Source: Apoderus coryli
Lineage: Eukaryota > Arthropoda > Insecta > Coleoptera > Attelabidae
Direction of reading: 5' to 3'
DNA length: 64,000 nucleotides
Assembly: GCA_911728435.2 (NCBI GenBank)
Contig: OU452198.1
Span: forward strand, 3,658,001-3,722,000
In this document: positions 1 to 64,000 of the stretch, piece by piece
How positions within the stretch are numbered: the stretch's first letter is position 1
Layout: each line of letters begins with the position of its first letter
Notes under the pieces: model-generated
What the model was told of the DNA's origin: nothing
Seen by the model: only the letters and a program-made list of their open reading frames with translations
Database searches by the model: none
Translations under genes and position numbers: made by a program

Positions 1-725
1 ATTTTCTCCTTATTACTGACCGTTGTGGTTACAACTTCCGGTTCCTTATCATCATTTTGTATCGCTGCCCCATTTACAGCTTCATTTAAATTTGGCAATT
101 CGCTTGGCTGAACAATAACTTTGGTCTCTTTAATTTCTTTCGGTGGTTTAATAATGTTTGGATTAGGCGGATTTGTGTTTGGTATCACGGGCGTTAAGAT
201 GTAGTCCTTTGTGGCCAATGTTTGAAATACTAGATTGACGAAATTTTCAGTTTCTGAAAATACAACACATTCATGTATTTCTAGCAAACAATACGAAATA
301 TGTAGGATCCCAGAGTTCTTTTAGATCTAGATCACTTATAGCTTACCAGATTCAAGAAATACATCTAACTGATCCACCATACTTTTCCTTAATTCTTCCT
401 CTGATTTATCCTTTTTTATTAGAGCTAACACATATTTAGCTAACGCTGCAGGATCAGCCTCACACCTATAATAAAACATTGAGGTTAATTCAGATACCTA
501 ATTCCGCTTGGATAAGTAGCGTTATTCCCAAACATAATTTTATCGATTTTGGTAACTGATCATATTAATAAAACAACGATGAATTTGAATAACTATAAAC
601 GTGTTAAATAATATGTTTACAGAAACTTTGCTATACAATTGAATATTAGGGGTCATCAAAACTCACATAGGTTTCAGAACAGCTGTCAGCCAAGTCTTAA
701 ACGAATCTATTTGATCCACAATCAT
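1..725 (-). CDS. RBM26: RNA-binding protein 26/27 homologue, 5' part (runs off the left edge)
   Basis: Three minus-strand exons are visible: 725-667, 465-347 and 253 to the window edge, with canonical junctions (donors gtgagt and gtaagc; acceptors ttatag and ttttcag). The protein starts MIVDQIDSFKTWLTAVLKP and continues with CEADPAALAKYVLALIKKDK and MVDQLDVFLESETENFV. This is the N-terminal PWI-like fold of RBM26/RBM27 (Drosophila swm), nuclear zinc-finger/RRM proteins of the poly(A) RNA exosome-targeting pathway. After about residue 85 the sequence becomes low-complexity and Pro/Asn-rich, as expected of the linker before the CCCH finger and RRMs, which lie outside the window. The ATG at 725 is chosen because the family begins exactly there. 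The family match is from memory of the conserved N terminus; the splice model is direct. Confidence 0.85.
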
Positions 726-1160
726 GTTAAATAGTTTATACACCAAAACAAATATCCACTATATCACAATTTGAAGAAATATTTACAAAAATATAGTTCC
801 ACTAGTAGATTATAATATTTAAATCTTATCACAAAACGAACCACTTTTTTACAAAATGGAATAATGCAAAATGCAAATAAAGTGTGAAGTATGAAGTATG
901 ACTTTTATTTTTCTTACTTTCCGAATTTCTACCAACGCAAGGAAACAAAAATAACCAGATATTTATAGAATAGTCTGCGCATGTGGCCAACTCAAAATAG
1001 AAAACCAGCGACACAAATAGAATGCAGTGCCTTGGTTCTAGTTATAGGGTTTCTCAAAATGTTCAAGCCAGGATTTCTATAAGCAAAAACATTGTCTTTA
1101 TAAACAACAATGGCAAATATTAATAATAATGTGTACATTTAGATTTATTATTATTATTTA
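726..1160. other. intergenic, 5' flank of the RBM26/27 homologue
   Basis: AT-rich sequence upstream of the RBM26/27 start, presumably its promoter and 5' UTR. No ORF, RNA gene or repeat was recognised. Confidence 0.4.
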
Positions 1161-1565
1161 GCTTTATTCGGGTTTGGAAATTAGAACCGTTCTCGACTGT
1201 TTGAGAACTGCGCCGAATTGGTTGCGCCGTGGATAAAATTTTCGGACCGTTCTATTACTGTTCAAAATTGTGAACTCAAACAGAAATAATAATATATAAC
1301 CTAACTTTAATTTGTAAGCAATAAAATAAGAGCAAAACATTATTGTTGTACCTATTCATTTTCTTTTCGTTGTATTTGGATTTTTCAATTTCATTTAAAA
1401 TGGGTGTGAACGTAAGTTAACAAAGCATAAAAACTTCATGAAGAGAAAATACATATGTTTAATATAATTATCATTGTCTTCTTTTAGATATACTAAATAT
1501 ATATAAAATATAATTTTTTTTTCTGAATGAATATTTAGTATACCATTTTAAATATAGTGTAGTAG

Positions 1566-2181
1566 TACGAGGCACGTTTTTATAGTAAGTACCGTTTTGC
1601 GATTCCGCCGCCGCAGCGCTACGGTCGGCGTTCCGCGCATGCGCGCTGTTTACCTACATCTCTTGTCTACGCACTGACGCTACAGTTTGATTCCTCATTG
1701 TATACGTTGTTTCTGAGTGTTTAAGATGCCTCCGACAATCGTGATTCCCGCCGATTGTGAAGTACGGGCTGTTATACGATTTCTTAGTGCTAAAGGCGTA
1801 AAACCGATCGATATTCATCGTGAGATCTGTGAAGTTTACGGACAAAACATTATGAGTGATGGAATGGTAAGGAAATGGGTGAGAGCATTTAAAGATGGCC
1901 GCACAAATGTGCATGATGAAGAACGGAGTGGGCGTCCTTCAAGACGATAACGAAGTCAAAACATTTGTGATACAGTGGTTAACAAGTCAGGCGGCAGAAT
2001 TTTATGAGGAGGGTATTCAAAAACTGGTGCCACGTTATGACAAGTGCCTCAATATTCACGGAAATTGTGTACAAATGTAGATTAAGGTACAGGCTTTCAT
2101 GTAAAAATAAAATTATTGCGATATCTTTGCACGTCTTTTTTTAATTCCAAAACGGTACTTACTTAAAAAACATGCCTCGTA
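1566..2181 (+). mobile_element. mariner internal-deletion derivative (non-autonomous)
   Basis: Inverted ends (cgaggcacgttttt... and ...aaacatgcctcg), each containing GTAAGTACCGTTTTG or its complement, are bounded by TA. From 1726 the reading frame encodes a mariner HTH domain (VRAVIRFLSAKGVKPIDIHR, then VRKWVRAFKDGRTNVHDEER). After SGRPS the frame breaks and jumps to the transposase C terminus (AAEFYEEGIQKLVPRYDKCL), so the catalytic D,D34D core is deleted. At about 616 bp this is a MITE-like relic that could be moved only in trans. Confidence 0.85.
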
Positions 2182-2583
2182 TATTTAATCATTTGAATTT
2201 ACCGCTAAAAGTATATTTGTAGGTGTATTGTCAAATGTCATTCTTGTCAACTATACTTTTATGTTAGACTTATGTTCATAGAGTAGTTGTACAACTGGAA
2301 TATAGAGGGCAGGATCATGAAGTTTATGAAAGGTGTCTTATGTCAGTTGTCACTTATGTTAAAAAAATTAGATAGACGTTATTAGAGCTTAGAGATATTA
2401 TGTATTAAGAAAGAGAGAGATGCAATAGTTGTGAAAGAAAAGTTATGTTATCCTCAAATAGTTATTAAATCATATATTAAAATAAAACAAATAAGTTATT
2501 TCTAGAGTTAATAAATAAAATTCCCAAAATAATATGTACTAATTTAGTTAAATAACATAGCTTTTCGTCAATTTTCTCTTATA

Positions 2584-2624
2584 ACCACTGATGATGCAGC
2601 CCGGAGCTGTGAAACATGTATGGT
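2584..2624 (+). ncRNA. hammerhead ribozyme-like motif
   Basis: The core CTGATGA (2588-2594) is followed by a stem II (GCAGC/GCTGT, loop CCGGA), then GAAA. A self-complementary ACATGT follows as stem III, with A as the cleavage-site base (2620). ACCA before the core pairs with TGGT after the site (stem I). This is a complete type I hammerhead with a loop-free stem III, as known from Penelope-like elements and retrozymes. No retroelement ORF lies beside it, so it is probably a solo relic. Confidence 0.6.
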
Positions 2625-3046
2625 GACATTTGTTGAGGATTTTTATTAAATTTATTGTGTGGAGGTCGACTTTTATTTCAAGAATATTAAACAAATAAGT
2701 GTTTCAGTTCTACAATAGATAAATTTAATTATAACATAACATTTAACCATATATATAATTAAATATGTAATAAGATGTACGTTTTTGTAGGTTAAAATTA
2801 AACTCAAAACATAAATAACACGTTTATTGATATGCGCATGTATAGAAAATAATCCCAAAACAGTCCCAGATCAGTACTTCCTCTACAGATGCGATCGATT
2901 CTGACAGTTCTACAACCGTTCTAGAATATTTTTATTTCAAACCCGAACAGCAAACTGCTGGTTCTAAAATTATTTCAACAAAACCCGAACATGTATATTT
3001 ATATTGCGCATGCTCCTAGCAGTTCTTGTACGAACCCGAATAAAGC

Positions 3047-3804
3047 TTTTTTTATTAATTTTTTTAGAATTTATGTATTGGATATCGCAGAGATTTAATA
3101 ATTATTAATTCTTAACCAACTTATATATTATAACATTAAATTAGATTTATTTAAATTAAAGACTAGAAACCTGTACTATGAGGTAAAATAGTTCATGTCT
3201 TTTGAGTATGATAGAGCCATTGTCAAAAAATCAATATCTTGTAATAATATTTTCTTAATTAATTGATTGAATAAACTAAGTAGTTTAATAAAGAAGAGAA
3301 GGTCATATCAATTATTATGAATATTTATGAAATATTTATTTCACATTATACTATATTATCAATGCCTAGTAGATAGAATAATAACTATAGATTAAACTGT
3401 GCCTAGTATTCATTTTTAGTGTTTACGGAACATTTCATGTTGGTGTTCGATGCAAAAAAACCGAAAATATATTCTTATTTTATAAGAATGGTTTGAACAG
3501 TGTTGTTCCCAGGTGCTTTTTCGTATTATATTTAGTACGTTTTGAGAGACTTTATACGTTAATACGCCGGAACGATATTTTAGTACGTTTTTAATGAAAT
3601 CAATATTTATCCCCTAACTGAAGGAAAACTAAATATTCTGACGAAATGGCTAATAGATACGAAGTGAAACTTTACTGTCATCTCATCTAGCCATCTTTTT
3701 TAGCTGTCTCTGCTGTGTGCATCTGAAAATCAGGAAGGAAGAGGTGAGATACGAGAACAAAGACAGAAAGATCTCATTGAACCTAACAAATAATTCATCA
3801 AACG

Positions 3805-3836
<32 letters not shown>

Positions 3837-4544
3837 AAAGTGATTCGATTACATTAAACAAGCAAGGTTACAATTACTCGGTTAATTAGATTTATGGAAA
3901 TTGTAAATCTAGTACGACAATTGTAAATCTAGTACGAAAATTGTAAATCTAGTACGAAATTGACGCGCCATCTAGTACGAAAAAAAAAAGCATGCGAACA
4001 ACACTGGGTTTGAAACAATTTTTGACCTGTAAATTTTAAGATTAGTTTATTTTTTGGTAAGTTCTTAATTGGTAATTATAATAAGATATTGAGTATAGTA
4101 ATTGTCTTTATAACCAAGGACAATGGTATAGTGTATACATATTTATTTCTAAATTAGCCAACGTATTTTGAGTGGCATTATCGCCCGAGGGAGACAACCG
4201 TGAAAAGTGAGGCAACGCTGTGCCACTTAAGTAGTGCCTCGCTTCTCTGGATTGTTTATTCTCAGTTTTCAACAATTGACACTCTTCTGCTCTCTCTATC
4301 TCTCTCTAATTAAAGTTTTTAACCTTCAAAACTTTTTTTTTGTTTTGACCTCGAACTCTAACCAAATTACTCGTGTATAAAATACACGATATCGTCAAAC
4401 AACTTTAACACAATCAATAATTATTCAAAACTACTACTATTCACATTGTAATTATTGATGTAATCGCTAATTTTATGACAGATTGTAACTATTAATTATA
4501 CAATAAAATTCAATGTGTAAAGTGATAAATTTCCGATACATAGG
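3047..4544. other. intergenic region upstream of SNRNP25
   Basis: AT-rich DNA without a recognisable gene. It holds a T tract (about 3806-3832), a triplicated 20-bp repeat (3899-3958) and, near 4290-4310, a CT-rich stretch. The SNRNP25 promoter should lie in the last few hundred bases, but no clear core element was identified. Confidence 0.4.
3899..3958 (+). repeat. three tandem copies of a 20-bp unit
   Basis: The unit aattgtaaatctagtacgaa is present three times almost identically. A fourth, partial echo (atctagtacgaaa) lies about 15 bp further on. Confidence 0.85.
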
Positions 4545-5169
4545 ATGAGTAGTAGTGAAGCAAACATTGTTGACTTAAATGTAGATAGCACCGACTTTGA
4601 AACAGAAATTAAAAATTTGTCGCATGAAGATCTAATTGAAATAACACAAAGCAGCTTGAGACGATTAATAGCCGCTGATCCATTACTAAATGATTTACCA
4701 GTTGATGTGACTCCTGAGGAAGTTGTAGCACAAATTGCCGTTATTCAAGGCCAGTCGATTACTGTAACGGTGGTGAGGTATTCAGAGACTCCGCTGAATG
4801 TTGTAGTAAGTAGCTGGTAATAATTTTTGAAGTTTAACGATAATTATTAAATTACGAAATAGATTCCTCAAAAAGGTACAACTGTATTGGATTTGAAGAA
4901 AGCTATTAAACGTAGTTTCACGTTAAGACAACAAAGACAACGGAGCAAAACGAAGATTAGTTGGAAATACGTTTGGCGTACATATAATTTACAAAATATC
5001 GCTACTGGACAAGTATTAAGAGATGACAAAGCAGAGGTGGTGTCTGTTTATGATTTTAACATCCATATAATTTATTTTGTGATTGCAGGTCAACGACTAT
5101 GGTATTTTGAATAAATCGGAAATAAGATTTGTGAAAAAATTAAGAAAAACCAGCAAAAAAGAGACATGA
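4545..5169 (+). CDS. SNRNP25: U11/U12 small nuclear ribonucleoprotein 25 kDa protein
   Basis: Three phase-0 exons: 4545-4805, 4863-5036 and 5089-5169 (171 residues). The C-terminal ubiquitin-like fold carries the family hallmarks VLDLKKAIKRSF, ISWKYVWRTYNL and DYGILNKSEIRFVKKLRK. The protein is part of the U11/U12 di-snRNP that recognises the 5' splice site of minor (U12-type) introns. The N-terminal 60 residues are acidic and variable, as in homologues. Introns have gtaagt/aatag and gtggtg/tgcag boundaries, so they are U2-type. The stop TGA (5167-5169) lies 9 nt before, and in frame with, the ATG of the downstream sulfotransferase, which is very tight for two independent genes. Confidence 0.93.
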
Positions 5170-5178
5170 TACTGGAAA

Positions 5179-8100
5179 ATGTGGAATATTGGACAAACAT
5201 TTGTTATAATTATTGTACTTTTTTTAGGTAAGATAAATTAAAAGTTGCTTAATATGACAAGGGTTGACTCCTAACTTTGTAATGGTAATTTTTATTTTAG
5301 CTTTAACTGTTCAACATCAATATCCCTGGCTGGAGCAAATCTCTCGTCAGGAACAATTAGCTATAGGCTGTGATAATTTAGGTTTTGGTTATACCAATGG
5401 TATGACAATTAATGTAACGAAACTAAATCACATTCTAGTCGATCACAAGCACAAACTGTTGTACTGTTACGTACCGAAAGTAGCATGTACCAACTGGAAA
5501 CGTGTTCTTATGGTTCTAACAGGTTATTCTCAGGTGAGGTTATGTTCTTGGCTTCATGAAATAAGGACGAGAATTTCAGTGTTATCTTTGAATTAAAACA
5601 ATTTGTGTATTTATTATTTAGGTATCGAATTTAGTAGATATTCCGTCCTCGCTAGCTCATGCGGATAACTCCACCCTTAAGCTGTCACAACTGCCAGAAC
5701 ATGACGTAAGAGACATTTTAAATCACTACACAACATTTCTAGTCGCTCGACATCCATTCGAACGACTCCTGTCGGCGTACAATAATAAATTCGGTGATAA
5801 TTTGCCCAGTTCAAAATATTTTCAGGTAGGTAACTTGAATAGGGTTTGTTCTCAGAAAAATAAACAAATATAGAAATGTCATCTAATTTCAATGTTTGTC
5901 TTCATAACATAAAGGTCAATATTTACCTTTTTAATGACTGAAGGAGTGCATGTAAACAAAAGTCAGTGGCGTAGTATAATTCTTTTGAAATCGTGGTTGC
6001 AGTTTTCAATCATAAATACATACCTACGCAGGAACTGTAGCATTGTTTCAAATAGAATTTATTAAATAATAGATGTCTAGGATTAAAAGGAAACACTTTC
6101 TATATTATGAAAATATTTATTGTTAAATGCAAAGGTATATAATTTAGAATTTTTGTTTTAACATTTACTAATTATAAGAAACCATATTTGAAATGAATCG
6201 ATTATCTTTCCTAGACCTGAGAAACTGAATCTGTTTCTACTAAGTTTAGACAAGATAAAAATTATTATCAAACCAACAAAAAAAAAAAACTATTTGGAAA
6301 GTTCTCAAATAAAACTTCGACGGTTATCAAATTATTGCAATTGATTAGATTCTTTAATGATTACGTATTAAAAAAATACAATTATTGATAGGGTTTCAGA
6401 GGAACTTGCTGTTAATGTGTCACTTTTTGAAATGTCCTTGATCTCCACATTCTGCTGGGTCAGGCTGAAAAAAAAAAATAGCACATATTTTACTTCATTG
6501 TTGCGGTGACCAGTATGTATGTGATTAGAATAGTTTTGCACATACTTTTCTTCCTCAACTTCGGACGCCGACAGAGTTTCTGAACAACTGGCTGTAAATG
6601 ATCATACTTTTTGCAACCTCAACTGTAGACGCTAATCCGAGGATAATCTGTTAAAAAATATTTTCAATAAATTGTAAAGGGTTATTCCAATCTACAAAAA
6701 TAAAGGATCGGTTGATGATCCCAGTAACTATCGACCAATATCGATCTTGCCAATTTTTTCGAAAATCTTTGAGTCTATTATTAAAAATCAAATAACTGAA
6801 TATTTTGAAGCAAATAATCTCTTTATGCAAGGTCAATATGGCTTTCGTAATAAGAGATCTACTACTCTTGCAATTAATAACCTTTTGGAATATGTTTCGG
6901 ATGGCATGGAGCGGGGCTGTGACACCTTTGCTTCCTTTTATGACCTCACTAAGCCTTTGACTGTGTCTCACACGAGATACTTCTTCAGAAACTCTCTTAC
7001 TATAACTTTGATGTTGACAGTGTTGCCTTGGTTGGCTCTTATCTCAGCGATCGTTTTCAGCACGTTAGATATGGGGGACGATACTCGGAGAGACGAAGGG
7101 TTGGACGGGGTGTGCCCCAGGGGTCGGTTTTGGGACCTTTATTGTTTTTAATATACGTAAATGATTTATACAAATTTCAAGAAGAGACAAATATAATCCT
7201 CTTTGCTGACGACACAACTAGTCTGATTAGATATCGACCAAACGACCCTTTAGGGGAGTTGGTTAATGCTGTTGAGACTGATATAGGCAATTGGTTTCTG
7301 GCAAATGAACTGAGCTTGAATCAGGCTAAAACTCAGGGCATGAACTTTACATTGCGTTCTGCGCCTATCGATCTTCAGAGCGATGTTCGCGTGAAGTTCC
7401 TTGGGGTTCATCTTGATCCTAAATTAACCTGGGAGAGTCATGTTCGAGAACTTGGGTGCTCGCTGTCCAGGGTCATATATCTGATCAGAAGACTTGCGCA
7501 GAGTGTTTCAATCGCCAGTCTGTTGACGGTATATCATGGTTATTTTGTTTCCCGTATGTCGTATGGTATTTTGAACTGGGGACATAGTTCCCATGCAATG
7601 AAAATCTTCAAGCTACAGAGGAGATATTTACGTACAATGTTGGGGCTCGGTTGGCGTGACTGCTGTAAAAAGTATTTTGTTGAACATGGACTACTTACTT
7701 TGCCTTCCTTGTACATCTTAAACTGTCTTGGCTATGTTCGAACCAATACCTCGCATTTCACTCTACACTCTGATATGCATAATTATGGTACGCGAAATCG
7801 CAATGACATATTGCCTAAATTTCACCGCCTATTGAGGACTAGGAAAGGTTCTGACTATTATTGTGTCAAATTTTATAATAAGCTGCCGTCTCACATAAAG
7901 AACCTTGGTGAAGTCCAATTTACCAAATGTATTAAATCATTTTTGATATCTCAAGCTTTTTATACCTTTGAGGACTATTTCAGAAGCGATATTGTAAGAT
8001 TTTAGTTTGTTTTATGTTGTTGCTATTTTAATTTGTTTGTAAGCCTTTCTTTGTTGCTGTAACTTTGATTAATTTTTGTTATTTTTTGACGTACTATACA

Positions 8101-10582
8101 TGTTATGTAACATAAGATGGTGAATAAATATATCTATCTCTATCTCTCTAATATTTCTAATCGCACAAAAATATTAACTTACTGAACATGGCTAACAGGA
8201 ATGGCTGTGTGCGATATGCATGTTTATTTTCCAAATATTCTAAGAGAAGTACACTGAACGGCTTGATCACTGAGAAACCTACAAGAATTATTCTACTATA
8301 CTATAAATAAAACATGAATAAGAATTGCTTGTTACATAAAGCAACAAGACTTTAAGTTATGTTGGAAATTTATTTCACACTACGATGCTTCCACCAGACG
8401 GCCGTTTCGTCGATCCACGACTCATCAGTGGTGATCGGCAGGCAGTGTGACCTAAATTTCCAACATTTACAAAGAGCTTATACTAGCACGAGAATTGATT
8501 GAGAAAGAGATGTTTGTGGCGACACCTAGCGTGAACAGGCAATATGCCGGGTGAACCGTTTGTCTCTATAATAATAATTGTAAGTGTACTTATAGTAATC
8601 TTTATTTATTTGTCTTATGCGTAATACAGTTTCTCATTGATATTTTGTATCTTCGCTCAATCTTAATGAATTTTCCAAATGGATAAAAATTTAAAAACAA
8701 TTTTGACATAATTTTTCCGGATATGTAGATATATATGTAAGAAAACAAGAAATTTTCAATAACAACTTTATATGTTCCAATAAACAAAAGCCATTTAATC
8801 AAATCAGAATATAATATCAATTATGGCATCCGATCTATATGCCGACCCAAGAATAAGTGTTCCTTTCTTTTTACCAAGAGTCCTTTCTTTCCTACTCTAT
8901 CATCTATAAATCTACTATAATATAAACACACAAAAGTAGAACATGTAACTCACTTAATATTATGGAAAAGATAAGAAATAATTATTCCCAGCCTATAAAC
9001 TAAAAATATTTGTTATTTGTCTTTAAGAATCACATGAACCGTTGACACGTTAAGGTATATATTTTGTATGTAGCACAAAAAGACCCAATTTGGGACCCCA
9101 AAAACACTGCAATTTCAATAGCAAACAACAGTACGAAAGTTAACTTTCTCTGACACTCCGGCTTCCAGCAAAATATTCTGATATGCTACTATTAATTGAG
9201 AAATTATGAAATATAAAGCATTTTATGAATTTACAATTATTGTTGTTTATTATATTACTGTCTATTTTGCAACTAGGTGTATAGAATATTTAAACAACTT
9301 ATGTTAACTGCTATCGCTGCAAAATCCCAAAATCTACGCCATTGTACTTACTGTGACACGTAACCTCAGTCGGAAAATCACTCGACATGCAAACTAAGCA
9401 CTTTTTTCTCCCTATTATTTAAAGGAAAACTAGTTTTACACACTACAAATGCAGTAAAGTGGAAGAGTCTCGTAAAATTCACTTAATTCGGGTTATAAAA
9501 CTGTACGTAGCACTACTCGCACTCCACACGTCAACGTGAAATGTAAATAATAACAAATCCCTCCGCGGGGTTGTCACACATTTATATCCGTAGAACTGTA
9601 TTGTTGTGAATCATATTATATTTGATTGATTTCTTGACGTTAAATATTTCATGAACATATAATGGAAGCCGAATACAAAAAGAAATATTTTAAATATTGT
9701 ATAGTTCTGCAATGTAAGAACACTGTGACCAAACCTAATAAAAATTTACACTGGGATGTGAAATAAGAGTTCTGATTCTATGAATAAAACGAACAATTTG
9801 CAACAGTGTTAGATTTTATTAGTAAAAAAGTAAAGGTTATGTAGGCTACAAACATTTTTGTGATTAGTTTCTTGTTATGCCACTTCTATTTTTATTTATT
9901 TTTCTGAGGGTTTGTTAGCTTTACTTATGTCATTAAATGTCAAAAAAGCATAACCATAATAAGTGACTTACTGGTATTTCAGGCCAGATATGGTCGATAT
10001 ATAATAAAAAAGTATCGACCTAATGCATCCAGACATGATCTTGAAAGTGGTGCGAATGTTACATTTTCGGAATTCATTCACTACATATTGAATGAGGGGT
10101 TGAATGCGAATGAACATTGGATGCCCATTTATGAATTGTGTCATCCCTGTATGGTGAATTATACGTTTATTGGGCACTATGAGACCCTGGCTGAGGATGC
10201 AAAAACCTTACTTGATATGGTGAGTACTTCAATTAAGTGTTGGCAACAATTATCGCCATCATTAATGTCTCTCATTGTCCTCGATTTCCAAATGCACCGG
10301 GACCGATTTCAAGTTCTCTTTGGCCTTCCCACACCTGTTTAGCTGTCGCCTTAGAGGCGGCCTGATTAGCATTGGTAAAATTGTAGTGCATTGTTTTTAC
10401 AGGTTCGAGCACCAAAAACAATATTTCCCGTTACCAGAACCGGTCACACCAGAGACAAATTACGCCACTATTTACAACAACTGTCGATATATGAAATACA
10501 ACAATTGTACAAATTATACTTAGCAGATTTTAGGTTATTCGGGTATGGTTTGGAGGATATGGTTGGTTATGACTTAGGCTAA
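5179..10582 (+). CDS. Golgi carbohydrate sulfotransferase (HNK-1/CHST8-14 family)
   Basis: Exons 5179-5227, 5301-5533, 5622-5825, 9983-10219 and 10403-10582, all GT-AG, give 300 residues. Residues 5-20 are a signal anchor ([13 protein letters not shown]), as in type II Golgi enzymes. The 5'-phosphosulfate loop is [10 protein letters not shown] (75-84) and the 3'-phosphate site is [11 protein letters not shown] (137-147). The C-terminal motif [20 protein letters not shown] is typical of the sulfotransfer_2 family, which moves sulfate from PAPS to glycosaminoglycan or HNK-1-type glycans. The acceptor cannot be told from sequence. It is shorter than vertebrate CHST11-14 (about 350-410 residues) mainly in the stem. 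Intron 3 (4.2 kb) contains a LINE and a hammerhead ribozyme. The start is inferred: an upstream exon could exist, but this ATG directly yields the signal anchor. Confidence 0.88.
6640..8150 (+). mobile_element. 5'-truncated non-LTR retrotransposon (reverse transcriptase part)
   Basis: The translation runs from [15 protein letters not shown] (about 6728) through [14 protein letters not shown], then, after a frameshift near 6990-7030, [19 protein letters not shown], catalytic FADDT (7204) and a long C terminus to a stop at 8003. The pattern is of a CR1/jockey-type LINE. The 3' end is an (ATCT)-like microsatellite (8131-8153). A second copy of the same family is at 60056-61155 on the minus strand. 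It sits in the sulfotransferase intron and is broken by at least one frameshift and 5' truncation. Confidence 0.85.
8361..8464 (-). ncRNA. hammerhead ribozyme with extended stem I
   Basis: On the minus strand: CACCA, core CTGATGA, stem II GTCG-TGGAT-CGAC, GAAA, stem III ACGG/CCGT without a loop, cleavage-site C, then TGGTG pairing with CACCA. All invariant hammerhead bases are present. Outside this, GTTGGAAATTTA and TCACACT pair with AGTGTGA and TAAATTTCCAAC, so stem I continues through an internal loop to enclose the whole 104 nt. A loop-free stem III (palindromic CGGCCG) implies activity as a dimer, as described for Penelope-linked and retrozyme hammerheads. Position: intron 3 of the sulfotransferase, opposite strand. 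Confidence 0.8.
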
Positions 10583-10679
10583 GGCAATCTTAGTTTTAAA
10601 TGTTTTGATTGTTTTTACCTATTTTGTTTTTTATAATGTTTGTTTTAGTGATTATAATTTGATACTTTGTATTTTTGTA

Positions 10680-10685
10680 AATAAA
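10680..10685 (+). terminator. poly(A) signal of the sulfotransferase
   Basis: AATAAA about 97 nt after the stop codon, followed by T/G-rich sequence; the likely 3' end of the transcript. Confidence 0.5.
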
Positions 10686-12280
10686 TTGAACGTTTTATAG
10701 ACAGACCTTCAAAAGATTTAATCGATGTAACAATATCATAAGTTACTGGATCTGTGTCTCAAGTTACAACTTGTTAAGTGTTCGAATTATTGCGCATGGA
10801 CTGTATATTTTACAATGTTACAACTTTTATTAAAAACCTCCCATTCTGGTTTGGTTTGTGGATCTACGTTTTGCAATAATAACAGGGTGTCTCAGTATTC
10901 CACAGGTTGACCCAACGTTTTCAGGGTTTTAATGCTTTGATTGCTATAGCACGTGTACAATTTGGTAACGCCGTTTTGTTTTGTTGTACCGATGTTTGGT
11001 TAATCCGGCTCGAAGGACCAATGTTTAGTGAATTATTTCGCTTGTACAATATGCAATACAGATTGTTTTTTAATTATATCCCTATTGTTTTTTATTTTGA
11101 CATTATTTTGCCTCCAACCTCCAGAAAATATAAAAGCCAGTTTGTTGGAAGTCGACACAGACCCACTTAAACTAAACATTGCAGTGTTGCCTTTCTAACT
11201 TCACGGCTTGTAGTAGCGTAGGCTGTGACTATGTATATCACATAAAACAAGTAAATACAATGGTTATTTTATAAGAAGATACTTTAATCATTAAAATAGT
11301 ATTTTTACAAAAAATCGTATTAAATTCTAAACTATTAACTCCTGTAAAAATAGAGATATCTCTGCGATATAACTATAAACTACAAAAACAAAAAAATAAA
11401 CTAAAATAATAATTATTATGCTCAATGAAATGTCATGAAAATAATACCCTTAAAATTAATAATACACAAAATTAATGCTTAAATACGATAAAATTATTAA
11501 AAAAATCAGAAAAAAGTAGTTTTTGATCCAAAATAAAGAAAACTGTAACACCAATGCCTTTCATCCACAATGTCAAAAACTTATTAAGCGACTGCGTCAT
11601 ATGCGACGCTTAATTCTAAACTACACAATAAATTGTATTGTTTCATTATCTCTCTATTAAGGCCTCAAACTTGATGTTTAATAAATCAAATACTGTCTTA
11701 ATAGGTATTATAGTTATAATATAAACAGGAAAAGGCAGTGATGCTTCTTAATTTAATTATACTGCTTTAAAACTATTATTGCTTATTATTACATTTTGCT
11801 TACCTAACGGTTTATTAAAGCATTAGTGGATCATATTATTCTGGATAATAAAAATGATTTCAAAATAATAATCAAAAATGATTTCAAAAAGTGCTCTAAT
11901 CTGTGTGTGTGTGTGTGTGTTTTAGGTAGTAATTCTGTGGGTCACCAAGTTTACTAGAACTACGGTCGACTTTAGGGGCAGTGGATTCTTCTGGTTATTT
12001 ACCCAAAAATCTAAATTTAATTCCCTAACAAATCGCACATCTGTAACTATTACAAACCTGGTAATTTTGTCACTTTTTCCATAAACATTGAATAAAAATA
12101 TGATATTTTAACAATTTATCTTTGATAGGCGTTGATTTACCTAATTAAAGCACCAATGTTTAATAAAACACATTTGCAAGCTAAAAAAATATATTTACTA
12201 GGTTAGATTTATTTAGCATACGCGTGAACGTTACTACGAAAATATGTGCGGCTAGCGCTGATCTTCCGGTAATCTTGCAG
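10686..12280. other. intergenic, no gene seen
   Basis: AT-rich. A short phrase, atccggctcgaaggacca (about 11001), recurs at about 54853 in a transposon-rich intron and suggests a degraded repeat. A (TG)n microsatellite occupies 11902-11920. No coding potential was recognised. Confidence 0.4.
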
Positions 12281-12873
12281 CAGAGAACAACTAAGGGAGA
12301 GAATATAAAGTCTGGTGGGCGCGGCTAGTTTGCGCAGCTAATTCGCGCAGAGGGATTCGATGACGTACTGAGTTTAGACAGAGGCGCCACACGCAATTTA
12401 GTCTAGTTTAGCGTTACGAGCGAACGGATATTCAGTGGCAGCGTTAATCTGAGATTTTCGATTGCAAGTGAGATATTGTGTGATGGCGAAATTTACATTC
12501 TTATCGTTTTTCCGTTAACATGAATAAACCTAAGTGTGGCGTAGTGTGTTCAGCGAAAGGCTGTGCGAACAAGAGTTAGAACTGTAACTTATCGTTTTTC
12601 ACGTTTCCAAAAGATGAAGCAAAGTATGTTTTGTTTCGATTAACTTATTGTATTGTATTTTTATAGTTATGTGGTATATTGTCTTATTTTTGAAATGGAA
12701 TTCCTCCTGTAATCTTATATTATGCGTAGTTGTATTTTATGGTATAATACCCAGTGTTTTATGTTCTATAGAGCTGAAATTTCGATGGTTGGTTCGGGCC
12801 ATGAAGATCTTAGAGCTAGTAAAAATTTGAGTAGCTACAGATTGTGTGCTGCTCATTTTGAAGACAGGATTAA
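12281..12873 (+). pseudogene. THAP-domain gene or P-type transposon 5' end, copy 1 (broken)
   Basis: 12281-12678 is a near-identical copy of 29304-29700. From 12519 the frame reads MNKPKCGVVCSAKGCANKS, a TAG stop, then NCNLSFFTFPKDEA, the start of a THAP zinc finger. After a possible intron (donor gtatgt; acceptor ctatag at about 12770) the second half appears in two frames: LKFRWLVRA, then EDLRASKNLSSYRLCAAHF. The nonsense codon and frameshift disable it. THAP fingers occur in host regulators and in P-element transposases. The upstream 230 bp shared by both copies may be a promoter or element terminus. Confidence 0.6.
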
Positions 12874-13103
12874 GTAATTTTGGTGTATTAATGATGCCAG
12901 ATCCTGATTTTGTTTTATATACATCCCGTTTCAAACTAATTTTGAAAATATGTGTACCTACACAAACAAATCTTTTGAAAAAACTTATTTGCCTTAGTAC
13001 AGATCTTGCATATATGTGCTGCGCAGTCAGACGAATTTTATGATGCATCACTACTCTAGCGATGTTGCCAGGTTGATATCTATTCACCATATTCTATAAT
13101 TGC

Positions 13104-13330
13104 AAGGGGTTGGGGGTATAATGCTGAGTATGAAAGGTTAGGTAGCAGGCAGGGATGTGTTGTAAGGGTGTAATAGTGATTATCAGGAAGAGTTAGTAAA
13201 GGAGGGTGAGTGTAGAAAGCAGGATTGAGATGAAATGTAGTACGCACGTAGTTGTTATATTAGTAGTTAGCAGGCTTTGTTATGTAATCATTGCAGGAGG
13301 TTGGGGGTAAAATGCTGAGTATGGAAGATT
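13104..13330 (+). repeat. imperfect direct repeat about 187 bp apart
   Basis: ggttgggggta(t/a)aatgctgagtatg occurs near 13107 and 13295. The G-rich intervening sequence contains no ORF. Confidence 0.5.
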
Positions 13331-13684
13331 ACCATAATTTTTATTTATAATTTTAGAATAAAGTAGGTAGTTCGGTTTGTTTAGGATGAACACAAGACGG
13401 GGAAAGTCATCGGTAAGGGGTAAGCACTGATCTGCTGCGCTCCTAGTTAGTCGTATTCAACATCTATGTTTAAACGGTGGTATTTTAACTTATAATAATT
13501 ATCCAGTTATATTTATATTATTTTTTTAAATTTATATATTGGTAACTTATTGTTACCATCTGGCAACGTTGCATTTTTATTTCCTAAATTTGACAGAAAC
13601 CACGTAGTTGTCATGTTTGTTATAGTTACGTATGTGCGCGATTTTTATGGGAATTAAATTTTGATTTTTGGCTTAAATAATGGA

Positions 13685-13690
13685 TTTATT
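13685..13690 (-). terminator. poly(A) signal of RMDN copy B
   Basis: AATAAA on the minus strand about 160 nt beyond the proposed stop codon at 13849. Confidence 0.4.
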
Positions 13691-13848
13691 TTTTTGCAAA
13701 TGCTGTCTTTCTGATAAAAAAAAAATACAGAAAATTCCACTGTCCCTAAAGTCGACCGTGACAAACCAAAAACATTTACTCGACAATTTTTATATGAATT
13801 TTAAATACAACTTTAGGTGGAGAAAAGGTTTAACTCTGCAGTGTCTAT

Positions 13849-16800
13849 CTAATAGTAGAGATTGCGATGAAGTTCATGAATTTCTTTGGTAATTGCTGCA
13901 TCCTAAAAAAAAAGTTAAAGTTAATATCGCTACAGATCCATGGATGATAAAAGTAATAACCGCCAGGAATACATCATGATCGCATTAAATAGGATTACCT
14001 AGGCCCGGTTGTACAAATGATGGTTTACCAGTAGTTCCCGTGAACTGCAGATCACTTTGAGTTCACTCTTGAACTCAGTTCAGTGTCTCGAGCGTTGTCC
14101 ATAGAATAAGTAAGCTTCGCTCCGCTCCAGCAGCTGAGGAACACCTGTCCAGCATATAATCTACGTGTAGCCAAAGAGTTCAAGTTAAATCTGTCAAGGA
14201 GCATGCGATGATCATATCCGCGCGACGGCCCATCAATTTTGAACGCTAAATACTTGAGAAATCTACGCTGAACACTCTCAACCTGTCTTATATGTACTTG
14301 ATATATGGGAGACCATATATTGGAAGCATACTCAAGCTTAGATCTGATTAACTCATTGAACAATTTGGTCAGACAGTCAACGTTGTTAAATTCTTTAGTT
14401 ATTCGAAACAAAAAACCAAGCATACGAAAAGAGTCACATAGTAGGTGCTGTGTATGTGTTGTAAAATGTAAGTTGGTGTCCACATAGACTCCCAAATCCC
14501 TGACGACCTCACACGAGTCAAGAATGGTATTACATAACCGGTAGGGAAAAACATATGTGTGCTCTGCGACCTGGGGAATACAGCAAGTTTGCATTTTCCC
14601 ACATTCAAAGACAGTTTGTTAGTATGGGACCACAGCTCGAGCCTCGACAGATCAGCCTGCAAAAATGCGCAATCAGCAAAAGATCGAAAAGCTCTGTAAA
14701 TCTTCAAGTCATCTGCAAAAATCAAGTAACTGCTCAAAAAGCCTTCCGATATGTCATTAATGCAAATGGAGAAAATAAGGGGAGCAAGACAACTGCTGTT
14801 TATCTAAGCACGTTACTTTTTTAAATTGGATTGACATATATGAGAAATTTAACCTCAAAATGATTCTGATTATTATATAGGGCCTACTCTTAGAATATAA
14901 AGAGGACAGGAAGGAGCATTTTTCATATTGTCATGCGAATTTGTTTGCAGTCACAACGCAGTTGCCAGTGCACTTATTGACTGAAATTCAACTATAATAT
15001 AATAAGTAGTATAAATCATTCTCACGTACCCGCCTCACTAGGTATGTGCTTTGTAAAGCTCTATTCAACCACTTCAGAGCTGTTGTTGTGTTTCCTAATT
15101 CTTTGTTACACTTGGCAATATACAATTTGTTTTCCTTTATTGCCGAGTGCACCGACGTTTTAATTCACTGATTTACAATAACACGAGTTTAAAATTGAAA
15201 TTTGAAGTGCACCGTTTTTTAGTCATGGTTTATATGCTCTAATCTGAGTATTAGTTTAATCCGCCCAAAATGACAGATTAAATGCAGCATTAACTAAAAC
15301 TCAGATGTTTTTAGTGCAAAAACATATTATATAAACATTATTCTAGGAAAAACATTAATTAATAGTGGAATATATCATTAGGAATAAGTAAAAATAATAA
15401 TATATGAATAAGAAAACAGAAAGAGAGAATGTACTTGATTGGGAAGTATTTGTAGATGACATGGATCTTATAGAGATCATTGATTACGGGTTTCCGCATC
15501 AAATAATCAGAATATCAGAACCAACATTTTGATACCACTAATTTACATTTTTTAAGAGTACATCTTGCTTGCCCTATCAGTTTTTTATCTTCGATGATAT
15601 CATGGTATTTGTGAAGTATATTAAATAATAAAGTCTATTTGTTGGGTGTAAAATTTTACTCCTTTTACTTGATTCCATTTTACTGGTTTCTTAAATCCAC
15701 AAGTTGTAGGATGTCACAGAAGTTCTTAGATATCTATTAAAACGAATAGATATATAAATCCATAGTGAAGTCTACAAGATATTATAATATCACTAATTTA
15801 TCACAAAAGTAAATGGTACCTGGGTATGACATGTTGCAAAATGTCGTAGGTACTTCACTTAATTAAACCGATAAGGTAGGTAAAGGAGATAATTATTATT
15901 TAATATTATTTATTATATTAATTATTGTATGTATCTTCATTGTTAAATGCTGTCGATTAGACGCAGACAAGTTTATTTGAAACTAATTTGCTAACTAATC
16001 TAAGCGTCTTTTGATACAACATTATTTTAAATATTTATATTAATTGAAATAAACACTAATACTATAATACTACTTCATTTATTTTTTAAATTGAAACAGT
16101 TAACTATTATTAGAATACCTAACCTGTTTTATTTTTCTTCTACTTTGAGTAGAGTTTACCTTAAATGACATATAATAACAATGTTGTCAGATTGTGTAGG
16201 TCCTAAATTTGCGGTTTAGTTAAACAGGCTATATTATTGAATAATGCATCCCAAAAAAATTAATCACAGATTAATATTAATCCACCTCTTAACTAATACT
16301 GGATTACCAATTTGTCGGTGCACTCGGCAATTAGAATTATAAGGAGCCCACTTCTCAGCTAACATAAAATGATCCAAAGCATCTTGATATGTTTTTGAAG
16401 GTAATTGAGCATACCATCTCTCGTGCCTAATAAATAAATATCAATCAATCAATGAGAATAGAATTACAATAAAACAAAAATCATCGTCTCCAATATTTAA
16501 TTCATAAATTATGTCAAAGGGACATGTTTCGGAGACTCAGCTCCATCATCAGCCTAAAAGGCAACAATACAATATTAAAAAGGGTTCTTACATAAATAAC
16601 GAAAAACACAAGTTAACAAACCTTGGTGGTATAAAATGCTCACTTTGTGAAGGCAGAGCTCCTAACAGACTAAATTAAAGTATACAATTATTTTTGTTTA
16701 AAATATTAAATTTAAAATAACAGAAACACATACAGGTATATATAAATAAAAAGATGTAAAAAATGTTGGTCCCGATAAAGTAAAATGAACAGACAAAAAG

Positions 16801-19800
16801 TAATGGGACAGTACAAGCGCTATTAAAAGTTTAAAAAGTATTGAAAATGTATACAAACAAATAAGCAAAAACACTTAAACAAAACATAGAAGGAATATAA
16901 CAATGACAAGATCAAACTCCAAGCCATGGGTGTAAACATATATAAAAAGAGTCTAATAGGTACACAAATCCTCAGGAATGTTTTAAATGTAGAAGAGCCT
17001 CGAAAAAAGTGTAAGGTTCGAATTTCAACTGATCGTTCAATATATGGACTTCCAAAAATCCACAAACCGGATATTCCAATTAGGCCGGTGGTGTGCTATA
17101 CAAATTCACCTTCACATCGACTGGCTAAGTGGTTGAATGATGTGATCCCGACACTCACTGATTTTCGCAATCCCCTAGCAATAAAAAACTCCTTCTCCCT
17201 GGTTTCACATACCAAACATTTGGTTATCCCACATAGCTCCATTCTAGTCTCGTTTGACGTCAAGAATCTTTATCCCAGTATACCTCCTGAAGATTGTCTC
17301 AAATACCTTAGAGAATTACTTTTTGAGAACACTAACTTACCTACTTTTCATATATTGAATATTTGCTTACTTACTGACATCGTTCTTAAGCAAAATTTCT
17401 TCCAATTTAACGAGAGGTTCTTTGTTCAGAAATCGGGATTGGCAATGGGTTCCAATCTGTCACCTTTGTTGTCGGAGATATTTATGTTTAACATCGAGAA
17501 AAGTATTAAATCACACCCTCTTTACAGTAAAATACTTTACTACAGCAGGTATGTGGAAGACATTTTTGCTATTTTTACTGGCGAAATGTCAGAGTTGGAT
17601 GATTTTCTAACGTTTCTCAATTCTATTCATCCATCCATTGAATTCCCAATGGAAATAGAAAACAATAGATGCCTCAACTTCCTGGACCTGACTATATCAA
17701 GGACAAACTATAATTGTCTATCCTTCGCCATATACCACAAACCTACCAGCACTGATTCCATAATCCCCTACGATTCCTACCACCCACATTCACATAAATT
17801 TGCTGCCTTTAATTCCTTCTTTCATCGTCTTTTCAATATTCCTCTCACACCTTCAGATTTTAACCATGAACTATCATACATAAGGATGGTAGCTGCCAAT
17901 AATGGTTTTCCCTCTTCTTCCATCAACAAAATGTTTTTTAAACAAATTCATCAATAAAAATTTAATTAATCTATCTGGAAATTTTAACAAAAACAAAAAG
18001 TGTTTTTCCATTCCGTTCATTGATAACCTTTCCTATAAAATCCAGACCTATTTCCAATCTTGTAACAAAATAGAACCCGCCACTGGCAAGCTTACAGATT
18101 ACGCAATTCTAGAATGCATGGGTGGCAGATCGCTTCCTTTCTGAGAATTTCCAATATCAAACATGTCCTTTTTTTTTTTTCGAATATATATATTTATGAT
18201 AACACGAAATATTCCCATAGATTTGTTGACATAGGATCCTTAGTTTTTTCTAAACATAAATACGAACGTACCCTAATGTTACGACAAACATGGGGGGTCT
18301 AAAAGCTATCTGTGTCATAAAAGTTATGCGAGACTTTTAAAAATATTTTGTTCTTAAGATAATAGTGTTTATTGCCTTGTTATGTACTTTATACAGATAT
18401 TTATTGGGTAACAGTGTTGCCGATTTGCTCAAGTATTGCTTTCCCTAACATTGTCGATACGTTTATAAATTGTTTAATTTAAGGTTAAATTAAGGAATAA
18501 GTTATGATCGATGGAATGTTGATATTAATTACGAGGTTTTGTTTTGCTTCTCAATGTCTGACTCTACCAAAGGGGTAACAATAATAATAATAATATCAAT
18601 AGTTATTGGTGAGTCTTGGGCAGTCTTTTTTTGAACTGAGTTAAAGGCTCTTGCTTTATTTATGAGTTATATCTTGTCACTAATATAGTTGCTATATTAC
18701 GGCAGAATGTGCTCGCATTTACAACAAGGGAAATATCTACATCACGTCGAATCATAGTTAGTATAAATTAAGTATCTTTAAGCAATTATACCAATTGAAT
18801 TGAATCATAGAAATATTATTCATAATTTCACGGAAATAAACCTCGTATCGCCATCTCTGGAGATACGCTTGAACCACATCGAATAACAGAAAATAGAAGT
18901 ACGACTAAAGAGAAAAAAATCAATAATTAGTGCTTTATTCTAACGCTGCGCAAGGGGTGCGCTCTGAAACTGGCGTTTTCGAATTCCCATTGGCTATCAT
19001 CCCTCTTTTGAGGCATAATACCGGAGGTAATCAGATAAGCGCTCTGAAAGAAAGTACCTCGTTAGTTCTTTTAAATTAAAAAGTCAGTTCTTGTTCGAGA
19101 TCCAAGTAAGTCACTTCTAAATATATTTTTCTTGCAAGCTGTTTTAAGATTTATAATTTTTCTAAGTTCATTTTCTTGATTACAAAAATTCTTTCATTTA
19201 ATAATTTGATTCTGTTATTATTCTTTTGACTATCATAATTTGGTTCTGAGTCTTTGAGAATTACGCAACATCTAGATTAACGCTCGTTAAATATTATGTA
19301 TTAAATTCGAACCTAGTGGCTATATTAATTAACTTATTAGGGTTTAGACGGGGTAATACTCTCTGCATTCATTATCCTATCTATATATAACTATAAATAA
19401 AATCTTCTGGAAATGTTAGAAATTTTCAAGGCTGTAGGAGATAACAACATTATATGTTTGAACGATCAGTTGAAATTCGAACCTTACACTTTTTTCGAGG
19501 CTCTTCTACATTTAAAACACTCCTGAGGATTTGTGTACCTATTAGACTCTTTTTATATATGTTTACACCCATGGCTTGGAGTTTGATCTTGTCATTGTTA
19601 TATTCCTTCTATGTTTTGTTTAAGTGTTTTTGCTATTTGTTTGTCTCGACCAATCGACACGAGCCTTTTTTTGAGCGATTGACAAATTGTATGGGATCCA
19701 ACGCGAACAAATTTTTTTGACAGTCAAATGTTTATGCAATATTGAATGTATGCTGGTCCCACTAATGCCTGAGGTTGTGTCAATCTCTTGATAGGTCACA

Positions 19801-22800
19801 TGGCGATCTTGCAAGATCACTTCGCGCACAGCATCAATGGTTTTCGGAACAACAACTGATTTTGGACGACCTTCACGAAATTCGTCTTGGAGTGAACTAC
19901 GACCACGATTGAATTCACCATACCATCGATAAACACTGGTCCTTGATGCAGCTTCATCGCCATCAATTTAATTAAGTTCATCCATGCATTGTTGCTGAGC
20001 TAATCCACGTCGAAAGTTGCAAAAAATAATAGCACGAAAATGTTCACGATTTAATTCCATTTTTGGGCCGAGATGAATCTTTAAGTTACCGTAAACAACA
20101 CAAATAGCGCTCATACGTCAAAACGTTCTAAGTACGTATAACCTCAAAAATGTCCAACTTTACGATAGAGCTGTCAGTTGCCAGATTGCAACACCAGGGT
20201 TGCCAAATCCCGAAATATAAAAGGCTGTTAATTCCGCGAAATTGGCTCATCTGAAGCAACTCAATCGCGAAAGAAAGACATGGAGAAGCAAAGTCTGCTT
20301 AAACTATTAAGGAAGAGATGACATTGGTTTACGGGCAATCTGGCCCAGGCAAACCAATGGTTTACTACCGAGGCAGTCTATTGAATTGACCACTCCAGCA
20401 ATATTATTAAAATTACCATGATAATCCAACTAATTCAAAATAAAATCGGCCAAGTAGATGATGTGCTACTTCGTCATTTTTTTTCAGCTCTAAAGTTGTT
20501 TCAACATGTTTCTTGACCAGGTGCGCATCTCTGATTTTGTCTGAATTGGACAGTTCTTCAGTGGCTGCGCGACAACCAACAAGAATCGCATACCATTTGT
20601 GCGATTCAACACTGTATGAGTCCAAGTCTAAGGCTTTGGTGCAATATGATATCCCTGTCAAAACAACGTAGAATTATTTATATTTAAATATATTCTAACC
20701 CTCAACTTTAATATTCAAGGATAGATAAATTGCCCTACATCCCAGTATTCTCATTAAATATACAGGGTGATTCAAATTCGCTTATTTAGCAAAGTTAGAG
20801 ATTCCTAGGACCAACAAAATGCCATTGACAAACTCTAAAAATATTTTTTTGTTTTCAAGATTTTTGAGAAAAACTTAAAATAGGTTTTTCCGCTTTTATT
20901 TAATTTATTCAACAAGTCATCCAAATATCAAAAATACATCCGCAAAACAACTTTTTCTTCTCTACAATGTGGCAGCTACAGATTTTAATTCTGACGTTTC
21001 GTCTTCTGCCAAACAACATCAACTGCTGTTTGACTTTTAAAAATTCTAACAGTTGCTTCACTATTTATTTATAGAAGTGTATTGACCCAATTTAGAGTTA
21101 AAGCAGGATTGCCGAGAAATAGTGATCTGCACAATTATAATACCAGAAGAGGAAATAATATCGTGCCCAGAAGGCATACTCTAGAACAGTGGTCGCCAAC
21201 CTTCTGAATGTATTGAGCATCTTCGGTAATTGTAGAATGTACAGTGAGCTACTTTTTTTTTTTTGAATGTACAGTGTTTTTGGGGCATTGGTGTGGTATA
21301 GGACGCTATCATACAGGACCTAATCAAGACCAAAGAAATTATCCTTAATGACCGTTTAGGCGTATGTCGTTTGGCATGAAAATATCCCTTCATAATATCA
21401 TTGTCCTGCGTAAATATCACGACCCCATTATTAGGGAACCAGATTTCAATTTTTTGGGGCATTGGTTTTGTATAGGACGCTATCATACTGGACCTAATCA
21501 AGACCTAAGAAACTATCCTCAATGACTGTTCCGAAGAATGTCGTTTGGCATGCAAATAGCCCTTCATAATATCATTGTCCTGCGTAAATTTCACGACCCC
21601 ATTATTAGGAAAACAATTTCAATTTTTTGGGGCCTTGGTTTGGTATGGGACGCTATCATACAGGACCGAATCAAGACCTAAGAAACTATCCTTAATGACC
21701 GTTCCGAAGAATGTCGTTTGGCATGCAAATAGCCCTTCATAATATCATTGTCCTGCGTAAATTTCACGACCCCATTATTAGGAAAACAATTTCAATTTTT
21801 TGGGGCCTTGGTTTGGTATGGGACGCTATCATACAGGACCGAATCAAGACCTAAGAAACTATCCTTAATGACCGTTCCGAAGAATGTCGTTTGGCATGCA
21901 AATAGCCCTTCATAATATCATTGTCCTGCGTAAATTTCACGACCCCGTTATTAGGAAAACAGATTTCAATTTTTTGGGGCCTTGGTTTGGTATAGGACGC
22001 TATCATACTGGACCTAATCAAGACCTAAGAAACTATCCTTAATGACCGTTCCGAAGAATGTCCTTTGGCATGCAAATATCCCTTCATAATATCATTGTCC
22101 TGCGTAAATTTCACGACCCCATTATTAGGAAAACAGATTTCAATTTTTTGGGGCCTTGGTTTGGTATAGGACGCTATCATACAGGACATAATCAAGACCT
22201 AAGAAACCATCCTTAATGACCGTTCCGCAGAATGTCGTTTGGCATGCAAATAGCCCTTCATAATATCATTGTCCTGCGTAAATTTCACGACCCCGTTATT
22301 AGGAAAACAGATTTCAATTTTTTGGGGCCTTGGTTTGGTATAGGACGCTATCATACTGGACCTAATCAAGACCTAAGAAACTATCCTTAATGACCGTTCC
22401 GAAGAATGTCCTTTGGCATGCAAATATCCCTTCATAATATCATTGTCCTGCATAAATTTCACGACCCCATTATTAGGAAAACAGAGTTCAATTTTTTTGG
22501 GGCCTTGGTTTGGTATAGGACGCTATCATACAGGACCTAATCAAGACCTAAGAAACTATCCTTAATGACCGTTCCAAAGAATGTCGTTTGGCATGCAAAT
22601 AGCCCTTCATAATATCATTGTCCTACGTAAATTTCACGAGCCCATTATTAGGAAAACAGAATTCAATTTTTTGGAGGCTTGGTTTGGTATAGGACGCTAT
22701 CATACAGGACCTAATCAAGACCTAAGAAACTATCCTTAATGACCGTTCCGAAGAATGTCGTTTGGCATGCAAATAGCCCTTCATATCATTGTCCTGCGTA

Positions 22801-25800
22801 AATTTCACGACCCCATTATTAGGAAAACAGATTTCAATTTTTTGGGGCCTTGGTTTGGTATAGGACGCTATCATACTGGACCTAATCAAGACCTAAGAAA
22901 CTATCCTTAATGACCGTTCCGAAGAATGTCCTTTGGCATGCAAATATCCCTTCATAATATCATTGTCCTGCGTAAATTTCACGACCCCATTATTAGGAAA
23001 ACAGATTTCAATTTTTTGGGGCCTTGGTTTGGTATAGGACGCTATCATACAGGACATAATCAAGACCTAAGAAACCATCCTTAATGACCGTTCCGCAGAA
23101 TGTCGTTTGGCATGCAAATAGCCCTTCATAACATCATTGTCCTGCATAAATTTCACGACCCCATTATTAGGAAAACAGAGTTCAATTTTTTTGGGGCCTT
23201 GGTTTGGTATAGGACGCTATCATACAGGACCTAATCAAGACCTAAGAAACTATCCTTAATGACCGTTCCAAAGAATGTCGTTTGGCATGCAAATAGCCCT
23301 TCATAATATCATTGTCCTACGTAAATTTCACGAGCCCATTATTAGGAAAACAGAATTCAATTTTTTGGAGGCTTGGTTTGGTATAGGACGCTATCATACT
23401 GGACCTAATCAAGACCTAAGAAATTATCCTTAATGGCCGTTTAGGCGTATGTCGTTTGGCATGCAAATAGCCCTTCATAATATTATTGTCCTGCGTAAAT
23501 TTCACGACCCCATTAGTAGGAAAACAGATTTCAATTTTTTGGGGCCTTGGTTTGGTATAGGACGCTATCATACTGGACCTAATCAAGACCTAAGAAACTA
23601 TCCTTAATGACCGTTCCGAAGAATGTCGTTTGGCATGCAAATAGCCCTTCATAATATCATTGTCCTGCGTAAATTTCACGACCCCATTATTAGGAAAACA
23701 GATTTCAATTATTTAGGGCCTTGGTTTGGTATAGGACGCTATCATACAGGACCTAAGATAGGACTGAGAAGATAGGTAACTGTGATTGTTTTGTATGTTA
23801 GTGTGTTTACTATTTAGTTATGACAATTGTCTATACTATGGATATAGAAAAAATTGACACAATAACAAAATTATAATTACAATAAGAAGAAGTCCAAATT
23901 AAAAAAAACATAAGAATCAAATTAAATTATAAGCAGTAATAACACCAATCCAATAAACCAATTTTAAAATTGAAATTGACTAACGGAGATTTTAAGATAA
24001 TATAATTTTAATTATTTGAAGGAAAAATAGTATGGTTGTTGGTCTCGGCTAGCGGCTCGCCCATCAAACTCCATAGTCGTCCGGGAAAGTGTTCCTTCTC
24101 TCACTAAGCACACAATATACTGTTGTTTATTTGGAGGATAAACAGTAATGAGAAGTAAAGAAACCTAAATTATGTATTTTTACTTATAAATGAATTACAT
24201 TACCTTCCCTAAGCCATTTAGTAGAATTCTGACTGTCTTCTTCAAAGAGTGCATGATACGCTTTGGCAATTTTACACCAGATTTCTGCATTGGTTGGTGC
24301 CAATGCGATACAATTTCTTAAACATTCAATAATCTTTTTTAATGCCGTAATTGACCCAGTGTCATAAATTTGATCCACTTTATTCAACGCCTAAAACAAT
24401 TTAGAAATAATTATTACTTTGTTCAGTGCCCGTTGACTTTTCCCTTTCAATGTACCGGGAGGCATTTTCGGAATTCGCCGACACATTAGCCGCTCGGAAC
24501 AACTCGGATAATATGAATCACAGATTCATAAAGTCCCGACGTATTAGACTAATGCGTCTGCGATTTACGTATGAAATTGCACATCTCAAACTAAGAATAT
24601 CTTTTCGTTTTGAATCAGATTAGTGTAACTAGTTTTGATTTCCCAATAAAAATAAATGTTGTACCTATTAATATTCAATTAATGAAATGAATCCAAAGAA
24701 ATTGCGCCGTGTGTGTTACAAAGATACATCATCTAATCAAAGATTAATCTTGTGTACATTAATCTTTGATCTAATACTATTAGCACCTATTAGATTGCAA
24801 ATAAGTGATAAAGACGAGTTTGAGGTTAGTAGATTATTTGTATTTTTAAGTTAGGTTTACGCCGTTAGATTTACGGTCGTGTCTGCTCGATCGTTGGACT
24901 TAAGTTCGAATAATTTCAGTAATTAGGGAGTTAAGGCAAAACCAAGGACGTATACGTATCTCCATACGTAAACGTGAGATTTTGGTTATGTTTACACTAG
25001 ATAAGGAGTCATTCAAAATAGAGTTAAGGTGCCATCCAATACGTATCGTATATGTGAAAGGTAGAGATAACACTTTACTTGAGAAAAAGACTATTTTAGA
25101 TTTTTCTACTTCCATTTACTATGTTGTTAATATTATTGTTTTTTTAATTATTAATTAAATACAGATATATTTTATTATGTATATCTATAAACAATAACAG
25201 AAAAATGTTTATAATTGGTACAAAATAAACTACTACTACTAACAATAATAATAAAGTATTTATTGCAAAATAGCTTAGCTTAATTTTCAATTTAGATTGA
25301 GTTTTTAATGTTCTATTCTAGATATTCGTACAAGTTCATGTAATTCCGACAACAATCGGTTCAATACGTTTAAGTATACGATACGCGTAGAGGTACATAT
25401 GTTTACGGCCTTCGTATCGTTAAACGTATCATAAATTTAAAGAGCGCATGCGTAGATGTCAAAAGATACGTTTACGTATACGTCACTGGCTTTGCCTTAA
25501 CTCCCTATTGGCGCATCGGACGGTCGTTTACGGTGAGTAATGTATATGCTCGTCCGGAAAATACTAGGACTTCCTAAGAAAGTACAATCAATTAGGTGTC
25601 AGCGATGTTTCGCTGCTTTATTTCCGCTTTTTCAAGCTTGTTCCAGTTCGATTGTACAATTAAAACAATTAGATGACATTTCTATATACAACAACAGTAC
25701 CAAAAAATGTTCCTATACGCAATTAATGATCAATTCAGTTAGTGTTGACCATTAACTTGTATACAGGGTGAGTCACGAGGAACTGTACATACTTCTACCA

Positions 25801-28800
25801 TAAGTAGAGGCACGTCAGGAGATTATCAAATGACCATTAAAAAATTATAAAAAATAATAATCCTCCTTGTTTTGATTATTAATATACAGGGTGAATTATG
25901 GATCTCCATCAAAAAAAATGTTTCGTCATATCTTTTCAATGATTAAGTCGATTTATCTCATTTTTCTATAAAAGTGTGTACTGGTGTCTGGCAACTAACT
26001 AACATATTCAGAATTGAAAAAATCCAGGTCCGTCTTCGAGAAAATTCTATATAAGTGTGTACTGGTGTCTGGCAACTAACTGACATATTCAGAATTGAAA
26101 AAATCCAGGTCCGTCTTCGAGAAAATTCTATAAAAGTGTGTACTGGTGTCTGGCAACTAACTGACATATTTAGAATTGAAAAAATCCAGGTCCGTCTTCG
26201 AGAAAATTCTATAAAAGTGTGTACTGGTGTCTGGCAACTAACTAACATATTCAGAATTGAAAAAATCCAGGTCCGTCTTCGAGAAAATTCTATAAAAGTG
26301 TGTACTGGTGTCTGGCAACTAACTGACATATTCAGAATTGAAAAAATCCAGGTCCGTCTTCGAGAAAAATTGTGGGACTGCTTCATATTCAACACTTCAC
26401 CCTGTATATGATTTTTCAAAAATCTGATATAATTTTTTCAGAAGGCATAAATAGACAGTTAGACCTGGGTATTTAAATTTTTTGTTACACTCACCTCACA
26501 TTTCCAATTAAAGATTCATTTTAGAGCCAAATTGAAAATTGGCAATAATGAAGTATCTTACTGTATAATAATGTTTAGTTATTAAAAAGAAATCTTCAAA
26601 ATAGACAGAAACGACACACTGTGCTCCAGTATGGTAGATACCATAATTTGAATTGATTTACAGGTCCGGATTTAAAAATCTGGCATATATGGTACATCCC
26701 AATAATTCACCCTGTATGTAACTTTTTCCACCCGTAATAGACAGAAAACAGATAAAAAATGTTTGTAATAACCTAGTTTTCTTATTTGTTTGAGGAAAAC
26801 TCATGTGTCTAATTATTTTAGTCGGAATGAAATGAACAAGCCAGGGAAATGTTTGTTCATAAATAAAAAAATAAAATAAAAAACAATAACCAAACAATAA
26901 AACAGTTTTAACAATGTGGAAAAAGTAAAAAACAATTTAATAAACATTACGATTATAAAACACAACAGCTCATTAACAGAATTATTCACTGTTGCAATAT
27001 TATCAGAAATGACCCACTGACAATTACACATTTAAACATTCGTCAAGAAAAGTGTATTAAGGCAGATGGATTTCATTTTGAACATCTTTTATAATCGTAA
27101 TGTTTATTAAATTGCTTTTTACCTTGTACCACATTGTTAAAACTGTTTTATTGTTTGGTTATTGTTTTTTATTTTATTTCTTAATTTATGAATAAACATT
27201 TCCCTGGCTTGTTCAGTTCATTCCGATTAAAATAATTAGACACATGAGGTCTCCTTAAACAAATAAGAAAACTAGGTTATTACAAACATTTTTTATCTGT
27301 TTTCTGACTATTACAGGTGGAAAAACTTACATACAGGGTGAATTATTGTGATGAACCAGATATGCCAGATTTTTAAATCCGGCCCTGTAAATCAATTCAA
27401 ATTATGGTATTTACCATACTGGAGCACAGTTTGTGTCGTTTCTGTCTATTTTGAAGATTTGTTTTTAATAACTATACATTATCATACAGTAAGATACTTC
27501 ATTATTGCCATTTTTCAATTTGGCTCTAAAATGAATCTTTAATTGGAAATGTGAGGTGGGTGTAACCAAAAATTCAAATACCCAGGTCTTACTGTCTATT
27601 TATGCCCTCTGAAAAAATTATATCAGATTTTTGAAAAATCATATACAGGGTGAAGTGTTGAATATGAAGCAGTCCCACAATTTTTCTCGAAGACAGACCT
27701 GGATTTTTTCAATTCTGAATATGTCAGTTCGTTGCCAGACACAAATACACACTTTTATAAAAAAAATGAGATAAATCGACTTAATCATTGAAAAGATATG
27801 AGGAAACATTGTTTTGGTGAAGATCCATAATTCACCCTGTATATTAATAATCAAAACAAGGAGACATTTTTTAATGGTCATTTGATAATCTCCTGACGTG
27901 CCTCTACTTATGGTAGAAGTATGTACAGTTCCTCGTGACTCACCCTGTATACAAACGTCATTTAATTGTACATTCTAGCTGGATGCATTGAAAAAGCAGA
28001 AATAAAGCCGCCAAACGCCACTGATACCTAATATCATACTATATAACCCACTATATAAATAAAAACATAAATTATTGAAGACGCCAAATTGTCAATCATG
28101 AATTAATTTTTTTCATAGTTTCCAAACTGTAACCGAGATTTGTAAGAAAAAAAAAAACATGGGAAACCCTTTAGGAGTTGGCACATTGCATGTATTTCAT
28201 AAATCGCCGACGCATTAGTCTAAAACGTCGGGACTTCGCATTACCCGAGTTATTCCGAGCGGCTAATGTGTCGGCGAATTCCGAAAATGCTACCGGAAGG
28301 CCCGTTTAAGAGTGACCACTACCTTATCTGAGAAACTATAAAACAATACAACAAAAAGTTAAATAGGAAATTTTGGTTGGGTTAACTGGAGATTTTTATT
28401 TATTCAATTTTTACATATACAGGGTGGCTCATATTGCAGTGACGGCATTCAACTTCATTATTTTAAATAGCACACCCTATACATATATTGATACATAAAT
28501 ATACCGGGGAAAATATTCACTTAAAGTGAGTCAACTATGTAGTCGAATATAACTATATATATTATATAGAAAATCCAATGAATGAGTTATATTCGACTAC
28601 ATAGTTGACTCACTTTAAGTGAATATTTTCCACGGTACATTTAATACGACGTGCAGGACATGCAATAGAAGAAACACTGCGACGTGGTCTGTGTCTTTGA
28701 TGCCTTCGAACTGAAGGTCGAGACAGCAGAACCACAAAACAGCATAGCGTTTGTGAGTTGGAGGGGACATTGGTGTTTAGTACGCGTTTATGCACTACTG

Positions 28801-31456
28801 TCACCAGTGCTTCGGTAGCTCAATGGTAGAGCAAATGCCCGGAAAGCGTAAGAAGTGGGTTCGATTCCCACCTGAAGCGAATGTTTTTTCCAACTCACGG
28901 ACGTTCGTTTTCTTAATTGGATTTTCGATACATAAATATGTATCTAAATAGATAGAGTCCTAAAAAAACGGACAACTTAAAACAATTTTTTTCGAATTTA
29001 TGGGTGACTTTTCGTCCACACGGTATATAATATTAAAAAACTCACATCCCTAGTAAATGCGAGTAAATAACTTATTTTCTACACTTACCTCTTTCAAATT
29101 TAAACGACTGTAGTTTTCACCGTCTTCATCGACATCGCAGTCATCTTCCAGATTATCAAGAGCAGTTTCAAAGGAATCGACCGTTTCATCAGATTTAACC
29201 GACTCTATATCGTATTCCTTATTCGTATGATCACGTCGGCGTCGTCGTCTGGAATATGCAAAAGAGGATGACACGTTATTTTTATTCCTTAACAAGATAA
29301 AATCAGAGAACAACTAAGGGAGAGAATATAAAGTCTGGTGGGCGCGGCTAGTTTGCGCACCTCATTCGCGCAGAGGGATTCGATGACGTACTGAGTTTAG
29401 ACAGAGGCGCCACACGCAATTTAGTCTAGTTTAGCGTTGCGAGCCAACGGATATTCAGTGGCAGCGTTAATCTGAGATTTTGGATTGTAAGTGAGATATT
29501 GTGTGATTACGAAATTTACATTCTTATCGTTTTTCAGTTAACATGAATAAACCAAGTGTGGCATAGTGTGTTCAGCGAAAGGATGTGCGAACAAGAGTTA
29601 TAACTGTAACTTATCGTTTTTCACATTTCCAAAGGATCAAGCAAGGTAAGTTTCGTTTCGATTAACTTATTGTATTGTATTTTTATAGTTATGTGGTATA
29701 CAGGGTGATGCATTATGTTTGCAACAAACGAAAACTGGAGATTCCTGAAAACAATTCAAGCATTTTTTGCCATTGAACCCATGTCCCCAAATGCCTCGAT
29801 ACAGGGTGTCCAAATTTAGTGGTCAAATTAACTTTTTTGTCCATTTCTCAAAAACTAGCTAACCGATTTTGACAAAATTTTACATGCATTTGAGGACAGA
29901 TAACCTAAAATATTCTGAATTATTTTGGCTTTCATTAACGGTTCATTGGCGTAGATATAGGGGGCATTTGGATAAATTTTACACATAAATTAGTTAAACA
30001 CAGCTTTGACAAGCTTCATTATTTTAAATTATCACTTTTTTTAAAAGAGCAACTTATAAGCTACAAAAAAGTTAATTACGTCGATGTTGGTGTTTCTACC
30101 ATTTTTATGGAAACCGATAAATTGCAAGTTAATGGTAGATTGAAATCAAAATAACGTTTACCAGAAATCAAAATGAAAAATCAAAGTTGCCGTGGAAAAC
30201 GATTTAATAATAACAAATTACTTAACAATAAATTTTAAGGTCTATCAGCACCATTGATGTATTAACTAAAGAGATATAACTATTTACTATATAAAATGCC
30301 CCATACATTAAAAAAAATAGCATATACTCTAAGGTCTATCAGCACCATTGATGTATTAACTAAAGAGATATAACTATTTACTATATAAAATGCCCCATAC
30401 ATTAAAAAAAATAGCATATACTCTATAAGTCTGGGCGACTGGGAGTGGAGGGAATCATCACATATTACATTATATATCACATTATATAATTATATAATTA
30501 TTTTAAATTTAATGCTTATAAAATATACTTCTGTCACTGTCACTTTTTTTTTTCTTTTTTTGGATAGGATTGACTACTTACAGTATTAATTTCAAGAATG
30601 CACGCTTTGCCAGTTTTTAGATATGAGGTCAGCAGTTAAAACTCGCGTGAACATATAGCATAGAGTACGGCCCTGGATCAATCAATGAAATATTTATGTT
30701 ATTTGTCTGTAAGGGTATATAACCATATTGAATCTAAATCTTTTATTTGACTACATATACCTACTAATTTCAAATATGTCGATTTACCTATTTATTGAAA
30801 AAAAAATATTGCAATATTAATATTTAATAAATTTGTTTTATTAATATTAATTATTATATATTTGTAACACATTTGTGCTCGTGTAATATACGTTTAAAGT
30901 GTATATTATTATGAATTATCAATCGCCCCCGTATACCCCATTCGGTAATGTTCGGAATTAACTGCTAGAATTTTAACTGCTGTCTTCACACTGGTGTGTG
31001 CATTAATCTTTGGTATTTGGTATAGTCAATGCTACGCTTAATCTCAAATTATACGAAGTATAATGACCGCTATCGTCATAATCTGTAGATAATATATAAC
31101 CCATCCCATTCTAACAAATTCTAAGATCAAAATTTATATTTAAACGTAACCCACCGAAATACCTATAGTTCTTAAATTTGTTCGTTTACATTTGACTGAA
31201 CTTTATTAAATAAATATTAACTTAGGATATTATACAGTCGTAAGTACCAAAATTTACGAACATACCTCTCGTCCTCCTCATCTATAAGATACTGCAGTTT
31301 ATCGCAAATCTCTTCCCCGCCAGTAGGTCTCGGTTTTCTATAGTTTTTTATAGGCTGTGGTTGTGGTTGATTTTGTTGTATAGCCAAATATGTTGTAACT
31401 ATGGTTACTATAAGCACGCCTGCGATTCCAAAAATCATTCCGAAGAGGCCTGCCAT
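13849..31456 (-). CDS. Rmdn: Regulator of microtubule dynamics (RMDN) family TPR protein, copy B
   Basis: Seven minus-strand exons: 31456-31266, 29248-29089, 24390-24204, 20654-20417, 16426-16324, 15134-15030 and 13902-13849 (345 residues, all GT-AG). Residues 2-26 are a membrane anchor (MAGLFGMIFGIAGVLIVTIV). An Arg-rich, acidic linker follows, then TPR-like helices (NAEIWCKIAKAYHALFEE, SHKWYAILVGC, AHHLLGRFYFELVGLSW, YQDALDHFMLAEKW, AKCNKELGNTTTALKWLNRA). The RMDN family (RMDN3 is PTPIP51) is membrane- and ER-mitochondria-contact-associated. The family FFAT motif is not evident; SFETALD (89-95) could be a weak phospho-FFAT. Copy A at 39985-41480 is its tandem paralogue with matching intron phases. 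The introns hold a Penelope-like element, mariner, satellite, foldback element and others. Exon 5 ends inside the terminal repeat of a PIF-like transposon. The last exon (DAAITKEIHELHRNLYY) is short and less certain. Confidence 0.8.
14052..14830 (-). mobile_element. non-LTR retrotransposon fragment (RT domain)
   Basis: Minus-strand translation in two frames: APLIFSICINDISEGFLSSY, FADDLKIYRAF (catalytic FADD intact), LSLNVGKCKLAVF, then [31 protein letters not shown] and VQRRFLKYLAFKIDGPSRGY. It is a jockey/CR1-like LINE, truncated at both ends, inside the last intron of RMDN copy B. The same family is recognisable at 50580-50800 and 55830-57335. Confidence 0.8.
15140..16330. mobile_element. 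PIF/Harbinger-like TIR element inserted in a coding exon
   Basis: The ends TTGCCGAGTGCACCGAC and its exact reverse complement are flanked by the direct repeat TTA (15137-15139; 16331-16333), the 3-bp target typical of PIF/Harbinger. No transposase was recognised in the AT-rich 1191-bp interior. It lies between TPR-coding sequence ending YNS (minus strand) and ENKLYIAKC, which are contiguous in copy A. The terminal repeat contains GT in CGA|GTGCAC (minus strand, 16324/16323), used here as the donor of RMDN copy B intron 5. The acceptor AG (15136-15135) is in the flank. Confidence 0.7.
16516..16556 (-). ncRNA. hammerhead ribozyme-like motif near a Penelope-like element
   Basis: Minus strand: CTGATGA, stem II GGAG-CTGAGT-CTCC, GAAA, self-complementary ACATGT, cleavage-site C. 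Stem I is weak (AGG/CCT, then mismatches). It lies 0.3-0.4 kb from the Penelope-like sequence starting near 16860. Penelope-like elements are known to carry such motifs in their terminal repeats. The orientation is opposite to the reverse transcriptase ORF, so it probably belongs to the inverted or tandem partner copy. Confidence 0.55.
16860..18135 (+). mobile_element. Penelope-like element, reverse transcriptase (partial, damaged)
   Basis: The frame 16926-17957 reads IYGLPKIHKPDIPIRPVVCY, VSFDVKNLYPSIPPEDCL, FVQKSGLAMGSNLSPLLSEI and YSRYVEDIFAIF, the hallmark order of Penelope-like RTs. The catalytic box is YVED instead of YVDD. Upstream, the frame continues past the first Met but meets a TAG. 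Downstream it shifts frame near 17950 and continues (KKCFSIPFIDNLSYKIQTYF) before breaking. No GIY-YIG endonuclease was seen. The first about 185 bp recur inverted at 19454-19643. It lies in intron 4 of RMDN copy B and is probably inactive. Confidence 0.85.
18136..19453. other. intron sequence between Penelope-like copies
   Basis: Includes a T tract (18168-18180) and an (ATA)n run near 18580. No ORF or known element was recognised. It may be degraded Penelope 3' sequence. Confidence 0.35.
19454..19643 (-). mobile_element. inverted Penelope-like fragment
   Basis: The reverse complement closely matches 16860-17040, the 5' part of the RT region of the Penelope-like element. It ends abruptly at mariner sequence. 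The inverted, 5'-truncated partner is a common arrangement in this class. Confidence 0.8.
19644..20200 (-). mobile_element. mariner transposase remnant (5' half)
   Basis: Minus strand from about 20080: MELNREHFRAIIFCNFRRGL, CMDELN, stop, then RTSVYRWYGEFNRGRSSLQD, REVILQDRHVTYQEI and WIPYNLSIAQKKARVDW. Identity to typical insect mariners is high. One TAA interrupts it, and the catalytic C-terminal half is missing because the element stops where the Penelope fragment begins. The 5' end lies somewhere near 20150-20200. Confidence 0.85.
20760..21190 (+). mobile_element. TACAGGGTG-type end and a LINE C-terminal scrap
   Basis: tacagggtgattcaaattcg at 20761 resembles the ends of the foldback element at 25762. 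At 21085-21180 the plus frame reads RNSDLHNYNTRRGNNIVPRR, a typical LINE RT C terminus. Both are small relics inside an RMDN copy B intron. Confidence 0.5.
21240..23765. repeat. satellite array, about 174-bp monomer, about 14 copies
   Basis: The successive starts of the aatttttt block at 21621, 21794 and 21969 give monomers of 173-175 bp. Landmarks within each are ggacgctatcata, ccttaatgaccgttcc, tttggcatgcaaata and cacgaccccattatt. Variants recur at larger spacing: cataaatttc at 22451 and 23145 (four monomers), and aggacataatc at 22183 and 23051 (five monomers). This indicates higher-order duplication. It is unrelated in sequence to the array at 35.9-39.3 kb and lies in intron 3 of RMDN copy B. 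Confidence 0.95.
23770..24203. other. intron sequence, nothing recognised
   Basis: AT-rich; no ORF, RNA gene or repeat end was identified. Confidence 0.35.
24440..24560 (+). repeat. dispersed repeat, inverted partner at 28195-28310
   Basis: Shares ttcggaattcgccgacacat and tagccgctcggaa, followed by gtcccgacgt and ttagactaatgcgtc, with the reverse complement of 28195-28310. The two copies bracket the foldback element. Confidence 0.75.
24731..24775. mobile_element. micro-insertion (31 bp) with 7-bp target duplication
   Basis: Positions 738-768 of this kilobase begin CAAAGATTAAT and end ATTAATCTTTG, an exact 11-bp inverted repeat around cttgtgtac. The direct repeat atctaat flanks it (24731-24737; 24769-24775). 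Confidence 0.75.
24924..25507. mobile_element. MITE with TAGGGAGTTAA termini
   Basis: The ends TAGGGAGTTAAGGCAAA and its reverse complement enclose 0.58 kb rich in acgtatacg-type palindromic motifs. A second member with the same first 11 bases lies at 42437-42776, and part of the interior recurs at 47600-47750. No coding capacity. Confidence 0.7.
25762..27949. mobile_element. foldback (long inverted-repeat) element
   Basis: The ends TACAGGGTGAGTCACGAGG and its reverse complement lie between TA dinucleotides. The left arm (25762 to about 26960) and right arm (about 27090-27949) are inverted copies separated by about 130 bp. The left arm is about 330 bp longer because its 81-bp repeat is present five times against once on the right. 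Each arm also contains internal CAGGGTGA boundaries (25887, 26397 and 26707 on the left; mirrored near 27336, 27644 and 27833), so it looks built from smaller elements. No transposase. It lies in intron 2 of RMDN copy B. Confidence 0.85.
25970..26376. repeat. five tandem 81-bp units in the left foldback arm
   Basis: gtgtgtactggtgtctggca starts at 25974 and recurs at 26055, 26136, 26217 and 26298, exactly 81 bp apart. Because 81 is a multiple of three, both strands show repetitive open frames (for example CTGVWQLTDIFRIEKIQVRL); these are by-products, not genes. Confidence 0.95.
28195..28310 (-). repeat. inverted partner of the repeat at 24440-24560
   Basis: Reverse complement of 24440-24560 with a roughly 20-bp gap near the middle; see that entry. 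Confidence 0.75.
28502..28637. repeat. 136-bp near-perfect palindrome
   Basis: Arms of about 55 bp (gggaaaatattcacttaaag, then tgagtcaactatgtagtcga) are exact inverted copies around an AT-rich centre with partial ata palindromes. It lies 170 bp from the tRNA-like gene. Probably a small foldback or MITE. Confidence 0.85.
28809..28878 (+). tRNA. tRNA-like cloverleaf with anticodon GGA (possible tRNA-derived repeat)
   Basis: Acceptor GCTTCGG/CTGAAGC, D arm GCTC/GAGC with AATGGTA loop, anticodon loop CCGGAAA, and a perfect T arm GTGGG-TTCGATT-CCCAC. The anticodon stem has only four pairs, one of them wobble. GGA would decode serine, but the variable region is 4 nt, whereas serine tRNAs have a long variable arm. 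So the identity is doubtful; it may be a tRNA pseudogene or the head of a SINE. Pol III A and B boxes are intact. Confidence 0.55.
29304..29700 (+). pseudogene. THAP-domain 5' end, copy 2 (broken, then interrupted)
   Basis: Near-identical to 12281-12678. Here a deletion near 29552 shifts the frame after MNKP, so the THAP finger is not readable from the ATG. The copy ends at gtggtata, where a TACAGGGTG-type element end begins; the same position is uninterrupted in copy 1. It lies in intron 1 of RMDN copy B. Confidence 0.65.
29697..29830 (+). mobile_element. TACAGGGTG element ends
   Basis: tatacagggtgatgcattat at 29697 starts exactly where homology to THAP copy 1 stops, and atacagggtgtccaaattta follows at 29800. 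The other end of this insertion was not found. Confidence 0.5.
30237..30424 (+). repeat. perfect tandem duplication of 94 bp
   Basis: Two consecutive copies (30237-30330 and 30331-30424) starting aaggtctatcagcaccattg appear identical, suggesting a very recent duplication. Confidence 0.95.
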
Positions 31457-31847
31457 CTTTGTTGCTTCACAAACATTTGTGGATTTTACAAAATTATACT
31501 AAGTACCTACGTAAGGAAACGCCGATTTAGCCAACGTTTTTTTTGTGTAAAGCACAATGAAGTCTTTGTGAACAAGTTATAGTCGTAATTTTTGTCACAG
31601 AGTGCATACAAAAGGGTGTGTTTAGTGTTTTCTCCCACATATAAATTTAAACGATCTCTAACCTTATCGTTTTTTTCTTTTTATCGGTGTTTCGTAAAAA
31701 AATTGCTTATTCGTTGGCTAAATCTGCCTTTATATTTAATAGTATATCATACCTGATCAGAGTATTTTATACACAAAGCTTAATGGAAACAAGACACACA
31801 ACTCAAACCGTAAATTACTAGATACCAAAATGTAGATACTATCCTTA

Positions 31848-31877
31848 CTACAACCAAAGATTAATCTTTGCTACAAC
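31848..31877. mobile_element. micro-insertion (16 bp) with 7-bp target duplication
   Basis: CAAAGATTAATCTTTG (31855-31870) is flanked by ctacaac on both sides (31848-31854; 31871-31877). It is the family of 24738 and 47668 with its spacer lost. Confidence 0.7.
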
Positions 31878-31881
31878 TAAA

Positions 31882-31938
31882 CTAAAGACCACATAACACA
31901 CAAGTTATGTGCCACGTTATGTGTTATGTGCTAAAGAC
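31882..31938. mobile_element. micro-insertion (41 bp) with 8-bp target duplication
   Basis: 31890-31930 starts CACATAACACA and ends TGTGTTATGTG (exact 11-bp inverted repeat). It is flanked by ctaaagac at 31882-31889 and 31931-31938. The 8-bp duplication fits the hAT consensus nTnnnnAn. Confidence 0.7.
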
Positions 31939-32857
31939 TAAGCGTAAAATGTAAAAATAAGAAAAATAGGAACACTTTGCTAATGATGGTGGGAAACTGT
32001 GGACGGGACTTCCCCGTATTTCCTATACTATAATAATTATGTAATAGTGCAATGTTGTCGCTTCCTAGATGGCATGAATTATATCATTGTTTTATAAGGA
32101 AAGACAATGATTATATCCATGCGATTATAACGGTCACAACTGTTTTAAATTATGTTGACTCTTGAAAATATTTTACGATAGGTAAGCCTCGTTTATATAA
32201 GAATACTACATTATAATATTATGTTACATGTTCCAGCGATTTGGCAATACAGCACGTGGTGTGTGTGTGGTAGCAGACGTTAATTTCCTTTTATACCAAG
32301 CCAATGGGAACCTTCGTGCGCGCGTCTGCTTGTGATCCAGAGCGCGCTATATTTAAAATGTGAAGTCGTAAGCCGGTTTTACACAGCATAATCATAAATA
32401 TCGATATATTCACAAAAGTTGAATGCATTGTAGACACAGAAATCTTATATTATATATATATACTCTAGAATGATAATCCCGTAGTACAAAAATGTAACCA
32501 AAAGTGTAGAGCTGTCCATAATGCGCATGATCACCAGTATCTTATTTTTCAACAGGACCGGCTTTGATTAAATGTAATATTACTGTTATGTTATAGGTAT
32601 ATTTAAAATTAAATTTTACCATTTGGTAACATTCAAATAAAAAAATGGAATAAAGGAATTTAAGAAATAAAAAATTACATTAAATATCTAAATACTTTAT
32701 TGTCTAACAGGTACAACCCAATAATAATAAATCTAAGCAGAAACGAGAAATAAGTAAAAATTCTAATACTGGAAAATATCTTAAGGACATGAGCATTCTA
32801 ATTATTTATTTTACTATTATATAATATTTGTTTGTTTATACAACCACCTTAGGCGTC

Positions 32858-33522
32858 TTACCTCTCTACAGCCTTCAAAGAAGGGGTGCAAGAAACAGTG
32901 ACTTCACGAATATTTTCCGTGTCCATGTAAACCACTTCCATATCATCCGTACTACTCGCAATAGTATTTTGTGACAAAACATGGTTGGTAGAACTTGTAT
33001 TCTCAGCAATTTCATGGAGGATTATATAATTAAGTATATTCCAGTTTAACAACAGAATTCAAACGAACTTTGTATACCTACACAACGTAGGAAATATATT
33101 CTTGACATACATATCATGCATTTTTGACAGACTGCTTTTAAGTAAACAGTGTCTTGATATCAAACGATTAAGAATTTAACTTCCACTCTCATTTACATAA
33201 TCTCTTCTTTTCAACAAAAGTTTGGGAACTGCATCGGGTACGAGGGTGATCCTCTTGCCGTCTTCTCTACAAATGATATCTTCTGCAGCGAAATGCTTAC
33301 TGCATATGACATTCCCATCACATAAATTTTCTGTACTAGGATCCCAATGACCGCATCCAAACATCATGACTTTTTTTGGTCAAGCTAAAAATGAGTATCA
33401 TGTCAATGGTATCATATTGACTCAAACTGAGACTGTTAGAAACCCGAAACAATAACTTACTGAAAATATTTAATACCAGGAATGAGACCTTCATTTTTAC
33501 ACCACAACACTATACACCTCAT
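32858..33522 (-). pseudogene. THAP-domain gene or remnant
   Basis: Exon 1 (33522-33461) reads MRCIVLWCKNEGLIPGIKYF with donor gtaagt. The next segment (acceptor at 33385) continues HLTKKSHDVWMRSLGS, then stops. The neighbouring frame carries the second half of a THAP finger (NVICSKHFAAEDIICREDGK, DAVPKLLL). One frameshift separates them, so it is either a pseudogene or has an unrecognised short intron. A further open segment, 33052-32858, ends at a gtaaga donor and could be a later exon. THAP fingers are C2CH DNA-binding domains. Confidence 0.5.
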
Positions 33523-33529
33523 TGTTTGT

Positions 33530-34780
33530 TAAATAAACGAACTAAAACCAAAATAACAAATATTAAAAACCATTTTAATCACAAATAGGTATATCTATCA
33601 ACAATTAAAATATACCACGAATAAAACCATAACTCAATTATAAAACCTATCTGAATTGTTGTGAAGCCGACTCTGACAGATATTCCCACTACGAGAAACG
33701 TCATTGCGAAAACAGACGCTGTTGCGAAATCTCTTAAATTTAATAAGATTTGGAAAAAAATGTTTCGGTCATATTGCTGAAAACTAAACAGTATGCAATT
33801 TTACCGATAATATTTAATTATTTGATTTTGTCAAGCAGTTTCGTATGACGCAACATATGGATTTATTTATAAAACAGATAGGTATGTCGCATAAATTCTG
33901 TAAGGCGAACGACAAAATAGTTTTAAATATGGCAGCTCTGTACTGAAAATAAGATATTGAGGAGCATGCGTAGATCGTGAAAACTCTGCATACACTTTTT
34001 GGTATACGGCTGGATTTAATTAGCATTCTAGGGTACATAGGTATATGATATAAGATTTCTATGATTGTATCACTATCACTGTTTCGGAATGTGGCATGGA
34101 GTATGGTGATATGTCCAATTACGTCGGCCACGGACCGGATTCGTCGTCTGCCTTTACCATAATACAGAGTTTTAAATCAAATTTATTTTGGTGTGCATCT
34201 ATATTTGAAGTTGTATTGTACGAAAGGGTATCTGTTGAGAGTTTAGAGTCAAAGCTATTCATCGTCATTCGCCGACGTTTTGTCTATAAATTAGACCATA
34301 TACTCCGGAGAAACAAACAACAAGTAGGAAACAGCAAATGATAAAAATTTATTCGATCACAAATTCATTATTAAAATTAATTTACTAATACACATACATA
34401 AATACTAACAATTATTAACAAATGCATATTTCGGAGACAATATTATTACTAAAAACATAAATTATATAGTACAAAAAAGAACATATAATTAAAATAATCG
34501 TTTTTAACAATATTACAAAAATATAAATCATTATACGTAGTGTCTCAAAAATGTAGGTACCTACCTATATGCTCAAGTTCTACCAAAAATTTGATGAGGA
34601 TTACTTCTCGGCAGCGGCGTTCAATGCACAAAATCAAAAAAGCATTGATTACCGCATGAGATAATTTAGCTATTAATAGAAATGTTCAAAATAAAAACAA
34701 ATTTTATTTTACAATTAAAGTACCTTGTCAGTGCAAGCATCACAAATGTATGTAACTATATTATGTATTTTTAAGTACAG
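33530..34780. other. intergenic, nothing firm
   Basis: AT-rich with no recognised gene or element. A minus-strand stretch, 34290-34110, starts after an AG with KRRRMTMNSFDSKLSTDTL, faintly like RMDN exon 2, but it is not supported by neighbouring exons. Confidence 0.3.
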
Positions 34781-34810
34781 GGTATATTTTACTCAATAGC
34801 TATATCCGTT

Positions 34811-35122
34811 AATTTTGATCACACGCAGTATAGTTTAAATTAGCAAAGTTAGAGCATTTTTTCTGAAGCGTCACATTATGGTGCCATAAATGACGTATGT
34901 CAATCCATTGTCAAAATTTTGACATATGATTAGTTATTTTAAATGGAACATCCTGTATTTTGTATTCTTAATCTATAGAGCTTTTCATAAAACATGATGT
35001 TCCATTTAAAGTAACTAATCATATGTCAAAATTTTGACAATGGATTGACATACGTCATTTCAGGCGCCATAATCTGACGATTCAAAAAAAATGCTAAATG
35101 AAACTATACTGTGATCAAAATT
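34811..35122. mobile_element. palindromic MITE, about 0.31 kb
   Basis: Long inverted arms: aattttgatcac, agtatagttt and acgtatgtcaatccattgtc on the left are matched by their complements on the right, around a centre near 34975. No ORF. Confidence 0.8.
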
Positions 35123-35404
35123 TGAGTACATGCCTCTAATTTTATTTCTTATTTGTGGATTGTCTTTTATTTTCTCTGGGTAAATCTAATACAAATGCCT
35201 TTGCAACGACATCTTTAAGACGTCTGGGAACAGTTGTCGAGACTTTGTGTTTGGCAAGATGTCTTCAAGACATCCATTAGACATTTGTAGACGTTAATAA
35301 CACATCTTGAATCTGGGTGCAATGTCTTTAAGATGTCATTCCAAAAAAGCTTCATATTCAGTACGATCTTCAAGAGTTAGGTATTTGTTTTAAGAGATTC
35401 TGAA

Positions 35405-35640
35405 TTATGAAACAAAAACATATTTATCAGTCTGAAACACATTTCTGAGACATCCCGTATAAGATTTAAAAGTCAATTTTTCATTATTTTCACTACGTCG
35501 TCGATTTGCTATCCGAAGGAGTTGCTGTGTAGTCCTTAAATCTTCGGGAGGCCTGGTTACCGTTATATACATTGAAGAAACATTAGTTGTTGTAGTCATA
35601 TTCTCTAACTGTACGAACTGTATTGCCCAAGAAGTTCAGA
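35405..35640 (-). CDS. unassigned open segment, possible exon
   Basis: Minus strand, open from an acceptor-like cgtacag near 35620 to a TAA at 35405. It includes TRPPEDLRTTQQLLRIANRR. No family was recognised. It lies between the two RMDN genes on their strand and could be a missing 3' exon of copy A, but the reading frame after the best acceptor does not fit. Treat as a candidate only. Confidence 0.2.
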
Positions 35641-35869
35641 AATTTCGCGATTTATTTGAATATCCTGAAATCGCAAAATATACAATTATTTAAAAAAATG
35701 GCCGTATTTTTTAAAATGTCAGAGGAAAATGTTGTTTGTATTTTCCTTTTTTACCCATGGACCAATTTGTCCACCAATGACCAATGAATTTGGCGCCCTA
35801 GAGCGACGGTTGTGGGTGGGAGGTCAGTGGTGCCAGAATTTAAGGATTTCCTTCAATATGAAATTTTTG

Positions 35870-38800
35870 TACTAAAATTTTTACGACTGAAGGTCTGGCA
35901 ACACTGGTATGAGTAGGCACAATCGAAAGAGTGAGTCGCAAAGTTTCAAATCATGTGTTTTTTCGGTAAAATATTTTCTAGTCCCGGCCATCCGCCACTG
36001 TTTTGATTTTTGAGGGATATAAAGGGTTTCTGTCACTCTGTTGAAGGAAAGTTGTCAAAAAAAAATCTGGCAACACTGGTATGAGTAGGCACAATCGAAA
36101 GAGTGAGTCGCAAAGTTTCAGATCATGTGTTTTTTTCGGTAAAATACTTTCTTCTGCCGACCACCCGCCACTGTTTTGATTTTTGAAGGATATGAAGGGT
36201 TTCTGTCACTCAGTTGAAGGAAAGTCGTCAAAAAAGTCTGGCAACACTGGTGGGAGTAGGCACAATCGAAAGAGTGAGTCGTAAAGTTTCAGATCATGTG
36301 TTTTTTTCGGTAAAATATTTTCTTGTGCCGGCCACCCGCCACTGTTTTGATTTTTGAAGGATATGAAGGGTTTCTGTCACGCAGTTGAAGGAAAGTTGTA
36401 AAAAAAAAGTCTGGCAACACTGGTGGGAGTAGGCACAATCGAAAGAGTGAGTCGTAAAGTTTCAGATCATGTGTTTTTTTTCGGTAAAATACTTTCTTGT
36501 GCCGGCCACCCGCCACTGTTTTGATTTTTGAAGGATATGAAGGGTTTCTGTCACTCAGTTGAAGGAAAGTTGTCTAAAAAAGTCTGGCAACACTGGCATG
36601 AGCAGGCACAATCGAAAGAGTGAGTCGCAAAGTTTCAGATCATGTGTTTTTTTCGGTAAAATATTTTCTAGTCCCGGCCATCCGCCACTGTTTTGATTTT
36701 TGAGGGATATGAAGGGTTTCTGTCACTCAGTTGAAGGAAAGTTGTCAAAAAAAAGTCTGACAACACTGGTATGAGCAGGCACAATCGAAATAGTGAGTCG
36801 TAAAGTTTCAGATCATGTGTTTTTTCGGTAAAATATTTTCTAGTCCCGGACATCCGCCACTGTTTTGATTTTTGAGGGATATGAAGGGTTTCTGTCACTC
36901 AGTTGAAGGAAAGTTGTCAAAAAAAAGTCTGGCAACACTGGTATGAGCAGGCACAATTGAAAGAGTGAGTCGTAAAGTTTCAGATCATGTGTTTTTCGGT
37001 AAAATATTTTCTTGTGTCGGCTACCCGCCACTGTTTTGATTTTTGAAGGATATGAAGGGTTTCTGTCACTCAGTTGAAGGAAAGTTGTCAAAAAAAAAGT
37101 CTGGCAACACTGGTATGAGCAGGCACAATCGAAAGACTGAGTCGTAAAGTTTCAGATCATGTGTTTTTTCGGTAAAATATTTTCTTGTGCCGGCCACCAG
37201 CCACTGTTTTGATTTTTGAGGGATATGAAGGGTTTCTGTCACTCAGTTGAAGGAAAGTTGTCAAAAAAAGTCTTGAAACACTGGTGGGAGTCGGCACAAT
37301 CGAAAGAGTGAGTCGCAAAGTTTCAGATCATGTGTTTTTTTCGGTAAAATATTTTCTAGTCCCGGCCATCCGCCACTGTTTTGATTTTTGACGCATATGA
37401 AGGGTTTCTGTCACTCAGTTGAGGGAAAGTTGTCAAAAAAAAGTCTGGCAACACTGTTGGGAGTAGGCACAATCGAAAGAGTGAGTCGCAAAGTTTCAGA
37501 TCATGTGTTTTTTTCGGTAAAATATTTTCTAGTCCCGGCCATCCGCCACTGTTTTGATTTTTGAGGGATATGAAGGGTTTCTGTCACTCAGTTGAAGGAA
37601 AGTTGTCAAAAAAAAGTCTGACAACACTGGTATGAGCAGGCACAATCGAAATAGTGAGTCGTAAAGTTTCAGATCATGTGTTTTTTCGGTAAAATATTTT
37701 CTAGTCCCGGACATCCGCCACTGTTTTGATTTTTGAGGGATATGAAGGGTTTCTGTCACTCAGTTGAAGGAAAGTTGTCAAAAAAAAGTCTGGCAACACT
37801 GGTATGAGCAGGCACAATTGAAAGAGTGAGTCGTAAAGTTTCAGATCATGTGTTTTTCGGTAAAATATTTTCTTGTGTCGGCTACCCGCCACTGTTTTGA
37901 TTTTTGAAGGATATGAAGGGTTTCTGTCACTCAGTTGAAGGAAAGTTGTCAAAAAAAAAGTCTGGCAACACTGGTATGAGCAGGCACAATCGAAAGACTG
38001 AGTCGTAAAGTTTCAGATCATGTGTTTTTTCGGTAAAATATTTTCTTGTGCCGGCCACCAGCCACTGTTTTGATTTTTGAGGGATATGAAGGGTTTCTGT
38101 CACTCAGTTGAAGGAAAGTTGTCAAAAAAAGTCTTGAAACACTGGTGGGAGTCGGCACAATCGAAAGAGTGAGTCGCAAAGTTTCAGATCATGTGTTTTT
38201 TTCGGTAAAATATTTTCTAGTCCCGGCCATCCGCCACTGTTTTGATTTTTGACGCATATGAAGGGTTTCTGTCACTCAGTTGAGGGAAAGTTGTCAAAAA
38301 AAAGTCTGGCAACACTGTTGGGAGTAGGCACAATCGAAAGAGTGAGTCGCAAAGTTTCAGATCATGTGTTTTTTTCGGTAAAATATTTTCTAGTCCCGGC
38401 CATCCGCCACTGTTTTGATTTTTGAGGGATATGAAGGGTTTCTGTCACTCAGTTGAAGGAAAGTTGTCAAAAAAAAGTCTGACAACACTGGTATGAGCAG
38501 GCACAATGGAAATAGTGAGTCGTAAAGTTTCAGATCATGTGTTTTTTTCGGTAAAATATTTTCTAGTCCCGGCCATCCGCCACTGTTTTGATTTTTGAGG
38601 GATATGAAGGGTTTCTGTCACTCAGTTGAAGGAAAGTTGTCAAAAAAAGTCTGGCAACACTGGCATGAGCAGGCACAATCGAAAGAGTGAGTCGCAAAGT
38701 TTCAGATCATGTGTTTTTTTCGGTAAAATATTTTCTAGTCCCGGCCATCCGCCACTGTTTTGATTTTTGAGGGATATGAAGGGTTTCTGTCACTCAGTTG

Positions 38801-39355
38801 AAGGAAAGTTGTCAAAAAAAGTCTGGCAACACTGGCATGAGCAGGCACAATCGAAAGAGTGAGTCGCAAAGTTTCAGATCATGTGTTTTTTTCGGTAAAA
38901 TATTTTCTAGTCCCGGCCATCCGCCACTGTTTTGATTTTTGAGGGATATGAAGGGTTTCTGTCACTCAGTTGAAGGAAAGTTGTCAAAAAAAGTCTGGCA
39001 ACACTGGCATGAGCAGGCACAATCGAAAGAGTGAGTCGTAAAGTTTCAGATCATGTGTTTTTTTCGGTAAAATATTTTCTAGTCCCGGCCATCCGCCACT
39101 GTTTTGATTTTTGAGGGATATGAAGGGTTTCTGTCACTCAGTTGAAGGAAAGTTGTCAAAAAAAAGTCTGGCAACACTGGTATGAGCAGGCACAATCGAA
39201 AGACTGAGTCGTAAAGTTTCAGATCATGTGTTTTTTCGGTAAAATACTTTCTTCTGCCGACCACCCGCCACTGTTTTGATTTTTAAAGGATATGAAGGGT
39301 TTCTGTCACTCAGTTGAAGGAAAGTCGTCACAAAAAGTCTGGCAACACTGAAAAG
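35870..39355. repeat. satellite array, about 173-bp monomer, about 20 copies with higher-order repeat
   Basis: Each monomer contains ctggcaacactgg, cacaatcgaaagagtgagtc, tttcagatcatgtgtttttt and cgccactgttttgattttt. Spacing of cgccactg is 173-181 bp. A block of about 861 bp (five monomers) is repeated: 36668-37091 recurs as 37529-37952 with the same variants. Open frames on the minus strand in this array are by-products. It lies between the two RMDN genes, or in the last intron of copy A. Confidence 0.95.
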
Positions 39356-39396
39356 AGTGAGTCGTAGAGTGTTATCCCGTTTGATTCAGTTAGCAT

Positions 39397-39840
39397 CATG
39401 GAGTGGACGAAGCAACGCGCGTTAGCTGTCGAGGCGGATTTTAGTATGCAACTTGCATTTAATATTGCGCTCCGTGGCCGTATTCCTGGTCGGCAGTCGA
39501 TTAACGAACTGTTGATGTACAAAAGAAAAAAACTCGATTTCCAAGAACAGTAAGGAAACCGCAACACATCGACTTGATCTGTTTTGCAATCTCCTAGGTG
39601 CTCTACTTGAAAACATGCTGCTACTGTTGGGTTTTCTGCTGTTTCTATGAGGAGGATCCTCCATGAAGAATCAAGCTTTACTACAAGAACTTAATCCTTA
39701 ATGATTTTGTTGCTTGAGAAATGCTTGACAACGTTAAGTCTATAAACCGTCGATATGCTGCAACGAAACTTCAGAAGTAGATTAACGGAGTGTAATGACA
39801 ATTACGGACGCCACCTGCCTGATATCGTACTTGAAACTGC
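39397..39840 (+). pseudogene. transposase remnant (DUF4817-type helix-turn-helix)
   Basis: Plus-strand pieces in shifting frames: MEWTKQRALAVEADFS, GRIPGRQSINELL, VRKPQHI, SMRRILHEE and, near the end, RNFRSRLTECNDNYGRHLPD. This order (HTH with a PGRxS motif, RTVR-like linker, C-terminal GxHLPD) is that of mariner-related insect transposases with DUF4817. The DDE core is deleted. It abuts the satellite array. Confidence 0.6.
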
Positions 39841-39984
39841 GAGAATATAGACTTTACAAGTTGTACTTGATACTCTTCAAAGAATTAAAGCATTAAATAA
39901 TATTGTAAAAAAGCAATTGAGTGATTTTTAAAAACCCAAATTGGGGAGGAAAAGAGGATTGTTGGAGATGATTCTCCCCCTTAC

Positions 39985-41480
39985 CTTTCGCGTTGTATGT
40001 GTATTCTTTTTAGCTTTCCACAACCAATTGACAGCTGTACCATAATCTTTCATTGCAATATGACACCGGGCAATGAACAATCTATTTTCCTTACTCTCAT
40101 GAACGGACAACTGTTCAGCAATCATAAAATGATCCAAAGCCTCCTGATATGTACTGTTAGGCAGCTCTCCGAATACTGTTTTAGCAGCCATCCTCTTCAA
40201 CCTAAAATTAAGTGTTTTTTCAGGGATTCTTCTACTAATATAGTGGTATTACCAGGGAATTCCTGCTATTTCATAACAAAATCGACCCATCAAGTGATGC
40301 GAACCTTCATCCTTCGGGTCAAGCTCTATTGCCTTCTTGACGTGCCTTTTAAATAAATGCGCATCTTTGAATTGCTCTGATGCCGTCTGTAATTGGCTGC
40401 GACTGCCTACAACGATCGCATACCATTTATGCACTTCAGCACTAGTTGAATCCAACTTCAAAGCCTCAGTACACGCGGTAACACCTAAAAAAACATCAAG
40501 TTCAAACGTGTTAAGCGTTAACTTGTAACGGCATTAAAAAAACTATCACTAGCTGTCATTCACGTTTAGTATACTCTGATATTAAATTCCTACTGGAGAC
40601 AATTGAAGCGTTTTGGCAGGAAAATATCTCAAAAACGTCTGTCAGTCTTTAATTCTGCTGTCTACACCATTACTCAACATAATGTTAAACTACCTTCGTT
40701 AATCCATGTCCTAGCGTTTTCAGTACTGTCAACTTCGAAGAGGATGTGATACGCTTTCCCAAGCTTACACCACACCTGGGCATTATTTGGATATTTCAAT
40801 GTCAGCCCTTTCAAATCCTCTATAACAGTCTTTAAATCATTTATTGAGCCTCTATTGAGCATTTCATCTATGCCTTCAAATATCTGAAATTATGTTAAAT
40901 TTGAAATGGTTAAAACGACAAATTCAAGATTTACTTACTTTCAGAATTGAGGTATCGTCATCAAAAGATTCACAATCGTAGAATTCATCATTATCATTAT
41001 TAATACTCTCGCAAGTGGAGTTGGATTTAACCGAGTCTAGTTTGTCAATAACTCGGCGCCGTCTAATTAAGATAATGCATAACATTACTAGGTATTAGCA
41101 ACAAATGTTCAAGAGAAGAGAATAATTTAATAGGGACAGAAGTTTAAGAGACCTTTTTTTTTAATTAAGCGTGTAGTACTGACCAACGTCACACTGCTTT
41201 TATTTTTTATAGTATAGAAAGTAGAAAAATTGAAATTCCGATTAACCAGTTCAAATATCATTTTACGTACATACCTGTTCTGCTTTTTATCACATTCTTC
41301 TTCCAAGAGTTTATCAAGTTGTGCCCTAACTTCTCTCAATTCTCTATTCAAACTGCTCACATTTTTATTAATTCCATGAACCCTTTGACTTTGTGTAAAC
41401 CCTATTATTAGTCCAGTAATGCCCACAACTAAACTTGCTATGACACCCAACACGAAACCAATGAGATTTGCGTTACTCAT
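39985..41480 (-). CDS. Rmdn: RMDN family TPR protein, copy A (last exon not located)
   Basis: Exons 41480-41275, 41062-40939, 40883-40694, 40484-40253 and 40201-39985, all GT-AG, give 323 residues. Residues 5-28 are a membrane anchor (LIGFVLGVIASLVVGITGL). A short coiled-coil-like stretch follows (VSSLNRELREVRAQLDKLLE). An FFAT-like motif, EFYDCES (95-101), lies in an acidic tract and would bind the ER protein VAP. TPR helices follow (NAQVWCKLGKAYHILFE, EVHKWYAIVVGS, SHHLMGRFCYEIAGIPW, YQEALDHFMIAEQ, GTAVNWLWKAKK). Phases match copy B throughout. The final donor (gtaagg) has no identified partner; reading through adds 18 residues and a stop at 39928. The upstream in-frame Met at 41501 is possible. 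Confidence 0.83.
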
Positions 41481-41502
41481 TTTATTGTTAAAAAGCAACA
41501 AT

Positions 41503-42122
41503 TCGTTAAACTAAAACAAATAGTATTATTAGCTTAACTATCAGGTAATTATTGTTGAAGCACTATCACAGCATTAAGATATATTTATGCTGTGGCACTA
41601 TTAAGTAGGTAGTACATACACAATTATTTATTTTGATAACATTAAGAATTAATTGAAGTTCAAAGACCAGTATAATTTACAGTTTTAACACCATATAACA
41701 GAAAATTATGTTAAGGTATAAAAATAAAAAATTCATGAATATTAACGGTTGTATTGAAATGGGGACTTCACATTCACATAATTAACAAAAAAAAATTATA
41801 AATATAAAAAAATTAATTTCTTAAAAAACAAAACAGTACAAACTTTATAAAATAGGTGGTAGGTAGTAAAAAACACTCACATCATCAACATTCACCTGAT
41901 GTGAGAATATCCTCGAAACTCATTTTGTATTGGTAAATTACTTAATTGAGAAAATAGAACACATAAAACTAAATTTGCATGCGAGCAAATGATATTTGGT
42001 ATCATTAGATATTTCCTTATCGTTTTTAACAAGCAACTATCCAACTAGGTACTCAATGCTACAGTTCTGGATTAAAATTTCCTAGGTATATACCATAAAC
42101 AGTTTTCACTCACATCAATATC
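41503..42122. other. 5' flank of RMDN copy A
   Basis: AT-rich, no gene or element recognised. Presumably contains the copy A promoter. Confidence 0.35.
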
Positions 42123-42188
42123 CAGTGGTGATTTATAAACTTTCCGTTTGCGTTCTGCGCTGCCGTCCACCGTCCGATTTCACCAATG

Positions 42189-42246
42189 GTGAAATCCATC
42201 GGAATCTTATATAATATATATAATATAAGATTTCTGTGGTGAAATC
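42189..42246. mobile_element. micro-insertion (42 bp) with 8-bp target duplication
   Basis: 42197-42238 starts CATCGGAATCTTATAT and ends ATATAAGATTTCTGTG (imperfect inverted repeat). It is flanked by gtgaaatc (42189-42196; 42239-42246). Removing it and one duplicate restores a perfect palindrome centred on caccaatggtg, which shows it is an insertion. Confidence 0.8.
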
Positions 42247-42436
42247 GGACGGTGGACGGCAGCGCAGAACGCAACTTACGTATGGACACATGACAATTTA
42301 TTGGTTGTGTTGCCAGAGGCCGACGGAAAACGGCAGTTTATAAATAAAAGTACGCAACTTGCGTGTGGTGAAATTGGACGGTGGACGGCAGCGCAGAACG
42401 CAAGCGCAAACGCAAAGTTTATAAATCACCAGTTAT

Positions 42437-42776
42437 TAGGGAGTTAAAGTTGTACATGAGACGAGACGTATCTATGCTGACGTAACGGAAATTATTTAGG
42501 ATAACTCAATTGAAAAATCTATGACCAAAAATGAGTTAAAGTTTGATTAGCAACGTAACGCATTTCTCTTAGGTTATGTTTATATTTGTTTAACTCGTTC
42601 GGATACCTCCGGTCATACAATCGAGGATTTCCGGTAGAATGCGTTCTCGTCTGAATGACACGCAAGAGACCGTACGGGATACGTATCCGCAAACGAGATG
42701 AAAAATTCATCTGCGCATGCCTAGCTGTCAATAGATACGTATACGTTCTTGTCTCATGAACAACTTTAACTCCCTA
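42437..42776. mobile_element. MITE with TAGGGAGTTAA termini, second member
   Basis: TAGGGAGTTAAAGTTG and its reverse complement enclose about 340 bp; the same family as 24924-25507. The flanks read ttat on both sides, a possible 4-bp duplication. Confidence 0.65.
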
Positions 42777-43834
42777 TTATAAACTGCCGTTTTCCGTTTG
42801 CGTCGCCCGTCGTTCAACATAATTCAAGTTTATCTTTCTCCGTCGGCCGCTGGCAACACAACCAATAGAAACGCAATAAATTGTCATGTGTCATATGTCC
42901 AATTTGACAGAAATCATATCATCCCGTAAATTCAAATTATTATTTACCCCAATTGTTATTTGCTCCCAGTCCTCATTAAATAATCTATGTTTATATTTAT
43001 GATATTGTATATTATTAGTAAATAATAAGAACCAAAACCGAAAGTAAATAAAAGAATTATAGGTTATGAGTTGAGACAACCGTTGCAAAGTTTATAAATC
43101 ACGATGTAGAACCATAGAAGAAGTAAGCTACGCTAATAGCTTTCTTATTCTGTGGTAGAACTGTAACGGCAAACGACAACGGCAGCGGTGAACGCAAACG
43201 TCAAGTTTATAAATCACCAATTAAGCTGCCTTTTGTGCGAGGGAGATTTAAAGATTCGGGTATTTTGGTATGGAGAGACTTGATGGTGGGGGAATAGCAA
43301 TGTCATTGTCTTTAAAAGACAATGGCAATGTCATGAGACCCTTTTACTGCGGTGGGTATCTGAAGATTCGGTGATTCGGTCTTAATAGTCTTAAAACTTC
43401 GAAAAGCCAACACTAATAAACACGACAGACTAAACACTTTATTATTTAAGGTTAGTAAAGGTATATTAGGTTATTTTTGTTGTTATTTATTTTATTGTTT
43501 TCAACGAAGCCGATCATACCGCATGCGCAAAGTGCAAATATCCGAGAAAACAGAAACTCAAACGAACTTTTGGGAATTTGGCAGTGATGTGCAACGATTA
43601 CTTTTTCAAGTATCGAGTAGATACTGATACTTTATATCGGAGTATCAGATACTTTGTATTCGTTACTTAGTAATCATTAATATAAATACCTATATGTCAT
43701 ATTGGAAATCGGTTTCTTAACAGAGATAAATACGTGACCAAATAAATGGTTTACTATAAAGTATGAAAATGGAAATGAAATTGGTTGATAAAATATAGGA
43801 TTTTTTAAATAGTATACTCGTCTAAAACTAGAAA

Positions 43835-45721
43835 TTAAAATAAATGCGAATTACCATTTAAAAAAACCACCTTTTCTACATTTTTTGGTGTAAGTCTACT
43901 TCTACGTTCCGAAACCACTTGACCTGCTTTTGAAAACACTCGTTCACTTGGAACAGAAGTTGCTGTTACACCTAAGTATTTTTGTGCCAACTTAGCTAAA
44001 TTTGGATACACTGCTTCCCTGGTTTTCCACCATTTGAGAGGGTCATCTTGCCTTTGAATGTTTTGTTCTTCGGCATACTGTTTGCTTTCAATAATTGAAG
44101 CGGCTACTGTCGATGCGTTTTTTGTAATTTTTGCATCAAAACTTTTCCATATTGAATCCTCCGCAACTTTGTTTTTAGTTTCTGACACTGAGGTTCTGTC
44201 AACTTCGAGAGCTTCATTGTTTTTCTTAATGAGCTTTGACATTTCAGCTATTAGAAGTTCTCTCACTTGAATTATTGCATTCTCATCACTAAAACCTTTC
44301 TTTTTAAACCGGGGATCCAAGTAGGTTGCTTTCGCAAGTATAACATTATACTCAATACGATGAAATCTCGTTTTTAAGCCCTGTATCAAATTGTCTTTCA
44401 AGCTCGAAGCAGTTTCATCGTCAACCTGAAGGCTACTTAAGAATTGTTTTAAGCTTTCAATCAAGGGTATTATTTTTGAAACACATACATTTTTGTCAGC
44501 ACTTAGTTCTCTAGTTACTTCCTCGAAAGGTTTTAAAAGGACACAATATTGTTTTAACACTGACCATTCAACTGCAGTAAGTGCCTCAACAGGGTTATGC
44601 AAAATACCAATAGCTGCTTCAAGTGGTAACTGAACTTCCAAAATTCGGCTGAACATAAAATAGGTTGAATTCCAACGGGTTATAACGTCGTTAATTAATT
44701 TTAAGGTTTTGCCAATCATCTGCGTTTGCATTTCTTTAAGTTTTTCTGCTGCCGTAGTACTGCGATGAAAATGCTCTACAATTTTCTTTACTTTTTTCTG
44801 CAGTGGTTGTAATAAAATTAGGGAATCTTGAACCACGAGATTTAAAGTATGGGCCAAACATGGTAGATTTGGCCAGCCAGTTAGCTTTATTGCAGCTGAA
44901 ATGTTTCTTGCATTGTCAGTTATTACAGCTTCTATTTTATTGGCAATATCCCAGTCTTTTAAAATTTGCAATAACATATTTCTAATATTTTCAGCTGTAT
45001 GGCTTTCTTGGAAATGGAAGCAACCCAATAGCAACGATTTTTGTATCCACTCACTATTCACATAATGCGCAGTTACCGCCATGTAGTTTTCAACGGAACG
45101 AGATGTCCAAGTGTCAGATGTGAGAGTTATAAACTCGGCTTCATTCAATAAAGATTTCACATTCAATACAACGTCATCATATTTTTTATTTAGTAAATCT
45201 CGGCTAAAAGTGGTTCTTGATGGTAGTTGATACGAGGGATCTAGGGCAGCTATTAGGGCTTTAAATCCACTATCCTCTACTACAGAAAATGGTTGTAGAT
45301 CTTGTAAAATCATATTTAGGACCATTCCATTTAGCATTTTTGTTCGAGATACAGATGCTGGGCGAACAGGAAAAGCGGTAACTTTGGTTTGGGTAAATTT
45401 GCGTGACGGTACTTTTTCGGCATTTCGAGATTGCATTAACGTAATGTTTGTATTACTATCATCTTCTGCTGGATCACGTGAAGGACCTGCTACAGGTACA
45501 TCCATAGTCATCCTGGTCGATTGAGACTGTGGATGTTTAGAATCTATATCTTCATGGAGTGTAGTGATATGTTTTGCTTTTAAATGTTTTTGTAAATTTG
45601 AAGTAGCGCCACCTTTGTAAGAAAACACACTTTTACAAATATCACACTTAGCTTTTTCACTACTAATTACAGTAAAATGTAACCAAACTTTACTTTTTTT
45701 CCTATCAGACATCGCTATCAA
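43835..45721 (-). CDS. hAT family transposase, BED finger plus dimerisation domain
   Basis: 628 residues without a stop. A BED zinc finger lies at about 12-50 (CDICKSVFSYKGGATSNLQK, then HLKAKH). The RNase H-like core has LTSDTWTSR (first Asp), VITDNARNI (second Asp) and CLAHTLNLVVQDSL with the hAT CxxH motif, followed by TRWNSTYFM. The C terminus carries the hAT dimerisation motif VTATSVPSERVFSKAGQ and RRSRLTPKNVEKVVFL. It resembles ZBED1/Ac-type enzymes, and its length is normal for the group. Start: first Met at 45721; a second at 45712 is equally possible. It is flanked by matching termini and target duplication, so it may be functional or only recently silenced. Confidence 0.93.
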   Translation of the reverse strand: MIAMSDRKKSKVWLHFTVISSEKAKCDICKSVFSYKGGATSNLQKHLKAKHITTLHEDIDSKHPQSQSTRMTMDVPVAGPSRDPAEDDSNTNITLMQSRNAEKVPSRKFTQTKVTAFPVRPASVSRTKMLNGMVLNMILQDLQPFSVVEDSGFKALIAALDPSYQLPSRTTFSRDLLNKKYDDVVLNVKSLLNEAEFITLTSDTWTSRSVENYMAVTAHYVNSEWIQKSLLLGCFHFQESHTAENIRNMLLQILKDWDIANKIEAVITDNARNISAAIKLTGWPNLPCLAHTLNLVVQDSLILLQPLQKKVKKIVEHFHRSTTAAEKLKEMQTQMIGKTLKLINDVITRWNSTYFMFSRILEVQLPLEAAIGILHNPVEALTAVEWSVLKQYCVLLKPFEEVTRELSADKNVCVSKIIPLIESLKQFLSSLQVDDETASSLKDNLIQGLKTRFHRIEYNVILAKATYLDPRFKKKGFSDENAIIQVRELLIAEMSKLIKKNNEALEVDRTSVSETKNKVAEDSIWKSFDAKITKNASTVAASIIESKQYAEEQNIQRQDDPLKWWKTREAVYPNLAKLAQKYLGVTATSVPSERVFSKAGQVVSERRSRLTPKNVEKVVFLNGNSHLF

Positions 45722-45748
45722 TATTTAAATTGAAATAAAAGATAAAAG

Positions 45749-46200
45749 GTTTAGAACACAGATCTAGAAAAGGGGGAGATAAAACTGTTTACATTTCCAA
45801 GCGATCAAACATCATTATTTGCAGATAGCGATAATGCCAAACTTCCGAGGTCATTCCCGCATTGTTTTAAAATACACTATTTTCATACGGCATTTTTTAC
45901 CGTTTTAAAGCAAAATATAACTTAGGTGATGGTACTAATTTTTGTGTATTATAAAACGATATACCCAAGATATTTTTTAGTTACTTTTTTATGAATTTTA
46001 ACATATTCAAAACATATTTCACTAAATTATAATTTATTTATGAAGTACACGTGGCAACTCTGTAAAGCAGAGCAACTTGAATAGTACGCGAAGAATTTAC
46101 TATTTCATTCATTTTTGTAATCAGCCGGTAGTTTGAGCTCTGTTGCCAACTATCCTTTGTATTCGTATTTATTTGCTGTTTCTAGATCTGTGGTTTAGAA
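45749..46200. mobile_element. hAT-like MITE inside the hAT transposon
   Basis: CACAGATCTAGAAA (45757) and its exact complement (ending 46192) are flanked by gtttagaa at 45749-45756 and 46193-46200, fitting nTnnnnAn. 436 bp, no ORF. It lies just upstream of the transposase start, so it could disturb the promoter. Confidence 0.85.
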
Positions 46201-46449
46201 CTACGATGCGACGGGACGCGACGGCTTATTATTATTAGGTGAGACTGGCGAGAGACCGGGAAAAACATTGCATTTTAGTAAGTAATATATACATACTAAC
46301 ATGTTATGAAATATTTTAAAAAGTACCTATATGAACTCTTCTGTTATAAAAGTATACCTCGTTTATTTAGTCTAGCTTATGTTTATATTAACAACATTAA
46401 GTTAAGTGGTTAGAGGCTTGGAAAAGAACGGAATGTGCGGGAAGCGGCA

Positions 46450-46500
46450 GTGTAGATCATAGAAAAAATATATAATATATTACTTATCTATGGTGTAGAT
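46450..46500. mobile_element. micro-insertion (35 bp) with 8-bp target duplication
   Basis: 46458-46492 starts CATAGA and ends TCTATG with an AT-rich centre. It is flanked by gtgtagat at 46450-46457 and 46493-46500. Confidence 0.65.
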
Positions 46501-47171
46501 ATATGCCTTGTAAAGTATACTATACTGAAAATATAAATATAACACTGATTAAACTCCAGTAGTTTAATCCTAAAATATAACTATAGATATTTCTTATTAC
46601 AAACACAACAATAATAAAAGGCCCAATAAATTGCTGAACATAAGATTTATGACGAGTTCGAGCACATTAAAGGGAACCGACAAGGCGCCAAATATCACTT
46701 ATTCAAAATATTAAATAAACAATAGCCGTGCAGTTCATCGCCCCCTGTACAACGCCGCGCAACCAGTACAGTAAGATCCGGTTCCGATTGGTTCATCGAT
46801 GAACTGATACAAGTAAACAGCTGCTGTGTCGAATCTACAACTTTCCTGGCGCGCTACGAATAACGAGTAATCAGTAATCACGTCAAAGGATTCGATTACT
46901 TCGGATATTCACAAGTATCAGATAAAAAGTATCGAGTAGATACTATTCGCCCACCACTAGAATTTGGAGAAACGGAGATTTACCTCTACGCACTGGCGTC
47001 ACGTGATTATGTATATGTAGCATTTTGGCGGATAAATTCTTGTTAGACCCGTTGTCCATGTGTTTATTCCATTATTAATAACTATTACCTATCACAAAAA
47101 CAAAACAGTTTAAACTCTTGTTGTATATATTTACACAATATATTTTCTCGTATTTTTAAATTAAAATAATT

Positions 47172-47300
47172 ATGTCGTCCCTTTCAAGACAACGGAAAAT
47201 AGAAGCAAATACTAATACTCCGAAAGTGCATAAAATCAAGAAATCTAAAATTGCATTAGACCATGTAGCTTCAGAGATAGTTAAAAAAATAATACGGTGA
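47172..47300 (+). CDS. 42-residue open frame in the PIF-like element
   Basis: Basic (KVHKIKKSKIALDHVASEIV), begins ATG, ends TGA. No family recognised. It may be the start of a truncated element protein or chance. Confidence 0.2.
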   Translation: MSSLSRQRKIEANTNTPKVHKIKKSKIALDHVASEIVKKIIR

Positions 47301-47599
47301 ATACTTCCAAATCTCCGAATCTCTCTCGCACAAAAGGCAGCTTTAGCGAAACCGAAAGATCATCTTTTTTGTGATTGTCTTTCACTTAACCTCGAAAACT
47401 TCTGAAAACAACCAAATCTGCTCTGAAAACGGGGAAATTATTTCTTCCATGATTGATTATCCATGCTTTAAACTTTTACAATTTAATCGTTTGATTCGAA
47501 ATCGTATTCCAAGAATTCGAAATAATTTCAATACTTTTAGAGGTGAACTAGCGGTTGATCAGTAAGCGGCAAGGGAGGTAGGTACGAAAGAATAACCCT

Positions 47600-47830
47600 T
47601 TTATTCTAGATATTCGTAAGTTGATGTAATTCCGACAATTGCTTCAATACGTTTAAGTATACGATACCAAAGATTAATGTGTGTACATTAATCTTTGACG
47701 ATACCTGCGCGTAGAGAACCATATTATGTGTACGGCTTTTTTTATCGTTAAACCGTTTAACGATAAAAGGGCGGTTGAAAGGAAACATATGGCAGGAACT
47801 CAAGTAACTTTTCTTTCTATCGCATACAGT
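47600..47830. repeat. partial copy of the 25.3-kb MITE interior with a micro-insertion
   Basis: tctagatattcgtaagttga and ttcaatacgtttaagtatac match 25316-25385. Between acgatac and the continuation, the copy has an extra 30 bp plus a duplicate acgatac (see 47661-47704). Confidence 0.7.
47661..47704. mobile_element. micro-insertion (30 bp) with 7-bp target duplication and a known empty site
   Basis: 47668-47697 is CAAAGATTAAT, gtgtgtac, ATTAATCTTTG, flanked by acgatac (47661-47667; 47698-47704). The related sequence at 25375-25395 has a single acgatac and no insert, so this is a genuine insertion. Confidence 0.85.
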
Positions 47831-47955
47831 CCATGAAATGGGGTAAGCATATTTCTTATAAAGACATTTGGGACTTGAGGCAACGCCAATGACGTATCAT
47901 TTGAAATTTACGCATGCGCACTTTAAATTTTGGATACGTTGAACTGAAACGGTAA

Positions 47956-49503
47956 GCATTTATACATTCCGTACATGTATACGGCACCTAGCTTAATCCC
48001 ATTGGTCCGGTTTAAAATGTAAGCCAATAAACGTCAAGTGCTATATGCGCGTAATTCGGTGCCCTGCATACTTACGGAATGTTAATTTAATAGAAAATTT
48101 TGTAAAGAGGAAACCTTGCATCGCGAGTTAGGCGACAATTATTTTTTAAAACTATATTTTAAATTAAGTGACAGTATTTCGACATATTTTTAAAAGGGTG
48201 CGAATATGCTGTAATCCAAGTTTCGTTGAGCAAAGAAAATATACATCTTAGAGCAAAAACGTAAATATGTTTATTAAATAAAATAACAAAATAAAAATAT
48301 TCAAATTCAGTGGGACGAACTATGTTTAATTATGCATTGGGTTTATTTGTTGTTACATTTTGGGAGATTATGTTTTTTCTTTGGTCTTGTCAGGTTCTCC
48401 ATTTGCTGAACGACCGACCGGCCTTTTTTTGCTTCCTCTTGTTATTCCAACTTTTCTTCTATTTAAAGCTGTAGGCTAAACATTAATGGTGGACTTTTGC
48501 CTATATCGCTGGGGGTACGAACTTCCCGCAGTACACAAAAAACTTTCCCAAGCTGTGCTTGTCTTCACCTGCTTTAATCGTTTAAAAATCGTTTGAATGG
48601 TTGAAGTAGGAGTGTCCAAATCGCAATTTTTAAATAGCAATAGATCAACAACATTCTGAAATTTGAGGGAATTCTCAGCACTTGAGGCCATTTCAGTTCT
48701 ATATGAGAGTTTTTCTACGTCTTCATTATTAATGGCATTTGTGGGCACTAAATTATTTTGTGGTGACATAAATTCATCGCTTTCAATTACAATGCCACAG
48801 TTCGTTGATGGTTCTGAAACGAAGGGTTCGTGGAATGATAACGGCTGGACATTATCACCAAACGCTAGCTTAGCCATAGATAGGCGTGCTTCCGCAGAAG
48901 CTGCAGGCGCGTTGGTACAAAACACTCCGTAAAGATTTCAAACAGCAGTTTGATGTATGCAGAACCTTCCTAGTCTGCCTTCTTCGCAACTGCAAAAGCC
49001 TGCCTGGATATCTACGTCATAAAATGTTCCATTATTTTTACTGCTTGGAACAACATAAAGAAACGACGATATTTATGTCTTCTTTTTCTACAAAGCTATT
49101 TTTTTTTAGTTGTTTATTTAGAAGTAAACGATTAGAACTATCTCGGTTATTAATGAAATTCCTCAAAACGACGCTGGTAATATTCTTCCATAACTGTACA
49201 GGAAAAGTCTATTAATTGCGTTATATGCCTTATTCCTATTTAAGGCAAAATATTTATAATCCAAAGGTAGCAAATTTGCCGCAGACTGCATGGTGATTTC
49301 AAACACGCATAGCCACAACTGAACCCAAATAAACAAAATAAATCTGTTTAAAATAATGTCAGCGCAGTAATAACTATTACATTTCGTAAGTGCATATGAC
49401 ACCGATTTACATTCCGTACGCGCGACATTTATTGGCTTAAATTTTAAATCGGACCAATAAGATTAAGCTAGGTGCCGTATACATGTATGGAATGTATAAA
49501 TGC
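47956..49503. mobile_element. TIR element with about 100-bp inverted ends, possibly MULE-like
   Basis: gcatttatacattccgtaca... tacggcacctagcttaat... gccaataaacgtc on the left is matched in reverse on the right (49425-49503). Inside, the minus frame 48925-48476 and its extension read KTSTAWESFLCTAG, then QPTALNRRKVGITRGSKK-type and GRSANGEPDK-like sequence. This resembles the C-terminal tail of SWIM-domain MULE transposases; the assignment is tentative. No intact transposase. Confidence 0.55.
48476..48925 (-). pseudogene. transposon protein fragment (SWIM/MULE-type C terminus?)
   Basis: 149 residues, open from MFCTNAPAASAEARLSMAKL to KSTINV. The sense continues past the stop in the same strand (PTALNRRKVG). 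There is no zinc finger or catalytic motif in view. It is located centrally between the inverted ends at 47956 and 49503. Confidence 0.4.
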
Positions 49504-50101
49504 AAACGGTAGGGGTATGTTTTGTGACCGCTACCAATAATAATGGATCAGGTGTTAAGCAGAAAATTGACGATCGCTCCGGTAGCGTTATCTTGTGATG
49601 AACGCGACCAATGACTAGGAGTTGTTAATGAACCACGTTACAATATAACGGTACGTAAGAGCGCATATGTGACGTAATTTCGAGATTGGTTTTGTTTTTA
49701 ACACTTTCCAGATACTTTCATTAAAAAATAATATGAAAAAAACACATAACGAATAGCTATAATGCATTTTTATTCAATAAATTTTACACCAGTAAACTTT
49801 TATTACTAAAAAGTTCTACAATAGTTCTGAAGCTACATAATGTGAATTACTGCACGACATAAAATTATTTAGTTTTAGAGAATAAAATAAATTTGTTTTC
49901 AAATGGTACAGCCAAGTGTAGGTATATAGATATAGATTCCAGATACATCATTAAAAAAATATTCTAATGTGGAATTAAAATCTATCTATATTTCCTTTAG
50001 AAATAATTTGTTTGTGTATCTTTGAATAATATAATACATGTCTATATTTAAATTATTATAATATTTGAAATACTTCTGATCTACTATTCAACACGACATA
50101 T
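49504..50101. other. 3' flank and probable 3' UTR of Spt5
   Basis: AT-rich; several minus-strand AATAAA-type signals (for example complementing tttatt near 49770). No other feature seen. Confidence 0.4.
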
Positions 50102-53100
50102 TTAATGATCTGGCTTGCGCATCTTGCACAAATTCTGCAACGGCAACATTGTAATGTCACTTTTAAACTTGACTACACCTTCATGCAAATCAATCGAGAG
50201 CAATTCACCAGTTTGTTCGCGTTCATCTCCGATTATAACCTATAAAATGAAACAAAAAAAACATTAAAACCCTATTATGAGATCCAAGATATTTTTGTTA
50301 CATACCTTAAATTGGTCACCCCGTTGTGGTCTAACCGGATCCAGATGATCGGCTAATATGTTAACCACTCTATCTTCTTCCGGTAGAAATACGGAGCACA
50401 TTGCTCCTGATACACTGCGGATAACACCAGTTTGACCTGCTAGACCAGGATCGTCGTGGCTGTCACGGATGCGAACCTAAATATTAAAGAGAAGCTCATA
50501 TTATAAAAACCCCTAATTTTACTCAAAAGACACGAAGAGTATTTTCTAACAGCATTCGAGACGTTACAAGTCTCTCTATAGGTGTTTTGCCACACACATC
50601 CATTGACGTTTGCGCCCAATTTTAAGACAAATATGCTTAGTTATCAGGTATTTCCTAAGATGCTTCAGAAATTTGTGCTGCACGCCCTCAAGTATAGAGA
50701 TCTGAGTCTGGTAAATAGACCACACAATACTGACGTACTCAAGCTTACTCCTGATTAATAGTAAGTATAGAGGACTGATTCGATACCTCGAAATCCTCAT
50801 ATTACTCCTATTATCTTTGACAAACACAATTCAGAATCATGCCACACTTTATTTGAAAAAGTTCACCATCAGCCACTACACGTACTCTTTATTTGCGTAA
50901 TACTGAAATCAATCGATCAATCCGAAATCTATTTACACACCCAACAAGTGCAAATGCCTAATTAACCACAAACAAATTAGCCAAGCTTTATTTTAAATTT
51001 ATTTTTGTTGTTTAAAAATGAAAAAAACGTAGGTACTTAAAATGATTCTGCACAAAAGTAAGATCGGTAATTTTACGGTACCTATATTCTATTAATACCA
51101 AAATTCGATTTGATGTATAGGCTCAGAATCAGTGTAGCAGAGGAGATGCTTAATCCTATTCCTCTCAATGATTGTAGATGTAGATTGTTTTATCGGAGTC
51201 GTTTAGGCGGTTTGGCCTCCCCTCACTTCGACCTGCGGAAGATCTTTTGTGAATGACTCTAATCTATGAATTGCCCAGCTATCCCACACTTTTCATAAAG
51301 TTGATGATTTCTCTGGGGGATAAATTCCTTGCTTCGTCGGGTGTTAGGGTCACCCCTCCAAGGTGTTTTAGCCTTTTGCAGAAAAGTGCCATGCATTCAC
51401 AGAGCACGTGTTCTGTTGTCTCTGTTGCGTCTTCGCAAAACCGTCAAGTGTCGTCCTCGGTTAGGCCCATCTTTTTGAGATGGGTGGTGTCCCGTAAAAA
51501 GGCCTGTAATTCGCCTTAGGTCGCTTCTCTCCAGTTGGATAAGCTTCCCTGCGTTGGCCTCTGAAGGTTTGATAAACCTTTTTGATTGTCTTAGGCCTGG
51601 AGTGTTTCTCCAGTAGGACTTAAGTTGTTCCTTTTCCCACCTCCGAAGTTCTTCCTTCATATGGCTTTTTGGAAGGCCAAAGATGGGTTCCGGGCCGCAG
51701 AACGGAGCGTATGCGCCCTTTTGCAAGTTGGTCCGCCGCTTCGTTCCCCTCTATGCCTTCATGTCCTGGCACCCACGTCAGAGTAATCTTTTTCCCCTGA
51801 GCTGCCAGTTGCTTTAGGTCTGTTTGCATTCCTATGCTAGCTTTGACGTGAAGGTGTAAGACCTCAGTGCTTTTAATGCAGCTTGACTGTCTGACATAAT
51901 ATGGATCTGCCGTTCCGGGATGCCTCTCTACAGGCATTCTTGAGCACAACGATTAATAGCGTTGATCTCTGCTTTGAATATAGTGGGAATTTTCCCGAGA
52001 GATTCAGAGAGCCTGCAATTAGGCCCGTATACTCCCATGCCTGTGTTCCCTTCTATTCCTTTTGAAACGTTCGTATACCAGACGGATGTGTTTTCTGGAA
52101 ATCGTGGTTCCCCATTTAGCCAATTTTGACGGTCTGCAATGACCACTTCAATTGATGAGTGTTTGGTACACCCAGTATATGAGCATTGGCTTTAGCCCCC
52201 AAGTCCTACCGAGTAGCCTGTGACACGTCCATATGGCCGCTGTGGCTTTCGATATGGTTTTCTCTATATGCTGATTCCATATTAGTCGTTTATCCAGGAT
52301 TACTCCCAGGTATTTGACTTTATCCGAAAGGCAAATTTGCTCACCGCTGAGAGTCGGGTTAATAATGTCCACCTTTCTCTTTCTCGTGAATGGTACCAAC
52401 ACTGTTTTTTTCGAATTTATATTCAATCCCTCAGCGTCGCACCAGTTTTTAATTTTGTTTAATGCAATTTGCATGCAGTTGGATATAACCGATGTGTGTT
52501 TCCCCTTAACTGTGAGAACAATGTCGTCAGCGTAGCTTTGCAGAGTAAAGCCTGCCCTATCCATTTTTGAAATGAGATGATCCAGCAATGGTGACCATAG
52601 AAGAGGGGACAATACACCGCCTTGTGGGCATCCCCTAGCCGCTGTCACTGTTACAGACACTTCTCCTATTTCAGCCGTAATGACACGGTCTTTAAAAGTG
52701 CCTAATCCATTTCACCAGTGAGGAGTCGACACTCCTCTCTTCTAGTGCTCTACTGATGGATTCATGTGAGGTATTGTCAAAAGCACCCTCTATATCGATA
52801 AAGGTACATAAGGATACTTCTTTTGCCTTAAATGTCTTCTCGATGTCTTTTACTAAGCAGTGCAGATTTTCCCCCTTGGTAGGCGAATTGCCTTTTGTGA
52901 AGCGGTTTCCTATTTAAAGTTAAAGGTATTCCTCTATTATCTTTTCCATAGTTTTCCTCTCAATGATACAACCGAGGTGTACGTATATTTTTGAGGTTGC
53001 ATTATCACTGATGGACCTACTAGAGCTATGATATGAACTGCACTTTGATTTGCAGAGCACGTGAAACAAAACAATATCAACTCTCCTGTGATTCTCTGTA

Positions 53101-56100
53101 TTGTTTACCAAGAGGGGGAAATCCTTACGTCAAATTAATGTCGTTGAAGTGGTTGGTAAAATAACTAATAATAGAGGGTGTGCGTTGACTAATGCTACAT
53201 ACGGGGAGTTGTTACAATCGTTGGTTAAGCGCGGGAAACGGTTTGCAACCTGACATCTCGAAGCTACAAGGAGAACAGCAGAATATTGCCAAGTTATTTG
53301 GGGTTTATTATTAAAATGATGCTCCAGAAGTCTTCATTAGAATCAAATGGTTTATCATTTGTTCCAAGTGGAAAGTTTGAAGAAATGAAGGATTTTGAGG
53401 AAGTTAATATAAAATACATTGACACAATTGCAGAAAATCGAACAATTGTTAAAATTGTTAAAAAATGTTTATTTTCAAACAAGAGCTGTTCTCACCTCGA
53501 TATCAACGGTATGCCAGTCCGTCATCGGCATAACATCTAAGCCAGCACCGGGCGTTTGTGGATTGTACGGCATATTTGGACTGTAACCACTGCTCGGCGT
53601 ATTGTAAGGATTATTACTAGCTGGCGATTGCCCATAACCAGTCGCTGGACTTGGAGTACTAATTGAGCTTTGATATCCTGGACTCGCTTGGTATGGACTG
53701 TACGATGAGTCGTACATAGTACCAGGCGTTTGCGGTGTGAAAGGACCATTCATCTGATAACCAGGTGTACCTTTAAAAGCCAACAGATAAAAAAGGTTCG
53801 AAGGCGAAAATAGTTAATACTTACTTGGATTGTATCCAGGCGATGGACATGTATTCGATACAGTTGGATCCCATTCGGAGCTGGCGTTCGGGGTTCGTGA
53901 ACCATCATGTACTGGCGTCATTGAACCATAATGTAACGGTGTACGACTACCGCTATCCGCCATCGGTGTTTTGTTGCCACTGTCACGATACAACGGTGTC
54001 TGATTGCCAGAGTATGCCGGTGTACGGCCGTAACTCGAAATACTGCCATCTCTTGTCGGGGTACCTGTAACAGGAATCATATTTACGACACGAGCGCCAT
54101 TTCGGACTAAACTAAACTTACCAACATCAGCGATATGATTCCTATCGACAGATATCGTTTGACATGACGTATGCAGTTCAATACGGGCAGTGGATTGTGT
54201 CGCGTCCTTAACGATACCAATACTACCCTTATACGGACCGCGAGTGATTTTTATTGTGGTACCAATAATGTCACGGTCACGGGTCACTTTACCTCGACCG
54301 CCCATAGGACGTCCGCCTCCTCCACCACCACCGCCACCAAATCCTCCAAAGCCTAGTGAAAAAATTATTAACTTTATTAAAGATTAAAAAGGGTTTAAGA
54401 AACTTACCTCCTCCACCACTCGACGGATGTAACGGTGAACTTCTTCTCGGTGACATGTATTCCATACCGGTAGATATATCGGCAGATGGTAGATTCTTGT
54501 TACCGCCAGCCAATTGAAGATGTTTTGTTTTACATACGAAAATTCCTATAGATAAAAAGAACCTGACTTAGTAAATGAACAAATGCAATAAACAAAGTCA
54601 TTATATTTACAAAATATGAATTTTCATAAATAAAAAACTTAAGAAAGACACCCAAGGCTTATTCCTAATAATGCTCCGCATCAGCAACGGATGCAGCCTC
54701 TCCAAACAATGAGCATCCGGTCGAGTATATTCACAGAATTTTTGTATTCAATCGCTGTATATGCTACTACAATGTGAACCTGGGCATTTGATAGACTTCT
54801 TGTTCTGACTGACACTGTCTTGTGTATTATTATTATTCAATTTCCTCTGGTGTATCCGGCTCGAAGGACCAGATTTAGATGATTTATAACTTTTCGGACA
54901 ATTTGTAGAGAAAGTTTTGGACAATTGAGTGGGAAGTGTTGTCGAAATGTTGACAATCGCACTGCTGGCACTCAGCTAACCGAACATAGCCGCCACGCGG
55001 TCATTTCGGTGCGGATGTTATGCTTCAATAATTACAATAGAGTTCGTGGTTCCTTTGTATACACTTTCTGTTTAAGGTATCCTTATAAGAAATAATCAAG
55101 GGGTGTAAGATCGAGGCTTCTATGAGACCAGTTGATAGTGCCTTGACGAAGATCACTTTGGAGGTGTGGCAAGTGAAACCATGTTTTCACCTTAAAACCT
55201 TCAAAATCCTGCAGTTGTGCTGCCAAAAAGTTCCTTAACATACCGTTCACTGTTTACCGTAAGCGCTCGCCCTCGCCGGTCTTCAAGAAAATAAGACCCA
55301 GTGATGCCTTCACCAGACAAGGCAGCCCACACAGTAACTTTTGGACTATGTAGTGGTCTGTCATATGTTTCTCTCTTGGATTTTCGTTGGACCAGTAGCG
55401 GCAGGCACAGGTCTGTTTTTTACATGCCCGTTAAAGTGGAAGTTTGCTCGTCACTCAACAGAACGTTTCCAAACGTTTTAAAGCGTTGACGCATTTCATT
55501 TGCAGCTCAATTTTGTAATCTTGCTTCAGAATCTTGACGATTTATGAATGTTAAGTCCTTGCCTGCGTTTGCGAACTGATTGAGGCGGATTTTGACGCAC
55601 TGAAACTCTTACTCGTACTCTCTATCGTTTGTTGGGCTCGAACAGAGCGTAGCCGACCATTGCGATAGTAGGCGCGTATGCAAAAAGCGCGATGGTCTCC
55701 CGGATACACTTCCATGGTTACAAAATCTCCAAAGAGCAGCACAACATACCATCCTTACGCACCGTTACATGGACAGCGCAGATACAAATCCCCCCCATCC
55801 ATTCTGGATACCTTGTATATTAGATATAGGGTTTACCATGCTCAAGGTGCGAATCTGGGACCACTACTGTTCAATCTTTTTATTAACGACCTGGGAAAGA
55901 ATTTAAAATCTGAAAGATTGATTTTTGCTGAGGATCTGAAGATCTACTCCACTGTGGACTTTGTTGACGACTGTCATGTTTTGCAAAACAGTCTGAACTT
56001 GGTCGGGGATTGGTGTGATGCCAATAATCTTATGCTGAACCCGGTAAAGTGTAAAGTTGTGTCATATACTAGGAGAACGTTCCCTATTGGTTTTGAATAC

Positions 56101-59100
56101 GCGATTCATGACGCTGCATTGTCACGTGTGGAAACTACCAGGGATTTTGGTGTTGTGTTCGATTCGCGCTTTACCTTCAGCGAACACATAATGACATCAT
56201 TAGAAATGGCAGATCTTTTCACAATATTAATACGCTAAACAAACTGTACTTCGCGTACGTCAGGTCCAAACTTGAATATTGCTCTCTGATCTGGTATCCC
56301 TGCTATGGTTGTTACAAGAAAAACATCGAAGGAGTACAGCGCAAATTTTTTAAAGTATCTTTGCTTTAAATCCGATGGTAGTTATCCTGAGCGTGGTGCG
56401 CCATATGGCTATCTAACGGGCAGATTTGGTGTGCAATCATTGCAATTGAGGCGGGATCTTGCATGCATAAGCAGTGTTTGTAAAGTGTTTGTGGTTAGTC
56501 GAGAACAACCATTTAATCGGTGAAATGGCTGAGCTTTAGGCGGTAAATTGTAAATTTACTTACGAAATTATTTCTTTCACCACAATTATATAGTCATTTA
56601 AATGATTTTGAATTGCAAATTCAACGGTCCTATAATTTAAGGCTTAGACCTTTAATTAGCCTGTCTTCAAACTTTGAAGGCTAACGGTTTGATTTAACCT
56701 AAATCCTTAGGCTAATGTAAATATGAAGGCTCTGATGAATAGCCCAGTTATTCTAAAAAGGCTTATTATTGACAGGATTATAGGAATTTTATTCTTCCTT
56801 GAGAATGTTTCAGATATTTTAATAGTAGCTACTGCTCAAGTGAATAATGGCATTTGATCAGGGTTTATTCCAACAGGGTGTATATTGATTATGGTTGAAA
56901 TAAAGTTTACAGCTCCGCGAATTGATGAGATTCCTGCTAGATGAAGCCTGAAAATGGCCAAATCAACAGATGATCCCCCATGGGCAATATTAGATGAGAG
57001 AGGGGGATAAACAGTTCAACCGGTCCCAGCTCCTGTTTCTACTATTCTTCTCATAATGATAAGTCTTAAGGAAGGAGGTAAAAGTCAAAATCTCATATTA
57101 TTTATTCGAGGAAAGGCCATATCAGGTGCTCCTAATATAAGGGGAAGGAATGGCGTTATTGATTGTCCTGAGCTGCTTGAAGGATTCCGTCTGACTCTTC
57201 CGCGAATAAACTCAAGAAATTACCATTGTCCACTATGTCTCCCACGTTTAATGTGGTGTGCCGAAATTGTGATTTGTTTCATGATACATTGAAACATATT
57301 TTGGCGGCCGCAGAACTTGTACTTGGTTGTGATGATTGAATTTGATTGTTTATATATTTTTTATGTTTATTTCTTTAGTTATATCTCTATTAATTTAATT
57401 TACTTCTGTTATCTAAAGTTATTGATTGTCTTATATATATTTATATTCTTTGTGAATTCCTGCAGGTAACGAGTTGAATTCTCTGAATATATGCATTAAT
57501 GTTTGGTTTGACAGAACATTTAGGCTCAAGCAGTTACTGGTAAACCAGTTCTGAGCACCAACCGTTGAAATTCATCTCAGTAGCCAATGTAAATAGATTC
57601 TGTACAGATGACTTTGTCAATTTAGATATTGTCTAAATTTTGTGTCAAGTGATTTGTTTGGAGTCTCTGACGGACAGTAAAAATGGCGGGATTCCTATAG
57701 GGATACTAATTGGTTCTATTTTTGGGTCGTCAACAGCCTTCTTCTCATAAAACTAGTACTGATAAACGTGCATAAATATATCGTATCAATTTGAAGTTAA
57801 AACAGTAGATTAGCTGTAAAATAATTTCTTAAGGTACCTATTGGCTTAACGTTTACTCACCTCCGTTGTGTAAGAATTCAACAGAATACAGAAAAGCGAA
57901 ATTTCTGTATAAATGCTTAATTTCACCAGAGAATCCAGAATGTGGTCCATCAATCACTTTCACCATATCCTTTCTGTGTAAGTTGTTTCGGTATGAATCT
58001 AGTGCAGCTGTGAAACGTACTATACGACGTTTCTGTAGAGAACCCGGCCGACATTCCACGACTTTTCCTATGAAAAAAAAAAAAACTGAATTGTTTTAAA
58101 AATTCAAGATTACTCGGTAGAACCAGCATCAAATATAGCCAGACCCCTGTGGGATACAATTTGAGACACCAAACTTAGGTTATGTTACAAAAGTCAAATG
58201 TCAAAATGTCTTGGCGCGGAATTTTGACATTTGAATTTGACGTTACATTGACACTAATACAATTTGAGACACCAAACTTAGGTTATGTTACAAAAGTCAA
58301 ATGTCAAAATTCCGCGCCAAGACATTTTGAATAACCTGACGTTCAGCAGTGACGTTACATTAGTGTCAATGTAAACGAAACTGTTATTAATTAGTAAATT
58401 ACTTGCAAGACAAAACTATATCGATAAAATCTTACTTACCGTGCATATTTAAGACATGGAAATTCTCTCTTTCCAATCTGACAATAACACCCACTGTTTC
58501 GGTATCCAAATTAACCAAATCACCCCATTCAAATTTACCCAGCGAATCCACACCACTCGCCATGTCACTGCACAACTGCAAATCTTTCGGCAGAATCTCC
58601 ATCTCGTGCATGGTTAGATCGGAAATTAGTACGACACGATTCGGCTCCACTCGTACCACGAGACCAGTGTCACCTTCGTAACGCCCTAAACAAAGAATCA
58701 AAACTGTCATGCCAAACAAAACGGGATCAAACAACTTAAATGTTTAATCAAGAACCTTAACTTACCAGCCAAAACTTTAACGTGATCACCCATCTTGAAA
58801 TACTTCTTCAATTCCGATGCTTGAAATACCAATGGATCTTTCAAATCTTCATATTTTGGCATGATGGTTATCATTGGACCGTCAATGCTCAAGATTTTAC
58901 CCTACAAATTAGCATTCATCATTGTAAAGTATTTGTAACCTATCATCATCATTAATAATAAACATGTTTCGAGACTATAGACGATCATCAACAGTATATA
59001 CATGAAGATACGAAAGCAACTTATTTTTCCTTTTCCTATATAAATATCGGTACGTGAAGCGCTAATGGCATAGGATACGCAGAATGCATAAATATTACAT

Positions 59101-62100
59101 TGCCTATGCGATTCACGCACGCGCTGTACCATTAATTGGCCAAATAAATACATATGCTCGTGGTAATTCGCATAGCAGATGTTTACCGAGTGTAGCCAAG
59201 CGGATAGTGTGTGGGCTTGGTAATCGGCAGGTTGTGGGTTCGATCCTTGCTCTTGCAATTTTTTTTTTTTATAATTTTTGAACAAAGTAGTTAGGTAGTT
59301 GGGTTAGTTTAGGATGTTATAGTTATTTTTTACTTTTTTTCCATTAAACGGAAAGCGAAAAAAATATCTACTTTACCTGTAAATTAATCAACTCCCCTTC
59401 AATAACTTCCACGTTATCTCCTGCACTAAATGAATGCGTCGCTCCTTTATCTTCTTTTTCGGCAGGCAATTCCAAATCAATACCTTCCGGTTGCTCCTCA
59501 AATCTAAAAGGAAAATTATACGGGTGAGTTGCCACTACTTAGATTAAATTAAAAGGATAATTCTTCTTACCTCTCCAACTCGGCTAAGGTCGGTTTAACG
59601 CCATCTACAATGACAGCACTTAAAATGAAGTTTTTGTAGAGAAAACCTTTCCTGGAATACCGATTCCCCTCAAATATCAAAAAGTCTCCGTCAGATGTCA
59701 CTTCACCACCAATGGCTCGTATCGCTTCCGGATCGAATGGTTTGCTGGGTGGACGACGTTTCTTCTTACGTTTTTCTGCCTCAGATTCCTAATATAATAA
59801 TAATCAATAGATTTGTCAATGGAACATGTGATTATGAATAGAACTTACTGATTGTGTAGTCCTTAAGGCCCCTCTTAAACGTGTGTAGTCGATTCGGGGC
59901 AACAACTTCAAATGCACCTGGTTTTGCGCCATATCGAAATAGTCCACTTGTGCTATGTCATCTTTGTATAAACCACGTTTCAAACGAACCCACTGTTTTG
60001 ATTTTAGACCTAATTAAAACAGAAAATTCACCTTTTGAACGGTTTTACATTAGCATAGATAGATACATATATTTATTCAACATCTTATGTTACAAAACAT
60101 GTATAGTACGTCAAGAAAGAACAAAAATTAATCAATCAAAGTTACAGCAACAAAGAAAGGATTACAAACAAATTAAAATAGCAACAACATAAAACAAACT
60201 AAAATCTAGAAAAATTTTACATTATCGCTCCTGAAATAGTCCTCAAAGGTATAAAAAGCTTGAGATATCAAAAATGATTTAATACTTTTGTTAAACTGGA
60301 CTTCACCAAGGTTCTTTATGTGAGACGGCAGCTTATTATAAAACTTAACACAATAATAGTCAGAACCTTTCCTAGTCCTCAATAGGCGGTGAAATTCAGG
60401 CAATATGTCATTTCGATTTCGCGTACCATAATTATGCATATCAGAGTGAAGAGTGAAATGCGAGGCATTGGTTCGAATGTAGCCAAGACAGTTTAAGATG
60501 TACAAGGAAGGCAAAGTAAGTAGTCCGTGTTCAATAAAATACTTTTTACAGCAGTCACGCCAACCGAGCCCCAACATTGTACGTAAACATCTCCTCTGTA
60601 GCTTGAAGATTTTCATTGCATGTCCCCAGTTCAAAATACTATACGACATACGGGAAACAAAATAACCGTGATATACCGTGAACAGACTGGCGATTGAAAC
60701 ACTCTGCGCAAGCCTTCTGAGGAGATATATGACCCTGGACAGCGAGCACCCAAGCTCTCGAACATGACTCTCCCAGGTTAGTTTAGGATCAAGATGAATC
60801 CCAAGGAACTTCACGCGAACATCGCTCTGAAGTTCGATAGGCGCAGAACGCAAAGTAAAGTTCATGCTCTGAGTTTTAGCCTGATTCAAGCTCAGTTCAT
60901 TTGCCTAAAAACATATTGCCTATGTCAGTCTCAACAGCATTCACCAACTCCCCTGAAGCGTCGTTTGGTCGATATCTAATCAGACTAGTTGTATCGTCAG
61001 CAAAGAGGATTATATTTGAGTCTTCTTGAAATTTGTATAAATCATTTACGTATATTAAAAACAGTAAAGGTCCCAAAACCGACCCCTGGGGCACACACGT
61101 GCTGAAAACGATCGCTGAGGTAAGAGCCAACCAAGGCAACACTGTCAAAATCAAAATTATAGTATAAAAATGTCATGCATTTGCTTGCATTTTGCGATAT
61201 TCAATGCTAAGCAGTTGACAGTACACCACTGATGACGGACGTTTAAGTCCTGCTGGAAAGCATGACTGTCCTCCGGGCCGCTTACAATTCGATATACCTT
61301 CAAATCATCCGCGACAATGTCGCCCACAAATATAGCAAAAATTAAGGGGGTACGGTTGCTTCGCTGAGGAGTACCACTTGTAGCAGAGAACTGGCGAGAT
61401 CTAAAACCGTTATATTGGACGAACTGGCTCCTGTCAGAGAGATAGGAATCAAAAGAACTCATCAATCTATCACTAAAATCAATCTTGTACAATTCTATTA
61501 TGTTCCACACGATCAAAAGCCTTTGAAAAGTCGATATGAATGGTGTCCGACTAAGGGACTATAGGGATTTTTGCGGATTGCGTTCTGAATATAAGCGACT
61601 TTCTAAAGAGTGTTATCGAGCTTTCATAGCTGAAATTGAGTATAGTTTACCGCATACTCCAAGCGCATTTTGGAAACAGTAAACGAAAAGTGAGTAACAT
61701 GTTTCCTACAGAAATGTTCTGGAATGACCAAAGAGTAGTTATCGGCCCTGAACTGGTAGTATTTTGCGTCCGTTTATTCTGATAGTAACTTTGGAGACGC
61801 AGGTCTGCCGTCTTGTTCTGCTCCAAATGGCAATTCCAGTTGTGAAATATCGATTCCAGATTATTGGAAGTCTAGCTTCGTAACACGAATTTTTAAGAAG
61901 GGAGATAAATCTTACGTTTCAAACTCTTCGAAAACTTCATTACAAAAAATTTAGCACCTGTTTTCAAGTTTAATATCTACGCACCTGTTTGTTCTTTAAC
62001 CACTCTCAACACATCTGTCATCTCCTTAATGGGCACCATCTGTTGTTTCCAAACGCCCATCCGTAAATTGCCCACATTTTCAATAATCGCCTTGACATGC

Positions 62101-63566
62101 GGCTGTTTGTATGCTTCAATATAAATGTAACCTTTCACCCCTTCAGGCGCCACCACTGACTTAATTTGTAGCGGTTCATTGGTATTTTGGTAAGCGAGAA
62201 ACTTCCGCATCAGCAGCAGGCACGTAGATTTCTCTTCGCCTATACGACATTTTACCATCCACAGATTTGGATCCCTGTGTAAAAGAATTCCCTTATAAGC
62301 TATTTGATGAAAAAATTAGTAAAGTAGCTGGGTTTATTGAATAGAATATTCTCTTCCACAGAAACATCATACCCGTGGTCTATAAAATGATTATATTGAC
62401 TTACTTGACACCAGGCAAAAGCGTTTGCTGAGTAATTTCATCAGACATCTCCTCTCCACCGTCTCCAAAATGTTTCGTAGGCGCACAATCATCAGCATAT
62501 TTATTACGCAGATATTCCTCGATTTCTGATTCCTTTTGAGCGCTAGAAGAAACAATTATTTACAAAAATAGAATGATAAAACAATCGTATGATATGTATA
62601 CTCACTCCCATAAATTGATACCACGTCTAACACCTTCAATTTCCCTAGCCGTCGGTCCAAATTCATCCAATTCATTGGAAACGATGCCAATTTCTTGAGC
62701 ACCATCTTCCCATTCATCTTCGTCTTCAACTTCATCGTCAACCTCTGCCTCATCAATAATGAAACCCCCATATCTGAAGAAAATTAAATGTGTAACATAT
62801 TAAGTATACATAATTTAACAATAGTTGTCTCGCCTCCTATATCGCTCCGAAGATTAGCTTACTGTGAGATCTTATTTATTATATACGCATATTCTTTTCC
62901 TAAATTAATTTCGATGTCGTTAGTTTTAACTCAATAATGTTTATGTTTGCTATCTTAGTATTGGTAACAATTTTTAGTGTTATTGTTTCTTGGATAATGT
63001 AAGGTAATTTCCTAAATATGTACAATATTTTTAAGAGTTTGCCTTGTAATTGGGTGTTAAACCTGTTAGGCAAGTTTAAATAAATAAATAAATAAATAAA
63101 AATAAATAATTATGTTTATACCTATCTTTCTTCTTCCGCTTTCGCCCTCGTCCACTATCACTGTCCTCTTCCTCACTATCATATTCATCTTCAGAATGAA
63201 GACTATCACCCTCAGGTTCTTCCTCTTCAGCTGCCTCTGGTTCAGAACCTTCGCGTGCCTCAGATCTACAAAACAATACCAACTTGATATAAATACTGTA
63301 CGAACAGAAACCACACAATTTTGATCATACCCTGATCGACTCCTAGATCTTGACCTCGATCTGGAGCGACTTCTACTTCTAGACCTCACAGACCCTGATC
63401 GTGATCTCGATTTAGATCTGCTTGGCGAACCTGAACGTGATCTAGATCTGCTTGGACTGCGACTCCGCTGACTACGTACACTGCCTCTGGAACTACGCGA
63501 GCGCACGGATCCAGCATCAGAAGCATTTTCGTTATCCGAATAATGGCTTCCTTCAGAGTCGGACAT
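50102..63566 (-). CDS. Spt5: Transcription elongation factor SPT5 (DSIF large subunit)
   Basis: Sixteen GT-AG exons: 63566-63331, 63265-63122, 62773-62606, 62542-62405, 62274-61985, 60009-59849, 59788-59571, 59503-59377, 58901-58766, 58685-58440, 58067-57861, 54545-54408, 54352-53825, 53770-53496, 50476-50306 and 50239-50102; 3321 nt, 1106 residues, in frame throughout. The N terminus is RS-rich, then acidic, then [15 protein letters not shown]. The NGN domain (about 230-323: [36 protein letters not shown]) binds Spt4. KOW domains follow ([71 protein letters not shown]). The C-terminal region has GSRTPLH/SMTPVHD repeats (CDK9 targets), then SP/TP-rich repeats and a last KOW. It acts with Spt4 in RNA polymerase II pausing and elongation. 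Introns carry LINEs, a transposase relic and mitochondrial DNA, yet every exon is intact. Confidence 0.97.
50580..50800 (-). mobile_element. LINE fragment
   Basis: Minus strand [20 protein letters not shown] and [13 protein letters not shown], matching the LINE family at 14052-14830. A short relic in the Spt5 intron between exons 14 and 15. Confidence 0.7.
51250..52920 (-). mobile_element. I/R1-type non-LTR retrotransposon with RNase H (decayed)
   Basis: Minus strand, several frames: [46 protein letters not shown] (catalytic YADD intact) and [20 protein letters not shown]-terminal RNase H follows, its first motif altered to WYTNVSKG (normally YTDGS) and its last [20 protein letters not shown]. 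At least three frameshifts. It lies in an Spt5 intron in the same orientation as the gene. Confidence 0.85.
52930..53495. other. Spt5 intron segment, unassigned
   Basis: A plus-strand frame from 53286 ([20 protein letters not shown]...) runs into antisense Spt5 exon sequence and is not convincing as a gene. Confidence 0.3.
54990..55740 (-). pseudogene. transposase remnant (DUF4817/mariner-related)
   Basis: Minus strand: [18 protein letters not shown] at 55690 (HTH), then [46 protein letters not shown] and DYFLIRIP near 55075. Motif order matches insect DUF4817 transposases, with frameshifts and a stop. In an Spt5 intron. Confidence 0.7.
55830..57335 (+). mobile_element. LINE copy interrupted by mitochondrial DNA
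   Basis: Plus strand: [28 protein letters not shown] (normally FADD), [35 protein letters not shown] and [18 protein letters not shown] to about 56490. Coding sense resumes at about 57153 with [20 protein letters not shown] and, after one frameshift, [20 protein letters not shown] to a stop near 57335. The gap is the NUMT. The same LINE family as 14052-14830. Confidence 0.8.
56493..57147 (-). pseudogene. nuclear mitochondrial DNA (NUMT): cox1 fragment joined to nad2-trnW-trnC-trnY-cox1 start
   Basis: Read on the minus strand, 57147 to about 56840 is mid-cox1 ([54 protein letters not shown]). It then joins the 3' end of nad2 ([20 protein letters not shown]). trnW (708-639 of this kilobase, anticodon TCA), trnC (584-637, plus strand, GCA) and trnY (519-582, plus strand, GTA, acceptor GGTGAAA/TTTCACC) follow. 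Last come about 30 bp of the cox1 start ([10 protein letters not shown]). The order nad2-W-C-Y-cox1 is the insect norm, while the cox1 to nad2 joint is not colinear, so two mitochondrial pieces were ligated. Read with the invertebrate mitochondrial code. Confidence 0.92.
57340..57860. other. Spt5 intron, nothing recognised
   Basis: AT-rich sequence after the LINE end; no feature identified. Confidence 0.35.
58155..58375. repeat. overlapping direct and inverted repeats
   Basis: acaatttgagacaccaaact through aagtcaaatgtcaaaat occurs at about 58160-58207 and again at about 58259-58308. ttggcgcggaattttgacat at 58210 is inverted at about 58297-58316, and gacgttacatt...gacacta is likewise echoed. 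It looks like a rearranged small MITE. Confidence 0.75.
59185..59270 (+). ncRNA. tRNA-derived SINE-like unit
   Basis: A-box TAGCCAAGCGG (59193) and B-box GGTTCGATCC (59238) at proper spacing, followed by a T tract (59259-59270) that would end pol III transcription. The acceptor halves do not pair, so it is not a functional tRNA. In the Spt5 intron between exons 8 and 9. Confidence 0.6.
60056..61155 (-). mobile_element. 5'-truncated LINE, second copy of the 6640-8150 family
   Basis: Minus strand [35 protein letters not shown], then a 227-residue frame ([20 protein letters not shown] ... [15 protein letters not shown]). It closely parallels 7028-8005, including the stop and the atagatac-type 3' microsatellite. 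Differences include a small deletion in the SHAMKIFK region and a frameshift near 60900. Confidence 0.9.
61157..61960. mobile_element. LINE fragment with inverted 5' part
   Basis: The minus strand, 61545-61157, gives [30 protein letters not shown] and [20 protein letters not shown]. The plus strand, about 61550-61950, gives [30 protein letters not shown] and [18 protein letters not shown], which belongs upstream of the former in the same element. Head-to-head halves are the signature of twin priming. The left end is interrupted by the LINE at 60056-61155. Confidence 0.75.
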
Positions 63567-63569
63567 TAT

Positions 63570-64000
63570 ACATTAACACAAATAACTAGATAATAGTTTT
63601 AATCAAATAATATTAATTATAAGGTAAAATGTGGTAGTTTTGTTTACGTATGTACTTTATGACAAGAAATTCAAATAGCACTTTTAGGTTTTATTACCCT
63701 ATTATAAGTCGCGACAGTTAGTGTTAACACGTATTTTTAGAACAATCTATTCAATTAGATTTATTTGCAAAAAACTAGTTCAGGAATAGTTCTCACGCCA
63801 TAACAGCCTTCGCCAACGTCTACTATCACAACAAAACAAATGCTACGTCATAGTATGACGTATGACGTTCGTGACATATGACATATGACGGTCATACGTC
63901 ATGTGTCACAAACCATGCCACGTTGCCAATATGCAGAAATCTATCTAGATGTATAATCAGTACTCAAATGTTTGGATTGTATCAAGAACCACTGAGGTTA
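63570..64000. promoter_or_regulatory. Spt5 upstream region with clustered TGACG half-sites
   Basis: No gene. 63840-63905 holds at least five tgacg/cgtca half-sites (tacgtcat, atgacgtatgacgttcgtga, catatgacggtcatacgtca) in a palindromic arrangement, about 0.3 kb before the Spt5 ATG. It could be CREB/ATF-type sites or a small palindromic repeat. Confidence 0.3.

Follow-up and report, generated by a model that had tools for sequence, protein, structure and literature searches.

The short palindromes in the window, by which we mean the whole 64,000-nt stretch of DNA that was analysed, are very probably the end-joined, repaired donor sites of departed, larger transposons of the P superfamily, and not mobile mini-elements. 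The initial annotation had described these sequences as dispersed products of transposition with common termini and target duplications. The present analysis supports this in so far as they derive from cut-and-paste transposition and are dispersed genome-wide, with common termini and target duplications.

Target-flanked palindromes in the window

A blind scan of the window considered inserts of 14-50 bp whose ends are inverted. Each of the 16 end dinucleotides was included, and the flanking repeat was taken as the longest exact one. Repeats of 7 or 8 bp were found for 10 of the 681 candidates with CA...TG ends and for 7 of the approximately 13,350 candidates with the remaining 15 end dinucleotides pooled. 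In first-order Markov simulations, the scan found 0.13 on average and never more than 2 in any of 60 runs, as compared to the 10 observed. In all ten cases the insert is bordered on either side by the target duplication, which is the scan's own criterion. Together with two decayed copies, the window total amounts to 12 footprints. When four further footprints in a 200-kb block were included, lengths ranged from 16 to 42 bp with a median of 27 bp (n=16). The same blind scan of 220 kb elsewhere returned 3 of 2552 CA...TG candidates vs 31 of 54,403 with other ends. The signal in that region therefore depends on matches to known termini.

The six previously annotated insertions, with their CA...TG ends and exact 7- or 8-bp direct repeats, were all recovered at their reported positions. 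Three belong to family F1. The footprint at 24738-24768 (31 bp; 24731..24775 with its 7-bp duplications ATCTAAT) matches the 31-bp F1 repeat over prefixes of 13 and 19 nt. The second, at 31855-31870 (16 bp; 31848..31877), lies between copies of CTACAAC, and its join point could be the palindrome ATTAAT. The third, at 47668-47697 (30 bp; 47661..47704), lies between copies of ACGATAC. The empty site claimed for it was confirmed: in the diverged paralogue at 25375 (~80% identity), the insert is missing together with one copy of the repeat and four further bases. The remaining three had been grouped as one "family II", which proved to consist of three unrelated terminus types. These are F2 at 31890-31930 (41 bp; 31882..31938, between 8-bp CTAAAGAC), F3 at 42197-42238 (42 bp; 42189..42246, between 8-bp GTGAAATC, within a near-palindrome) and F4 at 46458-46492 (35 bp; 46450..46500, between 8-bp GTGTAGAT). 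Removal of the F3 insert and one repeat copy leaves fully complementary arms around three central bases, in agreement with the restored palindrome described before. One F3 terminus is identical in 17 of 17 positions to that of an element at 32435-34063, and the AT content of this footprint is too high for the position of the joint to be fixed.

Four footprints were added by the scan, all with 7-bp duplications: F5 at 41567-41594 (28 bp; 41560..41601, between GCACTAT), F6 at 43113-43154 (42 bp; 43106..43161, between GTAGAAC) and two of family F7, at 43304-43324 (21 bp; 43297..43331, between GCAATGT) and 32085-32109 (25 bp; 32078..32116, between ATTATAT). In the F6 footprint, the parent repeat is retained over 24 nt on one side and 18 nt on the other. 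Both decayed copies are of the F7 type. One (1090-1112, 23 bp; 1083..1119) retains 17 + 6 nt of the repeat between GCAAAAA and GCAAATA, which differ by one mismatch; the other (4100-4125, 26 bp; 4093..4132, between GTATAGT) starts with A where the family has C. No strand is assigned to any footprint. The "half copy" reported at 31011 does carry an F1-type end, but it is a single element-type end (30996..31012, minus strand) with one mismatch in 17 bases to the F1 footprint terminus, and its partner end is at most tentatively assigned. A single F6-type terminus was matched at 14100..14116 (plus strand), for which a search revealed no partner end.

Full-length parents and P-type coding

Full elements carrying footprint termini were found about 1.3 Mb from the window for F1, F6 and F7, with 7-bp duplications, and for F3, with 8 bp. 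The F1 parent (C1:5177607-5180478, target duplication CCACCGT) has a 31-bp terminal inverted repeat (TIR) that is identical at both ends, and the F7 parent (C1:5023611-5026330, CTTAAAT) has a TIR of the same length with 28 of 31 positions identical. In the F6 parent (C1:5013420-5016002, TTATTAG) and in F3 (C1:5154240-5155626, exact 8-bp GTCCGTAG) the repeats extend further. A possible F5 parent lies at C1:5175310-5176434, and no F2 or F4 parent was found in the 284 kb searched. The parents fit the P-superfamily pattern of a TIR of about 31 bp starting with CA and a 7- or 8-bp target duplication with palindromic preference. Long elements with a TIR and a 7- or 8-bp duplication are not specific to CA...TG in the 200-kb block (9 vs 37 for seven other end types).

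The window itself holds an F3-family element of the P superfamily (1629 bp; 32435..34063, minus strand) with flanks ATTGTAGA and ATTGTATC that match in 6 of 8 positions; its transposase gene is seen in part only. An exon for the second half of a THAP domain was located at 33179..33379 (minus strand; Pfam PF05485, E=1e-4, 23.4 bits vs a cut-off of 23.9). It occurs in both F3 copies, with E=9e-5 and 1e-4, slightly below the curated Pfam cut-off. A homologue search and a comparison with NCBIfam gave no match for this exon, and a comparison with the PDB gave a single one with E = 0.99. A repeat at 29304..29700 (plus strand), with a 95% copy at 12281-12678, contains a reading that resembles exon 1, the first half of the domain (PF05485, E=0.0019, 19.4 bits, below the cut-off of 23.9). 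The F6 parent contains a P-transposase fragment (PF12017, E=5e-4, slightly below the curated cut-off). The 96-aa piece of this parent had no match in the PDB. No recognisable transposase was detected in the one frame scanned in each of the F1 and F7 parents. PF12017 has 84 matches in the genome. Elsewhere in the genome, a 717-aa P-transposase frame matches PF21787, PF21788, PF21789 and PF12017 (RNase H, GBD and HTH domains) as well as PDB entry 6p5a, "Transposable element P transposase" (E=7e-43); a search up to 5 kb around it revealed no TIRs accompanied by matching duplications. As a separate observation, a 436-bp element at 45757-46192 has an 8-bp GTTTAGAA and a 14-bp TIR and is a candidate P- or hAT-type element.

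An origin as footprints or relics of hAT elements has an exceedingly small probability. A hAT transposase frame is present at 43835-45721, the 8-bp targets partly fit nTnnnnAn, and the hobo motif likewise has GT...AC ends (as given in PMC3276498). The duplications of four of the seven window families (F1, F5, F6 and F7) are nevertheless 7 bp long, the length known from 1360 and Galileo, while the other three (F2, F3 and F4) fit 8 bp, and THAP and P-transposase pieces reside in the F3 and F6 parents. Furthermore, hAT excision forms hairpins on the flank and is not known to leave element bases behind.

Proposed excision mechanism and genome-wide counts

Under the preferred P-superfamily reading, an element would first insert and duplicate a palindromic target of 7 bp (F1, F5, F6 and F7) or 8 bp (F2, F3 and F4). 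Cleavage by the transposase would follow, about 17 nt into each of the inverted repeats, and would leave each chromosome end with a single-stranded tail consisting of the first ~17 nt of the element. Staggered cleavage of 17 nt by the transposase is known for Drosophila P (PMC7776569). End joining would subsequently fuse both tails, whether through microhomology annealing, directly or with a small number of filler bases; the predicted self-complementary annealing words are ATTAAT or GTAC in F1 and TTTAAA or TTATAA in F7. The expected outcome is an immobile, near-palindromic arrangement of duplication-CA...TG-duplication, with 16-42 bp in the window. For these families, a cut at exactly 17 nt, the annealing and the repair pathway are inferred, along with the germline origin and immobility of the footprints. 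The 717-aa transposase is the presumed mobilising enzyme of families F1-F7.

Genome-wide, 1138 F1 and 880 F7 places with spacers of 0-20 bp were counted, including some copies carried by host repeats; the reversed-pattern controls gave 0 and 1, respectively. A genome search that scores flanking duplications, as the initial annotation had suggested, was carried out for these two families and bore the duplications out. Among 60 places sampled by their termini alone, 58 showed a 7-bp duplication with at most one mismatch (F1 40/40, 32 of them exact; F7 18/20, 12 exact), compared with only 394 of 100,000 random 26-bp stretches (17 exact). An origin of the palindromes by chance, or by template switching during replication next to accidental direct repeats, has next to no probability: template switching can produce quasi-palindromes, but the window count and the reversed-pattern controls speak against this explanation, and the duplications at the sampled places refute it for F1 and F7. 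Pattern matches to the 17-nt F1 terminus numbered 6 in viral and 8 in prokaryotic collections and were taken as chance.

At the sampled F1 ends (n=74), no more than 20 of the 31 nt of the repeat are retained, and no more than 19 of 31 at the F7 ends (n=100, among the places listed). Matches to the repeat prefix reach 18-20 nt at 19 of the 74 F1 ends and 18-19 nt at 13 of the 100 F7 ends. The additional 1-3 nt beyond 17 are taken as chance or microhomology, or the cut may be slightly deeper than 17 nt. One F1 place, C17:5369427, is an exception and retains more than 31 nt on one side. This place and the 24 nt kept in the F6 footprint favour extreme internal deletions of P elements from aborted gap repair (SDSA followed by end joining) over direct joining of the tails. 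That route is common in flies, and copying from the sister before joining has been described for P (PMC2895639); it could also have caused the 24 nt of F6. Aborted gap repair predicts broad sizes, however, and at spacers of 21-50 bp only 29 F1 and 55 F7 places were found, a number of them double scars. As a general explanation it is therefore very unlikely; it probably accounts for a minority of the footprints.

The joins are diverse. In F7, 26 distinct products were present among the 50 places listed; in F1, there were 16 among 37 contexts (three of four places in one shared context were dropped, one of which, L062, has a different insert). That the 16-42-bp palindromes are ultra-small elements moved in trans by a transposase is highly improbable, even though they are dispersed, have common termini and target duplications, and in some cases recur as identical products, such as one 26-bp insert in 10 of the 37 F1 contexts. 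The commonest products are those predicted if near-identical tails anneal through a palindromic word. Moreover, known P-element ends are far longer than 8-21 bp: for deleted D. melanogaster P elements, the end sequences needed are reported to be no shorter than 138 and 216 bp, and the ends of Anopheles P-MITEs, although under 100 bp, still lie far above that size (PMC1562414). Within a family the ends are common and the interiors differ, unlike the sharing of whole sequences expected of a MITE or mini-element. Combined with the stop at 19-20 nt of the 31-bp repeat and the existence of full-length parents that share these ends and the target motif, the different interiors point to independent excisions rather than copies of a mobile unit, and the description as "shortest transposable units" is not supported.

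Target 7-mers have Y at position 2 and R at position 6 in 11/11 footprints (leaving out the 1090 duplication, which has a mismatch) and in 4/4 parents, against a background of 0.249. Two scars sit within other scars, each with its own 7-bp duplication. In 14 double scars chosen for a 7-bp gap, neighbouring 7-mers differ by at most one base per pair in 12. Eight have three identical 7-mers, and in seven of these eight the scars differ from each other, giving the layout duplication-scar-duplication-different scar-duplication. Since an insertion duplicates its own palindromic target, each excision would create two new targets for landing, so that re-entry at that site may be possible.

Significance and known systems

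P-element footprints are already known from laboratory fly crosses; no description of a comparable genome-wide set was found among the open-licence PMC papers listed in the searches. Most likely, well over a thousand scars are retained in this genome as a record of break repair. On balance, we favour the broader view that transposon loss has been recorded naturally in this genome, with thousands of P-superfamily excision scars, a germline end-joining spectrum at single-base resolution, repeated use of the same 7-bp targets and sites that can be re-entered. More than 2000 places with exact ends in a natural genome would permit germline end joining (microhomology length, filler templates) to be measured without experiments, nested scars would let insertion-excision cycles be ordered, and the set would test whether the 17-nt cut extends to P-superfamily members with 7-bp targets. 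Caution is also called for in MITE counts, which may include small palindromes flanked by target duplications even when these are repair products.

The P elements and P-MITEs of Anopheles gambiae (PMC1562414) are similar in their P-type TIRs of 27-31 bp and in their non-autonomous relatives, to which the parents found here (1.4-2.9 kb) are comparable. They are, however, mobile elements with 8-bp duplications, whereas the palindromes described here are not elements. Likewise, 1360 and Galileo of the P superfamily share the 7-bp duplication and a palindromic target, GTTNAAC and GTANTAC, respectively (PMC3276498, PMC4168063). The 31-bp TIR of the F1 and F7 parents is unlike the long TIR of Galileo, and a description of excision footprints of 1360 or Galileo was not found among the open-licence PMC papers listed. 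Another close counterpart, with the same layout, is the set of repair junctions from P{wa} excision in Drosophila melanogaster (66 isolates; Table 1 of PMC2895639). There, 44 of 66 joins keep both target copies, CA...TG, at most 17 nt of each repeat and a middle of microhomology or filler. With the other 22 isolates left out, the joins measure 7-44 bp (median 30), as compared to 16-42 bp (median 27) here. Those 22 do not keep both target copies with repeat on both sides and are unlike our scars; 20 of them are long-microhomology joins in which the repeat was largely or wholly lost, often along with part of the target. The P{wa} joins arose in the laboratory, in Rad51-deficient males and from a single element with an 8-bp target, whereas the present footprints are natural, occupy more than 2000 places from two families and have mostly 7-bp targets.

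Probable excision footprints in the window and across the genome

The six insertions described in the initial annotation as ultra-small mobile palindromes were present exactly as reported. In a window scan applied uniformly to all 16 possible end dinucleotides, 10 of 681 candidate CA...TG inserts of 14–50 bp lay between exact direct repeats of 7 or 8 bp, compared to 7 of ~13,350 candidates for the remaining 15 end dinucleotides together. Markov simulations of the scan gave a mean of 0.13 inserts versus the 10 observed. Two more decayed footprints were recognised by their termini, bringing the window total to 12. Sorted by terminus, these form seven families: F1 (CAAAGATTAAT, three window copies), F5 (CACAGCAT), F6 (CAYAGAATAAG), and F7 (CATTGTCTTT, four window copies) with 7-bp duplications, and F2 (CACATAACACA), F3 (CAYAGAAATCTT), and F4 (CATAGAAAAAAT) with 8-bp duplications. 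The single family initially proposed for the 8-bp class is in fact these last three.

With 12 footprints in 64 kb, the window is an unusually dense patch: the blind scan that found 10 here found 3 in 220 kb elsewhere, and a similar scan of a further 30 kb found one. When termini were not supplied, the signal in the 220 kb outside the window was weak (CA...TG, 3 of 2552; other ends, 31 of 54,403). Another footprint, of a different terminus type, lies at C1:15.0 Mb on the same contig (locus L037, 1824–1846; CTGATGT CAGCGTAAATATAATTTACGCTG CTGATGT).

The window corresponds to C1:3658001–3722000. The whole genome (428 Mb, 129 contigs) was searched with the F1 and F7 termini. F1 termini stood 0–20 bp apart at 1138 places (reversed control, 0) and 21–50 bp apart at 29; for F7, the corresponding numbers were 880 (reversed control, 1) and 55. 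Flanking duplications were scored on contig C1 in list order, for the first 40 F1 places outside the window and the first 20 F7 places, leaving out two already known. A 7-bp duplication with at most one mismatch was found at 40/40 F1 and 18/20 F7 places, compared to 394 of 100,000 random 26-bp stretches (17 exact). The duplication was exact at 32 F1 and 12 F7 places, and the other two F7 places had two mismatches. The 40 F1 places represent 37 distinct contexts, 30 of them with an exact duplication; four scars (L051, L054, L062, and L070) share one host-repeat context (AGCGTTG/TTATAGC), in which L062 has a longer, different insert. The scar of this context was perhaps carried along as another host repeat amplified.

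Parent elements and transposase sequences

An F3 terminus recurs at 32435 with 17/17 matches, and an inverted partner with two mismatches ends at 34063. Together they delimit a 1629-bp element that contains a THAP exon. Full elements for four families were found on the same contig, ~1.3 Mb from the window, where 200 kb (C1:5000001–5200000) were searched. These parents measure 2872 bp (F1, target CCACCGT), 2720 bp (F7, CTTAAAT), 2583 bp (F6, TTATTAG), and 1387 bp (F3, GTCCGTAG). A 1125-bp element (target ATAGTGT) with 12/17 matching end bases is the likely parent of F5. The inverted repeats of the F1 parent are 31 bp long and identical, and those of the F7 parent are identical at 28/31 positions; the P element inverted repeat is also given as 31 bp (PMC7776569). 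Since long elements with a 7- or 8-bp duplication and matching ends in the 200-kb block numbered 9 for CA...TG versus 37 for seven other end types, the assignment of parents rests on the termini and not on the long-element scan.

Part of the HTH domain of P transposase is encoded in the F6 parent, with a PF12017 match (E = 5e-4) that falls short of the curated cut-off. In the genome, at least 84 PF12017 matches were obtained from 150 scored of 238 candidates, and none in 14 control genomes. Three loci with identical profile scores (C5:6891081, C5:22533717, and C13:12661700) have 717-aa open frames, which looks like recent copying. The frame, read at the first of these loci, holds four P-transposase domains and has a match in PDB entry 6p5a ("Transposable element P transposase"). 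As no inverted repeats were found within the 5 kb examined around it, it was not assigned to any footprint family. A 398-bp repeat in the window (12281–12678 and 29304–29700, copies 95% identical) has a + strand reading that resembles a THAP-domain first exon (PF05485 match at E = 0.0019, under the cut-off); these repeats are perhaps further P-type remnants.

Other features of the window include an uninterrupted hAT transposase frame of 628 aa (43835–45721, − strand) with a BED finger and a hAT dimerisation domain. Among named homologues, the best match to this frame comes from the beetle Diabrotica (60% identity), and on this basis the host is called insect-like. A 436-bp element (45757–46192; 14-bp inverted ends CACAGATCTAGAAA, 8-bp duplication GTTTAGAA) lies ~35 bp from the start of the hAT frame. 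A 509-bp element (3498–4006; ends CAGTGTTGTTC, 8-bp duplication GGTTTGAA) that encloses a poly-T tract and a 20-bp tandem repeat is perhaps a hAT-type MITE. Satellite-like arrays occupy 21277–23756 (period 174 bp, 14 copies) and 35893–39350 (period 172 bp, 20 copies). Near a tRNA-Ser(GGA) at 28808–28880 is a 59-bp near-perfect inverted repeat (arms 28496–28554 and 28585–28643).

Double and nested scars

Fourteen double scars, with 7 bp between the two scars of each, and two apparently nested ones were chosen by eye among the longer F1 and F7 places listed (21–50 bp spacers); the same listing also has double scars spaced 1, 6, 10 or 13 bp. An identical 7-mer stands before, between, and after both scars in 8/14, and in 12/14 no two adjacent 7-mers differ by more than one base. 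In L113 and L116, the left copy has 7 and 4 mismatches, respectively. The middle and right 7-mers of L113 (C1:31229865–31229974) read ATATAGC and the left outer one reads GCTATAT, their reverse complement, an arrangement not shared by the other double scars. The two scars of a pair differ in sequence in 12/14 (exceptions, L109 and L112), which makes duplication of one scar unlikely for those 12. Two F7 scars each enclose another scar that has a duplication of its own: an F6 scar with GTCTTTA in L114 and an F1 scar with ATAAAGA in L115.

Targets and probable repair products compared with P elements

Position 2 is a pyrimidine and position 6 a purine in the 7-bp targets of 11/11 footprints and 4/4 parents, including the likely F5 parent (background 0.249), and also in 28/30 F1 and 11/12 F7 exact targets of the genome sample. 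The footprint and parent targets fit the Galileo consensus GTANTAC given in PMC4168063 beyond chance (footprints, p = 0.0009; the four parents, p = 0.09). The 8-bp targets fit the GTCCGGAC listed for P (p = 0.0001, n = 5; PMC3276498). Since P has 8-bp and 1360 has 7-bp targets according to the same source (PMC3276498), a single superfamily accommodates either length.

Footprints keep at most 20 of the 31 nt of the F1 repeat (37 contexts) and at most 19 of 31 for F7 (50 listed places). Exceptions outside these samples are the F6 footprint in the window, which retains 24 nt on one side, and one F1 place (C17:5369427) with more than 31 nt on one side. The most frequent F1 product (10/37 contexts) is the outcome that would be expected if GTAC annealed in two identical tails; for F7, a TTATAA product is the most frequent (9/50 listed places). 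Taken as a whole, the data argue strongly that the F1, F3, F6, and F7 footprints mark sites that P-superfamily elements left and that were then repaired; by analogy, the same probably holds for F2, F4, and F5. Precisely where the cuts fell, which enzymes mended them, and that this took place in the germline are inferred.

P transposase is described as making its cuts 17 bp into the inverted repeats (PMC7776569), and the donor ends are left with 17-nt 3′ overhangs (PMC2895639). The table in PMC2895639 lists fly P excision joints with the layout target-CATGATG...-filler-...CATCATG-target. In 44/66 isolates there, the two target copies are retained along with sequence from each side; the remaining 22, mostly longer-microhomology joins reaching the target, are of a kind invisible to the scans used here. 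The inserts of the 44 measure 7–44 bp (median 30), compared to 16–42 bp (median 27) for 16 footprints, 12 from the window and 4 from the 200-kb block.
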